A stretch of DNA of 64,000 nucleotides from Closterium sp. NIES-65 (Eukaryota; Streptophyta; Zygnematophyceae; Desmidiales; Closteriaceae), in the NCBI GenBank assembly GCA_948144175.1, contig CANXME010000309.1:930001-994000 (forward strand), read 5' to 3'. Under the pieces are notes generated by a model. It was not told the DNA's origin and ran no database searches. It was given only the letters and a program-made list of their open reading frames with translations. The translations under genes were made by a program, and so were the position numbers. Below, piece after piece: positions 1 through 64,000 of the stretch (position 1 is its first letter; each line of letters starts with the position of its first letter).

Positions 1-500
1 GGTGCTCCGGTCACCCCCGGCTGCCCCCCTGGCTGTAGCACTCCCCGGGGTGCTCCGGTCACCCCCGGCTGCCCCCTTAGCTGCTGCTCTCTCTGGCGTG
101 CTCCAATCGCCCCCAGCTGCTCCCCTGGCTGTAGCGCTCCGTGGGGTACTCCTGTCACCCCCGGCTGCCCCCCTGGCTGTAGCACTCCCAGGGGTGCTCC
201 GGTCACCCCTGGCTGCCCCCCTGGCTGTAGCACTCCCAGGGGTGCTCTGGTCACCCCCGGCTGCCCCCCTGGCTGTAGCACTCCCCGGGGTGCTCCGGTC
301 ACCCCCGGCTGCCCCCCTGGCTGCTGCTCTCTCTGGGGTGCTCCAATCGCCCCCAGCTGCCCCCCTGGCTGTAGCGCTCCGTGGGGTGCTCCTGTCACCC
401 CTGGCTGCCCCCCTGGCTGTAGCGCTCCCAGGGGTGCTCCGGTCACCCCCGGCTGCCCTCCTGGCTGTATCACTCCCTCGGATGCTCCGGTCACCCCTGG
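1..500 (+). repeat. 48-bp minisatellite, about 10 copies
   Basis: A 48-bp unit (CTGGCTGTAGCACTCC... followed by GGTGCTCCGGTCACCC...) repeats head to tail from the window edge. Because 48 is a multiple of three, it keeps a plus-strand frame open that reads LAVALPGVLRSPPAAP per unit. I do not take this frame as a gene: it has no non-repetitive domain and runs off the window. It could be the proline-rich linker of a transposon protein. Confidence 0.8.
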
Positions 501-779
501 CTGGCCCCCGGCCCTCTGCCCTCCCTGTCGTCGCCCCCTTCGGCGCCGCGCCCGCGGCCTTTCCGCTTGGCCCGTGCCGCCCGGGCTAGTGACCCCCTGC
601 TGATCCTGCACCTGCAACTCCTGCGACTCCCCCATCGGCAACCCCTGTTGTACGCTTCCAGTCAAGGGCTGGTTCGCCTCATGACACCCTTGCCGCCGCC
701 CTTCCTGCGACTGGGGTTGATTCCCGATTTGACTCCCCTCCTGCACGCCTACCGGCAGCTCCCCTCGCGCCTCCTCTTG

Positions 780-1250
780 TGGCTCCTCCATCTCCACCTC
801 CAGCTCATGCAGCTCTTGCTGCCCCCCCGCCTGCAGCTCCTGCTGCCCTCCCGCTTGCAGCTCCTGGTGACCCTCCTCTTGCAGCTCCTGCTGTCCCCCC
901 GACTGCAGCTCCTGCCGTCCCCCCGCCTGCAGCTTCTGCTGCCCCCCAGCACGCAACTCCTGCTGCTCCCCGGCCCCCTGCTCCACCTCCATCGCCTCAT
1001 GCGCCTGCCGCCCTCCGGCCGGCTCCTGCTGCCCCCCCACCTGCAGCTCCTGCTGTCCCCCCGCCTGCAGCTCCTGCTGCCCCCCCGCCTGCAGCTCCTG
1101 CTGCCCCCCCGCCTGCAGCTCCTGCTGCCCCCCCGCCTGCAGCTCCTGCTGCCCCCCCGCCTGCCGCTCCTGCTGCCCCCCCGCCTGCAGCTCATTCTGC
1201 CCCCCCGCCTGCAGCTCCTGCTGCACCCCCGGCCACTCGTGCTGTCCTCT
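780..1250. repeat. 24-bp GC-rich minisatellite
   Basis: The unit GCCTGCAGCTCCTGCTGCCC plus CCCC repeats, most regularly between 1030 and 1230. All plus frames and some minus frames stay open only because of the repeat (PPAAPAAP or RLQLLLPP). Confidence 0.75.
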
Positions 1251-1298
1251 GGGCCGCAGCTCCTGCCCCCCTCCGGCCCGCCTCGCGCAGGGTCTTTC

Positions 1299-1913
1299 CT
1301 ACAGGGCTCCGGGCGTGCGCCTCCGTTCCTGTCGTTGGGCCAAACGTGGGCCGCGCAGTGTCGGGATGCCGCGTTCGGTGAGGGCGGAGCCCACCAACGA
1401 AGTGCCGAGGGCATGGCGACGCCTGTCGTGTGTCTCCTGCAAACGCTGGCGGTGTGCTTCCCATGCTGCCATCGCCGCATTAGGGGCAATGCTCTGCCTA
1501 AGCTCCCCGTGTACCTGTTCGCCCTCTTCTGTGACCACCCCGCCTTGATTGGGGCAATTATTGCTGCCGGCTGCGGGGCTGCCCGGAGTGTCTTCAGAGT
1601 GTGCCTCCGTCCTCACCTCCGTCGAAAGTGATCCGCACCGTTGGCGTTTGCTGGGCGTGCCTAAGAGGCACTGCTCTTGACTGTGGTGTAGGATACGGAG
1701 ATGTGGGTGTTGTGTGTCTAGTGCCGTCTCTCTGAGCCTCTTGGGGCCAGACTCCGACGGGCGCTTCCATCCCCTGGTTGCTGTCCTCTCCTCCACGTCG
1801 CCCTGGAGTTCCCCTGTTCGCCTCGGGTCTCCCCAGGGCGGCGCCGGGCGGCCTCGGTCAGGGGGTTCGGGGTTGTTGTTCATGGCGACCAGCGCTTGCA
1901 CGCTGCTGGGCAC
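1299..1913 (-). CDS. Unassigned 204-aa reading frame (doubtful)
   Basis: The only reading frame in the first 2.5 kb with non-repetitive composition. It is hydrophilic and charged (Arg, Glu, Gln rich), with a stretch near 1490-1380 that looks helical (AAMAAWEAHRQRLQETHDRR). No domain is recognisable. It lies between minisatellites and ends just before the 24-bp array, so it could be a remnant of a transposon-encoded protein rather than a gene. The first codon may be a non-ATG start, so the true 5' end is unknown. Confidence 0.2.
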   Translation of the reverse strand: MPSSVQALVAMNNNPEPPDRGRPAPPWGDPRRTGELQGDVEERTATRGWKRPSESGPKRLRETALDTQHPHLRILHHSQEQCLLGTPSKRQRCGSLSTEVRTEAHSEDTPGSPAAGSNNCPNQGGVVTEEGEQVHGELRQSIAPNAAMAAWEAHRQRLQETHDRRRHALGTSLVGSALTERGIPTLRGPRLAQRQERRRTPGAL

Positions 1914-1939
1914 TGGCGGGTTTCACGCTGCTACGCGCT

Positions 1940-2535
1940 GTTCGGGCGGATTTAACGCTGCTAAGGGTGGATTTAACGCTGCTAAGGGCAGATTTAACGC
2001 TGCTAAGGACGGATTTAACGCTGCCAAGGACGGATTTCTCGCTGCTAAGGGCAGATTTCGCGATGCTAAACGAGGATTTCACACTGCTAAGGGCGGATTT
2101 CGCGCTACAGAGGGCGGATCGTGCTTCTAAGGGCGGGTACCGCGCTGCCCAAGGCGTCCTAGCGCTGCTGAGGCTAGATCGCACTGCCTGGTGGCGTTGC
2201 TAAGGGGCGATTTCGCGCTGCCTAAGGCGTCCTGGCGCTGCTGAGGCTAGATCGCGCTGCCTGGTGGCGTCGGGGCGCTGCTAAGGGGCGATTTCGCGCT
2301 GCCTGGTGGCGTCGGGGCGCTGCTAAGGGGCGATTTCGCGCTGCCTAAGGCGTCCTGGCGCTGCTGAGGCTAGATCGCGCTGCCTGGTGGCGTCGGGGCG
2401 CTGCTAAGGGGCGATTTCGCGCTGCCTAAGGCGTCCTGGCGCTGCTGAGGCTAGGTCGCGCTGCCTGGTGGCGTCGGGGCGCTGCTAAGGGGCGATTTCG
2501 CGCTGCCTAAGGCGTCCTGGCGCTGCTGAGGCTAG
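1940..2535. repeat. 21-bp and about 80-bp tandem repeats
   Basis: From 1940 to 2120 a 21-bp unit (GGATTTAACGCTGCTAAGG plus two bases) repeats about eight times; in one plus frame it reads GGFNAAK. From about 2130 to 2535 a unit of about 80 bp (GGCGATTTCGCGCTGCC...) repeats about four times. No gene is seen here. Confidence 0.75.
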
Positions 2536-2928
2536 ACCGTAATATTGTTTGTTGTTTCACAGCATACATGCATTGATTCGTATAAGGGGCTAGCCGAAGT
2601 GTTTTCGTCGTGCATACCACAATACAGGGCACATCCGTCCGCCCGCGCAAGTAGATACCGATTGATAAGGTTTTCGATTCGAATCCCTCTACTCCATGTT
2701 CGCAAAGTCTACTCTCTTGCATAATTACATGATGTGATTGAAAATTCAGGCTTTTGTTTTCTGGAACCCTGAAAATTCAGGCTTTTTGTTTTAGGAACCC
2801 TGAAAATTCAGGCTTTTTTTCACAGGGACCCTGATGCATCAACATCCCTAAAAGTGAATCTGAGGGCCTGGCTCCCAGTATGCATTTCTCCTCGCCGGGT
2901 AAATACAGGCTAATTTCTCGTGATTCCC
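2536..2928. other. Non-coding stretch with a three-copy repeat
   Basis: AT-richer than its surroundings. Positions 2744-2825 hold three copies of a unit of about 30 bp centred on CCTGAAAATTCAGG, a near-palindrome. A tRNA T-loop-like string (GATTCGAATCCCTCTACTCC) occurs near 2675, but no cloverleaf can be drawn, so no tRNA is called. This is the 3' flank of the minus-strand reading frame that ends at 2929. Confidence 0.6.
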
Positions 2929-5900
2929 TCAACACAGCTTAGTCTCTCCTCCCTTTTCCCTCGGCCTTGATTCTGTGTCTCCCAATACAACCTCCCGCAT
3001 CAGCAGTATCACTTCTTCCTGCCTCATCGCTTCCGATTCATTGATATTTTCAACGTTATCTTGGGTACCCTTTCCTATATTCACTCCTCCCTCCTTTACT
3101 TCCTCCTTTTTCTCGATCTTTGCTTTAGCTCCTTCCTTTATCTCTCCTCCTCCCTCCTCTCCTGCGGCGTCTCCTTCCACTTTCTCTTTCTTCGCCTCTG
3201 CTTCCTCCCCTTCCTCTTTCTCCCTTCCCTCTTTCTCTTCTGCTCTCTCCCCTCCCACTTTCTCCCCCTCCCCTTTCGCCCCCTCCTCTCTCGCAACCCA
3301 CTCTTTCTCCCCTTCCTTCAAGTCCCCTTTACCCCTAACCCCATCCATTGTATTTCTCTCCACAATATTGCAAACATCGACCACCATTTCCCTGTCAACA
3401 CGAGCCACCGTAACCCCTTCCTCCTCTGCAGAAACCTCAACTCCCCCATCGCCTCTCCTTTTCCCTCCCTTTCCTGCATCCCCTTTCTCACATTGCTCCC
3501 CTTCCCTTCCTTTCCCCTTATCCTCTCCAACACAGTCCGTTCCCTCCCTCTCCTGCTGCTGCAACCCTTCTTCTTTCCCTTCTCCTCTTTCCTCTCCTTC
3601 CTTTCCTCGCACCCCTCCTCCCCTCTCTCTCGTACCGTCCTCTGTCTCCCTTTTCTCTTCCTCCCATTCCCCCTCCTCCGCTCTCGCCTTCTGCTCCTCC
3701 TCCCCTTCTCCTCTCTCCCTTTTCTCCTCCTCCTCATGTTCCCTTGCCACTCCAGGAGCATCTGGATCCGATCTGGAAGAATCTAATCTGGGAGGATCTG
3801 ATCTACAAGGATCTGATATGGAAGAATCTAATCTGGGAAAATCTGCATCCAGCTTTTGCTCGATGCTCCCCTTTCCATCAGCCGATGCACCCTTATTTTT
3901 TCCCACCCCTAGGGCATCCAAACCAGCAGCTTCAAGTTCACTCTTGAGAGAGTCAGTTTTTGGCGGGTCTGGGTCTGTTTTGGGAGGGTCTGTTTCCAGA
4001 AAGCCTGTATTGGAAGGGTCTGTTTTGAGAGGGTCTGTTTTCGGGAAGTCTGTATTGGGAGGGTCTGTTTTGGGAGAGTTTCTTTCCAGACGGTCTGTTT
4101 TGAGAAGATCAGGGTCAGCTTGTACGTCTCGCCTCCCCTTCCCACCAGCCAACCCAACCGCACCCTTCTCCACCGCAACAAGATCCGCTCCAGACCCTTT
4201 TTCCGAAATCACATTTTCTTGAGATAAATTTTCTGTGTTCGGATTTCCAACAGTTTTACCTGCCGAGGTCTTACTTCTCGAGGTCTCATCTGCCAAGGTC
4301 TTATTTGCCAAGGTCTCATCTGCCATGGTCTCATCTGCCAAGGTCTTATCTGCCAAGGTCTTATCTGCCAAGGTCTTATCTGCCACGGTCTTATCTGCCA
4401 AGGTCTTATCTGTTGAGACCTTATCTTGCGAAGTCTTATCTGCCAAGGTATTATCTTGCAAGGTCTTATCAGTTGAAATCAGATCTCCAGAGGTCTTATG
4501 CCCAGAGGTTGTAACTGGGGAGGTCTTATCTGCTGAAGCGGGATCTCCAGAGGTCTTATTTGCTCCCATCTGATCCGCCTCAGATTCAGGCTTACCACAC
4601 CCTTCTGCAGGCCCAGCTTCTTCAGCTTCAGGTGCAGTTTCAGGTGCAATTCCAGGAGCAGTCTCAGGTGCAATTTCAGGTGCAGTTTCAGGTGCAGGTT
4701 CAGGTGCAGGTTCAGGTTCAGCCTTTCCTTCGGCTTCAGCTTCTGAGACCTTCGAAGTAGAAGGGAGCAGCTGTACCGGATCTTCTCTGGACAAACCAGC
4801 TTCCAGGTCAAGCGTACCCCCGGCTGTAGCTTCGGCTTTTACATCCAAAGGCTTTGGATTAAAAGGAAGCGACCGGGGCGCACCGGCTTTTGATGGATCA
4901 GCTTCCAGGTCAAGCTTACCACCACACCCTTCAGCAGAACCAGCTGCAGCTGCGTCATTAGCTTCTGTTTCCACTTTTGCTTCAGCTTCTGCTTTTGAAG
5001 GCTTCGAACTGAAAGGAAGCGATCGGGGCGGGTCTGCTCCGGACAAATTAGCTTCCAGGTCAAGCTTACCACCACACCTGTCTTCAGACCCAGCTGCAAC
5101 ACCCTCCACTTTTGCTTTGGCGCCTGCTTCTGAAAGCGAACTGAAAGGAAGCGACTGGGGCGGATCTGCTTTGGACAAACCAGCTTCCAGGTCAAGCTTA
5201 CCACCACACCTGTCTTCAGACCCAGCCGCAAGACCCTCAGCTTCAGCCGTGGCTTGATCTTTCACTCCAGCTTCTGCTTCTGCTTCTAAATCTGCTTCAG
5301 CTGCAGCTTTTGAAGATTCTAAACTGAAAGGAAGCGACTGGGGCGGGTATGCGCTGGCGCTGCGTGCGGCATCTTCACCACTAGCTTCTGGTTCGGCCAT
5401 AGATCCTGATAAACAGAGACCTGCTCCCATCTCCGACTTTTGAGGCGCCTCAAAGGTATGTTCTGGTTTTGCAAAGGACCCTGATAAGCAGAGGCCTGCG
5501 CCCAGGCCTGTCCCAGACCTAGGGTCGCCAGGTTCGGATACAGCCGAACCAGAGCCCAGCTCTGTTCCCGTCCTATCTGCTCTGGCAGGTTCGGTTGTGG
5601 AACAGTGCAAACCACTTGCTTGCGATCCCATCCGCAGATCTCGCTCCGAAGCAACCTCAACCGTCGGATCCTGCTCCAAGTCCAGCCCCTGCCGTCCAGA
5701 TCCTCTGCCTGCTCCATCGCCGATCTCAGCCGTTGGAACAGCCTCCAGATCAAACCCTGACCGACCCTCATCAGCCCGAGCCTCAGCAGCAGGTTCGGAC
5801 TCCAGGTCGAAATCCAAGCCTCCTCTACCCTTCTTTCCACACCTCTCCGATTCCCGATCATCTCTTTCTCCTCTCTCCCCTCTCCCGTAGCTCTCTAGTC

Positions 5901-6236
5901 TACTGAAATCCACATGATCCCTCTTTCTGAAGCTGCTAGGATGAAGCTCAGAAGGCGTTTGTTTCACATCAGCATCAACTGCTGCAGTGTTTCTTAACCC
6001 TATGCGCCACCCTGCCCCTCCTCCTATTCCTGCTCCTGCTCCTGATCCTGCTACAGCTGCAGCTGCTGCCACTCCTGCTGGCATGCCTGCTGCTGCTTCT
6101 GCTGCTGGTGCTTCTGCTGCTGCCGCGTCTGCTGGTGCGTCTGCTGCTGGGGAATCAGCCTCCGGATCCGCGTTCAAGTCCGGAGCACCGTTGCAGGCAT
6201 AGGCGGCCCGAGCCCAGCTCTCAGGCGGGTTGAAGG
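2929..6236 (-). CDS. Low-complexity acidic repeat protein exon (about 1,100 aa)
   Basis: A single minus-strand frame of about 1,100 codons ends in TGA at 2929. It is rich in Asp, Glu, Lys, Ala and Ser. Modules: Ala-rich N-terminus; three to four copies of a 'GGKLDLEA...DPPRSLPF' module; about 20 copies of a five-residue (T)LADK repeat (minus strand of 4260-4560); a KTDPPKTDP block; then a Glu/Lys/Gly-rich tail likely to be disordered or coiled. The frame stays open past the first usable start into AFNPPESWARAAYACNGAPD, and a polypyrimidine tract with AG ends at 6237, so it is probably a 3'-terminal exon starting at 6236 with one base of a split codon upstream. An in-frame palindrome at 5439-5454 reads TFEAPQK between two GAGLCLSGS copies. 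No homology is recognised. It may be the last exon of the SPEAR-motif gene upstream or a separate gene. Confidence 0.45.
5439..5454. repeat. Palindrome, GCGC core, in coding sequence
   Basis: TTTGAGGCGCCTCAAA lies in frame in the 2929-6236 reading frame (F-E-A-P-Q-K). It separates two copies of a module (GAGLCLSGSFAKPE and GAGLCLSGSMAEPE) encoded at about 5405-5430 and 5480-5510. Confidence 0.85.
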
Positions 6237-6480
6237 CTGAGAGGATAAGAGAGGAGAAAGGGAGGCGGGGAGAGAGCGACTGGTTAGGAGGTCCGGAGCA
6301 CCGTTGCAGGCATAGGCGGCCCGAGCCCAGCTCTCAGGCGGGTTGAACGCTGAGAGGATAAGAGAGGAGAAAGGGAGGCGGGGAGAGAGCGACTGGTTAG
6401 GAGGTCCGGAGCACCGTTGCAGGCATAGGCGGCCCGAGCCCAGCTCTCAGGCCGGTTGAAGGCTGCGGAATAAAAGAGGG
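6178..6480. repeat. 113-bp tandem repeat, three copies
   Basis: Units start at 6178, 6291 and 6404 (GTCCGGAGCACCGTTGCAGG...). On the minus strand each holds a pyrimidine tract, CAG, then an exon-like start reading AFNPPESWAR. The tandem unit is therefore an intron end plus exon start, that is, an acceptor-side duplication of the exon that continues to 2929. Confidence 0.8.
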
Positions 6481-7415
6481 AGGGGAGGGGGACGGGGAGG
6501 AGGAGGTGGGAGGGGGGGGTGTTAGGCCCTGCTCTCCGGCGGGTTGAACGCTGCGGAATTAAAGGCGGGGGGAAGGGGACGGGGAGGGGGACAGGGAGGG
6601 GGAGGTGGGAGGAGGAGGGGGTGTTGGGCCCTGCTCTCCGGCGGGTTGAACGCTGAAAGTTTACGAGAGGAGAAAAGGGACGCGCGGAGAGAGGTGGAGT
6701 GTGGAGTGGTTAGGAGGTCCGGACAAGAGCACTGGTGCATGCAGACAGCCAGAGCCCCGCTTCCAGGCGGGTTGAATGCTGCGAGTCTGAGAGAGGAGAA
6801 AGGGGGGCGCGGAGACGTCTCAAAAGATGCAGCTCTCCGGTGAGGCCAGCTCTCCGGCGAGTTGAACGCAAGGACGGGTTAGGACCGGAGCACTGTTGGC
6901 AGTTGGATGCATAGGTGGTCCGGGCGCAGCTCGCAGGAGGGTTGAAGGGTGGGGAAGAGAGAGGGTGGGAGGGAGGGAGGGAGGGAGGGAGGGAGGGAGG
7001 GAGGGAGGGAGGGAGGGAGGGAGGGAGGGAGGGAGGGAGGGAGGGAGGGAGGGAGGGAGGGAGGGAGGGAGGGAGGGAGGGAGGAGGGAGGGAGGGAGGG
7101 AGGGAAGGAGGGAGGGAGGGAGGGCGCGAGGGATAGAGAGAGTGGGGAAGAGGATGGAAGAGGGGGAATGGAAGGGGCAAACAGACCAGGTAGGACGAAA
7201 GCACGGATTGATGGGAAGGTGGCCCCAGCCCAACTCTCAGGCGGTTTGAACGCTGAGGAAAGGCAAGGGGAAGAAGGGGGAGAGAGAGAGAGAGGATGAG
7301 GGTGGAGGGGAGGGGGAATGGAAGGGGCAGACGGACCAGGTGGGACGAAAGCACGGATTGATGAGAAGGTGGCCTTAGCCCAACTCTCAGGCGGGTTGAA
7401 CGCTGAGGAAAGGCA
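6225..7415 (-). repeat. About ten echoes of an exon start (FNPPESWA)
   Basis: The string GCTCTCAGGCGGGTTGAACG (plus strand), with minor changes, ends near 6236, 6347, 6458, 6552, 6652, 6778, 6866, 6945, 7253 and 7409. Read on the minus strand these encode (A)FNPP(E/A)S(W/C/R)A, usually preceded by a pyrimidine tract and AG. Only the last (6236) runs into the long reading frame. The copy near 6866 sits next to a GAGACGTCTCAAAA palindrome (6812-6825). Confidence 0.7.
6966..7132. repeat. (GGGA)n array, about 40 units
   Basis: Almost pure GGGA on the plus strand, with a few one-base slips after 7080. Many runs of three G spaced by one A make it a strong G-quadruplex candidate on the plus strand. 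Open frames across it (GREGGREGG or PPSLPPSLPP) are repeat artefacts. Confidence 0.95.
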
Positions 7416-7632
7416 AGGGGAAGCGATTTCTTTAGGGTTGCTGCTACTCCCAATATGAACTTGGAAGGCAAGAGAGGGAGGGTGGAAGAGAGGAGGGGAG
7501 AGGAAAGGTAGGGGAGGTTTTGGAGGAGGAGGAAAGGAAGGAGCAAATAGGGAGTTGAGGCTTGGAGAATTCTCAGAAGTAGATTCAACCACCTTTGAGA
7601 ATTCTAAAGAATGTGGGACAAGAGAGCTCGGA

Positions 7633-7924
7633 CTAAAGACTGGGATTACTTACTGGGTGTGGGTCTGCTGCAGGAAAGAGGTGCGGAAACGGTAGGAAAG
7701 AGGGTGGAAGGGCGAGTAGCAGGGGGGGCTGTTGCTGTTGCTGTTGCTTCTCCTCCACCCATATGGAGAGAGGTCGCGGGAGGAGCAGCAGCCAGGGAGG
7801 GAAGGGAGGAGGTGGAGCGAGGAGCAGCAGCAGGGAAGGGGAGGGATGAGGTGGGGGTGGAGGAGGGAGGTGGTATGTCTGCCGGCTGTAGCTGAGACAG
7901 AAGCTGCCGCTGCTTCTGTGGACA
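7633..7924 (-). CDS. Possible exon copy, KQRQLLSQLQPAD... (C-terminal end?)
   Basis: A minus-strand acceptor (ctttcatgtccacag) is followed by AAGCAGCGGCAGCTTCTGTC, reading KQRQLLSQLQPADIPPP and then Ser/Pro/Ala-rich sequence to a stop near 7646. Joined in phase 0 to the coiled coil that ends the exon at 10760, it would continue the helix (RELHELHE-KQRQLLSQLQ). Two diverged copies of the same exon start lie at 10046 and about 9897, with the 32-bp array in between. Which copy is used cannot be told from sequence. Confidence 0.35.
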
Positions 7925-7988
7925 TGAAAGGAAGGGCGGAAGGAGAGGAGGGGGACGGGGAGGGGGCGGAGGAGGGGGGGGTTGGGGC

Positions 7989-9780
7989 TTTTGAGACGTC
8001 TCGTGAGTATCTCTGCCGGCTTTTGAGACGTCTCGTGAGTATCTCTGCCGGCTTTTGAGACGTCTCGTGAGTATCTCTGCCGGCTTTTGAGACGTCTCGT
8101 GAGTATCTCTGCCGGCTTTTGAGACGTCTCGTGAGTATCTCTGCCGGCTTTTGAGACGTCTCGTGAGTATCTCTGCTGGCTTTTGAGACGTCTCGTGAGT
8201 ATCTCTGCCGGCTTTTGAGACGTCTCGTGAGTATCTCTGCCGGCTTTTGAGACGTCTCGTGAGTATCTCTGCCGGCTTTTGAGACGTCTCGTGAGTATCT
8301 CTGCCGGCTTTTGAGACGTCTCGTGAGTATCTCTGCCGGCTTTTGAGACGTCTCGTGAGTATCTCTGCCGGCTTTTGAGACGTCTCGTGAGTATCTCTGC
8401 CGGCTTTTGAGACGTCTCGTGAGTATCTCTGCCGGCTTTTGAGACGTCTCGTGAGTATCTCTGCCGGCTTTTGAGACGTCTCGTGAGTATCTCTGCCGGC
8501 TTTTGAGACGTCTCGTGAGTATCTCTGCCGGCTTTTGAGACGTCTCGTGAGTATCTCTGCCGGCTTTTGAGACGTCTCGTGAGTATCTCTGCCGGCTTTT
8601 GAGACGTCTCGTGAGTATCTCTGCCAGCTTTTGAGACGTCTCGTGAGTATCTCTGCCGGCTTTTGAAACGTCTCGTGAGTATCTCTGCCGGCTTTTGAGA
8701 CGTCTCGTGAGTATCTCTGCCGGCTTTTGAGACGTCTCGTGAGTATCTCTGCCAGCTTTTGAGACGTCTCGTGAGTATCTCTGCCGGCTTTTGAGACGTC
8801 TCGTGAGTATCTCTGCCGGCTTTTGAGACGTCTCGTGAGTATCTCTGCCGGCTTTTGAGACGTCTCGTGAGTATCTCTGCCGGCTTTTGAGTCGTCTCGT
8901 GAGTATCTCTGCCGGCTTTTGAGACGTCTCGTGAGTATCTCTGCCGGCTTTTGAGACGTCTCGTGAGTATCTCTGCCGGCTTTTGAGACGTCTCGTGAGT
9001 ATCTCTGCCGGCTTTTGAGACGTCTCGTGAGTATCTCTGCCGGCTTTTGAGACGTCTCGTGAGTATCTCTGCCGGCTTTTGAGACGTCTCGTGAGTATCT
9101 CTGCCGGCTTTTGAGACGTCTCGTGAGTATCTCTGCCGGCTTTTGAGACGTCTCGTGAGTATCTCTGCCGGCTTTTGAGACGTCTCGTGAGTATCTCTGC
9201 CGGCTTTTGAGACGTCTCGTGAGTATCTCTGCCGGCTTTTGAGACGTCTCGTGAGTATCTCTGCCGGCTTTTGAGACGTCTCGTGAGTATCTCTGCCGGC
9301 TTTTGAGACGTCTCGTGAGTATCTCTGCCGGCTTTTGAGACGTCTCGTGAGTATCTCTGCCGGCTTTTGAGACGTCTCGTGAGTATCTCTGCCGGCTTTT
9401 GAGACGTCTCGTGAGTATCTCTGCCGGCTTTTGAGACGTCTCGTGAGTATCTCTGCCGGCTTTTGAGACGTCTCGTGAGTATCTCTGCCGGCTTTTGAGA
9501 CGTCTCGTGAGTATCTCTGCCAGCTTTTGAGACGTCTCGTGAGTATCTCTGCCGGCTTTTGAGACGTCTCGTGAGTATCTCTGCCGGCTTTTGAGACGTC
9601 TCGTGAGTATCTCTGCCGGCTTTTGAGACATCTCGTGAGTATCTCTGCCAGCTTTTGAGACGTCTCGTGAGTATCTCTGCCGGCTTTTGAGACGTCTCGT
9701 GAGTATCTCTGCCGGCTTTTGAGACGTCTCGTGAGTATCTCTGCCGGCTTTTGAGACGTCTCGTGAGTATCTCTGCGCGC
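7989..9780. repeat. 32-bp tandem array, 56 copies, palindrome plus exon end
   Basis: Fifty-six units of TTTTGAGACGTCTCGTGAG + TATCTCTGCCGGC. The first TTTT starts at 7989 and the last at 9749, exactly 55 x 32 bp apart, so there is no net insertion or deletion. Only scattered single-base variants are seen (for example near 8176, 8628, 8667, 8889 and 9628). The left half is the GAGACGTCTC palindrome. The right half, on the minus strand, is GCCGGCAGAGATACTC, matching the end of the KQRQLLSQLQPA exon copy at about 9860-9897. All three minus-strand frames are free of stops through the array, giving spurious proteins of 660-845 aa (repeat RRLKSRQRYSRDVSKAGRDT...). Confidence 0.95.
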
Positions 9781-9784
9781 TGCC

Positions 9785-9802
9785 TTTTGAGGCGCCTCAA
9801 AA
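9785..9802. repeat. Palindrome, GCGC core
   Basis: TTTTGAGGCGCCTCAAAA, a perfect 18-bp palindrome directly after the last unit of the 32-bp array. The exon-end string GTGAGTATCTCTGC occurs on both sides of it. Confidence 0.95.
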
Positions 9803-10182
9803 TGCACCTCCCTACACGCGGATTTCATACGGAGAGAATTATTACGTCTCGTGAGTATCTCTGCCGGTTGTACCTGAGCGCTGCCGCTGCTTCTGTGGAC
9901 ATAGGAAACGGAGGAGGAAGGGTGGGGTGTGGGGGGGAGTGGGGAAGAGGGAAACAGGGGCAAAGGGAGCAGGGCAGAAGCAATGACACAACACCTATGT
10001 GTGATAATACTGCCGGCTGTAGCTGAGATAGGAGCTGCCGCTGCTTCTGTGGACATAGAAGACGGAGGAAAGGGGGTGGGGAAGGGGGGAAAGGGGGGAG
10101 AGCGTTGGGGAGAGGAAAACAGGGGCACACACACACGCGCACCTATGTAAATGATGTGACTCACGCGCACTCTAGAGAATTC
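9803..10182 (-). repeat. Two further echoes of the KQRQLL exon start
   Basis: Minus-strand acceptors (cctatgtccacag, ctatgtccacag) precede AAGCAGCGGCAG at about 9897 and 10046. The 10046 copy reads KQRQLLSQLQPAVLSHIG; the 9897 copy diverges after KQRQ. The intron parts upstream of each (purine-rich on plus, 9905-9985 and 10060-10135) are also similar, so intron plus exon start was duplicated as a block. Confidence 0.65.
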
Positions 10183-10184
10183 TC
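10175..10184. repeat. Decayed palindrome, AATT core
   Basis: GAGAATTCTC with only partial flanking arms (tctaGAGAATTCTCagaagc). A similar decayed copy lies at 7564-7574 and a second at 7594-7606. Confidence 0.6.
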
Positions 10185-10185
10185 A

Positions 10186-10485
10186 GAAGCAAGCACACAC
10201 ACACAGTACACACACACAGTACACACACACAGCACACACACACAGTACACACACACACACAGTACACACACACACCTCATGTAAACGATGTGACTCTAGA
10301 GATTTTTCAGAAGCAAGCACACACACACAAGTTTTGAGTCGACTCAAAACTCGACTTACAGAAAACACACTCACACACAGCAGTACACACACACACACAG
10401 CAGTACACACACACACACAGCAGTACACACACACACACAGCAGTACACACACACACACAGCAGTACACACACCTCAAGTAAACGA
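10186..10485. repeat. (CA)n and CAGTACACAC repeats
   Basis: Imperfect CA microsatellite with a CAGTACACACACACACA superrepeat. It is interrupted at 10332-10349 by the perfect palindrome TTTTGAGTCGACTCAAAA (TCGA core). No gene. Confidence 0.9.
10332..10349. repeat. Palindrome, TCGA core
   Basis: TTTTGAGTCGACTCAAAA, perfect over 18 bp and over 20 bp with its outer G and C. CA-rich repeats lie on both sides. Confidence 0.95.
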
Positions 10486-10705
10486 TGCAGCTCGCGAATC
10501 TGCCTGCTGCACTCCTCTTCCTGAGACGAGTCTATTTTTGAGTGGACTCAGACATAGACTCACCCCAAGGCCTATGCCACTCAACCCAAGCAAGCACACA
10601 CACGCGCACCGCACCTCATGTAGATGGTGCAGTGCAGCTTGCGAATCTGCCTAGCGCACTCCTCCTCCTGAGACTGCATGGCAGCAAAGACCCGTCCAGC
10701 CACTG
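10486..10705 (-). repeat. Two exon-end echoes of the coiled-coil exon
   Basis: Plus-strand blocks at 10609-10700 and 10486-10530 repeat the end of the exon that closes at 10760 (GTCTTTGC-GCCATGCAGTC and AGGCAGATTCGCGAGCTGCA on minus), each followed by a GT donor. They are downstream, donor-side duplicates. A decayed palindrome (TTTTTGAGTGGACTCA) lies at about 10536-10550 between them. Confidence 0.75.
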
Positions 10706-10759
10706 CCCCCCCCAAGCCACCCAACCCAACCCAAGCAAGCACACGCACGCGCACCGCAC

Positions 10760-13700
10760 CTCATGTAACTCATGCAGCTCGCGAATCTGCCTGCCGCACT
10801 CCTCCTCCTGAGACTGCATGGCGGCAAAGACCCGTCGAGCCACTTCCTCCCCCAAGCACTTAACCATGTTGCTTCTCAAGTCCTTTACCGCTCTCTCCTC
10901 TTCAACTGCCCTCTCCTCCTCCACTGCTCCCTCCTTTTTCACTACCCTCTCCCCATCCGCTGCTCTCCTTTTCTCCTCCACTGCTCGGCTCTCCCCGCCT
11001 GTCCTCCAGTCTTCCACCTCCATTTCCTCCTTAACTCTTCTCCCCTCCTTACCTATCCTCTCCTCCTCTCTCCCTTTCACCTCCGTTCTCCCTGTCTCCT
11101 CCGCTCTCCCCTTCTCTTCATTCTCTACTCTCCCCTTCCCAGCTGTCCTCCGCTCCTCCTCGTACAACACACCACCGCCAAAACCAACAGAAGCAGCCTC
11201 ACCAGTTTCGGCGCAACCACCTGTAGCACCACCTGTAGCACCGGCTGTAGCATCTTCTGTTGCAGCACCTCTACCAGCCTCGCCGGCACCACCACCCGTA
11301 GCAGCCCCGTCTGTAGCATCACCAGCCCCATCTGTAGCATCACCAGCCCCATCTGTAGCATCACCAGCCCCATCTGTAGCATCACCAGCCCCATCTGTAG
11401 CATCACCAGCCCCATCTGTAGCATCACCAGCACCATCTGTAGCACCACCAGTCGACCCAACGCCTCCCACGCTGCCGACACCACTGCCACTTAACCCAGC
11501 TTCGTCCCTAAGCACCACCCGATCACTGCTCCTCATTGCACCTGCCTCTTCCAGGTTAAGATTCACTTGCCGCCACCACTTAGTCTCCACGCCTGCATTA
11601 TCAGCGCCAGCAGCTGTAGCATTGACGCCTGTAGCGTTCTGAGACGTCTCAAAACTCGACCACTTAGTCTCCACGCCTGCATTACCAGAGCCAGCAGCTG
11701 AAGCATTTACGCCTGTAGCACCAGCGGCTGTAGCGGCACCAGCTGTAGCGGCACCGGCTGGAGCACCGGCTGCTGCTGCCACTGATGCTGCTGTTTTCCG
11801 TGCTGGAGATACTGCTGCCGCTGCTGCTGCTGCTGCTGCTGGTGCTGCTTCAGGTGCACCTACCGAACCCCCTGCTGCCAATTCCAACTCCTTACTCCTC
11901 CCCACCGAAGCCCACCTATTCAGGAAGAAATTCGCCGGAACCTGCACCCCCTGCCCTTGCCCCTCCCCCATCCCTCCCACACCTCCCACTCCTCTCGTCC
12001 TCCTCCCCTCATCCCCCACACCCCTCACCTCCTCTGTCACCTCCTCTCTCCTTCCCCTCTTTGCCATACCCTCACGTCCCTTCCATCCCCCTTCTTCCTC
12101 ATCCACCCCCTCCTCCTTCCGTCTCTTCTCCCCACCCTCCGTCAGTCTAGACCCCCCCTGCTTTCCAAACCACTCTCCCTGCTCAGCCACTTTCCGACCC
12201 ATGCTTCCCTCCCCCTGCTTTCCAAACCCCTCTCCACCTCGCCCTCCTGATATATCCCCACCAGCACCACCAGCCTTTGAAGCAGCTTCAAACGACCTAT
12301 TCTTCTCAGGCGCCTCAAAAACCGTTCCAAACATGTGATTCTCCTTCTCCCCCTTCTGCACGGACCCACCTCCCTCTCTCCCTCCTGCACCCATCTCCCC
12401 ACCTCCAATCCCCAGCCCTAATCCTCCCCCTTTCCCAACACCTGCTCCCATTCCTGCTCCAGCTTCCTCCAATCCCCCTCTCCCCGCGCCTGACCCCGCG
12501 CTTCCCCCTCCCCCTCCCCCTCCCCCTCCCCCTGCGCCTACCCCTGCGCCTACCTCCCCGCCTCTCCCCCCTACCCCTGCTCCCACCCCCCCCAAAACCC
12601 CAGCAGCGGCTAGCCTAGCCGCTTCCAGCTGCCGTGCTGCCTCCTGCGGTCCCAGCCTCCCCTCTAGCTGCAGCCTTAAAGCCAAACCCGCAGCTTTCGA
12701 CTCCTGCGCCGCTTTTCGCGCCGACTCAAGAATCAGCGACAAATCCGTTCCTCTGGGAGCCTCAAAAGGCGCCAAATCCGTTCCTCTGGGCTCAGAAAAC
12801 ACGTTTTGGCTTTGCTGTGGCGCCTCAGAAAACGCATCCAGCTGCCGTGCTGCCTCCTGTGGTCCCAGACGCCCCTCTAACTGCAGCCTAAAAGCCAGGT
12901 GTGCTGCTTTCGCCTCTTGCGATGCTCTTGCTTCTTGAGCCGCTTTCAAACCTTGTAACTGTTCCTCCATGCTCGCCGTTTTCACGTCTCTTGGACCCAA
13001 ATCATCCGCCTTCACGTCTCTGCGAGCCGAATCCGCCGCTTTCGAATCTCTTGCTGCCAAGTCTCTCAAATGAGACTCCGCCTTGAGACGGTTCAAAAGG
13101 AGAGAATCGGCTAAAGAGGCAGGGGAGAATGGGGAGGCTGGGGAAGGAAATGGGGAAAGCGCCTGTCCTGGGGAGGGGGAGGAGGAAGGGTTGGGGGGTT
13201 GTTGCGCTGTGGTTGCTGCTGCTGCCGCCGCTGCTGCCGCCGCTGCTGCAGCAGCTGCTGCTGCTGTTGGGTCTAGGTCTGCCAAATTTCCAAAGTGCGC
13301 TGCTGCTGTTGCTGCTGCAGTTGCCGCTGCAGTTGCCGCTGCTGTTGCCGCTGCTGCTGTTGCTGCCGATGCTGCTGCTGCCGCGTTTAGGTGATTCAGA
13401 TGCGCTGCTGCGGCGGCTGCTGCCGCTGCAGCAGCTGCTGGGGAGTTAGCATAGGTGATACCTGCTGCCCCTGGTGCTCCTGCCACTCCTGCTGCCCCTG
13501 CTCCTCCTCCTGCTCCTCCTATTCCTCCTGCCCCTGCTCCTCCCATTCCTCCCGCCGCTCCTGCCGCTGCAGCCTCGCGCATGTGAGCTTCGGCAAGGAT
13601 TCGCGAGGAGAGGGACGCGATGAGCGATGCCGAGGCTCCACTCACAGGCTCGGACACGGTTCGGGAGCTACTGCGGGAAGGAACGGGACCGCAGAAAAAT

Positions 13701-16213
13701 ATTTGGGAGGGGGCAGAAAGGAAGGAAGAGGGGGAAGGGGAGGGAGGGCGGGGAGGGGGAATCGGGATGGAGGGGAAGACAGGATATATGTTCAGAGAAG
13801 TCTAGTTTTGAGGCGCCTCAAAACAGGATATATGTTGAGAGAATGATGCGTGAGATTACAGCATGAATGGGTGTGTGTGGTGCTGGTGCCATCAAAAGCA
13901 AGGGTGAAGGTGCTGAATCTGACGCAAGGCTAGGGAACAGTGCGGTACAGTACAGTACGGTACGGTACGGTAGTAACAACTTACTGCATGAACGGGTGTG
14001 TGTGATGCACTGGGAAAGCCCTTTCTCTGCCCACCTTCTCCTCCTCCCTCCTGCCCGCCCCTAGCCCAAACATTGCGCCCCTTCCGCCCTCTCCCGCCCC
14101 CAGTCGCTCCCCACTAGCATCATTCCCCCCACTACCCCGCCTCTGGTCAAATCCCCCCAAAAAACCCTTTTTCCCGCTTTCCTCCTCAAGATTCCTTCCG
14201 CCGCCCATCCCCCCTCCCCCTCCGCCTCCCCCTCCGCCCCCGCCTCCGCCTCTGCCTCCCCCAAAGGGTGACCCCTCAGTTCCCCCATCCCCCCCATAGC
14301 TGCTGTGGCGCAAACCAGAAGGCCCCAGCCCCGCGCCAGTGGCAGAAAGAGGCACGGCGCTGGGCAGATGCGCGGAAAGCGAGCTTCCCCCCGGGCTACC
14401 GCCTCCCCCAGAGCTTATAGCCGCGCCCCCAGCGCCCATTCCGCTTCCGACGGCCCCGCCAGCGCTCATCTCCGCGCTTCCCCCGCCTGCGCGCGCGCCT
14501 GATGCGAGATTAGACAGCCCGCGGGAAGAAGCCGCCCCAGCAAGACCCCCCCCTGCGGCCGATCCTAACGTTCCCCCGAACATTCCCCCTGGCGTTCCCC
14601 CTGACGCTCCCCCCGGCGCTGCGCCTAGCGCTGCGTCCAGGGCTGTTCCGCGGGACCCTGGGGTGCGCGAGCTGCTGTCGACCTCCCACGAGTTGTACCC
14701 CGCGCCGATCGCCACACTCCCGCCCCCCGGCCCCCCTGCGCCGCCAAACGCGCCAACGTCGAGATTCGATCCCCCGCCTGCTGATTCCACCTGCCGTAAG
14801 TCGTTCTACGGAGGGGAGGGCCGGGACCGCGCCCAGAAAATCAAAAAAAGGCAGCCCGCAGGAAATAAAAATGAAACGAAAAACACGTAAGCAAGCAAAC
14901 GAAAGAAGAAAAAAAGAAAAAAAAATATAGCATCCTTTGGAAAAAGGAAAGAAAAGATGTTCCATGGCTCCAACCGTCACTCCACTCACCAGGATCTGAA
15001 CCTGTCGGGTTCAAGTTTTTAAGAGCCTCAGAGCCGGACTATTTTATGCTAAACCAACGGCTTTCAGCATCACTCCGCTCACCAGGATCTGAAGCCGCCG
15101 GATGGCGAACTCGCTAAGCGACTGCATCGCTCCGCCAGTGCCGGCCCTTCCCGTACTCGCTGCGTGCGCAGCTGCCGCGGCCGCCGCCACCGCCGCCCCC
15201 CTCAACCCCCCTCCAAAGATACTCCCGAACCCCGCGCCTCCTTCGCTCGCGGTCCCTCCCCGCGTCCCCGCTGCGCCGGCCCCCAGCCCTCCGCCCAACC
15301 CCCCGCCAAGCCCTAATCCACCCGCACCAAACAAGCCACCGCCCAAACCTCCGCCCAAGCCTCCGCCGAGCCTGTGGAATCCTTCTCTACCCAAAGCTGC
15401 GCCTGCCGAAGCTGCCATCACCACGTCGAGCGGAACCCGCTCGTGTCCGCCCGGACTGCTCCCCGTCGTTCCGCTCAGGCCCCCAAGCGCTGCGCCCAGC
15501 CCGCCCAAGCTTCCGCCCGCCCCGCTCCCTCCGCCCACCACAGATCGATCTCCCCCCACGCGCATTCGATCCGCGAAATCGCTGGATAACGATCGCGACG
15601 CGGCAAGTAGCGATAGCTGCCTTCTAGCAGCGATACTTAATAGCGGATCGGACGCGGCGGCCGCTGCCGCCGCCGCCGCCGCAGCTGTCGCGAGGTTGTC
15701 AGAAAGCGGCCCCAGAGGGGCGGAGAGCGACGCGAGAGAGGAGGAAGCGACGGGGGGAGGTAAGGGGAAGAGTCCGCCGAGGCCTAGGGCTTGGAGGGCC
15801 GCGGAAGAGGTTAGGAGGCTTGAGGGGTCCTGTTGCTGAAGCTGTCGCAGCTGCTGCTGTTGCTGCTGCTGCTGTTGTTGCTGTTGCTGCTGCGACCGCT
15901 CTAGTTCCGCGTTGCGCAATTCCTGCAGGCGGAGCTTTTCCAGGTGCGCAATGCCGTGCCCGCGCTGCATCACCTTCACCTTCTTCTCCGCGCCCGCCCC
16001 CGCGGAACTCCCCCCGGCTCCCCCCGCTCCGCCGGCTCCACTGCGCCCGGCGGGACCGCTGCTCTCCGCGCCCCACGCGCCCCCGCCGCGCTCCCGCTTT
16101 GTTCCGCTCATCGATCCGCGGCCCTCTCTTTCCCCACCGTTGCGCCGACTGGAGGCCTCGCCTCCCCCGCCCGCGCGGGATCCTTCCCGCGCGGCTTTGC
16201 TGGTTACCTCCAT
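10760..16213 (-). CDS. SPOROCYTELESS/SPEAR-motif low-complexity protein (at least 1,616 aa)
   Basis: Three minus-strand exons join in phase: 16213-15083, 14790-13985 and 13670-10760, all with GT-AG sites. Exon 1 starts at an ATG and encodes, at residues 84-98, RGHGIAHLEKLRLQE after a KKVKVMQ basic stretch. This closely resembles the conserved motif of plant SPOROCYTELESS/NOZZLE and SPEAR proteins (known as EAR-type co-repressor adaptors). Poly-Gln follows, then Gly/Ala/Ser-rich sequence. Exon 3 holds Ala runs, LKAESHLRDLAARDSKAAD-type helices, duplicated modules and a C-terminal coiled coil (RQIRELHELHE). The frame is open at the exon 3 donor, so more exons follow, perhaps KQRQLLSQLQ (7924, 9897 or 10046). 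A nuclear regulatory role is inferred from the motif alone. Family SPEAR proteins are usually only a few hundred residues, so the size is odd. Several in-frame palindromes lie in exon 3. Confidence 0.55.
11300..11445. repeat. 21-bp coding minisatellite, seven copies
   Basis: CATCTGTAGCATCACCAGCCC repeats seven times (one base longer form not counted), coding DGAGDAT on the minus strand inside exon 3 of the SPEAR-motif gene. It keeps the frame. Confidence 0.85.
11637..11654. repeat. Palindrome, ACGT core, in coding sequence
   Basis: TTCTGAGACGTCTCAAAA in frame in the SPEAR-motif gene (S-F-E-T-S-Q-N). It separates two copies of a block of about 65 bp (11573-11636 and 11660-11725) that encode VETKW and ATGVNA(T/S)AAG. 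Confidence 0.9.
12276..12325. repeat. Two decayed in-frame palindromes
   Basis: TTTGAAGCAGCTTCAAA (12276-12292, odd centre) and CAGGCGCCTCAAAA (12307-12320). Coded peptides are SFEAASK and VFEAPEK, a recognisable scar of the palindrome family. Another pair near 12755-12825 codes FEAPRG and FSEAPQQ between two RGTDL copies. Confidence 0.6.
13806..13823. repeat. Palindrome, GCGC core, in an intron
   Basis: TTTTGAGGCGCCTCAAAA. The flanks ACAGGATATATGTTCAGAGA (from 13778) and ACAGGATATATGTTGAGAGA (from 13821) are two copies of one sequence, so the palindrome sits at a duplication junction in the intron between 13985 and 13670. Confidence 0.95.
13861..13895 (-). repeat. Exon-end echo of SPEAR-motif exon 2
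   Basis: The end of exon 2 (CACACACCCGTTCATGCA then GTAAGT, 13985-14010) recurs at 13861-13890 as CACACACCCATTCATGCTGT. A donor-side duplicate. Confidence 0.65.
14984..15022 (-). repeat. Exon-end echo of SPEAR-motif exon 1
   Basis: Minus-strand GGTTCAGATCCTG followed by GTGAGTGGAGTGACGG repeats the real exon end at 15083 (GGCTTCAGATCCTG then GTGAGCGGAGTGATGC). Confidence 0.7.
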
Positions 16214-17448
16214 TGCTGAGAGGACTATTAAAGTTAGCTAAATAAACCAAAAGAAAACAAAGTTTTGTAAGAGCAGCCGCTCGACCCTAAACTACATGAA
16301 CAGGAATGTGATTTTGCTAGTAAAGTGGAACGCCCTGGAGATGGATTGAGAGATCGGATCGGCGATCGCACGAAGGCGAGATAGACACATACGACGATTC
16401 GAGGAACTCCAATGACTTGATAACGGTTACGTCCTTCACCTAATTCAGTTTACTCATCTACACGAAGTTATTCCTAATGGTTTACTGGGCTTGCCCTGTG
16501 ACAAACAGCCTCCAACGCCAACAACTTCGGTACGGATTTCCGTAAGCGGCCAAGCTAAGCTAGAGATAAGGAAAACGCCATCGAGATAGGCTGACCGTAC
16601 GCTTAGGCAAGCTCTTTGATGATGTAAAGTTGATGTCAACCACAATGTCACGAGCGGGCTCCAGGTGTCATTTTCTCTCGGAAAGCTGGAAGGAATGCCT
16701 GTTGCCAAGAAAGGCATGCAGCAGAGACAAAAGCCGGGTGTTGGATTGGAAAGGAAACCCTAGATTTGACCATGGCGTTGGTTTGCTGTTCGCTGCTGTG
16801 CTGTAAAACTGGTCATTCCTCCAGCGTACCACACGTGATGGGATGAGATTCGGGCGACTAAGGCGATGCGGGTAACCAGCACTCGCGACATAATATGACA
16901 GCTGTGCAGGTCTGAGGACCACGTATTTGTCGGTGAGAAAAGATGGAGGATAGATTTGAGGGCGCGTGAATCTGACGGATGCTGCAGCAGCGACCCGACG
17001 AGTTCTAGATCCTCCTGGAAGCAACACAGCAAAGATTGCACACTGCGTCCAGTACATGAATCTACGGCAGTGATTTGTTGAACTTCTTGTGCGAAGACAG
17101 ACAGCCCCCCCCAGCCGATGATGGTGGTGCTGTTGCCAAAGACCTGTGCGCTAACATCAAAACAGTAAAATAAGACTCGCTACAGTAAATGGGCTGTTTA
17201 TGACGGCTGTACACCTGATGCTCGTTAGAGTCCCCCACACTTGGGTCTTCCTCTGGGCTTATAAGTGATTTTGGCATTTCGCCCAGTTCGTCAAGTTCGC
17301 CGAGACTGCCAGGTGCTTTTATCTGACACTGGTTGTAACACGTTTGTTTCATTCTGCACAGTACAGGGCGGACTTACTTGTTGTTTGTTGGTGGACCTGG
17401 TTACCACTGCAATTTCTTTAAAACAATGCAACCCATTACAACACATCA
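16214..17448. other. Unique, AT-richer intergenic DNA
   Basis: No minisatellite and no palindrome. It should contain the promoter and 5' UTR of the SPEAR-motif gene. One 129-codon minus frame (17057-16668, starting MYWTQCAIFAVLLPG) is non-repetitive but has no recognisable domain; I do not call it a gene. Confidence 0.5.
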
Positions 17449-17585
17449 TGTCAGAACATGTCTATAGCTTATACTGCTGTGTAGGCTGTAGTGGGGTATC
17501 CCATAGGGGGTACAACCCAGTTAGGGTTTCACATTTGTACTGCTTTCACTCATAGTTCACATCATTCCTGCTTACTCATTTCACA
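17449..17585 (+). mobile_element. Solo copia LTR, 137 bp, target duplication CATCA
   Basis: Begins TGTCAGAACATG and ends TCATTTCACA. It shares the blocks GTAGGCT(G/A)TAGTGGGGTA, a 'GGGGTAC' block and CTTACTCATTTCACA with the LTRs of the copia element at 18069-25526, but in the opposite orientation and with clear divergence. CATCA flanks it at 17444-17448 and 17586-17590, so it is a complete solo LTR left by LTR-LTR recombination. Confidence 0.85.
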
Positions 17586-18068
17586 CATCACCCATCTCAT
17601 CACAAACAACATCTCTCCCTCACACAGAACACGATCCAGCCCAACCCCGGCGATTAACAACCCACACCTGTGTAATGCAATGTTAACATTGATTACAACT
17701 ACCTGATGTCAATCTGCACGAGTCTTGCACATTTACAGCACCGTAACGAAATCAACACAAGGGGATATCAACCCCCCTCACAGCCTCATCCACTCGGCCG
17801 CATCCAGGAACCCGCCCATCACGGCGGGCGCCCCTGCTTCAATGAGCTCCTGGCGGCGTGCCGCCTGCTGAGCCAAAGTGACCCAGCGCGGGGTAGGCGC
17901 AGTCATCCACGTCGGCAGCACACGCCCACGGCGGCGAGGGGTCTCCGCCGGCGGGGTGGAGCCGACGGGCGTGGTGGGAGGTGGGGTCTGGTTCAGATTG
18001 AGCGGCGGACTTGCGCGCTCCATCCGAGCCCTGATGATGGGGTTGCGGATGTCGAACAGCGCGCAGAG

Positions 18069-18197
18069 TGTGAAATGAGTAAGCAGGAATGAGAATGACT
18101 AAGGAAAGATTGGGTACAAATACAACCCTAGAAACCCTGTACCCCATATGTGCTACCCCACTATAGCCTACAGCAACTATGTCATATAAATCTGACA
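18069..18197 (-). repeat. Copia 3' LTR (129 bp)
   Basis: Identical to 25398-25526. In element sense it runs from TGTCAGATTTATATGACA to CTTACTCATTTCACA (TG...CA). Confidence 0.95.
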
Positions 18198-18403
18198 CAC
18201 CCCCATAGGCAAAGTGGGGGAGAACAAGGGGTCACAAGACCAGTCAAGCAAAGCAAAGCACGCTCAGGGTGGATCACAAAGTCACCACACAGTCCGAGCA
18301 CAAGAGTAGGGCCAGAGGCCAGTTCACATGCAGGAGTACAGACATATATATAAAACTAGACAAACAAGAGCAGGCATATATATATGTCACAGTACAAGTG
18401 AAG

Positions 18404-21400
18404 TCAAGAGGAGAGCAAGTGAGGCAAGACAGGCACAAGACCCAGCTGGGTGCAAAAGCGCTGATGGTCACAAGGCGCGAGTGCCTTGGTGAACACATCA
18501 GCAGTGTTGGCCTCAGAGGCCACGTACGCAAGTCGCAACTGACCACGCTGCTGCAGCTCACGAGCAAGGAAGTAGCGGAGAGCAATGTGCTTCGTTCTGT
18601 GCTCCAAGCGCTGCTCTCGACACAAGGCCAGCATGGCCTTGTTGTCTACGTACAGCACTGGAGGAGAACGAGGCGGCTCTCCAAGGTCAGTCAGCAGGTA
18701 GGTGAGCCAGCGAAGCTCCTGTGCAGCCATGGCCCCGGCGTAGATCTCAGCCTCACAACTGGAGCCGAGAACCGAAGACGAGCGAGTAGACCGCCACGAG
18801 ACAGAGCCGGAACCAAGGCTGAAGGTGTAACCCTGTGACGACCGCTGCGTAGCCTGGTCGTCAGCCCAAGAAGCGTCCGCGTGGCCGGTAAGGACCACTG
18901 GACTCCGCCCTCCAAGCACTAGCCCCATGCCCGACGTACTGCACAGGTAGCGCAATACCCTCTTCGCTGCAGCCATGTGCTCCGGTCGGTGTCTCCCAGG
19001 AGCAACATAGCGTGCAAGAATGCTAAGAGGGTATGCAAGGTTAGGTCGTGTGCAGGTCATCAGGTACATGAGGCAGCCAACAAGCTCTGCATACGGACCA
19101 CTCGACTCTACGGACTCATCCGAAGGCAGAGCTGAGAGTGAGTGGCGAGTAGGCAGAGGAGTGGCCTGAGGCGAGGAGTACGTGAAGCCGAAGCGCTGAA
19201 GGACCTGCTGCACCATGTGTGACTGAGTCAAGGTAATGGTGCGGCGTGCTCTGTCCCGAGTGATCTGCAAGCCAAGGTAGCTGCGCAGTTCACCCAGGTC
19301 TGTGCACGTGTGTCTCTTCAGCAGCTCGGACTTCACGTAGGCGAGTCCAGCAGTGTCCGCTGTGGCAAAGACCAAGTCGTCGACGTACACGAGGATGTAG
19401 AACGGCGGCAGGGAAGTGTCGGTGCGAAGAAACAGCGACGGGTCAGCAGTAGAAGGAGCAAACCCAAGAGCCGCAAGCGTAGTCCTCAGTGTGTCGTGCC
19501 ACTCACGCGGTGCCTGGCGGAGACCGTAGACTGGCCGTCGGAGGCTCCACTGGGTGCCAGGAGGGAAAGTCCCAGTGAAGCCAGGTGGACGGCGAAGCCA
19601 GATCTCCTCGTGCAGGCTACCCTGTAAGAACGCAGTGCTGAAGTCGAGAGAGTGAAGCTCGTAGTCGCGCTGAGCGGCGATGTGCAGCAGCACCCGAAGA
19701 GTAGTCATCTTCGGGGTGGGAGAGAAGGTCTGAAAGTAGTCAACTCCCTGCCGCTGACTGAAGCCACGAGCAACGTACCGTGCCTTGAAGACAGGTGGAG
19801 AGCCCGGCGGCCGCTTCACCCTGAAGATCCACATGCCACTGACGATGTTCGCCCCAGGAGGGGGAACCGCGTCAACGTAGGTGCCTGTGGACTTCCAGGA
19901 AGCCATCTCTGCATCCATAGCTGCCTGCCACTGAGAGGAGTAGGGACCCTCTACGGCCTCCGCGTAAGAACGCGGAGTCGGGATGTCTAGTGCATCCGGG
20001 TCTCCCTCAGGGGCAAGCAGTACAGACGCGAGATGAGGTGAAGCAGCCGCTAGACACTGTAACTCCTCCTGTCTGTCCTCTAGGACGTCCGTGCCAAGAG
20101 CACACTCACCCCCGACGGACGGAGGACAGACAGACGCAGACTCAGCAACAAGACTAGCAGTGTAGTCGAGACGACAGCGAGCAGCAAAGTCAACGAGCTC
20201 AGCGACTAGAGCAGACGCAGCAGTGGACTCAAAAGAGGGGTCAGTGACGACAGTAGCAAGCAGACGCGTGACAGTAGGACTCGCAGCGCGAAGAGAGTCC
20301 GACTCAGGGTCGGCAAGCGCAGGAAGTGAGGACTCAGGAGGAGAAGGCAAAGGGGCACGCAGAGGAGCAGTGGACGGACGCAGAGACATCCAGTGCGTGC
20401 CAGGGACAGGAGGAGGACGCTGACGCGAACTGCGACCACTAGCGCGAGCAGCACGAACAGGCGACGCGGGACGAGACGCAGGCTCACGACGCTCAGCAAG
20501 ACCTCCAGTAGGACCAGAGTAAGGAGAGGGAGCAGGCAGTGGAGAGGAAGGCTCCAGTAGGGACTGCGACTGGACAGGTGGTGGACCCTCTACTGGAGGA
20601 GAAAGACCAAGAACCTGCTGCAGGAGCGGAACGAAGTACGGCCGAGGCCGCGCGGCAGCTCCAGACTCAGCAGGGACAGCACCAGCACCCTCAGCTACAG
20701 CACCAGCGCCACCCACACCTCCAGCGGCAGGACCAACAGCAGCAGGCTCAGCACGAACGCCCCCAGCAGCTCCAGCTCCAGGAGGACCCGCAGGTCCAGC
20801 AGCTCCGGGACCGGCAGCACCCGCACCCTCGACGGTCGAAGAAGCTCCAGCTCCAGCTCCAGCAGCACCTCCAGACTCAGCAGCACGCCTCCAGCGGCGA
20901 GCGAACCACTCGCGCAGCTCCTGTGGAGAGAGGGGCTCCCGGCAAGACGCAGCAGCAGGAGAAACCCCAGGCTCAGCAGCTCCAGACGCAGCACCCCCAG
21001 GCTCAGCAGCTCCCAGCTCAGCACCCCCAGGCTCAGCAGCTCCCGACCCAGCACCCCCAGACCCAGCACCTCCAGGCACAGCACCCCCCGGCTCAGCACC
21101 CCCAGGCTCCGCACCCTCCGCAGTAGCACCCTCAGGCCCAGCACCCCCACCAGTAGCACCCCCAGGCTCAGCACCCCCGTGCACAGCACCCCCAGAGTCA
21201 GCACCCCCAGGCTCAGCACCCGCAGCAGCACCAGAGTCACCAGTAACCTCGACCGGGTCAACGGCGTCTACCTGGGACACACCTGAGGGGGCAGGAACCT
21301 GAGGGGGGAGGGGGTCTACCGGGGGGGGAACCGGCACAAGGAAGTCCGGGGGAGGGGGGAGGGAAGGAGTGCGGTAGGGGAAGAGACGGTAGAAGGGGAC

Positions 21401-24310
21401 TGACTCGTCGAACGTGACGTCCTGGGAGGACAGAACACGACGAGAGGAGGGGTGGTAAAACTGCCACCCTGGGGCGTCAGTGGGGAAGCCAAGGAAGACA
21501 CAGGGAGCAGCACGAGGGGACAGCTTGTCCGCAGACAAGTCGCGGACAAACGCCCGAGATCCCCAGACACGGAACACAGACGCATCGCCAACCTTCCCCG
21601 TCCACAGCAAGGCTGGGGACATCGCTGGCCGAGAGACCCGGGGGTGAAGGTTGAGCTGATGCGCCGCGTACCTCACCGCAAACGGCCACAGAAAATGGGG
21701 GGCAGCCGCATGCATCATGGACGTACGAGCGACATCCATGACCATGCCAATGCGGCGCTCAGCAATCCCATTTTGCTGTGGTGAGTCCGGAAGCGTGAAG
21801 GTCTGGCGGATCCCCCGTGCACGACAGTAGTCTCGCAGAAGGCGAGAAGAGAACTCTCCGCCTCTGTCAGAGTGCAGACGCAGAACAGGAAAGTCCGAGC
21901 CGAAGCTCTTCCTGAGCTGGAGACGAGCCTCGCGGATCCAGTCGATCAGCACCTCAGTGACCGCACCCTTGCTGCGCAAGGGGAGGACTGTGGTGTAACG
22001 CGAGTAGTCGTCAACCACCAACAGGAAGTAGCGCTCGTAACCCTGCCCACGGACGGGGGCTGGGCCCCACACATCCATGTGAAGCGTCTGCAGGGGAGCC
22101 TCTGTCGGGGGGAAGTGGGAGGAGTGAGGAGTAGCCCGGAGGCGACCCTCGACACAGGGGACACAGGAAGGTCCTGGCCCGGAGGGGAGAGGAGGGAGAG
22201 ACTGGGGAAGACCAGAGACAAGGACACGGGAAGCCATGCTCCGAAGACGGGGCAAGGAGGGGTGGCCAAGACGGTGGTGCCACAGGAGAGTCTCGTGAGA
22301 CAGGAGGCGACAAGAACAGGGGGCAGACTCAGGACCTGACCGGGACGCAGCAGCAAGTACCTGACCCGACGCAGCCACCTGACCAGACGCAGGGACAGGA
22401 GGAGACTCAACGGTCAGGGTGTAGAGACTCGACCCCGGCCGACGCGAGAACGTGGCCAGGTGTCGGCCTGTGCGTGCCTCCGTGCAGTGGGTCACCCGCT
22501 GACTCGCAGGAGTGAACTGGTGAACACCCCCATCCTGCAGGTCCGCTCCACTCACCAAGTTCGTGGAGAACGAGGGAAGGTACAGACCCGACAGGGTGCC
22601 CGAAGGGGCAGCCGGACACGGGAGGACAGTGGAGAAGTGAGACAGGACAGGACCTCCAGAGGGGTCAGCAAGGGAGACTGCAACCGGCCGGCCGAGCGGC
22701 GTAAGGGTAGTGCGGTCTCGAAAGAAGGAGCGAGAAGCTCCGGAGTCAAGTGTGAAAGTGAGGGAGGACGAGGACGACGCAGTACCTAAGAGCGCAGACT
22801 CACCAGTACCTGAAAGCGCAGACGCACTGGCACCTAGAGCAGCAGCCTCACAAGCACCTAGCGCAGCAGTACCAATGCCCGGGTCGGGCCGGAAACAACG
22901 GTAACCCTCATTCTCCTCACTATAATCCACAACATACATAGCAGTAAGGATAGCATCAAAATCAAGATCAAAGATCGCTACACCAGCCCTAAGAAGCTCA
23001 TCCCAGCGAGGGATCTCACTAGCCCCAGGGAACTGCTGACGCCAGGCGTCCGTCAGGCGGCCAAAGCAGCGCTGGGTGGCGTGGGCACCCCCACACTGCT
23101 CACCCGCGCGGTCGCCGGAACGAAGAACGTAGGTGCAGGGACCAGTACCCCCACCCCTCTGACGCCCAGCGTACCACTCATGAAGCTGCTGAGGCGAAGG
23201 GATGTCCCGCGAGCGCTGCTGCTGCTGCCGGTGCGAGCGCTGGCCACCACCACCACCGGTACGCTGCTGGGTACCACCCCGACCAGCTCCACCTCCTCCA
23301 CCACCACTGCCTCCTCCGCTGCCGCCTCCACCGCCTCCACCTCCGCCGCCTCCACCTCCGCCGCTGCCTCCACCACCACCGCTGGCTCCACCACCACCGT
23401 CTCCGCCGCTGCTGCCACCACCACCACCACCACCCCCGCCACTAGTCCCGCCGCCACCCCCACTCCCTCCGCCGCCACCGCCGCCACCGCCACCGCCCCC
23501 TCCAGCTCCACCCGCGCCCTTGCCCCCCTTGCCCTTGCTGGAGCGACGTCTCCCACTAGGGGCAGACGCCGCGCCGACCGACTCAAGACCAAGCAGGTCG
23601 GCAGCAGCAGCAGAGGCAACAGAGGGCAGCAAGGGGGAAGGAGAGCACCCCTCAAAGATGGGGGTGCGAGGGTCACCACGAGAAGCACCTACAGCGACTA
23701 TGCTCTTCTCCGCTGCAAGGAGGGCCTTCTCGAGGAGGTCGACGGTGAGGGTGGTGGGACAGACTGCGAGAAAGTGGTCCCTGACGACGCGAAGGGAGTC
23801 AGGGAGGCGCGCGACTACGTAGTAGAGAGCGATGTACATGGGGGGGGGGTTCTTAGCGCAGAACTCAGCAGGAAGGGCGGCGCGGTAGCGAGTGTCACTA
23901 GTGCGGAGGTGCGTAATGAGGTCAGAGACAGTGGGAAAGGCAGAGAGGTCAGGAAAGAGGTAGGGAAGCATGAGACGGCTCAGTGCAGCAGTGGCAGGGG
24001 AGGAGTAGCGCGCAACTACAGCGTCGTACAAGGTCTGAGCACTCTTGTACTGACTAAAGTGCGCACGTTCAGAGGTAGGGAGGTGGCGACGCACAGCAAG
24101 ACGTGCAGCAGCATCGCGGGTGGCCCACTTAGAGCGGACAGCGGGATCAGCATCAGCAGCAGGAGCAGGAGAGGCGCCAGAGGTGAGGTCAAAGAGAGAA
24201 AGGTCGTCAGCCCTGTCGCACTGTAAGAACAGCTGCAGGTCGTCTAACCAGACCTCAAAATCAATGGCGCGACCCTCAGCGTCAAAAGCTAGGACACTAG
24301 GGGTAGCCAT
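18404..24310 (-). CDS. Ty1/copia Gag-Pol polyprotein (1,968 aa)
   Basis: ATG at 24310 (MATPSVLAFDAEG). Order is typical of copia: a Gag UBN2-like region (FEVWLDDLQLFLQC); a long Gly-rich linker (23200-23560) in place of an obvious zinc knuckle; protease FTLDSGASRSFF; GAG-pre-integrase LLWHHRLGHPSL; integrase core with HMDVWGP, HSDRGGEF and QNGIAERR (D, D, E); a Pro/Ala/Gly-rich linker (GGAEPGGA repeats, 20640-21240); reverse transcriptase with LDFSTAFLQG and YVDDLVFA; RNase H with HADASWADD, SSCEAEIYAGA, YVDNKAML and SEANTADVFTKAL. No stop or frameshift seen. It provides capsid, cDNA synthesis and integration for the element. The simple Gly and Ala/Pro linkers are unusually long for the family. 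Confidence 0.95.
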   Translation of the reverse strand: MATPSVLAFDAEGRAIDFEVWLDDLQLFLQCDRADDLSLFDLTSGASPAPAADADPAVRSKWATRDAAARLAVRRHLPTSERAHFSQYKSAQTLYDAVVARYSSPATAALSRLMLPYLFPDLSAFPTVSDLITHLRTSDTRYRAALPAEFCAKNPPPMYIALYYVVARLPDSLRVVRDHFLAVCPTTLTVDLLEKALLAAEKSIVAVGASRGDPRTPIFEGCSPSPLLPSVASAAAADLLGLESVGAASAPSGRRRSSKGKGGKGAGGAGGGGGGGGGGGGGSGGGGGTSGGGGGGGGGSSGGDGGGGASGGGGGSGGGGGGGGGGGGGGSGGGSGGGGGGAGRGGTQQRTGGGGGQRSHRQQQQRSRDIPSPQQLHEWYAGRQRGGGTGPCTYVLRSGDRAGEQCGGAHATQRCFGRLTDAWRQQFPGASEIPRWDELLRAGVAIFDLDFDAILTAMYVVDYSEENEGYRCFRPDPGIGTAALGACEAAALGASASALSGTGESALLGTASSSSSLTFTLDSGASRSFFRDRTTLTPLGRPVAVSLADPSGGPVLSHFSTVLPCPAAPSGTLSGLYLPSFSTNLVSGADLQDGGVHQFTPASQRVTHCTEARTGRHLATFSRRPGSSLYTLTVESPPVPASGQVAASGQVLAAASRSGPESAPCSCRLLSHETLLWHHRLGHPSLPRLRSMASRVLVSGLPQSLPPLPSGPGPSCVPCVEGRLRATPHSSHFPPTEAPLQTLHMDVWGPAPVRGQGYERYFLLVVDDYSRYTTVLPLRSKGAVTEVLIDWIREARLQLRKSFGSDFPVLRLHSDRGGEFSSRLLRDYCRARGIRQTFTLPDSPQQNGIAERRIGMVMDVARTSMMHAAAPHFLWPFAVRYAAHQLNLHPRVSRPAMSPALLWTGKVGDASVFRVWGSRAFVRDLSADKLSPRAAPCVFLGFPTDAPGWQFYHPSSRRVLSSQDVTFDESVPFYRLFPYRTPSLPPPPDFLVPVPPPVDPLPPQVPAPSGVSQVDAVDPVEVTGDSGAAAGAEPGGADSGGAVHGGAEPGGATGGGAGPEGATAEGAEPGGAEPGGAVPGGAGSGGAGSGAAEPGGAELGAAEPGGAASGAAEPGVSPAAASCREPLSPQELREWFARRWRRAAESGGAAGAGAGASSTVEGAGAAGPGAAGPAGPPGAGAAGGVRAEPAAVGPAAGGVGGAGAVAEGAGAVPAESGAAARPRPYFVPLLQQVLGLSPPVEGPPPVQSQSLLEPSSPLPAPSPYSGPTGGLAERREPASRPASPVRAARASGRSSRQRPPPVPGTHWMSLRPSTAPLRAPLPSPPESSLPALADPESDSLRAASPTVTRLLATVVTDPSFESTAASALVAELVDFAARCRLDYTASLVAESASVCPPSVGGECALGTDVLEDRQEELQCLAAASPHLASVLLAPEGDPDALDIPTPRSYAEAVEGPYSSQWQAAMDAEMASWKSTGTYVDAVPPPGANIVSGMWIFRVKRPPGSPPVFKARYVARGFSQRQGVDYFQTFSPTPKMTTLRVLLHIAAQRDYELHSLDFSTAFLQGSLHEEIWLRRPPGFTGTFPPGTQWSLRRPVYGLRQAPREWHDTLRTTLAALGFAPSTADPSLFLRTDTSLPPFYILVYVDDLVFATADTAGLAYVKSELLKRHTCTDLGELRSYLGLQITRDRARRTITLTQSHMVQQVLQRFGFTYSSPQATPLPTRHSLSALPSDESVESSGPYAELVGCLMYLMTCTRPNLAYPLSILARYVAPGRHRPEHMAAAKRVLRYLCSTSGMGLVLGGRSPVVLTGHADASWADDQATQRSSQGYTFSLGSGSVSWRSTRSSSVLGSSCEAEIYAGAMAAQELRWLTYLLTDLGEPPRSPPVLYVDNKAMLALCREQRLEHRTKHIALRYFLARELQQRGQLRLAYVASEANTADVFTKALAPCDHQRFCTQLGLVPVLPHLLSS

Positions 24311-25397
24311 GGCGACGACAGCGACGCAGTGCAAGCAGTAGGGAAAGAGCTCGCAGTGGCAGTGGGACTGTGCTCACCAGGCAGGGCAGGTCGAGTAGGT
24401 ATGCAGAAAGGCGGCTCAGCGACCTGGCGGCTCGGGTGCTGGGCGGCTCGGGCGCAGGGCGGCTCGGCTCCCGGGCGGCTCGGCGGTAGGGCAGCTCGGG
24501 GGCAGGGCGGCTCGGCTCCTGGGCGGCTCGGCGACAGGGCGGCTCGGGTGCAGGGCGGCTCGGCTCCCGGGCGGCTCGGCTGCAGGGCGGCTCGGCTCCC
24601 GATAGTAGGGGGGGGGGGGGGGGGGGGGGGGCCGCGGTCGAGCAGGCGGCCGGGGCCGCGGTAGTAGCGGGCGGCGAGGCCGTGCGAGCAGGCAGCCGGG
24701 GCCGCGACAGGAGCGGGCGGCGGGGCCGCGGTCGAACAGGCGGCTGGGGGCCGCGGTCGTAGCAGGCGGCCGGGGCCGCGATCGTAGTGGGCGGCGGCCG
24801 CGGCGTAGCGGGCGGCAGGGCCGCGTCGAGCAGGCGGCTGGGGGCTGCGTCGAGCAGGCGGCTGGGGGCCGCGACAGGAGCGGGCGGCGGGGCCGCGGTC
24901 GAACAGGCGGCTGGGGCCGCGGTCGTAGCAGGCGGCCGGGGCCGCGGTCGTAGCAGGCGGCGGCCGCGGCGTAGCGGGCGGCAGGGCCGCGTCAAGCAGG
25001 CGGCTGGGGGCCGCGTCGAGCAGGCGGCTGGGGGCCGCGACAGGAGCGGGCGGCGGGGCCGCGGTCGAACAGGCGGCTGGGGGCCGCGGTCGTAGCAGGC
25101 GGCCGGGGCCGCGGTCGTAGTAGGCGGCAGCCGCGGCGTAGCGGGCGGCAGGGCCGCGTCGAGCAGGCGGCTGGGGGCCGCGTCGAGCAGGCGGCTGGGG
25201 GGGCCGCGTCGAGCAGGCGGCTGGGGCCGCGATCGTAGCGGGCGGCTGGGGCCGCGACTTAGCGGGCGGCTGGGCCGCGTGTGGGAGGGAGGCGACACGG
25301 AGGGTCGCTCGATAGCGGAAAAAAAAAGTTGAGCGCGCCTCGGGGCGCGCTTCGGTGGGCCCTAGGCAGAGTTCCACAGGGAACCCGCTCTATACCA
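24311..25397 (-). other. Copia leader between primer-binding site and gag, GC-rich repeats
   Basis: About 1.09 kb of 5' leader. It is made of GC-rich repeats (GGCGGCTGGGGGCCGCG-like, 24640-25260; GGGCGGCTCGG, 24425-24600) with a run of 24 G at 24608-24631. Overlapping minus frames of 333 and 362 codons arise from the repeats; I see no domain in them. Confidence 0.8.
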
Positions 25398-25526
25398 TGT
25401 GAAATGAGTAAGCAGGAATGAGAATGACTAAGGAAAGATTGGGTACAAATACAACCCTAGAAACCCTGTACCCCATATGTGCTACCCCACTATAGCCTAC
25501 AGCAACTATGTCATATAAATCTGACA
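25398..25526 (-). repeat. Copia 5' LTR (129 bp)
   Basis: Identical to 18069-18197. It is followed on the minus strand by TGGTATAGAGCGGG, the primer-binding site. Confidence 0.95.
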
Positions 25527-27210
25527 CAGAGGTCACGCGGGGTGATGCCCGTCGCCTTCGCGTAGCCGATGAGCATTTCGCTCGCGGCACGCGCGTAGCG
25601 CCGTGCTTCACGGCACGCCGGATTGCCGTCGTCATAGACGGCCTGCATAGTCGTGGGAGCCTCCCACATCTCTGGCGCCCTCTCATTCGGCGGCTCCATC
25701 GCCAGCGGGTCCTCACCCGGCTCGGCGCAAGTCGGCTGATTGTCGTCGACGCGCACGAACTCCGCGGCCGGCATCGCCGAAGGCCCGAGGCCAAGGCGGT
25801 CGATGAGGATCCCCACATCGCCCACTGCCTCGTTGAGCTCTGGGAGACCGCCGTTGCCGCCGGCGGCGCCGTTGCCGCCTGCGCAGCCGTGTCGGACGTG
25901 CTCAAGCTGCATCTCCCACGCACGCGGCAGGCACTCGGTGCGCCACCAGCAGCGCTGAATCGTGCGGCGCTCGATGTTCATCCAAGCGTCCAGCAACCAG
26001 GCCAGGACGTTGCGGAGGTTCGGCTTGTACCTCGCCATCGCAGACGTGGCCCCGTTCTCGGCCCACTGCGCAGTGAAGGCGCTGAGCCAATGCGCACGGT
26101 ACCGCGCCTTGGCCGTCGCAATGATCCCCTGATCCAGGGGCTGGGTGAAACATGTAGTGTTAGGAGGCAGGTAGACGATGCGGAGATTACTGAGCTTGCG
26201 CGTGCGGAATCCGAACATGTCCTCCGTGTCGGCTCCTTCGGACTTGAGGACATGGCTGCTAGCATTGTCCATGAGGATGACAATGCTTCTCTCCTCGACG
26301 TACATGGCGGCATTTAGTTACTCCATGAAGTGAGTGAAGACCTGCACGAAATCGGGTTGCGGGACAAAGAAGTGAGTGAATAATGTGAAAGGTAAAACGA
26401 GTGACGAATAAACATACTACTCATTCGACTTACCTCGGTCGTCATCCATCCCTTCGACGAAGTGCGCCAGTAGCACACCTCGTCAGGGTTGTAGTCGGGG
26501 CGGAAGTCGTGGGGCCTCTTGGCCTTTGATATGACCAAGGGGCGGAACGAATGAGAACCGTCGGCATTGACGAGGAGGCCGACGGTAAGGCGGTCCTTCG
26601 GGATTTTCCGTCCGGCCACGCGCCGATTGCCGTAAGTTTTTCGGGGCAACACAGAGATGTACAGCGCAGTTTCGTCGAAGTTGTACGTATCCCTGGCGGA
26701 TATCGACAGATGCATCAGCAGCTGCGGAAGCTTCTCACGCGTCGTGCGCACGGCGGCCATGTCCTGGTCCGCCGCCTCTCCCACGGCGCTCAGGCAGCGG
26801 ACGCCCTGGCGACGCAACGCACGGCGTACCCAGCCGACGGAGCACCGAAACTCCGGCGGGACGCCGTCTATGTCGCGGGCCATGTTCGCGACGTGATCGC
26901 GGATGGTCGCAAGCGTGAGGGGAACGCCGGCCGGCCCCGCATTGGCAATCCAAGCGGCCATTGCGCGCTCAAGTGCGGGGTGTGCGCCGCCCCGCACACG
27001 GACCCTGTTACTGTTCGTCGCCGTTGCAGACCATCGTTCCGCGCCTTTCAGAACGCGCCCGATCGTCGACCGGTCGGGCCTAACACCGAAGCGGGTAAAA
27101 CACCAGCGCGCAAGGTCGACGTGGCGCAGCTGGGGGTTTGCGACATGGTGGGCACAGATAGCCCGCTTGATATGAACGGCGAGCTGCGAACGGTGGTAAA
27201 GACGAGGCAT

Positions 27211-28828
27211 GGCTAGATTCGGAGGTGAAGAGCTACTGGTGTCGAGTGGAATTCATCAGCACTTTATGGCCGCAGGTGAGCTCTGGTCACCTTGGTGCGA
27301 GGAGATGGTTTAGCTTTAGGCGAGGATTGCGAAATAGCAAGTGCATGGCATGCATTTACCCGTGACATTAGGCAGGGGTAGACCCTGTTACCTCAACCAC
27401 AGGCTGTGACGTGGGCAGGTTGAGCATCGGATGGTTCAGAAGGGGTATGTACCGTGTTGGGGCAAGGTACACGTGGAGTGGTGAACCTTGCTCAAATCTG
27501 TTTGAGGCACCATGAACCCGCCTACGTGGCGACCAGTCAAAGACGAATGTGTTTGCGAACCCAACTGTGTTTCGTTCATAACTTTCGCGCAGTTTGAATC
27601 GGGTCAACATTACGAGCGGGAACCATGGTTCACAGGCTTTGTCATGTGCTACACGTCCCCGATCTGGCGTCTTCCAGACAGTTGCCCACTTGTTGAACGG
27701 GCTTATAGGTGGGGTGCAACCGGCTGGTAAAAAAACCTCGGGTGCAGAGTTTCTAATACGGGCAGGGCAGATTCGCGTGCAGTGGTTGGGCATCGTGTGT
27801 ACAGCCCATTTTCAGCATGCTCCCTAACAGAATTAATGCAGCATGCTGGAACAACGAACCAGATTTTCTTTGTACAGTAAGGAGGTGTCCAGCTCGTACA
27901 TTTACTGTTCGTAAGCCCGCTCAGTTACCACATTTTTGTTGTAACACTGTATTGAACGTGTCCTGCGGACACAATCAGCTTTCGTTCACAGAACGGCACG
28001 CCCCCTGCACGTACCTCGGGTCGTCTGACTCACGTTACTGGAATCAGCGGGGACACGAACAAGGGTACAGCACCGCGTCATGGCCACTACAGTAGTGCCC
28101 CATGTATCGCTTGCACAATTTCGCCAGCAGCTCGCTACACTCGCCAACACCCCCCCCCCCCCGCCTGCACCAAAATTCGTTAGCTATGATTGACGAGGGA
28201 AACCGTTACTTCGTTTCGAACCCGATCATAGCACTGTTGATTCGTGTGGCAGAGAACGTGTCCGCGCTCTTGAAATTACAGGTAGGTGGGACTCAACTCA
28301 CAATGCATTCGTTTATAGGTACAGTGAAAAATTTTGAGCCTCGAGACGTGTGTTGGCACCAAAAACCCCGAAATGGATGAACTGGACACGCCCTAACTGC
28401 CAGGACCATCCAGAGGGCAGGGCACAATTGCAAAAGGTGCTTGTCTGTCACCCTGGCAGAGTGGTGAAAGTCGCACAATGCTGAATCTACGACAGCCCAA
28501 ATGTTCGCAACCAACCAACGACATGTTTCGGTGGTGCAGGGCCGTTTCGCTCAACCGTGACGCCCCTTGAAACATGGTACGTGTAGAACGCATCGAAACG
28601 TACTGTATCGCACTGAATGGCTCTCCACGTGTAAGGTATCGCGATGTGATTTGATACACTGCTCACCGAAACTTCACTGGCTAGCGTACCCGCTAAAGGT
28701 GTTGGTTGATTCTCAAAGTAAATACGTTAAAACGAAACTGCAGACTTACGATTGTATTGATTTGCGTGATACAGTACCAAACCTTAACACATGCGTGCAG
28801 ACGGCACACACGTGCGCCCCCAGACGCT
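27211..28828. other. Intergenic DNA without a recognisable gene
   Basis: The 5' flank of the transposase and the upstream region of the fucosyltransferase-like gene. It has only short open frames and a poly-C run at 28153-28162. Terminal repeats of the pogo-like element should lie here and near 17300-17770, but no convincing pair was found. Confidence 0.5.
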
Positions 28829-31800
28829 ATGTCCTGGCTGACGTGGCTGATGCTGCTACTGCTAGCGCCCTTAGCGACCGTCGCCGAAGCTGGTAACCCG
28901 TTCGCCAGTCAAGAACACGAAACCAAATCCCAGGCGCTATTCAACGTGAGTGTCTTGGTTAAGTCAACTATCAAAGTCTTCACTTCACTCAGTGTGAGCG
29001 ACTGACTTGCCATTCTGAACCTAATATTTTTTCATGGCTTTCCCTTCCCTTCCGTTATAATCACCACCAGACATGGTCACAGGCGTACGGCCTCGAGAAT
29101 GCCTCCACCCTCCTCCCCCCTTCGCCGCTCGTCCTTCCCCCCAGCGTTCCCCTTCCGCCCCACCTCGAAGACTGCTCCGCGCGCACCGCTGCGCGCCAGG
29201 CGGCGGAAGAGAGCGGGGAGGACGGAAGCCTCCCTGCATGGGCGCGCGGGGAGCCTGGGGAGTGCTGCGGAGGCAGCGGGGGGGATGCGGGAAATGGGGG
29301 CAAGGGCGAGAGTGGGGGAAGCGGGGGAAGCGGGGATGATGGGAAGGGGTGTTGTAAGTGCGGCCCCCAGCCACCCTGGGTGAGTGGGTGGGGGAATGGT
29401 GCATGCATGGGTGGGTGGGTGCATGCATGCATGGGTGGGTGCATGCATGGATGGGTGGGTGCATGCATGGATGGGTGGGTGCATGCATGCATGGGTGGGT
29501 GCATGCATGGATGGATGGGTGGGTGCTCCCTTCCGCCTGCTCCCTTCCGCCAGCTCCCTTCCGCCAGTTCCCTTCCACCAGTTCCCTTCCGCCTGCCCTC
29601 CCCTGCTCCCTTCCCCCCTCCCCCTCCAACCTGCACCACCATCCTCGCCCGTTCCTCCTCTTTCTCTCACCTCTACCCGTTCGTCCCTCAGGTGACTTTT
29701 TAATCGACTCAAAAGTCACCTCCCTTCCGCCTACCCTCCCCTGCTCCCTTCCCCCTCCCCCTCCAACCTGCACCACCATAGTTTTGAGGCGCCTCAAAAC
29801 TAGACCCTTTCAACCTGCACCACCATCCTCGCCCGTTCCTCCCATTTCTCTCACCTCCACCCGTTCGTCCCTCTGTTTCCCCAACACCCAAGAGGCGATT
29901 TTTGAAAATTGCAGGGAGTTTTTGAGAATTCTCAGAAACTCTTTCTTTCTCTCACCTCCACCCGTTCGTCACTCTGCTTTCCCCAGCACCCAAGAGGCGA
30001 TTTTTGAATCGACTCAAAATCCTTCACCCACTCAACCCTCCCTCCGTATCCAGGTACGAGGCTCTGATGCAGCCAGTCTCGCGATGACACGTGGCGTGCA
30101 GCGCGACATGTGGCGGCACCAGTTCCCCGCCAGCTGTACCGGGCGGCGGCTGATGCTGTCGCGGTGGCCCGGGCTGCACCATGGGATGGGCAGCATGATC
30201 CATGTGGTGGGGGCGTATCTGAGCATTGCCATGCGCAGCAATCGAACACTCGTGCTCATGCCAGGCACCTTTGAAAGGGCTGGGCGCGAGTGTGAAGGTG
30301 AGTAGCAGACTGGGGCAGGTGGGGGCAGCATGGAGCACCATGGGATGGGGAGCATGGTGCATGTGGTGGGGGCGTATCTGAGCATTGCCATGCGCAGCAA
30401 CCGCACTCTAGTGCTCATGCCAGGCACCTTTAAGCGAGCTGGGCGCGAGTGTGAAGGTGGGTGGGAAGATGGGATACCCCCCTGCACCCCGCCCTGCACC
30501 CCGCCCTGCACCCCGCCCTGCACACCGCCCTGCACACCGCCCTGCACACCGCCCTGCACACCGCCCTGCACACCGCCCTGCACACCGCCCTGCACCCCGC
30601 CCTGCACCCCGCCCTGCACCCCGCCCTGCACCCCGCCCTGCACCCCGCCCTGCACCCCGCACGCCCGTCCCTCATGCATGCACCAGCAGTGGGAGGGGTA
30701 GAGGCCCGGGCTGCACCATGGGATGGGCAGCATGATCCATGTGGTGGGGGCGTATCTGAGCATTGCCATGCGCACCAACCGCACTCTCGTGTTAATTCCA
30801 TGCACCCTTGAACGCGCTGGGAGCGAGTATGAAGGAATGGGACTGCCCCGGACACACCACCTCCCTCGGACGTACACACAACGTTCCCCCAACCCCAAAA
30901 TCTTCACCCCCTCCCTTGAACCCTTGAACGCGCTGGGAGCGAGTATGAAGGAATGGGACTGCCCTGGACACACCACACCACCTCCCTCGGAAGTTCACAC
31001 ACCCTTGAGCACACCGTACACACAACGTTCCCCCAACCCCAAAATCGACTTTTGAGGCGCCTCAAAAGTCACCCATGAGCACACCGTACACACAACGTTC
31101 CCCCAACCCCAAAATCTTCACCCCCTTCCTTCCCCCTCCTCTCTCCCCCCCACCCCCCCAAGACCTCCTCTCTCCCACGCGCAGCAGTGGGAGTGCTACT
31201 TCCCCATCTTCCTGTATCTCCACCCTTCCTCCCGCATCCCACCTCCCCCATCCCACTTCCCCACTTCCCCCCTCCCCCAACCCCCCAAAGACCTGTGCCA
31301 GGCGCAGCAGTGGGAGTGCTACTTCCCCATCTTCCTGTATCTCCACCCTTCCTCCCGCATCCCACCTCCCCCATCCCACTTCCCCACTTCCCCCCTCCCC
31401 CAACCCCCCGAAGACCTGCGCCAGGCGCAGCAGTGGGAGTGCTACTTCTTTCCCATCGCCTCCCCTGCATGTGTGCAAGAGGCCATGGCAGCACATGAGA
31501 GGGGGGAGGCTCCGGATATTCGAGGGGATGACGTGCGAGAGAGCATGCTGGCTGGCGACACACAGGTGAGTGGGGCCTTGTGGGGTTCTTGTGTGGGGTT
31601 CTTGTGTGGGGTTCTTGTGTGGGGTTCTTGTGTGGGGTTCTTGTGTGGGGTTCTTGTGTGGGGTTCTTGTGTGGGGTTCTTGTGTGGGGTTCTTGTGTGG
31701 GGTTCTTGTGTGGGGTTCTTGTGTGGGGTTCTTGTGTGGGGTTCTTGTGTGGGGTTCTTGTGTGGGGTTCTTGTGTGGGGTTCTTGTGTGGGGTTCTTGT

Positions 31801-34800
31801 GTGGGGTTCTTGTGTGGGGTTCTTGTGTGGGGTTCTTGTGTGGGGGCCTTGTGGGGTTCTTGTGTGGGGTTCTTGTGTGGGGTTCTTGTGTGGGGTTCTT
31901 GTGTGGGGTTCTTGTGTGGGGTTCTTGTGTGGGGTTCTTGTGTGGGGTTCTTGTGTGGGGTTCTTGTGTGGGGTTCTTGTGTGGGGTTCTTGTGTGGGGT
32001 TCTTGTGTGGGGTTCTTGTGTGGGGTTCTTGTGTGGGGGCCTTGTGGGGTTCTTGTGTGGGGTTCTTGTGTGGGGTTCTTGTGTGGGGTTCTTGTGTGGG
32101 GTTCTTGTGTGGGGGCCTTGTGGGGTTCTTGTGTGGGGTTCTTGTGTGGGGTTCTTGTGTGGGGTTCTTGTGTGGGGTTCTTGTGTGGGGTTCTTGTGTG
32201 GGGTTCTTGTGTGGGGTTCTTGTGTGGGGTTCTTGTGTGGGGTTCTTGTGTGGGGTTCTTGTGTGGGGTTCTTGTGTGGGGTTCTTGTGTGGGGTTCTTG
32301 TGTGGGGTTCTTGTGTGGGGTTCTTGTGTGGGGTTCTTGTGTGGGGTTCTTGTGTGGGGTTCTTGTGTGGGGTTCTTGTGTGGGGGCCTTGTGGGGCTCT
32401 TGTGTGGGGTTCTTGTGTGGGGTTCTTGTGTGGGGTTCTTGTGTGGGGTTCTTGTGTGGGGGCCTTGTGGGGTTCTTGTGTGGGGTTCTTGTGTGGGGGC
32501 CTTGTGGGGTTCTTGTGTGGGGTTCTTGTGTGGGGTCCTTGTGGGGTTCTTGTGTGGGGTTCTTGTGTGGGGTTCTTGTGTGGGGTTCTTGTGTGGGGTT
32601 CTTGTGTGGGGTTCTTGTGTGGGGTTCTTGTGTGGGGTTCTTGTGTGGGGTTCTTGTGTGGGGTTCTTGTGTGGGGTTCTTGTGTGGGGTTCTTGTGAGC
32701 GTTCTCAGAAGCCCCTGCATGTGTGCATGCGGCCATGGCAGTGTATGAGAGGGGCGAGGCTCCGGATATCCGTGGTGATGACGTGCGAGAGAGCATGCTG
32801 GCTGGCGACACACAGGTGATTTTGTTTTGTGCTTTGTTTGTTTGTTTTTTTTGTTTTTGTTTTTTTTTTTGTTTTTTTTCCGATTGGGGTTACTGGTTGA
32901 TTGCTACGTGCTTGATTTGTTATTTGTGCGCTACTAAGCAAGTCGAATGGGTGTATTGAAGCAGTGGATATCCATGGGGAGGACGTGAGAGGACATGCCA
33001 TGCCATGCCATGCCATGGCGTGCCATGCTATTTCATTTCGTGCCATGTCTTGCCATTCGTTTCCATGTCTTGCCATTCGTTTCCATGTCTTGCCATTCGT
33101 TTCCATGTCTTGCTATGTCGTGCCGCGCCGCCATGCCATGCCATGCAGGTGGTCTACCTCGCACTCTCATCCCTCTATGGGGACGTTCATGCTGCCAAGC
33201 ACTGATTCCATGCCGCTCCTTTCCATGCCATGCCATGCCATGGCATGCCATTCCTGCTCATCCCATGCCATGCAGGTGGTCTACCTCGCACTCTCATCGC
33301 TCTATGGGGACGTTGATGCTGCCAAACTGTGAGTGGGAGAGATTGGTGGAAGAGATGAGTGAGAGAGATTACTGTACAGGCAACTCAAAAGTCACCTCAT
33401 TTCCCTATGGGGACGTTGATGCTGCCAAACTGTCGTACTGCAGAGTAGAAACGTTGAATCGGTATATTAAATGTCTCATAAGAGACGAGAGGACTTGCAG
33501 GTAATCAAAGCCACAAAGCTTTCAAAACAATGTTGTTGCGATGTGGATTTTCTTCGTTTGTGTTCCCCATAACGGTTACGTTGGTTCTGTCCTTGATCGT
33601 ATGTGCATTATGGGGTGTGGATGATGGTAACAATATATACCCCCATGGCAGGCAACTGGGCAAACCATGGCTGGATCGGCCTTACACTGTTAAACAGCAA
33701 AACTCCATCCCGAGCATGTACCCGGACTGGATGATGGTGGGTAGAGGGTGATGGTGTGTACATTAATTTTGAGGCGTCTCATAAGCGGCCTTACACCGTT
33801 AAACAGCAAAACTCCATCTCGAGCATTTATCCAGACTGGATGATGGTATGTGCATGATGGCGGGTGGATGATGGTGTGTGCATGATGGTGGGTGGATGAT
33901 GGTGTGTGCATGATGGTGGGTGGATGATGGTGTGTGCATGATGGTGGGTGGATGATGGTGTGTGCATTACTGCATGATGGTATGTGTTACAAATAGACTA
34001 CCAACATCACTGCATGATGGTATGTGTTACATTGAGGCTGTCAACATCACTGCATGATGGTATGTGCATCACTGCATGATGGAAGGTGCATCACTGCATG
34101 ATGAGAGATCGGTTAATCCTGATGCACCCCGGAAGTTGTATTTCCGCATCCTCTCTCTCTCCTCCCCCCCCAACCCTCTGCCCTTCCCCTCCCCGCCTCT
34201 CTCCCCCCACCCCCCGCCTCTCTCCCCCCACCCCGCCTCTCCGCCGCCTCTCTCCCCCCACCAGGCTCGGTGGTGGCGAGCTCAAGCCGCCCGTTTCTTG
34301 CTCCGCTGGCCGTCTGCTCATCTCTGCCACATCATCAACCACGTCCGCCACGTCAGCTACGGCCGCATCATGGCCGATCGTGTGGCAGCAGTCGCTGCCC
34401 AGCAGGCGAGCATCATCGAATCGCTGAACACCACCTCGGGTGCCAGCTCAGCAGCCACGTCAGATGCCAGCTCAGCGGCCACGTCAGCTGCCAGCTCAAC
34501 AGCAGAAATAGGAGATCCGCTGGACGATCTGCTGCTCCTGGTTGCAGCCAAGGCACGGGAAACAGGGAGGGAGATCCTTGCAGCGAATGGCAGCGCGACA
34601 CGTGTACAGTCGTTGCAGTCGCATATCTGGCCAATGAAAGGGGTTACTGGATGCTCAGGCATGGAAAGTGGGCAGACGAGGGAGGGGGGAAGTGCAGACA
34701 CAGGGGTGGGGGGGGAGGTGCAGATGGTGCGGCCAGTGGTGAGCGTGCATGTGCGGCTGAGTGACAAAGGGTCTGAGATGGAGCTTCACCCGCTGCCGGC

Positions 34801-35634
34801 GTTCATGCTCATGGCTGCCCGGCTGAGAGCTCACCGGCCGGACCTGAAGCACGTTTGGCTGAGCACTGAAGTGCAGGTGAGAAGTCAGGGATGCAAATGC
34901 ATGTGCGGCCGAGAGACAAAGGGCCTGAGATGGAGCCTCACCTGCTGCCAGCGTTCATGCTTATGGCTGCTTGGCTGAGAGCGCACCGACCGGACCTGAA
35001 GCACGTTTGGCTGAGCACTGAAGTGCAGGTGAGAGGAGGGGAAGGGGAGGAAGTGCAGGTGAGGAGAGGAGGGAGAGAGCGAGGTAACATGGGTGAGAGA
35101 GGGAAAAGAGGGAGGTGTGTGAGCTTCCACCCATTGCCAGCGTTTCTGCTCGTGGGTGCCTGAGAGAGAGAGCACCAGCCGGATCTGAAGCACGTTTGGC
35201 TGAGCACTGAAGTGCAGGTGAGAGGAAGGGAGGGGAAAACTTGGAAAATATTCCAAGTGATTGTCTCTTCTTTATTTTCTATAACTAAAATTGAACCACC
35301 TCCATTATGTTTTCTTCCCGCCAACATCCTTCTTCCCCCCTGACGCGCTGCTCCTCCCCATTCGCAGTCTGTAATCGACGAGACCGGCGATTATCCTGGC
35401 TGGACGTTTTTCTACACCAACGCCTCTAGAGTGCAGAGTGCGCAGCAAATGAAAAACGAGCAGGAAAATGCCCAGCAACCAATAGCAAACATTTTCGCCA
35501 ATCTGCTCATTACTTCCGAATGTGACTATTTTATTGGGTCCCTGGGATCGAATTGGAACAGGCTTATTGATGAACTGCGCAGCACAAACGGAAGGCTTTA
35601 CTCAGGCCTTGTTTCATTTACATTCGGAATGTAA
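28829..35634 (+). CDS. GT23-like (FUT8/NodZ-type) fucosyltransferase, 612 aa, 8 exons
   Basis: Exons by GT-AG sites and phase: 28829-28945, 29071-29379, 30054-30297, 31414-31565, 33276-33328, 33652-33736, 34265-34876, 35368-35634; the sum is 613 codons with stop. The N-terminus MSWLTWLMLLLLAPLATVAE is a signal peptide or anchor, so the protein acts in the secretory pathway. Residues 175-215 (GMGSMIHVVGAYLSIAMRSN then RTLVLMPGTF) resemble the donor-site start of FUT8/NodZ. HVRLSDK at 482-488 matches the HVRR-T-D motif with Leu for the second Arg. The C-terminal ITSECDYFIGSLGSNWNRLI fits the family's last motif. The likely reaction is GDP-fucose transfer to a glycan (inferred). A Ser/Ala/Thr-rich insertion (375-400) is unusual. 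Exons 3-7 each have partial duplicates nearby. The exon 2 donor was chosen because it alone gives the right phase. Confidence 0.7.
29384..29525. repeat. GGGTGGGTGCATGCAT repeats in an intron
   Basis: Tandem GGTGGGTGCATGCATG(G/C) units in intron 2 of the fucosyltransferase-like gene. GCATGC steps make it locally palindromic. Confidence 0.85.
29691..29720. repeat. 30-bp imperfect palindrome, TCGA core
   Basis: Arms GGTGACTTTT and AAAAGTCACC are perfect; the centre TAATCGACTC has two mismatches to GAGTCGACTC. The sequences on both sides (CCCTTCCGCC..., CTCCAACCTGCACCACCAT) are copies of each other. Confidence 0.9.
29779..29802. repeat. 24-bp perfect palindrome, GCGC core
   Basis: TAGTTTTGAGGCGCC and its mirror half. 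CAACCTGCACCACCAT occurs immediately before it (29763-29778) and again shortly after (29810-29826), so it marks a duplication junction. Confidence 0.95.
29919..30019. repeat. Two decayed palindromes bounding an 80-bp duplication
   Basis: TTTTGAGAATTCTCAGAAA (29920-29938) and TTTTGAATCGACTCAAAA (30002-30019, one mismatch). The block ending CACCCAAGAGGCGATTTTTG occurs before each. Confidence 0.8.
30318..30960 (+). repeat. Exon 3 echoes (donor side) and a 12-bp array
   Basis: 30330-30456 repeats the end of exon 3 with its donor (GGGATGGGGAGCATGGTGCA ... GAGTGTGAAG then GTGGGT). 30714-30836 is a second copy (GAGTATGAAGGAAT, donor lost) and 30921-30955 a third, short one. Between the first two lies a GC-rich 12-bp array (CCGCCCTGCACC or CACACCGCCCTG), about 16 units, 30478-30662. 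Confidence 0.85.
31047..31070. repeat. 24-bp perfect palindrome, GCGC core
   Basis: GACTTTTGAGGCGCC and its mirror half. CACACAACGTTCCCCCAACC and following bases occur on both sides (31019-31045 and 31090-31116), again a duplication junction. Confidence 0.95.
31150..31413 (+). repeat. Two acceptor-side echoes of exon 4
   Basis: GCGCAGCAGTGGGAGTGCTA plus CTTCCCCATCTTCC occurs at about 31180-31213 and 31302-31335 before the complete exon 4 (31414-31565). The copies with CCAGGCGCAG retain the AG acceptor and the exon start (QQWECYF), then run into intron. Confidence 0.85.
31574..32697. repeat. 13-bp minisatellite, over 80 units
   Basis: TTCTTGTGTGGGG repeats from just after the exon 4 donor; about seven units carry the variant GGGGGCCTTGTGG. 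Frames are open on both strands over more than 370 codons only because 13 bp and its variants lack stops. It lies between exon 4 and the exon 4 echo at 32711. Confidence 0.95.
32698..32816 (+). repeat. Donor-side echo of exon 4
   Basis: 32711-32815 repeats the last two thirds of exon 4 (GCCATGGCAG...GGCGACACACAG then GTGATT). A decayed palindrome (GAGCGTTCTCAGAAG, 32697-32711) lies at its left edge. It has AG just before it, so it could be spliced as an alternative exon. Confidence 0.8.
33000..33440 (+). repeat. Exon 5 echoes and ATGCC/TTGCCATTCG repeats
   Basis: GTGGTCTACCTCGCACTCTC occurs at 33149 and 33276, each after CCATGCCATGCAG. A third, 3'-only copy (CCCTATGGGGACGTTGATGC) is at 33401-33432. 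The region 33000-33130 is made of CATGCCATGC and a 20-bp unit CTTGCCATTCGTTTCCATGT repeated four times. Half a palindrome (ACTCAAAAGTCACC) is at about 33384. Confidence 0.8.
33767..33850 (+). repeat. Palindrome (one mismatch) and exon 6 echo
   Basis: TTTTGAGGCGTCTCATAA (33767-33784) is followed by a copy of exon 6 from CGGCCTTACACCGTTAAACA to GACTGGATGATG and its GTATGT donor (33847). The true exon 6 ends at 33736. The junction of the two copies is the palindrome. Confidence 0.85.
33840..34095. repeat. GCATGATGGTGGGTGGATGA repeats
   Basis: Tandem copies of a GATGGTGTGTGCATGATGG-type unit in the intron between exons 6 and 7 of the fucosyltransferase-like gene. Confidence 0.85.
34889..35218 (+). 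repeat. Two donor-side echoes of exon 7
   Basis: 34889-35028 and 35117-35218 repeat the end of exon 7 (CTGAAGCACGTTTGGCTGAG...GTGCAG then GTGAGAGG). The true exon 7 ends at 34876. The second copy contains a stop in frame (GGTGCCTGA), so it is not a working exon. Confidence 0.85.
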
Positions 35635-35651
35635 CACTAACCTTCTCTTTC

Positions 35652-35657
35652 AATAAA
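35652..35657 (+). terminator. Polyadenylation signal AATAAA
   Basis: AATAAA lies 18 bp after the stop codon of the fucosyltransferase-like gene (TAA at 35632-35634), a canonical signal position for a very short 3' UTR. Confidence 0.6.
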
Positions 35658-35659
35658 GC

Positions 35660-36537
35660 TCAAGTGTGACTTGCCAGCAGCGTACTGCGTGTTTCATCCC
35701 ATCAGGTTCTAGGGTACGGTAGGGCATAAGGGGTGGTCTACTAAACGAGCTAGTGAAGGGGCTAAGGCAACACTAGGGAAGGGTAGAGTGGCGTGGCGAG
35801 GGCGGCGGAAAGGGGTCCTAAGGGGAATAAAAGGATACGGTAAAGGGGGGGGAAAGTAGCAAACTGTTTTTACGGTATTCCCAAATAACATTTTTCCCAG
35901 GCTGGAGTAACACAAGGGCGGGCGGTGGAACGGCCCTCTGGGGAACTCCCTCTTTCTGTTTATATCTCCACATTCCGTATTCAGAAAAAAAAAAAAAAAA
36001 AAAAAAAAAAAAACGGATTCTCGAGTCGACTGAACAGTCACCTCGAGCTGGTAGGAGCAGGCGGGAGGGCGGCTGAGGCTGCCGCTTCTGTTGGCACGAA
36101 GGTAAGAAGAGTGAAGGAATCAGCTAGCACACCAAACTGGAGTCGGATTGTTCGTCCACACCACACTGTTTCTACGGCATCCCCATACTTTCTAGTCCCA
36201 GGCTAGGAGACTTTTGAGTCGGGGATAGACTTTTGAGACTCATAAGTCCTCAGATTGTTCGTCTACACCACACTGCTTCTATCCCCGTACTTTCTAGTCC
36301 TAGACTAGGAGGAGCAGAAGGACGGGCGGCGAAGGCCGCCGCAGCTGTTGGCGCGATTGAGAAGCGTGAAGGAATCCGCGAGCACGCCCGATCCCTGGTG
36401 GTTGCGGTACCTGCGCACGTGGAGCAACAAAAATAGCCACCAGCAGCACAAAGGAAATGAACAGAAAGAGAAAGAGAAAGAAGAAAGAGAAAACACTAAC
36501 TTTTGTTCCCTTTGTCGAATGATATCAGAGTTGATCC
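35660..36537. other. Convergent intergenic region with a duplicated block
   Basis: Lies between the 3' ends of the plus-strand fucosyltransferase-like gene and the minus-strand phosphatase. A run of about 29 A is at 35985-36013. A block of about 190 bp is present twice, diverged (36045-36207 and 36255-36400; shared CCACACCACACTG, TACTTTCTAGTCC, GTGAAGGAATC). Between the copies are degenerate palindrome halves (CTTTTGAGTCGGGG, CTTTTGAGACTCATAAG, 36212-36250). No gene seen. Confidence 0.6.
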
Positions 36538-36552
36538 TTAGTCGACTAAGGA
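36535..36552. repeat. Variant palindrome, TCGA core, holding the phosphatase stop codon
   Basis: TCCTTAGTCGACTAAGGA, perfect over 18 bp. On the minus strand it reads S-L-V-D-stop, so the phosphatase stop (36540-36538) lies inside it. TGTTCTCC and TAAGGATC recur about 45 bp upstream in the gene around ACGAC, so the palindrome again splits a duplication. A second decayed palindrome TTTGAGAATTCTGAAA is at 36563-36580. Confidence 0.8.
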
Positions 36553-37573
36553 GAACAGGATTTCTTTGAGAATTCTGAAAAAGCAGATCCTTAGTCGTTG
36601 GAGAACAGAAGATCTCGGGGCAACAAAGGGAACACACCAGCTGTAGGTGGCAGTGTGATTGTCGTTAAACACCAGCTCAGCATGCCCAAACGACTCCTCA
36701 CGATACGCGCTGTACGACGGCTGCGGCTCAAGGAAACTGCACAGGATCAAACAAAAAACAAAACAAAAAAACGGCACTTAAAGAATGTGCTCCTCACACG
36801 AGGGGTGTCAGAGGGGTCTGGTTGACTCACTTTTGAGAATTCTCAAATTTCACTTGAAAAGCCTCCTCATGCCACACACGGGGTAGCTGCGCTCGCACAC
36901 ATGCACGTGCCCACTCGCCACCAGATCCGCCCGTTACGGAGCTTCTGTGGCGCCTCAAAACACCCCCACCACATCCACCCCAGATCCAGTAAAGAAGCTG
37001 ATAGTAATGGAGAGCAAGAGCACTCACAGGCCAGCGATCTCTTCAATGTTGCCACCATCCCCCACGGTCACATGCACGGCGGCACACCCATTCTCCATCC
37101 TCTTCATGCCATGATAGACAGCGCAACTGTGCTTGTAGCATAACAAAGAGCACTCACGGGCCGGCGATCTCTTCAATGTTGCCTCCGTCTCCAACTGTCA
37201 CATGCACGGCGGCACACCCGTTCTCCATGCGCTTCATCCCGTACACGGGGTAGCTACGCTCGTATGCATGCACGTGGCCGCTCGCCACCAGATCCACCCC
37301 TGCCCCGTGCAACCACTCTTCTATCTCGTACCGCATTGGCTCACCCTGAGGTGGTGAAAGGGCGGAACGGGCATGCATGGGACATGATGCAGCTTGCTTG
37401 ACCATCTGCCATGCATGGGGTAATGTGTTCATGCGCATGCACGTGCCCGCTCGCCACCAGATCCACCCCTGCCTCGTGCAACCACTCTTCTATCTCGTAC
37501 CGCATAGGCTCGCCCTGAGAAGAAAAATATAGGTGGGCAAAGGGGAACAGGGGAGACGGCAGGAACAGCAAAA

Positions 37574-37641
<68 letters not shown>

Positions 37642-40600
37642 CCAAGAAGCTAGTTCAGCACTTTAGGCACCTGTTGGCTACAGTTGTCCCCTGCAGATGG
37701 TATATGCAGCTGTCAAATTCACATGCCACTGTCACACCCGTACCTCCAGGTAGTGCCCGTCGCTGCTGTTGCAGAGAGGCAGGTGCATGAACGCCACGGC
37801 CCACTTGATAGTGTCACAAGAAGTGGTTACTCACTCCATGTAACTGCCACATGCACCTGGCACACCCCGTACCTCCAAGTAGTGCCCGTCGCTGCTGTTG
37901 CAGAGAGGCACATGCATGAACGCCACAACCCACGCACTTGACAGTGGCACAGGTACCAGTTGGGTAGCCGACCTATCCAGCTGTGACAAGCACACACAGC
38001 AGCTACAGCCTCACCTCCAGGTAGTGCCCGTCGTTGCTGTTGCAGAGAGGCATATGCATGAACGCCACAACCCACGCACTTGACAGTGGCACAGGTACCG
38101 GTTGGGTAGCCGACCTATCCAGCTGTGACAAGCACACACAGCAGCTACAGCCTCACCTCCAGGTAGTGCCCGTCGTTGCTGTTGTAGAGAGGCACGTGCA
38201 TGAACGCCACCACCCACGGGGTCTTCTTGCGGTCGATGCGGCACAGGTCGTCCCGCAGCCAGTACCACTGTGCCACGTGGCATGGGGTTGACACACAAGA
38301 TGCAAAAGAGGAAAATTAGTACGAATCGAATCGAACGACCTTAGCTTCTTGGTTATCCTATCCAACACACCCCAGACCTACTAAGTGAGAGTACACATCC
38401 ACCCCACCCCATCCCACCACACCCCACCCCACCCCACCACACCACACCACACCACGCCACACCACGCCACACTGAACCATGCCACACCGCACCTCACCAC
38501 ACCACACCCCATCCTTCCTGGTGCATGTAGATCTGGAAGGGCGAGTAGGAGTTGATAGCGATCATGTGCACTGGGCCGATGTCCAAGGGAATAGAAGAGT
38601 GGAACCACCACACCACACAGCACTGCACCACACCACAGTGCACCCAACTACTCACAACACCATATGCCTGTCCCTTGCATCTAACTGTGCTACCTGGTGC
38701 GTGTAGATAACGAAAGGCGAGTAGGAGACGATTGCGAACACATGCACAGTTCCGATGTCCAGAGAGTAGAAAAGATTAGTTACAACACCACACAGAACCA
38801 CACCACACACCACCACACCACACCACACCACACCACACCACAGCACAGCACAGCACACCTCACCACACCACACCACACATTACCTGGTGCGTGTAGATAA
38901 CGAAGGGCGAGTAGAAGTTGACAGCAATCACATGCACGGGGCCGATGTCCAATGAGTAGAAGAGAGGCTAGTTACCACACCACGCCACACTGCACCGCAC
39001 TGAATCACACCACACCATACCACACCACACCACATGACAGACACCACCCCACATTACCTGGTGCGTGTAGATAACGAAGGGCGAGTAGGAGTTGATGGCG
39101 ATCACATGCACGGGGCCGATGTCCATGGAGTAGAAGAGCGGTGCCTTGGCCGGGTACGCATGGTGGTGATGATGATGGTGATGGTGGTTGGGAGTAAGTC
39201 CGGCCTGATACCAAACGGGTGAGGCAAGGCGAGAGAGAGGGATGGAGGAGAGAGGGATGGAGGAGAGAGGGATGGAGGAGAGAGGGATGGAGGAGAGAGG
39301 GACGCATAAGAGAAAAGTGGCTCTCGGAAGCGTTTTGAGTCGACTCAAAACACACCTAGAAGAGGAGCCGATGTCCATGGAGTAAAAGAGACACGCCTTG
39401 GATGGTTACGCATGGTGGTGGTGCTGATCAAAAGGAATTTGAAGGAGATAGGGACACACAACAAAGAGTGGAAAGGGGTATGCATGGTGGTGGTGATGAT
39501 GGTGGTGGTAATGAGAAAGATTGATCCTGCCTGATACCACGAGGGGGTGAAGCAAGAAATGAAAGGGCGAGGAAATACATAAGAGGGTGGAATGTCCAAG
39601 GAGTAGATGAGACGCATTTTAGCGAGCTGCAACGACAGCTCTCAGCGCTATGAGAAGCCACAACCCACAGCCCTCACCTTGGACAGCAGGCTCGCCAGCA
39701 GCGGGTGGTGGTGGTGCAGCAGAGGGGGGATTCGTGCAGAATACACTTTGAATGGCCGCAGCTCGCCCCACCTCGGCACGAGCTCGATCTCATGGTTCCC
39801 TGGGACGTGCGCCACAGGCTGGCAGCAGCAGGCGAGGAGAGTACGTACAGATGGGACACCTTGAATATCGTTTTTGTTTTTGTTATTGTATTTGTATTTG
39901 TATATATATACATATATGTATATGCATGTATTAGCATAAGCTACATGTGGCAGCGGCAGGCGAGGATAGCAGTGCTGGAGATTCTTTGCGTCACAAGAAC
40001 ATCTTGGTGCATTTTCCATAAAGGAACATTTCTTGTGAAACATAGCAGTGCTGGAAGCTCTTTATGAAAAAGAATGGCACAAGATGCACCAAGAATCGTG
40101 CCGCATTTGAAAATTCTCAAAATCGTGCTCGCAGAGGAACTTACGATACCTGGGCGATTTGGGCGAAGAACTTCAGAAGAACTTACGATACCTGGGCGAT
40201 ATGGGCGAATACTTTCTCGGACAAGCGGCCATAGGAGTCCCAGCGCACTCCGCCCAGCCCACAAATCTTGCTCCTCCCAAGAGGGATCCTCTCCTCAGTG
40301 CGGGTGACAGGAAAAACACACAAGATGCACCAAGGCTCGCAGAGGAACTTACGATATGGGCGAATACTTTCTCGGACAAGCGGCCGTAGGAGTCCCAGCG
40401 CACCCCTCCCAGCCCACATATCTTGCTCGTCCTTTCCCTCTCGCTCTCGCTCTTTCCGCCAGCCTCAGGAGAATCAGCAGTCAGGAGAGATTGAGCAGAG
40501 TCCATAGGTGTGCAGTGCGGTGGGCCGTACTGGTCAGCGTAGCTAAGATCCCCCGCAAACAGCACCAGGCTGGGGCTGCCGGCTTTCACATTGTCGAATG

Positions 40601-43600
40601 TGGTGCTGCTGTTGAGCGTCTGACCCACATCGCCTGGCGGGGAGGATGTGGGGCAATTATGGCATGGAGGGCAGAGGGGATAGAGGTGAGGTGGGAAGCA
40701 GGAGGCGGAAGAGCTCAGGTCCCCCGCGAACAGCACCAGGCTGGGGTTGCCGGCTTTCACGTTGTCGAATGTGGTGCATCTGTTGAGCGTCTGACCCACA
40801 TCGCCTGAAGAAGGAGAGGGGCCATGGGGACAGGGCACGGGGAAGAGAAGGAGGGAGGCCAGATGGAAAAAGAGGGGAAAGAGGACGGGAGGCGAGCACT
40901 CAGCTCCCCTGCGAGCAGCACCAGGCTGGACCTGTGGGCTTTGACATGGTCAAATGTGGCGCTGCTGCTGAGCGTCTGAGCCACATCGCCTGGCGGATCG
41001 GGGCAATGGAGACCAAAACGAGGAGGGGAAGAACATTCAGCATGCGAGCAGCACCAGGCTGGAGCTGTGGGCTTTGACATGGTCAAATATGGCGCTGCTG
41101 CTGAGCGCATGAGCCTCATTGACAGGGGCCAGGGAGCGTCTGAGTGTAGACAGTGAAGTTTTGACACGGTCAAATGTGGTGGTGCTGCTGCTGAGCGTCT
41201 GAGCCTCATGGTAAAAAAGGAGTTGTTACATAAGTGAGAAACAGACTCACCACAAGTGGAGGGGTGGAGCAGGCTGACGGGTTGAAGCAGTCAACTGGAA
41301 GACGCAAAAGCACCCTCCAATTACAAACACACACAAGTGCGACTTTGACCGGGGCAGAAGCAGAGCAGAGGCAGGGGCAGGGAGTGACACGAAGGAGTGT
41401 GTGATGGGAGAGCCTTCGATTCGGTAGAAGTAGCGCGTGGAAGGGAGGGGAACGAGAGGGTGGGTGGTGGAGGCCACATACCCCAGGGCGAAAAACAGAC
41501 TCACGACTCACGACTCACCCACAAGTGCGACTTTGAACGGGTAGGCGGAAGCAGAGCCAGGGGCAGGAAGCGAGGTGAAGGAGTGGGTGGTTGGGGAGCC
41601 GTCGATTCGATAGAAGTAGCGCGTTGCGGGGACGAGTGGGCCGATGGGGATGAAGAATGTATCTCCCGACACGTATGCTCCGTCTGTGCCCTCTGCAAAG
41701 GCATAGCGGAAGGAACGACCACTGGTGGTGGCAGCAGGAGAGAGGAAGGAAAAAGAGGGGGGCGGTGGAACAGGGAAGAAGGGGAGGAGCAGGCCGATGG
41801 GGATGAAGAATGTATCTTCCGACACGTATGCTCCGTCTGTGCCCTCTGCGAATGCATAGTAGAAGGAATAACCACTGGTCATAACAGGGGGGAGGAAAGA
41901 AGGGACGGAGGGGAAAAAAGGGGGGGAAGGGAAGGAGGGCGGCTGCAGATTGAGGCAAACCAAGTTACCCTCCCATTTAAGGTGTAAGGTTGAAATGTGC
42001 CCTACCTGACCAACTGGTTAAGAGTGTTGGGTTGTGCTCCTCCACATTGAGGCGAACCAACCAAGTTACCCTCCCATATTAGGTGTACATGTGGACCCTG
42101 CCCCACCTTGCTGACTGGTTGAGGGCGCTTGGGTCCATGCCATAGTGCACGGAGCGCTTGCGCCTGCTCATTGAGATGAATAGAGTACCTTTTAGGTCTG
42201 TGTGTACACATGGATCCTACCCCACCTGGCCGATTGGTTGAGGGCATTTGGGTCTGTGCCATAGTGCACGGAGCGCTTGCGCAGATGAACAAAGTTTGCC
42301 TTTCCAATTTTTAGTTAGCACATGGATCTTGCTGCACCTTGCTGACTGGTTGAGGGCGTTGGGGTCCGTGCCATAAAGCACAGAGCGCTTGCGCCTGCAC
42401 TTGCTCGCATCCATCCCGCCTTCCACAAAACCCCCCTCCACCTCCCTCTCTTCCCCCTCCTCCCCTTCTTCTTCTCCTCCCTCCCCCTCCTTCGCGTCCT
42501 TCTCGTCCTCTTCCTCCTCCCCCACACCTGCTTTCCCCTCACTAGACTTGATGACACGCCCTGCCTCTTCCCCTAGTTCCGTGAGCAGGTCAATTGGAAG
42601 TTTGTGCCTCTTCTCACATGCGCTTAACGGCATGATGTTGGGGATGACAAACCGTACAAACATGAAAAGACCATCGGGAGAAGCTGGGGCGAGAAGCACC
42701 TGGGCAGAGAAAAGGGAGGGGGGAGGGTGGAGGGTGGAGGGAAGAGGGGTGAAGAGCGCATAAGCATGGGCAGCTTGTGCCTCTTCTCGCATGCGTTTAA
42801 CGGCATGATATTGGGGATGACAAACCGTACAAACATGAAAAGACCATCGGGAGAAGCCGGGGCGAGAAACACCTGAGGAAGAAGAAGGGTGAGGGTGGGA
42901 GGAGAAAAGGTGGGGGAGAAGAAAGCATAAGTTGGGACAACTGGTGCTTCATCTCGCATGGGCCAAATGGCATGGTGCTGGGGATGCTGCACCATACAAA
43001 CACGAACAGACCATTGGGAGAATCTGGGGCGAGAAGCACCTGCTCGGGGTGGTTAGTGCCGTTCTGCTGGTGGTAGTCCAACCAAGGGAATGTCAGGAGC
43101 CGTGTAGGGTGATTCAAACGTGCATCTGTGAACCTTATTCAAGAGGGAGTGCTAGGATCATGCATAGAGCAGGCTGACCTGCTCGGGGTGGTTAGTGCCG
43201 TTCTGCTGGCGGTAGTCCAACCAAGGGAATGTCAGGAGCCGTGTAGGTTGACTCAACATTCGTCTGCCAATAACAGCCAGACTCACCTGCTAGCAGCAAA
43301 CACGCTCATTCCCGCTGTAGCAACCAGACCTGCTCGGGGTGGTTAGTGCCGTTCTGCTGGTGGTGGTTCAACCAAGGGAATGTCAGGAGCCCTTCCTCGG
43401 GTCCGTGTAGGTTGTGACTCAAACGGGAGTGCTAACGGCATCCAGACAACTGACTGACCTGCTCGGGGTAGTTGGTGCCGTTCTGCTGGTGATAGTCCAA
43501 GGGAATGTCAGGGGCCGTGTAGGGTGACTCAAACGGGGGGCTTGCGAGGTCGGGATCAGGCACTGCACGGTACGCCACTCCCTGCGCTGTAAGCACACTC

Positions 43601-44167
43601 GACCAAAAGAAAGAGCAGAAGAAATAACGGAAGAAACATGCTAGACGTGAGGTTTTGAAAGCAAATACTACTTTTTTTTGCTACAGTTGTCTCTTTTTCT
43701 CTCTCTCTTGTCTTTTTCCAGTACAGAAGAATGTTTACCCAGGAAAAGGCTCTTATCTGGGGGATGGTTGCAGGCTGCTTACACGGGGGAGGCTGCTTCA
43801 GCTTCAGCTTCTTCTCCTTCTGATTCGGCAGCTGCGGCTCCTGCCTCTGCGAAGTATCAACCGCGTCTCTCGCAAGAAAGGAGCCGCTTCCTCTCAGTCC
43901 AAACCTGCTGCTGCTGCGGCTGCCGGTGCCGTCATTTTCCGCGTCGGCGTCTTGCTGTTGCTGCTGCTGCAGCAGCAGTTGCTGAGGCTCTGCCACGTCA
44001 GCCAACGGCAGGCGAAGGACGCCAGGAAATAACGTTCTGGCGGAGAATCCCTTTTGGGGAGTTTCAACAGATACGCCGGGAAAGAACGGCCTGGCGGAGA
44101 ATCCCGCGCACGCGGTAAGGCCGGCGAGAAGCAGCAGCGGGAGGAACGCGGCACGGATTCCCGCCAT
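36538..44167 (-). CDS. Purple acid phosphatase, plant type, 714 aa, 10 exons
   Basis: Exons 44167-43783, 43586-43459, 42699-42338, 41721-41519, 40633-40353, 39818-39678, 39204-39058, 38267-38157, 37345-37158 and 36736-36538 join in phase into 715 codons with stop. The N-terminus MAGIRAAFLPLLLLAGLTAC is a signal peptide. All five metal-binding blocks of purple acid phosphatases are present: GDVGQT (360-365), GDLSYAD (387-393), GNHE (460-463), FMHVPLYNSN (His573) and GHVHAYER (609-616). The C-terminal FGHAELVFNDNHTATYSW fits the family's end. The expected role is a secreted or vacuolar Fe-Me phosphomonoesterase for phosphate release. Oddities: an acidic Glu-rich insertion in exon 3, a His-rich insertion in exon 7, and duplicates of almost every exon edge. 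Confident for family; exon edges are inferred. Confidence 0.85.
36832..36847. repeat. Palindrome, AATT core
   Basis: TTTGAGAATTCTCAAA, perfect, in intron 9 of the phosphatase gene. A GCGC half-palindrome (GGCGCCTCAAAAC) lies at 36949-36961. Confidence 0.9.
36866..37520 (-). repeat. Echoes of phosphatase exon 9
   Basis: The full exon is 37345-37158. Upstream copy 37436-37515 keeps the acceptor and start (GGCGAGCCTATGCGGTACGA). Downstream copies 37028-37120 (end plus donor, GTCACAGT-like block and GGCCTGTGAGTG) and 36866-36935 (GCACGTGC...GCTACCCCGTGTG) keep later parts. Confidence 0.8.
37577..37640. repeat. (CA)n microsatellite
   Basis: About 31 CA units, in the intron between exons 8 and 9 of the phosphatase gene. 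Confidence 0.95.
37743..38090 (-). repeat. Three donor-side echoes of phosphatase exon 8
   Basis: The exon 8 end (plus strand CTCCAGGTAGTGCCCGTCGT...CATGAACGCCAC) recurs at about 38032-38075, 37869-37935 and 37745-37810 downstream of the full exon (38267-38157). Each keeps a potential GT donor or a decayed one. Confidence 0.85.
38390..38500. repeat. CACCACACC-rich simple repeat
   Basis: Imperfect ACCAC/ACCCC repeats in the intron between exons 7 and 8 of the phosphatase gene; similar tracts recur at 38790-38880 and 38970-39055 between exon echoes. Confidence 0.85.
38517..39615 (-). repeat. Echoes of phosphatase exon 7 and a TCGA palindrome
   Basis: The full exon is 39204-39058. Donor-side echoes: 38881-38966, 38694-38775 and 38517-38600 (CTGGTGCGTGTAGATAACGA...CCGATGTCCA on plus). 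Acceptor-side and middle echoes: 39360-39420, 39480-39545 and 39590-39612. A perfect palindrome TTTTGAGTCGACTCAAAA at 39333-39350 lies between two of the upstream copies. Confidence 0.85.
39333..39350. repeat. Palindrome, TCGA core
   Basis: TTTTGAGTCGACTCAAAA, perfect (20 bp with its outer G and C). GATGTCCATGGAGTA occurs on both sides (39117 and 39371). Confidence 0.95.
40105..40280 (-). repeat. Donor-side echoes of phosphatase exon 5 with an AATT palindrome
   Basis: The exon 5 end (plus strand CTTACGATA...GGGCGAATACTTTCTCGGAC) recurs at 40190-40275 and, shorter, at 40138-40165. TTTGAAAATTCTCAAAA (40106-40122, one mismatch) sits at the outer edge. Confidence 0.8.
40655..41215 (-). repeat. 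Four acceptor-side echoes of phosphatase exon 5
   Basis: The exon 5 start (GDVGQT...VLFAGDL; plus strand GCACCAGGCTGG...TGACCCACATCGCCT) recurs at about 40720-40803, 40905-40990, 41043-41115 and 41158-41207, upstream of the full exon at 40633-40353. The first two keep the AG acceptor (cgcctggcgg, cgcctgaag). Confidence 0.85.
41338..41880 (-). repeat. Echoes of phosphatase exon 4
   Basis: The full exon is 41721-41519. Upstream copy 41780-41873 keeps the acceptor and start (TGGTTATTCCTTCTACTATG). Downstream copy 41338-41441 keeps the end (plus GCGACTTTGACCGGGGCAGA...TAGAAGTAGCGCG). Confidence 0.85.
42003..43040 (-). repeat. Echoes of phosphatase exon 3
   Basis: The full exon is 42699-42338. 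Acceptor-side copies with GAGAAACACCTGAGG or GAGAAGCACC lie at 42780-42872 and 42955-43039. Donor-side copies (plus CTGACTGGTTGAGGGCG...CACGGAGCGCTTGCG) lie at 42221-42282, 42100-42168 and 42003-42050. Confidence 0.85.
43040..43425 (-). repeat. Three donor-side echoes of phosphatase exon 2
   Basis: CTGCTCGGGGTGGTTAGTGC (plus) and its 60-bp continuation recur at 43040, 43179 and 43330, downstream of the full exon 43586-43459. The copy at 43040 is fused directly to an exon 3 echo. Confidence 0.85.
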
Positions 44168-44788
44168 ATCTCGCGTGGATTCGCAAACGGAGGAAAAACA
44201 AAATATGCACGTAGTCTAACACGCGAATTTTCGGTCAAGAAAGGAGGCCTGCACGACGCAGCGATGCGCCGGGAGAGATATGAAGAGAAAGCTCCGCGGG
44301 GTGTTGCAAATTCAAGAACTAACAACAAAGAAACAACTGCAGGCACTAGACGGCAAGGAGGCTGCTTGATTTGTGTGCTGCTGAAATCCTTCGGGACTCG
44401 GGATGCGGCTCCATAAGGTGTTTCGCGTTCTAGAGTGGTCAATAACGGTTACAGAAGGGTTGTATGCAGTATTGAACCCGATGGGACACCCGTTCTGCAA
44501 GAGCAATTCGAGGGCGAGGGCTGTGCTAGATTCGCGAGTTCCGCGAGCCTTGAGAATGCCGCACGTTACATACAGGGCAATCAAAGGGACTGAAACTGAG
44601 GGCGACAACAAGCGTACGGTATGATATAAAATACAAGATCAGACAATTTCACTTCACAGGCGAATAACATCATGATGACGAACACCACAGATATTGTGAC
44701 ATGACACTTCCCAATTTCCTTTTCGATTCTCAAAACGCTACATGACATCGTTCTTCACGACTTAGCTAGAAATAAATACTACGGCAAA
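44168..44788. other. Intergenic region between two minus-strand genes
   Basis: Contains the 3' flank of the kinase gene and the promoter and 5' UTR of the phosphatase gene. No gene, no repeat and no AATAAA on the minus strand seen. Confidence 0.5.
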
Positions 44789-47700
44789 TCACTGGTGTTG
44801 CTGCTGTGGGTGCATACCATGCGATGCCCTTCTAGCCTGGTACTGCTGCCATGCAGATCCTGTCCCGCTTAAATCCCCGCTGTTACCAACGTTACCACTT
44901 CCTCCCGAGCCCCGTAACTGCTCAGGCCCAGGCTGTTGCCAGTGCGACTGCTGCATGTACTGCTGAGGAGGAACCGGGGAACCCCCACGTCCTCCGCCTC
45001 CATACATTGAACCTGGACCATTACTATACCTTCCCCCAGCTCCTCCACCCACATTGTAACTATTTGATATCGGCGCGTTACTGTAGCTTTGGTTCATGTA
45101 CTGATTCGAATGCTGCCGCTGCTCCCACTCCCCTGTGGAGAGAGTTCTTCCAATCCCCCCTAGCCCAACAGGCTGCCCCATATAATCACCACCATACCCA
45201 CCACCAGTGCCACTCCCATGACCACGATCACCACCACCGCCGCCACCACCATTGAAACCCTGAGGTCCCAGACCTGGGCCTGGTCCAGAGCCCAGACCAG
45301 CTCCCGAACCTGGCCTTGAACCTTGACCCATACCTGATCCCGAACCTGCTACCATGCCTGGGCCCATACCTCCTCTCATGTCCCCCCGTATACCACCAGA
45401 ATAACCCCCACCACCAGCACCAGAGACTTGAGCTGAAGACCCATACCCACCCATACCCTCTGCCCCCTGTTCCCACCCACCCCCCATCCGCCCCCCTCCT
45501 CCCCCTGCCCCCCCTCCTCCCCCTCCTCCCCCCCCCCCACCCTGCCACATCTGCTGCGAGTATTGGTTAGGCGGCGGCGGGGGGTAGTGGTCGTAAGGCC
45601 GCTGGGGGTAAGAGGGGTTCTGCTGCGGTTGGGGGTGGTGGTATGGGTTTTGCTGGGAAGAGTAGGGGTACTGGCTGGGTGACTGGTGCAAGGGAGCCGT
45701 GTGGGGGCCTTGCAAGGGGAAGTTGTGGGGGCGGTCGTGTGGGGGGATGGAGAGGGAGGAAGCTCGGTGGGGGGAAACGTCTCTGCTCAGGGTGATGGGT
45801 GGGGAAGGGAAGGGAGGTGGAGAAGAGAGGAGGGATGAGGAAAATGATGAGTTGGGAAACAAGAGGAGACAGAAAGAAGACATAAGAAAACAAGAAAAGT
45901 CAGAAAGGAGACAAAAACAAACAAGAGAAGGCATAAAACGACCCTCTTACCTCTGATTCCAATGCCCCACTGGCCCTCCACCACCAAACTGATCGCCACC
46001 ACTGCGATACCCATCCCCACCACTGCCATACCCATCTCCACCACTGCCATACCCATCTGCACTACTCCCCCTAGCAACCATCTGCGGAGGTGGAGGAGAA
46101 AGGCCATGTGGGCCCCCATACATCCCTCCACCCCCACCACCACCCCCACCACCAGCACCAAACCCACCACCGCTACTGCTGCTGCTGCCACTGCCACTGC
46201 CAATCCCACCCCCACCCATGCCCCCATCGGGGAACAAAGGCTTTGCCCGCCCGTAGCTTGAGGGTGATCGCGGGGAAGATGGCTCAGGAGATCGTCTCGA
46301 TATAGGCTGATCCTGTACAGACTGCCGTTGTTCCAACCCACCATACTGCTGCTGCTGCTGCTGCTGCTGCTGCGAGTTCTGGTGGTGATAAGGAAGAGAA
46401 CCAGTGGGAGCATACGCACCAGGCTCTGGTCCAGACGACATTTGCCTATGGCTATACCCTTCCCTCTCCCGCTCTCTCTCCCGCTCCCTCTCCCGCTCCC
46501 TCTCCCTCTCCCACATTTCCCTATCCTGCTCCCTCTCTCTTTCTCTCTCTCGGTCATACGATGGATACCCATCTTGCTCTCCCCCCAATGATCTCCCACC
46601 ACCGCTATATGGCCGATCCCCCGCCCCTTCACTCTCCTCCAGGTAAGCTGCTTGGTCTGGAAGGGCCGGCATTCCATGGCTGTATGTGCGTCCTGACTCT
46701 CTGTTCGGGCGGCGGCGGGGCGGCGTGAGAGGGCCGGAGAGGGATTTAGGCTTGCTTCTAGGCGGGGATTTGCCTGGGTAATTAATACTGTTGTTGCTGC
46801 TGCTGCCTGTGCCTCCAACGGGTTGTAACTCATTAGATGTGGGACTGCGTGTGCGGTCGAGAGGCATCTGCTGCTGCTGCTGGTACTGGTGATGAGGAGG
46901 AGGTGAGGTCCGGTTGTCCTGGCTCGGGAAAAGAGGCTCGGGGCCCGAACCTGAATGGCTTCTACCACTAGCGCTGGAAGCTGCAGTGCTGCTGGCGGAG
47001 AAGAGAGGCTCGGGACCCGAACCGCCACCCGAGCCTCGGAACAACGGCTCCGGACCACCATTACCAGCCAAACCACCCACACTGCCACCAGCAGCAGAAG
47101 TTGCAGGACCTGCTGCAAACAGAGGCTCTGGGTCCCCCCTACCAACACCAACACCGCCAATGCCACTGCCACCAAACAAAGGTTCTGGATCCCTCCTACC
47201 ACCGCCGACACCGCTGCCACTGCCACCAAACAAAGGCTCTGGGTCACCCCTGCCGCCGCCGCCACTGCCACTGCCGCCAAACAAAGGCTCTGGATCCCTC
47301 CTACCACCGCCGCCGCTGCCAATGCCACTGCCACCAAACAGCGGCTCTGGTCCGGTTCTGGTAGCACCAGCCCCATCACCAGCAGCAAACCCCCCGCCAC
47401 TCGCACCAGCGTTATTATTGAGAAAAGCTTCAGCATGATCAGCCATCTCTCGCAGGTCAACAGTTGGGCTGCTGCGGGTCCTAGCAGGTGGTATCACTCC
47501 CCCTCCTCCCCCTCCCCCTCCTCTTTCCTCTAGCCCAAACTCACTGCTGTTTTGCCCCCTTGAGTACATATGCTGTGGGCTCATTCTCCCACCTCCGTTG
47601 GCCACCAAGCCTGCTGCCGAGCCTGGGAAATACGGAGGTCCGGCATTATAATCCCGGGCAGCCATGTCGTCCCTCCATCCGTGCCTGCCAGGTCCGGCAG

Positions 47701-47908
47701 CAGGGCCGGAGTACATGCCAGGTCCGGACAACGCCGGGCCTGAGGAAGGAGGCATGGAGGACGGAGGCCCGGATGGAATCGGACCGGAATCGCGCCAAGA
47801 CGGGTGTTGCTGCTGCTGATAATTGAGGTGCTGTTGCTGCTGCTGCTGCTGTTGTTGCTGCTGTTGGTGCTGCTGCTGTTGTTGTTGATGCTGTTGCTGC
47901 TGCTGATA

Positions 47909-47941
<33 letters not shown>

Positions 47942-49745
47942 ATGGTACGAAGGTTGCTCCCATGGGGAAGGATAGGAGGGCTGGGAGGACACCGACCTGG
48001 GAGAAATGGGTTGAGAGGCAAGAGAGGGTGAAGAGGTGGGATGAAAACCGAGGGAGAGGGGAGAATCAGGATGAAAGAAAGAAGAGCGGACAAGATCAAT
48101 TAAGTGGCAGCAGGAGAAGCAACAAGGATGGGTGCATGGGCTTACTTGGAGCAAGGGTGGGGGGTGAATGGACTTACCTGGGGGAGCGAGGAGCGTCCAT
48201 ATGACCTGAACTCATGCCCCCACTCATCCCTCCGCCACTCATGCCCGCCCCGCTCATCCCCACCCCTACGGGCATGGGACTGGAGCCCACTGGCGCTGCG
48301 ACGAACACATGCTGCATGAGCTTGTGTGCTCTCAGGCGATGGGAGGGGGAGGAGGTGCATGGGATGGGCATGGGCATCGGCTTACCTGGGGGAGCGAGGA
48401 GCGTCCAAATGACCCGAACTCATGCCTCCACTACTCATGCCTCCACTGCCCATGCCTCCACTGCTCAACCCCATCCCCACGGGCACTGGCCCTGCGACAA
48501 ACACATGCTGCATGAGCTTGTGGGCTCGCAGGCGGTGGGAGGGGTTGACAGCGAGGCAGTGGCGGAGGAAGTCCTTGGCGCAGTCTGAGAGGTGGCTGGG
48601 GATGGGCGGTGGGGTTGTTGTGCCGCCTATTCTCAGAATAGCCGCCATCTGGGGGAGGGGAAGAGGGGAAGGGTGGGAGGGAAGGAGGGGTTGAGTGCAA
48701 GGCAGTGGTGGAGGAAGTGCTTGGCGCAGTCTGAGAGGTGGCTGGGGATGGGCGGGGGGGTTGTGGTTATGCAGGATACCCATCACCTAAGGTAGGGGAG
48801 GGCCGGGGAGGGAGGCAAGGACAAGGCGAGGGAGAGGCGAGGGAGAGGCGAGGGAGAGGCGACACGCCCCTTTGTGTCCAGCCAGGGGGTGCGCTGCACA
48901 GGCGCGTGTGCATCAGAATGACAAGCTGACTGCTGGGAGTTGATTCAGAGCCTTACCCCATCAATAGGGGTTTCGGGTTTGCGGGCCGTCCTGTCCCCTG
49001 TGTCCAGTCAGGGGATGCACAGGCACTCCACCCCAGAGAAGAAACTCACCTCGCCAGTGGGCGACGACCCCCAGGGCGGCTTGCCTTCGATGTCAAGCCA
49101 GGGGATGCGCAGACGCTTGTACATGACAGCCCTAGCAAGGTGCCTCCTGAGTCAACTCAGAACCTCACCCCCCATCGGTTCAGCTTACCTCGTCAGTGGG
49201 CGACGCCCCCCAGGGCGGCTTGCCTTCGATGTCAAGCCAGGGGATGCGCAGACGCTTGTGTGTGGAAAACCCTAACATGCTGACGGACCCTTGAGTTGAC
49301 CAGACTCACCCCGTCAGTGGGCGACGCCCCCCAGGGCGGCTTGCCTTCGATGTCAAGCCAAGGGATGCGCAGACGCTTATCGACAACCCGCATGGCCATC
49401 TCAATGACAGTACAACCGAGACTCCAGATGTCCACCGGCCAGTTGTACCCGTCCGGCCGCTTGTTGATCACCTGGGAGGAGGAAAGGAGGGAGCGGAGGG
49501 GCAGAGAGGGGTGGGGATGTCGAGGAGTTGAAGTGAGCAGGCGTTTATAAAAACCCGCATGGCCATCTCGATAACAGTGCAGCCCAAACTCCAGATGTCC
49601 ACCGGCCAGTTGTACCCGTCCGGCCACTTGTTGACCACCTGGGGGGAAGCGGGCAGTGAAGTGGGTAGGCAAGGATTTTATGGATGAAGCAAGGAACACA
49701 AACGGAGCAAAAAAAAAACACACACACACACAAAAAACGGAGCAA

Positions 49746-49776
<31 letters not shown>

Positions 49777-49791
49777 CACACAAAACGGAGC

Positions 49792-49822
<31 letters not shown>

Positions 49823-52800
49823 CAAAACAGAGCAAGGAGGGATGAGCAAGAGGCAAACACAAACGTGTTCGCGTTCGCTCCTGCACGAACACCGCCGTTC
49901 GGCGGACCGAACACTGTTCGGTTCGCCGAACAGCTTTAGCAAAAAAGGGTGTTCGCCGTTCGCCTGTGAAGGCGAACACCTTGTTGATGCAGGGGAACAC
50001 GAACGTGTTCGTGGCAAACACGTTCGTGTTTGCCCCGGGACTACATTCACTAAAGTCACACGTTTGTGGATTGTGCATTGTTGATATTTGTTAGGTGGCT
50101 GTAAGGTCCAAATAGAGTAAAAGTTCAAATCGTTGCACATTCCCTCCCCCCACCCCCCAAGCCAGTCCCGCCCTGCTTCATCCATGCTAATGCCAGCGTG
50201 TGACGGCGAAATGCTAGATCTGCACTTAAGCAACGGCGAAATGCTAGATCTGCACTTCAGCAACGGCGAAATGCTAGATCTGCACTTCAGCAACGGCGAA
50301 ATGCTAGATATGCACTTAAGCAACGGCGAAATGCTCGATCTGCACTTAAGCAACGGCGAAATGCTCGATCTGCACTTAAGCAACGGCGAAATGCTCGATC
50401 TACACTTAAGCAACGGCGAAATGCTCGATCTGCACTTAAGCAACGGCGAAATGCTCGATCTGCACTTAAGGAATGGCGAAATGCCAAATCTGAGCCCAAA
50501 CACCAAGGCCCGCGACCTAAAAATTGGTCGCGGGCCTATTCGTCGACGAACACATTGGTGTTTGTCGAAGGCCCGTGTCGAACACGAACACGTTCGTGTT
50601 CGACGCGCCTCGGCCAGCTGAGCCGGGCGAACAGCGAACGTGTTCGGGCGAACACCGAACACGTTCGCCCCGAACAATTTAGCGAACCGAAAAGGAGTTC
50701 GTTATATTGCTCAGCTCATCCCTAAGGATGAGCATTTAACCACCGGCACAGCCTTAGCATATGACGTGAAGCTGTGGCATGACATAGCCCCCACAAGCCA
50801 CAACCTCACACCAGAATCACCACCGCATGCCCCACCCGGGTTAACTCCACTCCAGATCCACCTCAGACACTACCCACCACACACACACCGTACCCTGCAT
50901 ACCCAACCAGCACTGCTAGTACTAACGCGTTCTACCCAGCCAGTACAACCAACCAGGCTTGAGGTACGGCTGGGTACGACTCTCTCTCTCACCTCGCCCT
51001 CACCTCATGTGCCACTCGGGAGATGGGACCCCACCCCAATCACCCTGTGCCTCACCCAGGTTAGGGTGGGGAAGGCTCACCTCATGCAACACCCAGGGGG
51101 GGGGGCCTCGCAATCACCTCAGGCGCCATCCACCACACGGTGCCGCGCATGCCTGAGTCTGCCCACATGCCATAGTCACCTCATGCCAGAATCACCCCAT
51201 GACCCCAATCAAGGGAAGAAGAGGGGCGGAGGTGAGGGCTCAAAACTCACCTCAGGCGCCATCCACCACACAGTGCCGCGCATGCCCGACATGTCTGATG
51301 GCGTCTCCACCTGCCCATGTGCCATGCCGTGTATGGGATGTGTGATGCGTGATGTGTGATGCGTGATGCGTGATGCGTGATGTGTGATGGGTGATGTGCG
51401 ATGGGTGATGTGTGATGCGTGATTTGTGATGCGTGATGTGGTGTGGGATGGGATTCAGGATGTGGGATGTGTGATACATTATGTGCAATGATAGATGAGC
51501 ATGAAGACAAAACGATGAGAAGGGAAATGAGAGAAAATGATGAAAAGCCATGGAGAGGGGGGTTGTGAGGTGAGGGGGAAGCGGATAGGCAAAGAGGAGT
51601 GAGAGGGTGGGGAGAAACGGAGAGACGGAATGAGAGGTGACTCACGTATTTCGCTACACCAAAGTGCAGGGTGTTTTTGAGAATTCTGCAGGGTGTTTTT
51701 GAGAATTCTCAAAAACACCCTGAAACGGAGAGACGGAATGAGAGGTGACTCACATATTTCGCTACACCAAAGTCAGCGAGCTTGGCGTTTCCCTTGGTAT
51801 CCAGCAGAATGTTTTTCCCCTTCACGTCTCTGTCGGTTGCAAGTAAGTAATTATGACACAAAAGGGAAGAAAGAACAGTACAGAAAGGCCTCAGAGTCAT
51901 TATAACTGCGCCTTTTGAGGCGCCTCAAAAGTCAGAATGTTCTTCCCCTTCACATCCCTGTCGGTTGCAAGTCAGTAATAATGACACAAAAGGGAAGAAA
52001 GAACAGTGCAGAAAGGCCTCAGAGTCATTATAACTGCGCCACTCATTTGAACCCAAGCACCCACCAACCTGACGCACGCCCACCCACCCACCGGTGAACG
52101 ATGTTGTGGTCATCCACCCAGCCCCCCAGTTCCCCGCCCCCCCACCCACTCACCCACCCACCCACCCACCTCAACCGCACACCACCCTACTAACCCACCC
52201 ACCGGTGCACGATGTTGTGGTCATGCAGGTACGCCAGCCCCTCCAGCAACGCCTCCCAATAGCAGCCCTACCTTCCGCCCACATCAACCGCACACCACCC
52301 TACTAACCCACCCACCGGTGCACGATGTTGTGGTCATGCAGGTACGCCAGCCCCTCGAGCAGCTGGCGAGTGTACTTGGCGATCTGGTGCTCCTCCAAGG
52401 GGCCAAAGTCCTCCAGGTGCCTTTTGAGTCGACTCGAAAGCCAGCCCTTAAGCCTCAACCCTATACTGGAACCACTTTCAGGTAACGGCTGAGCCAAGCA
52501 CCCACTTTCAAGCCCCTAAATCTCAACCCTCTCTTCTCCTCAACCACCCACCGATGAACGATGTTGTTGTCATGCAGGTAAGCCAGCCCCTCCAGCAGCT
52601 GGCGAGTGTACTTGGCGATCTGATGCTCCTCCAAGGGGCCAAAGTCCTCCAGGTACTTGGAGAGAGATGTGTCCATGTACTCGAGGAAGAGGTACATGCA
52701 CTTGTCGTCCTGGAGGGAAGAGGAGAAGAAGGAAGGAGAGGGAAGGAAGTGCAAGGCGGGGAGGGGCACAGGAATGTGGTTCAAGCGGTGCTCCTCCAAG

Positions 52801-55800
52801 GGGCCAAAGTCCTCCAGGTATTTAGACAGAGACGTGTTCATGTACTCAAGAAACAGGTACATGCACTTGTCGTCCTGGGGGGGAGAAGGGAGGGAAGGAG
52901 AAGGAAGGCGGGGAGAGGCACAAGGATGTCAACCGGTGCTCCTCCAAGGGGCCAAAGTCCTCTGGGTGCTTGGAGAACGATGTGTCCATGTACTCAAGGA
53001 AGAGGTACATGCACTTGTCGTCCTGGCGGGGAGAGGAAAGAGTGGAGGAGAATGACAGCCGGGAGAGACACGGGCATGAGTTTAAAGCAGAGCTCCTCCA
53101 AGGGCCCAAAGTCCTCCAGTTACTTGAAGAGGGATGTGTCCATGTACTCGAGAAAGAGGTGCATGCACTTGTTGTCCTGGGGAGGGAGAGGAGAAGAAGG
53201 AAGGAGAGGGAAGGCGGGGAGAGACACAAGAATGTGTGACAAGCCGTGCTCCTCCAAGGGGCCAAAGTCCTCCAGGTACTTAGAGAGCGATGTGTCCATG
53301 TACTCGAGAAAGAGATACATGCACTTGTCGTCCTGGCGTAGAGGAGAGCAGGGTTGGTATGGGGGAGAGAAGATGGAAGGAGAGGGGAGGCGGGGAGAGA
53401 CACAAGCATGTCAAGTGGTGCTCCTCCAAGGGGCCAAAGTCCTCTAGATACTTAGATAGTGATGTGTCCATGTCTTCGAGAAAGAGGTAAATGCACTTGT
53501 CGTCCTGGAGGGGGAGGAGAGGGGTTGGAGCGAAGAGGGGGATGGACATGGGGATTGTAATTTGAGACGGGCATAGTGACACCTGGTGCTCCTCTAATCC
53601 AAGGGGCCAAAGACCTCCAGGTACTTGGAGAGCGATGTGTCCATGTACTCAGCGAACAGGTACATGCACTTGTCAGGGAAAGGAGAACTGGTCGAGGACT
53701 TGCTTGCACCCATCTGGAAGCAGTTTTCGAAACAAAGCAACAAGCAGCTCACAGTATCCAAGTGTTTGTGCGAGTGAGAGCATCTAGAGACTAGAAGCAG
53801 CAGTAGAAAGCAAGCCAAGAGCACAGTTTCCGAGCCCAGGTATCAGACCATGCGCTCATGAGATTTTAGAGACTAGAGGCTTGTTTTGGAACTAGGGACT
53901 AGACCCAAACTCACAGTTTCCGAGCCCAGGTATCGGACGATGCGCTTGTGACGCATTTTCTTCAAAGTATCGATCTCCTGCATGCGAGTGGAGAGTGAGG
54001 GGGAGTGAGGTTAAGTGGAGAGTGAGGGGGAGTGAGGTTAAGGGGAGAGTGAGGGGGAGAAAGTGGAAGGGGAAGAGGACGATGGAAAAGTGAGGTGGAA
54101 AATCCTTGAAGTGAGAGTGCAACATGTGTGCATCTGTGTGTGCGAGTGTGCTATGCACGCATGGGCCTCAAAACGTCCACGTACATGTGGGCACTATGTG
54201 CACATGCACGAGTATGAGAGAGTGTGAGAATTGTGGGATGGTGAAAGCAGGTAGGGTGGGAGTGGGGAGGGGAGGTTGGGGGATTGGGAGAGAGAGAATT
54301 GCAGAAACGGATGAGAAAATGGAAGGCGCAGCAGCTTTTGTCTGAGCAAGCATGTTCAGGGGCCCAGACAGACATATGTGCGAGCACACCTGCATGTGCG
54401 TGCATGCACCCACCCACACCACTCACCCACACACCCACACCCACCACACCCACCCACACCCACATCCACCCACCCGCCCACACCCACACCCAACCTTCCT
54501 CTCACACACATGCACACATTGCCCAAAATGCCACTGCCACGCACCTGCACGAGCTGAGAGATAGAGTTGTGGTCCGAGATATTGACCTCCTTGACCGCAA
54601 ACACACGTGATGTATCGCTGCGGATGAGACGAGGTAGCATGGAGGGGAGGGAGAGAAAGACATGGGTGTTTGCTGTGGGGCGGGTGGGAAGATCGACTTA
54701 TGGTCCGAGCCGAGATATTGACCTCCTTGACCGCAAACACACGTGATGTATCTCTGCGGATGAGACAAATATAACAAGGGGGAGAAACGTGTTTGTGTGC
54801 GATCAGGGAGACAGACGAGCACGTGGCATGTAAGATGTGAGGGAGGAGGAGTCAACGTTATTCTCTCCTGAATGCTTGAATGAGAAAAGAGATACGAGAA
54901 CGAGGCATTCTGTAGATGCCCGCAGGAGAAAAATGGAAAATAAGCAATCGCGGAACAGTTGACCTGACTTGACTTGAATGGACTTCCGTAGAACGCCTTG
55001 ACAGGACCAAAGGAACAGAGGGATTGAACCAGCATCAGAGCTGCCTCGAAACACTTACATGTCGCTTCCTTTGTACACGGACCCAAATCCCTTCGACCCA
55101 ATCCATGAGACAAATTATCGAGATGTCTTAAGAAACACTTACATGTCGCTTCCTTTGTACACGGACCCGAATCCTCCCGACCCTATCCTGCTGCCCTTCT
55201 TCCACCTTCCCCTCTGAGGCACCCACCCGTCCCCCTCCTCATCCCCAGCACCTTCTGCTCCAGCGCCTGCTGCTGTGACTATAGGAGAGCCACCTGGAGG
55301 CACGAGCATGGAGCCCTCGTTAGTGGAACCTCCCCTGGAGAGGTTTCCAGGGGTGGACGCCTGGCCTGGGGAGGTTGGGTAGTGGGAAGAGGTTTGGCTG
55401 GAGGTTCGGGGGAACGGCGGTGGCTGAAACTGCTGTTGCGGGTACTGCTGTTGCGGCTGCTGCTGCTGTTGGTAATGCTGCTGATGCTGCTGCTGGTGCC
55501 ATGGTTGGGAAGAGTCGGGGTTTGAACTTTGACTGGATGATTTGGGAAATTGCTGCCAGGGAAGCATGCCTTCTCTCCCCAGCTGCTGCTGCACCTGCTG
55601 CCCCAACGGCTGCCCTAACTGCTGCCCTGACTGCTGCCCTGACTGCTGCCCAAACGGCTGACCTGATTGCTGCCCCAACTGCTGCCCTGATTGCTGCCCT
55701 GACTGCCCAAACTGTTGACCTATTTGCTGCCCTGGCTGCGGCTGCCCGAAATGCTGCCCGAACCCTGCTCCTCCGGGCAGCCCGTTAACATCCCTCCCGT

Positions 55801-58507
55801 GCCCATCATTCATCGAGCCGACTCTCGACACTTGGCCGGGGGTGGACGTTTGGCTTGCCGACTTGGGAAACATCGGATTCTGTGGGTTCTGAGAAGGTTC
55901 AAAGGGCAGCGGCGGCCTGTCTGTGGCGGCTCTGGGGGAGGCAACGGGGGATTTGGTGGTGGAGATTGGGAGGGGCTCGAGCTTGGGCACGAGAGGTTTG
56001 ATTCGGAAGGGGGATGCAGATCGAGTTGAGAGCTTGGAGCTGCTAGCGGGTGGGGTTGCCATACCTCCTACTAGTGGCGTCATCATGCCCCCTGGTGGCG
56101 TCATTCCTCCTGCTATCAGCCCTCCCCCCATTCCGCCCCCGCCCATCCCTCCGCCCATTCCTCCCCCCATTCCTGCCCCTATTCCTCCGCCCAGTCCTCC
56201 CCCCATCCCTCCCCCCATTCCTCCGCCCATTCCTCCCCCAATACCACCGCCCATGTTGCCCCCCATTCCTCCGACCATTCCTCCCCCCATACCTCCGCCC
56301 ATGTTCCCTCCCATTCCTCCGCCCATGCTTCCTCCCATTCCTCCGCCCATATTCCCGCCCATCCCTCCTCCGAATCCCCCACCCACCCCTCCACTTCCTT
56401 GCCGATTCAACGCAGCAGGGTTCCCGGCAACAGGCGGAGCACCAAAGGGCACTCCTGCTGGCGGGGACATTCTGTGGCGGCCAGACGGCGAAGTGCCAGC
56501 TGAAGCGGACGCAACAGGTGCTACAGCTGCTACAGCTGCTACAGCTCCATCCATAGGAGAGGGCGCGGGAGTCCGCGGGCTGTGCCCCTGAGATCCGCCA
56601 CCGGGCGCTCCAGATGTAGACACGGATCTCCCTCGCGCGAGAGGACTAACACCCCCACTTCCCCCACCACCGCCAAACCCACCGCCATCACCACCACCAA
56701 ACCCACCATCAGCACGACCAAACCCGCCAGCACCACCGGTGCCACCAGCACCAGCAGCAGCACCGCCCACGCCCCCTGCTGCTCCTCGACCTACGAGGAT
56801 TGACGGCGGAGCCTCGTGAGACGGCGCATGGTTCACAGAAACGGCTTCGAGGTCCCGGGAAGGGGAGGAATGCACGGGGAAGAGCGCGCGGACAGGCCCT
56901 GGTGCTGCTGCTACACCTGACCCTACACCTGACCCTACACCTGACCCTACACCTGACCCTACACCTGGGCCTACACCTGGCGCCGGTGCTTCCATTCTCA
57001 CGACCATTGGTCCTGAGCCCAGCGCGCCTACTTGTCTGGCGGGAGGGAGGGGCAGGGGGTTGGAGGCTTGACCCCGTCTGTCTGGCGACACGGTGTGCGG
57101 ATGGGGAGACCTGTGCTCCAACGGCTGTTTCGAAGGGGAAGAACCGTACAGCCCTGCTCCTCCTGCTCCTCCTAATCCTCCAGCTCCTCCTAATCCTCCT
57201 AATCCTCCTAATCCTCCTCTTCCTGCAGCTCCCATGGCTGATGGTTCAGGCGGCGTGGAGGGGCCGCTGCGCGGAGAAGACGCGCCAGATGGCACGGTAG
57301 GGGGCGCGACTGGCAGCGGCTGCAGGTTCCCCAGGTTCCCCCTCCCCCCCACCGCGCCTGCCGCGCTCGGCGCTGCTGCTTTGCCCACCTCCGGCGGAAA
57401 GGACTTGGACACATGCAAGGACGCGAGGCTGGGGTCCGGGCCTGCTTGCAGCGCCTTCAGCTCCTGCTCCGTGTCCGTCGTAAGCTCCTGCTCCTTCACG
57501 AAACTCCACGCGTTGGCGGAGTCACTACCCCCCCGACCCCCGCCTGACATAGAATCCGGCCGCCTCCGCCTCTCCCCGTCCTCCGCACCCGCGCTGCTCT
57601 TCCCCGCGCCGCCGTCTCCGCTTGCTGTCCGACTAATGCCACGCGTGGAGCTTCGTACAGGCGCGTTGAAACCCGGTTTACTGACCAGGTCCACCTTCGG
57701 TCGTTCGTCTTCATAAGGCAGTGCGACCCATTCGCCCTCCTGAGGCGATTTGCCAGCTGCGACTTTCCAGTACACTCTGCTTTGGCCCTCGAAGCGGTAC
57801 CAGACCTTCTGCCGATCGTCCCAGACGCAGTAGCGGTTGCTGATCTTTCGCGCGTCCCCGTACGGATCTCGAGGCGGGGAGAGAGAGAACCGCGAGGAGG
57901 CACCACTACTGCCGGAGACGGAGGGGTTGTTGCTGCTGTCGCTGGTGCTGTTCCAGGTGCTGTCGCTGATGCTGTTTCTGGTGCTGTTGCTGGTGCTGTT
58001 GCTGGCGCTGCTACCGCTGGAAGGGCGCGAGCTACCGCCTGGAACTGCATAGTCTTCAACCGGTTCTGACGCAGTGCCTGCTCCCCGCGGCCTAGCAGCT
58101 TGCGGCGACGCATCCTCACTCGTTCCGTCTGTATACCGGGAATGAGCAGAACTTATAACGGGGATACGACTATTGCTACTCTCCGGCGATCTGCTTTCCT
58201 TCTTCTTGCCTGCGGCTGCTCCTCCCGAGGCTGCTCCTCCCGAGGCTCCAGCAGTCCCGCGAGCAGGACTACCACCACCAGTGCTGGTGCTACCACCACC
58301 AACTTTCGCCCGCTGGAAAATGGACAGGAGAGATCGGCTTGGTTTGCTGCTTTCAGAGTCGGAATTCGCTGAATCGGATAGGTGTGGGTGCGAGGTGGCT
58401 GGTTGTGGGTGAGAAGTGGCCGGCTGCGGTGGAGAGGTTGTTGATGCGGAACCGATGCTTTCCCACCGCTTCCCCGCGCATTTGGTCAGCACGGGCTTCA
58501 CATCCAT
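44789..58507 (-). CDS. MAP3K-like Ser/Thr protein kinase, about 2,419 aa, 10 exons
   Basis: Exons 58507-55143, 54617-54545, 53977-53915, 52709-52552, 51829-51754, 51310-51251, 49471-49310, 48648-48386, 47996-45951 and 45782-44789 join in phase. The kinase domain spans residues about 1105-1395: Gly loop IGSGGFGSVYKG, Lys1131 (FAVKEV), a C-helix EIDTLKKMRHKRIVRYLGSE, catalytic HRDVKGKNILLD (1219-1230), DFG at 1239-1241, WWMAPE (1260-1265), DIWSLGCTVIEMA, and HLSDCAKDFLRHCLAVNPSH. Spacing and wording match plant MEKK/YODA-type MAP3Ks, which phosphorylate MAP2Ks. The 1,100-residue N-terminus has an ordered segment of about 75 residues (NRYCVWDDRQKVWYRFEGQS...WVALPYEDERPKV) amid Gly/Pro/Ser-rich repeats. 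The C-terminal 1,000 residues are Gln/Pro/Gly-rich with LFGGSG repeats. Kinase catalytic residues are all present. Exon joins are inferred from phase. Confidence 0.85.
46430..46560. repeat. Arg/Glu-coding CTCTCCCGCT repeats
   Basis: Imperfect (CCCGCTCCCTCT)n inside the kinase C-terminal exon; encodes an (ER)n run on the minus strand. The same exon carries CAG-type Gln runs at 46345-46375 and 47810-47945 and a 57-60-bp 'EPLFGGSG' repeat at 47100-47350. Confidence 0.8.
48178..48320 (-). repeat. Donor-side echo of kinase exon 8
   Basis: The end of exon 8 (AAGCTCATGCAGCATGTGTT...GCTCCTCGCTCCCCCAG then GTAAG) is repeated once, ending at 48178. The true exon ends at 48386. A diverged acceptor-side copy lies at 48660-48790. 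Confidence 0.85.
48870..49270 (-). repeat. Donor-side echoes of kinase exon 7
   Basis: Plus-strand GTCAGTGGGCGACGCCCCCC...GGGATGCGCAGACGCTT recurs at about 49191-49262 and 49054-49125, with shorter copies at 48995-49035 and 48875-48910, downstream of the full exon 49471-49310. CCTGAGTCAACTCAG (49145-49159), a decayed palindrome, lies between two of them. Confidence 0.85.
49551..49645 (-). repeat. Acceptor-side echo of kinase exon 7
   Basis: Minus-strand cccccag followed by GTGGTCAACAAGTGGCCGGA...GAGATGGCCATGCGG copies the first 84 bases of exon 7, then runs into intron. Confidence 0.85.
49838..50735. mobile_element. Non-autonomous MITE-like element in a kinase intron
   Basis: The edges share an inverted GGGATGAGC (plus at about 49837-49845; its complement GCTCATCCC at about 50717-50725), a motif like many hAT ends. 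Inside lie many small inverted repeats built on CGAACACGTTCGTGTTCG (49860-50035 and 50570-50680), a perfect hairpin with 11-bp stem GGCCCGCGACC and 8-base loop (50510-50540), and a 30-bp tandem array. No coding capacity. No clear 8-bp target duplication was found, so the class is uncertain. Confidence 0.5.
50202..50483. repeat. 30-bp tandem array, about 9.5 units
   Basis: CAACGGCGAAATGCTAGATC + TGCACTTAAG in head-to-tail copies; CTAGATC becomes CTCGATC in the later units. Ten codons long, so a plus frame (NGEMLDLHLS)n stays open; not regarded as a gene. Confidence 0.95.
51104..51170 (-). repeat. Donor-side echo of kinase exon 6
   Basis: TCACCTCAGGCGCCATCCAC...GTGCCGCGCATGCC (plus) copies the end of exon 6 with its donor; the true exon is 51310-51251. 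Confidence 0.8.
51643..51740. repeat. 34-bp perfect palindrome and exon 5 end echo
   Basis: A perfect 34-bp palindrome at 51689-51722 (arms CAGGGTGTTTTTGAGAA / TTCTCAAAAACACCCTG, AATT core), preceded by a half copy (GTGTTTTTGAGAATTC, 51671-51686). On both sides lie copies of the exon 5 end with its donor (GTGACTCAC(G/A)TATTTCGCTA, 51638 and 51746). Confidence 0.95.
51912..52040 (-). repeat. GCGC palindrome and acceptor-side echo of kinase exon 5
   Basis: CTTTTGAGGCGCCTCAAAAG (51912-51931) is followed by a copy of the exon 5 start and acceptor (minus: TTGCAACCGACAGGGATGTG, about 51950-51975) and about 60 bp of intron that duplicate 51840-51911 (GACACAAAAGGGAAGAAAGA, CAGAAAGGCCTCAGAGTCAT). The palindrome is exactly at the junction. 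Confidence 0.95.
52093..52430 (-). repeat. Three donor-side echoes of kinase exon 4
   Basis: Copies ending in CAACATCGT(G/T)CACCG then GTGGGTGGG occur at 52316-52420, 52200-52250 and 52093-52115. They get shorter going downstream. The longest begins right after the palindrome CTTTTGAGTCGACTCGAAAG (52421-52440, one mismatch). Confidence 0.9.
52785..53680 (-). repeat. Six acceptor-side echoes of kinase exon 4
   Basis: Copies of the exon 4 start (GACGACAAGTGCATGTACCT...TTTGGCCCCTTGGAGGAGCA) with a pyrimidine tract and CAG or AAG acceptor occur at about 52876-52790, 53022-52935, 53180-53090, 53332-53240, 53504-53415 and 53672-53585. The full exon is 52709-52552. The 53180 and 53672 copies have an in-frame stop (TAA, TAG); the others break off after GGAGGAGCAC. 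Confidence 0.9.
53821..53865 (-). repeat. Donor-side echo of kinase exon 3
   Basis: GTTTCCGAGCCCAGGTATC (plus, 53827-53846) copies the end of exon 3 found at 53916-53935. Confidence 0.75.
54680..54760 (-). repeat. Acceptor-side echo of kinase exon 2
   Basis: Minus ctcatccgcag then AGATACATCACGTGTGTTTG...GGTCAATATCTCGG copies the first 45 bases of exon 2 (54617-54545). Confidence 0.85.
55055..55110 (-). repeat. Donor-side echo of kinase exon 1
   Basis: CACTTACATGTCGCTTCCTT plus TGTACACGGACCC (plus) occurs at 55055 and 55137; the second is the true exon 1 end with its GTAAGT donor. Confidence 0.85.
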
Positions 58508-59700
58508 GACGGTACCGCTGCAACCCCGGCACTGCTAACTTGTGGTACCGACCAGCACCGAGGTGGTACCGATCAGCACCGCCGTGGTACCGACCGGCAC
58601 TGCTAACTCGTCAAACCGACTAGCAATGTTAGCGATGGTGCCTGGTTGTTGTCAGTTTCGAGCGAGGATGTGGTTAGACCATGGTGGGTCGGCAATACCG
58701 CCAATCTGTCAAGCTAATCCCGATGGGGAAGAGCATTGGCGACATGACGACATTATGCACGAGCAGAGTTGCAATCAGGACAGCTGTTAAGTGAACTATC
58801 CAAAATATAATCAGAAAACAGCAAAAACGGAGTTCTGACCAGGCGAGCGCACCGACGTTCAGGTAGGGATGGGTGGAGTTTCTAAAACATCAATGGCTAC
58901 AAACCAGAAATTGTGCCGCACCAATCTTGACAGGCATCGATTGTAGTCTTTACCTTTCCAGTCACTGAACCGGAACATCTGCAGATAAATTAACCCATGG
59001 AATTCGTACGACCTTTGTTAACATCGACTACTCTTACACCCAGGTCAAACTTAAGAACAACTAGGAGAAGTTCCGGAACCTAATGAACACTAGACTGAGT
59101 GTGCGTGTTGCGGCTCTCCAGGGACTGCCTGAGCCTAGGAGTCGCCGAGGACTATATCTTGGGGCTACAACCTGAGCAGCCTTGAGATAATCTGACCTAG
59201 GGTTTGTCGACATCCAAATTGCATGTTCTGGGAGTACCCGCTATATGCACGTGTGGTTCGCTAGTAAGAGCTTGACTAGGCTCATTTAGAAGAAGGCCGT
59301 TGTGGTATTTCCTGCTATTAGCTTCTTACTCAATCTGTTTTGAAGCTACCGTAATTTGCTAATCTCTTATGTTCATGGTTACTTCATGACTGTTGAGCTT
59401 TGTTTATGAATGAGGTTTTCTTGTTTGCTTTGTACAAGATAGGTATGCGGCGCGGGGACGAAGTTGCAAAACTGAATGGGCTTGCGATTCTTCTGATTGC
59501 CATATTTCCAATTCAAATATTGGGGACAAGTTGGTATGTATTGGTGGAAACTTTGCAAGCAATTGCTGCGCGCAAATGTGACATGGTACACCACATCGCA
59601 CTGGTGCACTTTGGCGTAACCTGGTTCAAGCAGATCCACCATATTGGTGCGACCTCTTACATTATAGATCTGGTGCGCCACATCGCACCAACATGCGCCA
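58508..59700. other. Upstream region of the kinase gene
   Basis: No gene seen. 58535-58625 holds four copies of a GGTACCGA(C/T)(C/A)(A/G)GCAC-type repeat. The rest is unique AT-richer DNA. It should contain the kinase promoter. Confidence 0.5.
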
Positions 59701-60689
59701 AGGGGAGGGGATATGCAATACGTCGTTATCAGGATTTGTGAAACGTATGTCAACGGAAGTTGTGGTTGGCCCCGTCCTCGCTTGGGCGGAGCCAACTTCG
59801 TGGTCGGGTGAGTGGGAGGTACAGCCGACCTGCAGCAGTGGGCGACACCAACTTGGGCCGACCTGTAGGATGACCGACTTGGTGAAATCGGCGGGTGGTC
59901 GTCGACTTCGGTGGTCGACGAGCACGTATAACATTCGGTCGAGTTTCCCCAAGGAAGTCAACGCCGACCTGGTGATATTCAGGTCGACCAAGTTACCTTG
60001 GTGACGAGGTTCTGCGGAAGCATACGACACCAACCTAGTGGTATCCGGGTCGACCATGTTATCTAGGTGACGAGGTTCTGCTAAGGCACGTGACGGTCGC
60101 CCAGGTGGTTCTGGCGAAGTCGACCTCGGAGGTGGTATCCCGAGGTCGATGTGGCTTCTCAGGTGCAGTCGACAGCACATAGACGACTTGGTGTCTGCGC
60201 TGTGCGGGTGACGAGGAACAGCACGCCAATCAATTGCGAGCGCCTGCGAAGTGGGTGCGCTGCTGTCCTGCGGGTGCAACGCTATGCAACCGCCTTGCTG
60301 CAGCATTGGCACGCCGTCGACTTGCACCATTGGCAGACCGCGACTTTGCTCTGCTGGAGCGCTGTCGACCTTGTCGTGCTGGAACGCGGTCGACCGGGCT
60401 GCGCTGGCAGTCGACCTGCATTCTTGCTAGCTCTGATGTAGTCAGCTTTGCCAACTTTGTTGCTATCATTCCGAACCATTTTTTTGTGAACTTTTGCTAG
60501 CGAAACTCTTGCCAAAGCTCCTTGTGAACGAGCAAGTAGTGCAAGCACAAACAAACGACAAAGGAACAAACTCAGGGATCACTCCTACCCCGTGCCTAGA
60601 CCATAGACTAGCTCCCGTTGATCGAGTTATCTTCGTATTATATATGTCCAGCTCTACTGATATGGTATGTATATATGTGCAGCAACACT
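59701..60689. other. Unresolved repeat-rich DNA, possibly an LTR
   Basis: Rich in GGTCGAC and ACCTGGT words, with an imperfect duplication (TGACGAGGTTCTGC at 60003 and 60069). Starts near a purine-rich CCAAGGGGAGGGG (59698-59710), as often found before a 3' LTR, but no TG...CA ends or paired copy were found. Confidence 0.3.
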
Positions 60690-61670
60690 GTTGTGTAGTG
60701 GGAGTAGTCGCCTAGAATCACCAGATCGCTCCCAGCACGGCCCACGATAGGGGCAGGGCCCGAGACGTCTATGTAGGTATGAAGAGGCCAAGTGGGAGGG
60801 GGGGAATGAAGAGGAGTGAGGGACAGCGTGCTACCTGCTCTCAACGGAAGGGGTGCACGATGGTGCCGACGGGGGAGGGAGAGCGGGGAGCGGCAACGGG
60901 AGACCAAAGACAAGACATCACTGAGCAATGTAACGGAGACGCGGGAGGGCGAAGTAACCTAGGTAGTGGTGCCACAACAGCGACAGTTGAGTGAACAATC
61001 GACACGAGCACAGCGCAACTGCCTGACCAGACGCAATTATCCGGATGGACCCAGTGCGCAGCATGAAAATACATGGCGCCGAGTCCTGGGGGAACGTGAC
61101 AATAGGTGCCTCAATGGTAGCGTCGGTACAGGTCGGGGGCCGCTCGTGTCCTGGAAACGTGATGGCCATGCCAAAGTCATGAAGACGATTGGCAATCACC
61201 AAGTTCGTGGAGAACAAATTGGTGTGCAGACTTGCGAGCCAGACGGGACTACCAGGCACTAAGTTGTAGTAGTGTTGCGTGTGACGACCAGTCCAGGGAA
61301 GGGGTCGGCTAAGGAGACTGCGACAGGAACTAGAAGCGGTGAGAGGGTGGAGCGATTGCGAAAGAAGCACATGGACGCACCAGACTCCAAAGTGAAGGAG
61401 AGGGACGCATCGATAGTGGACAAACCTAGTGAGGGAACATCTGAAGATCCTACATTAGACACATCAGGAGATCATAGTCTAGGTACATTCAAATATTATA
61501 ATTTTGGCAGCACTTGAGACGTCACCTTACATGGCAAACAAAGTAGATCCTATCTAAGATATGTTAATATAAAATATAGTCAAAGCACTACGTAACAGCG
61601 CAGGCCAGTCATAGGCCCAAAGTGGGCGTGGAAGAGGTCGTCGAGGTGATGGAAGTAGCACGCTGTGGAA
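60690..61670 (-). pseudogene. Degenerate Ty1/copia polyprotein fragment
   Basis: On the minus strand, in pieces and with frameshifts and stops: a Gag end (FHHLDDLFHAHFGP), protease FTLESGASMCFFRNRSTLSP, VAVSLADPF, GAG-pre-integrase LLWHHYLGYFALPRLR, and the integrase start (PLHTYIDVSGPAPI then DYSHYTTVL). Each matches, in order, the intact element at 18404-24310, so it is an old member of the same lineage. It is cut off just after the first integrase Asp region. Confidence 0.85.
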
Positions 61671-61909
61671 GTACAGTGCATATGCTTACCTATATCCAAT
61701 TTACCTCGCATTATTTTGCTTATTTCTATTTTCGTGTGCTTGTTTTCCTAGTTTCGTTGCCTTACTATAGATATTATAGTTTTAGGCACCGAACAGGTTA
61801 CATGCACCGGATTATGTGCATTTCGTTTCATCATTGCGTAACTTTGCGTAACGTGTGATTATACCAAGAGTCTCTACTCAATTTGGGAATGACCCATTCG
61901 GGACGCTTC

Positions 61910-62040
61910 TGTCAGAATGTTATTATTGTCTAGCCTGCAGTGGGGTACTCTATAGCGAGTACAACCCAGTTAGGGTTTCCTATATGTATGCCAACTGCTG
62001 CTAGTGCAACCCTCTCTCTTCTTCATTCCTCATTTTTAAT
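61910..62040 (+). mobile_element. Copia 5' LTR of a related, opposite-strand element
   Basis: Begins TGTCAGAATG, shares CTAGCCTGCAGTGGGGTA, GTACAACCCAGTTAGGGTTT and a CATTCCTCATTTTT end with the other two LTR types, and is followed at 62042 by TGCTATCAGAGC, a one-mismatch initiator tRNA-Met primer-binding site. The remaining 3' part of the element is not in the window or is lost. Confidence 0.75.
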
Positions 62041-63560
62041 ATGCTATCAGAGCATCTACGCTCCTGGCCTGTGGGCCCACCTAACTGCTTCCGCTGCTAC
62101 TCTGTGCTCTGCACGCCCCGTGGCGTGCCCCTCGCGCGACCCTTAGTGGCCCCGTCGCCCACCCCTCGCGGCCCCGTCGCCGCCCTTCTCGGCCCCTCGC
62201 GGCCCCTTCGCGGCCCCGTTGCCGCCCCTGTCAGGCCCCTCGCGGGCCCTTCGCGACCCGTCGCCGCCCTTCCAGGCCCCTCGTGGCCCCTTCGCGGCCC
62301 CGTCGCCGCCCCTATCGGCCCCGTCGCCGCCGCCAGCGGCCCCGTCGCCGACCTCTCAGGCCCCTCGCGGCCCCTTTGCGGCCCCGTCACCGCCCCTATC
62401 GGCCCCGTCGCCGCCGCCAGCGGCCCCGTCGCCGACCCTAGCGGCCCCGTCGCCGCCCCTATCGGCCCCGTCGCCGCCGCCAGCGGCCCCGTCGCCGCCC
62501 CTAACGGCCCCGTCGCCGCCCCTATCGGCCCCGTTGGTGCCGCCAGCGGCCCCGTCGCCGACCCTAGCGGCCCCGTCGCCGCCTCTATCGGCCCCGTCGC
62601 CGCCGCCAGCGGCCCCGTCGCCGACCCTAGCGGCCTCGTCGCCGCCCCTATCGGCCCCGTCGCCGCCCCTATCGGCCCCGTCGCCGCCCCTATCGGCCCC
62701 GTCGCCGACCCTAGCGGCCCCGTCGCCGCCCCTATCGGCCCCGTCGCCGCCTCCAGCGGCCCGGTCGCCGCCACTTGCGGCCCCGTCGCCGCCCCTTTCG
62801 GCCCTTCCTCGACCCTGCCCCGGCCCCGCCCCGGCCATGCTCCGTCGCCTATCGCGGTGCACCGGGGGCCCGTGCACCGCCCCCCCCCCCCCTCTTTTCC
62901 CGTCGCCTGTCGAGGCGACCTGAGGGGCGACCTCGGAGGGGGGGCGAGCGTCGCCCCTTCTGCCGCCTGCTTTGGCGCCCTTGGAGGCCGCGCGTCGGCC
63001 CCCCTTCCCCCCCCCCCCCCCCCCCGTAACCTCCCTACCCGCCATCCCGCCCTGCCCTGTGTTAGGGTTTGGGGGTGGCGAGTAGGGGGTGGCGGGTGTG
63101 TGGTCTCCCCTGCTCCTCCTCCTCCTCTGTCTCCCACTGCTGCAGCTGCCGCTGAGGGGGGTGGGTGTGTGGGAGTCGACGGAGTGGTGCTATGGGGTGG
63201 GGTGTGAGTGAACCTAGGGTGCAGCAGGGGGTGTGTGAAAGGGGGGTGGGATAGTTTGGGGAGGTTGAAGGGGGGTGGCCGCCGTGAAGCCCGCAGCTCC
63301 AGTCGCCCGTGAGACCATTGCGCCAGTCGCCCGTGAGCCCATTGCGCCAGTCGCCCGTGAGCCAGTTGCTCCAGTCGCCCGTGAGTCCGTTGCTCCTGTC
63401 GCTCAGAGTTAGCCGCGGAGCCAGTTACTCCAGCAGCCCGTGTGCCAGTTGCTCCAATTGCCCGTGTGCCAGTTGCTCCAGTTGCGCCGTGTGCCAGCAG
63501 CTTCAGCTGCCGCCCACTACCTTCTCTCCTCTCATAGTCCCTCCTCCTCCTCACTTGGCC
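62041..63560 (+). repeat. Copia-type leader made of 21-bp and 24-bp GC-rich repeats
   Basis: After the primer-binding site come about 40 units of a 21-bp repeat (GGCCCCGTCGCCGCCCCTAT plus C), then GC-rich DNA with poly-C runs (62879-62890, 63006-63024), then a 24-bp repeat (CCAGTCGCCCGTGAGCCCAT plus four bases) at 63300-63490. This mirrors the GC-rich leader of the intact element at 24311-25397. Open frames of 388 and 485 codons over it are repeat artefacts. Confidence 0.75.
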
Positions 63561-63642
63561 TCTGTGATTACCTCTAGCTTTGCTTATAATTGTGAACTAT
63601 TGCTATGCCTGCTCATTGTGCTGATTACACCCCACTTTGGTT

Positions 63643-63999
63643 ATGGGTGTCAGAGGTCCACTGGTGATCCCCGATCGATCCTAGGGAAGGGTTACAGGCA
63701 CATTTGCCTGGGGGGTTATGGGCGCACTGACCCGCTACTGAAATAAGCCCTTTTATCCCAATGGTCTAGTGGTTGGGATTCTGAGATGGTATCAGAGCGA
63801 AGGTCTCGGGTTCGAATCCCGGTGTATGCACTTCGGGCATCCCAGTGCGGGGGGGTGTCAGAGGTCCACTGGTGATCCCCGATCGATCCTAGGGAAGGGT
63901 TACAGGCACATTTGCCTGGGGGGTTATGGGCGCACTGACCCGCTACTGAAATAAGCCCTTTTATCCCAATGGTCTAGTGGTTGGGATTCTGAGAATGGG
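63643..63999 (+). mobile_element. Complete TRIM element (347 bp) with ATGGG target duplication
   Basis: Two identical 139-bp terminal repeats (63648-63786 and 63856-63994) begin TGTCAGAGGTCC and end TTCTGAGA. The primer-binding site TGGTATCAGAGC (63787-63798), a perfect 12-base initiator tRNA-Met match, abuts the first repeat. The 69-bp interior ends in a G-rich tract (GCGGGGGGG) right before the second repeat. ATGGG flanks the whole at 63643-63647 and 63995-63999. No coding capacity, so it must be moved by another element's proteins. A tRNA-like A box (TGGTCTAGTGG, 63762) and B box (GGTTCGAATCC, 63809) occur across the repeat/interior border. Confidence 0.9.
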
Positions 64000-64000
64000 G

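Follow-up and report, generated by a model that had tools for sequence, protein, structure and literature searches.

Penelope-like retroelements are marked by open frames of the reverse-transcriptase (RT) type, by RVT_1 together with a GIY-YIG endonuclease (absent from the endonuclease-less members), by partial tandem copies with repeated ends and by a hammerhead ribozyme within such an end; to our knowledge, their insertion is poorly understood. Cut-and-paste transposases generate a target duplication of fixed short length, which in Stowaway-type MITEs is a fixed TA. Reverse transcription also inserts sequence at double-strand breaks, as in interstitial telomeric repeats made by telomerase (TERC-ITS): these consist of telomeric repeat plus part of the telomerase RNA, comprise 41 loci in 22 species, and for some loci priming from the 3′ end of the break has been proposed (PMC8537989, text in part). 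Short mobile palindromes are represented by the GC clusters of yeast mitochondria (GC42), for which RNA-mediated copying has been suggested (PMC4478555, text in part), and small tandem duplications at breaks with 3′ overhangs duplicate the overhang (PMC8355091, text in part).

Here we describe a palindrome that shares features with each of these systems, from a group close to land plants in which genome size varies widely among strains (PMC10407611, text in part). The window, meaning the whole stretch of 64,000 nt that was analysed, is from Closterium sp. NIES-65 (GCA_948144175.1, contig CANXME010000309.1, positions 930,001 to 994,000, forward strand); positions are counted from its first base, and the features reported carry no strand assignment. 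Like Penelope-like retroelements, this genome has open frames of RT type (in one relative of the RT from element L320, described below, RVT_1 occurs with GIY-YIG), head-to-tail partial copies with repeated ends and, in L320, one candidate hammerhead-type core. Unlike them, it holds about 30,000 micro-copies of 18 bp to about 54 bp, which we propose consist of two 5′ tips placed head to head and meeting at a self-complementary joint. We know of no such head-to-head palindromic micro-copies for Penelope-like elements, and none was described among the literature records listed. The palindromes resemble Stowaway-type MITEs in being palindromic and dispersed, and Closterium loci gave sub-threshold Rfam matches to the MIR1120 hairpin family, which we take to be linked to MITEs; the Closterium target duplication, however, is long and variable. 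In contrast to TERC-ITS, the Closterium insert is palindromic and lies between the copies of a long target duplication. For the duplications at 3′-overhang breaks, the available part of the report mentions no constant palindrome inserted at the junction (PMC8355091).

The palindrome and its cores

The palindrome is real. Exact copies of TTTTGAG-N4-CTCAAAA numbered eight in the window, all with a self-complementary core (GCGC, 5; TCGA, 2; AATT, 1), and in 264 kb (the window and 20 further stretches, of which 18 were picked around motif matches) 57 of 61 cores were palindromic, each being TCGA, GCGC, ACGT or AATT. The remaining four (TTGA, TCAA, AATC and ACAT) were each one base off a palindromic core. 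A previous sequence-only reading had claimed that the core is always self-complementary, which agrees with every exact window site and with all but these four sampled cores, so that non-palindromic cores were not as common as palindromic ones (4 versus 57). Across the 874-Mb Closterium assembly the pattern occurred 30,327 times, compared with 4 occurrences of a backwards-read control pattern, and is thus far from random expectation. A chance origin was ruled out by 104 other permutations of the arm, which had zero matches in the 314 kb of Closterium genome searched, and by 100 Markov simulations of the window, in which TTTTGAG-N4-CTCAAAA had zero matches.

The same reading had listed 18-bp palindromes at individual positions; eight were exact, whereas those at 5439, 6812, 11637, 29691, 29920, 30002, 36832, 40106 and 52421 were imperfect or shorter than 18 bp. 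Its count of 56 ACGT palindromes in an array could not be upheld: inspection of the units showed that the array (7986..9776) consists of 56 units of 32 bp without any 18-bp palindrome, 53 of them holding TTTTGAGACGTCTC (one arm, the core and CTC). Symmetry frequently extended beyond 18 bp, up to 34 bp in the window (at 51689); both this extension and the position of the sites at tandem-duplication junctions had been overlooked.

A terminator or a restriction site was rejected as the identity of the motif, as viral contigs have the same arms around non-palindromic loops in 118 of the 120 matches listed, with a palindromic core in 2. A scan of prokaryotes for the half-motif gave at least 118 matches, and among those listed 12 had a palindromic core, 5 had one of the four cores and 2 had CTC after it, which is near chance. 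Rfam returned no match at gathering score for the window and only sub-threshold matches of hairpin-type and sRNA families for five loci. None of the seven peptides that the palindrome can encode was present in the 120 copia proteins listed, and folding of each half as its own hairpin was rejected as not consistent across sites.

Flanking duplications and matched arms

The new fact about the palindrome is its setting between two copies of a local repeat. A local direct repeat was found on both sides of 28 of 34 isolated palindromes (none was found at the other 6 sampled sites) versus 40 of 600 random unmasked positions, and the palindrome is therefore likely a short insertion with a long target duplication of variable length. 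Among GCGC-class sites, the insert TTTTGAGGCGCCTCAAAAGT (51913..51932, an exact match) lies between the copies of a 108-bp target duplication (51805..51912 and 51933..52040, 102/108 identical), and comparison of flanks placed GACTTTTGAGGCGCCTCAAAAGT (31047..31069) between those of a 47-bp duplication (31000..31046 and 31070..31116, 46/47 identical). Flanks were likewise repeated around AGTTTTGAGGCGCCTCAAAACTAGA (29780..29804; 29758-29779 and 29805-29826, 20/22 identical), GTCTAGTTTTGAGGCGCCTCAAAA (13800..13823; 13780-13799 and 13824-13843, 19/20 identical) and an older insert at 5430..5460 (5386-5429 and 5461-5504, 35/44 identical). Degenerate inserts with repeated flanks were located at 11636..11658 (ACGT class; 11575-11635 and 11659-11719, 57/61 identical), 29907..29945 (AATT class; 29845-29906 and 29946-30008, 60/63 identical) and 33764..33785 (33677-33763 and 33786-33883, 79/98 identical), and sequence inspection showed a degenerate 32-bp TCGA-class palindrome, AGGTGACTTTTTAATCGACTCAAAAGTCACCT, at 29690..29721. 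Clean flanking duplications were lacking at a GCGC-class palindrome with a nearly full-length right arm (9785..9820; CTCAAAA-TGCACCTCCCTA-CACGCG) and at two TCGA-class palindromes of 22 bp (10330..10351) and 20 bp (39332..39351).

The AATT-class palindrome at 51689..51722, perfect over 34 bp when its symmetry was measured, has target-duplication copies at 51614..51669 and 51722..51776 (54/56 identical). The 59-bp stretch that holds it (51664-51722) was found elsewhere in the genome with different flanks. Such a 59-bp composite, A-A-A′, is present for this class at 20 places (some of them evidently mutual segmental copies), which looks as if a ready-made unit had been copied and not joined de novo.

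Among 40 ACGT loci, two of which (L054 and L065) are one locus in a segmental copy, a duplication was detected at 28, with aligned lengths of 22-144 bp, and none at 12. On the left, the duplication stopped precisely at the start of CACGTG in 16 of the 28, these loci having been picked for a complete left half, and at 8 of the 16 exact junctions the host sequence goes on with 2 to 6 identical bases. These loci show a target duplication of variable length with one constant end, a trait of SINE-like non-LTR retroposons. The ACGT class is the centre of a longer palindrome, CACGTG-N12-TTTTGAG-ACGT plus its complement, and this half was present at 1,169 places genome-wide (control, 0). In full copies, such as L031, L037, L048 and L049, both arms carry CACGTG outermost, so that terminal inverted repeats are present. 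At offset 18, CACGTG (≥5/6) was found in 9/67 ACGT arms, 1/61 TCGA arms, 1/38 GCGC arms and 0/9 AATT arms; it was at offset 21 in another nine ACGT arms, which we think are units of the window array.

The variable N12 was alike within a copy and unlike among copies. For the 18 rows (16 loci) in which the right outer end could be recognised, 191 of 216 positions were identical between a copy's two arms; none of 10,000 shuffled pairings reached this value (mean 112.9, maximum 148). Because N12 agrees within but not between copies, one short template probably made both arms; the suggestion of the sequence-only reading that the palindrome itself, and not one sequence, is kept or regenerated is supported by this agreement. 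Arms matched at just 7/12 N12 positions in L055, and a few inserts have arms that are unequal beside TTTT (L014:3287, L022:4456 and L021:5749). Twelve halves without the following A were fetched, drawn from 100 listed of 160 places: eight proved to be one-base variants of the ACGT core, one had a TCGA core, and the others had a small repeat at the core (L081), a shortened core (L078) or a host repeat between the halves (L075). Since most were core variants, truncation directly before the core looks rare.

The reverse-transcriptase element

Bases 1-245 of L056 terminate at the palindrome and were found at both ends of a unit of 3.4-3.7 kb. At C95, C2081 and C73, head-to-tail partial copies with repeated ends followed one another at intervals of about 3.4-3.7 kb. 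In L320, a 3.6-kb element, the order in the RT sense is palindrome, terminal repeat, open frames, reverse transcriptase and next palindrome; the terminal repeat is identical in 227 of 248 columns over the part compared, and the element starts at a palindrome joint in which it serves as one arm itself. A palindrome half, of the ACGT class only, heads the terminal repeat of this tandem-repeated element, whose RT was tentatively assigned as Penelope-like by motifs and relatives. The suggestion of the sequence-only reading that no transposon family known to it explains the motif is not supported, given this position and copies that act like insertions flanked by long target duplications. At C32, a second element has an RT 64% identical to the first in a frame with stops, and a palindrome with a different N12 at 412 bp from the RT.

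The L320 RT had 121 scored matches in the Closterium genome. Its Pfam score for RVT_1 was 18.5 bits, below the cut-off of 29.6, and comparison with solved structures gave no match. Relatives at E up to 1e-6 numbered 39; in the five that were scanned, RVT_1 was found in all and GIY-YIG additionally in one, whereas five scanned segments of L320 had no GIY-YIG. A hammerhead-type core lies at sense position 436 of L320: a strict pattern matched once in 337 kb versus 0 times in a 1.93-Mb control, and a loose pattern occurred at the control rate (4 in 337 kb versus 21 in 1.93 Mb). Rfam gave no hammerhead match on L320, where it returned two sub-threshold matches of any kind. Of the four classes, only the ACGT palindrome is shown to be linked to the retroelement; shared architecture weakly suggests the same for TCGA, GCGC and AATT.

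Proposed origin and alternatives

In our proposed model, each micro-insert arises by run-off copying of the 5′ tip of the element RNA at two ends, the copies being joined via the self-complementary core, with enzymatic steps that we infer. Insertion by a Penelope-like RT that copies this tip onto the two 3′ ends left by a staggered break, with the cores then joined, seems to us about as probable as not. A break or a pair of nicks would leave 3′ overhangs of tens of bases, as the duplications suggest. Each 3′ end would form a few base pairs with the element RNA within its first ∼30 nt, in line with the overlaps observed at junctions; for the ACGT class the tip would read 5′-ACGTCTCAAAA-N12-CACGTG, and the RNA 5′ end of the element is predicted to lie at the core. 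Synthesis off that end would yield the tail CACGTG-N12-TTTTGAG-ACGT, and tails might then pair by ACGT, TCGA, GCGC or AATT and be filled in, giving the observed repeat-palindrome-repeat product. The unit of repeat and palindrome may subsequently expand to a satellite, a putative path to the arrays seen here. More broadly, and more tentatively, a telomerase-like retroelement polymerase may seal staggered breaks with the same 5′-terminal cDNA on both 3′ ends, its self-complementary 4-base tips serving as sticky ends, and so leave perfect palindromes by the tens of thousands, with a fresh tandem duplication at each, and seed satellites. If true, one genome would offer about 30,000 marked sites (array copies counted), whose junctions would reveal where priming starts, where synthesis stops and how two ends are joined, and many of the short tandem duplications and the 32-77 bp satellites of this genome would have a concrete source.

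A ready-made hairpin RNA is a possible but doubtful alternative: a 54-nt self-complementary transcript would undergo target-primed reverse transcription once, with truncation at one end, much like a tiny SINE. A full arm paired with a short one is a frequent arrangement at the 40 ACGT loci, and the 59-bp composite of the AATT class is fixed in form wherever it recurs. However, the apparent rarity of truncation directly before the core argues against a hairpin RNA, as do the matched arms kept by different N12 variants (16 loci), for which every master would have to acquire its changes in pairs. End joining might instead have captured short palindromic DNA pieces at breaks, the RT element merely carrying the same end sequence. 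Few-base overlaps at junctions would fit such capture, as would tandem duplications formed at breaks with complementary 3′ overhangs (PMC8355091, text in part), but it leaves unexplained why there are only four cores, variant-matched arms and about 30,000 copies, and we consider it improbable.

Inverted-repeat structure and dispersed copies would also be expected of a non-autonomous DNA transposon (MITE or foldback element) shrunk to fused terminal repeats, yet target duplications of 22-144 bp are not fixed and short, and the ∼55 bases beyond each of the 12 fetched halves held the second half or a short interruption and no long unique inside, making this origin very improbable. A Helitron, which is expected to leave no target duplication, was rejected because 28 of the 34 isolated sites have one. 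Palindromic DNA is known for its instability, and the palindromes could have come first and rendered local DNA prone to tandem duplication; we give this order scarcely any credence, as window sites with clear flanks have the palindrome between the two repeats, and a paralogous stretch at about L010:4040-4128 has the repeat once and no palindrome.

Symmetry, abundance and arm structure

The sequence-only reading had claimed a variable but self-complementary core for the palindrome TTTTGAG-N4-CTCAAAA, and the core was indeed palindromic in all eight exact sites of the window. Symmetry often extended beyond 18 bp, with outer bases differing by site (24 bp at 29779 and 31047; 34 bp at 51689), and at least one extra symmetric pair was found in 36 of 41 loci from the window plus stretches L005-L029 of the assembly (excluding L027, with arrays collapsed and only the four cores considered). 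A search of the whole assembly (874 Mb, 2,400 contigs) returned 30,327 sites, array copies included, versus 4 for the reversed pattern. In a 314-kb sample, 106 sites collapsed to 45 loci; one of five 10-kb stretches picked irrespective of the motif contained sites, all in a single 77-bp satellite. Satellites of 58 and 77 bp at L023:4865-8113 and L027:1-3580 contain a TCGA-class or ACGT-class palindrome in their unit. A different quasi-palindrome, GGTTGCCTTTGACTCGAGTCAAAGGCCACC, lies at L023:1627-1656 with a second copy at 1766, and is possibly another class.

The ACGT-class half, CACGTG-N12-TTTTGAG-ACGT (CACGTG being the outer end and N12 a variable 12 bases), occurred 1,169 times genome-wide (545 + 624; control 0). 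In the 45 ACGT copies read, position 6 of N12 was A in all 38 distinct variants and position 7 was G in 36. TCGA arms lean the same way (A6 and G7 fractions of 0.54 and 0.51; 41 arms). Full outer arms are rare outside the ACGT class, examples being a full TCGA half at L079 (CACGTG-TGGTGAGGTGAC-TTTTGAG-TCGA) and a near-full GCGC-class half forming the right arm of the window palindrome at 9785. At L049, read by eye, a complete ACGT palindrome is nested inside a TCGA palindrome, accompanied by a ~16-bp repeat.

Flanking duplications and probable insert junctions

Many palindromes are flanked on either side by copies of one sequence: the two flanks match in 102 of 108 bases for the site at 51913, and in 46 of 47 for the one at 31050. 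Isolated copies were scored by aligning their flanks with the palindrome as anchor. A score of ≥9 was reached by 28 of 34 unmasked single sites, versus 40 of 600 positions drawn at random outside tandem arrays; stricter scores of 12, 15 and 20 retained 26, 23 and 21 sites versus 28, 24 and 22 random positions. Flank repeats were 100% identical across 46-77 bp at L045, L053 and L069 and across 60 bp at L010:3299, which points to recent events at these loci. A paralogous stretch (~L010:4040-4128) carries a single copy of the L010:3299 repeat and a similar right flank without the palindrome.

Because the forty ACGT loci L030-L069 had been picked by their complete left half, unbiased information comes from their right ends only; in our reading, right arms were mostly near full length or 4-11 bases. 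Duplication was detected at 28 of the 40, and some inserts, both here and among the isolated sites, lacked a visible one. It terminated exactly at CACGTG in 16 of the 28, and in 8 of these 16 a further 2-6 bases were common to host and insert (~1 expected by chance, by our estimate); at one such overlap junction, L068, the host itself has CACGTG. Halves followed by a base other than A numbered 160, array copies included. Among 12 fetched out of 100 listed, eight were one-base variants of the ACGT core and one was TCGA class; the others had a small repeat at the core, a shortened core, or a host repeat between the halves (L075).

Matched arms and a candidate source element

Arm pairs were compared in 18 of 45 ACGT rows with a recognizable right outer end (16 loci, L048 and L049 being counted in both directions). 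The two arms of one copy agreed at 191 of 216 N12 positions, versus a mean of 112.9 and a maximum of 148 in 10,000 shuffled pairings, and at ≥9 of 12 positions in 17 rows (L055, only 7); distinct variants share 5.7 of 12 with each other. A palindromic master would require paired changes for every variant, a demand that does not arise if one single-stranded template is copied twice.

L056 has full 451-bp matches at C73, C95, C2081, C2188 and C1122; at a distance of 3.4-3.7 kb from these, only its bases 1-245, the part that ends at the palindrome, are found again. Reading the C73 sequence on the minus strand (C73:326980-330680; L320) gave an element copy ordered as palindrome (core at 60), terminal repeat, open frames, a reverse transcriptase (RT) frame with motifs GRPI, GTAMGT, YIDD and FLDL, and the next palindrome (core at 3682). 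Its motifs, one relative with RT and GIY-YIG, and tandem partial copies place it putatively in the Penelope-like group. A hammerhead-type core (CTGATGA-A-GGCTC-GCAA-GAGCC-GAAA) inside it, at sense position 436, had no Rfam match. A genome search with the RT gave 121 scored matches. Seven of these, at 96-100%, have stop-free frames of 330-710 residues; others, from more distant RT elements, lie in head-to-tail arrays with periods of ~6-9 kb (C919, C2347, C969, C614 and C714) that are possibly subtelomeric. A relative on C32 (64% identity, frame broken by stops; L038 palindrome at 412 bp) has N12 TATGAAGATTTA, versus AAAGAAGGAGTG at the C73 and C95 elements, and micro-inserts flanked by target duplications (L036, L055) share AAAGAAGGAGTG. 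The RT link is shown for the ACGT class only; other classes are not tied to RT.

Proposed mechanism and other window features

With the element taken to start at the core, its first ~29 bases are the complement of the half-palindrome. A cDNA running off the 5′ end of the element RNA at the core would finish in ACGT, and two such ends at one break could pair; we infer that priming occurs at both break ends, where the RNA 5′ end lies and how the two ends are joined. Such two-ended run-off would account for the target duplication, the four self-complementary cores and matched arms, variable outer ends with short overlaps, and the scarcity of copies truncated ahead of the core. Against this mechanism, the AATT class includes a 59-bp composite (A-A-A′) that recurs at 20 places, some related to one another as segmental copies, which suggests that pre-formed units can be copied as well. 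Inserts with no visible duplication also count against it, as do the classes other than ACGT, with no RT tied to them and few full outer arms. No description of such palindromes or micro-inserts was found in the literature searched, which covered few subscription papers, and “palindrom” is absent from the main text of the Closterium genome paper (PMC10407611).

Elsewhere in the window, a copia polyprotein (18407-24334, minus strand) is, in the part searched, 99% identical to Closterium sp. NIES-64 proteins and up to 96% to those of NIES-65. A fragmented DNA transposase is predicted at 25511-27210, where two frames carry DDE_1 and Tc5-type helix-turn-helix domains. A 13-bp array of TGTGGGGTTCTTG (~87 copies, 31579-32697) terminates in degenerate GAGCGTTCTCAGAA. 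Across 52300-53500, a kinase-like exon segment with matches to MAP3K and GCN2 kinases (52554-52712, minus strand) forms several tandem repeats, as read by eye, and one of them bears a degenerate TCGA palindrome at 52422.
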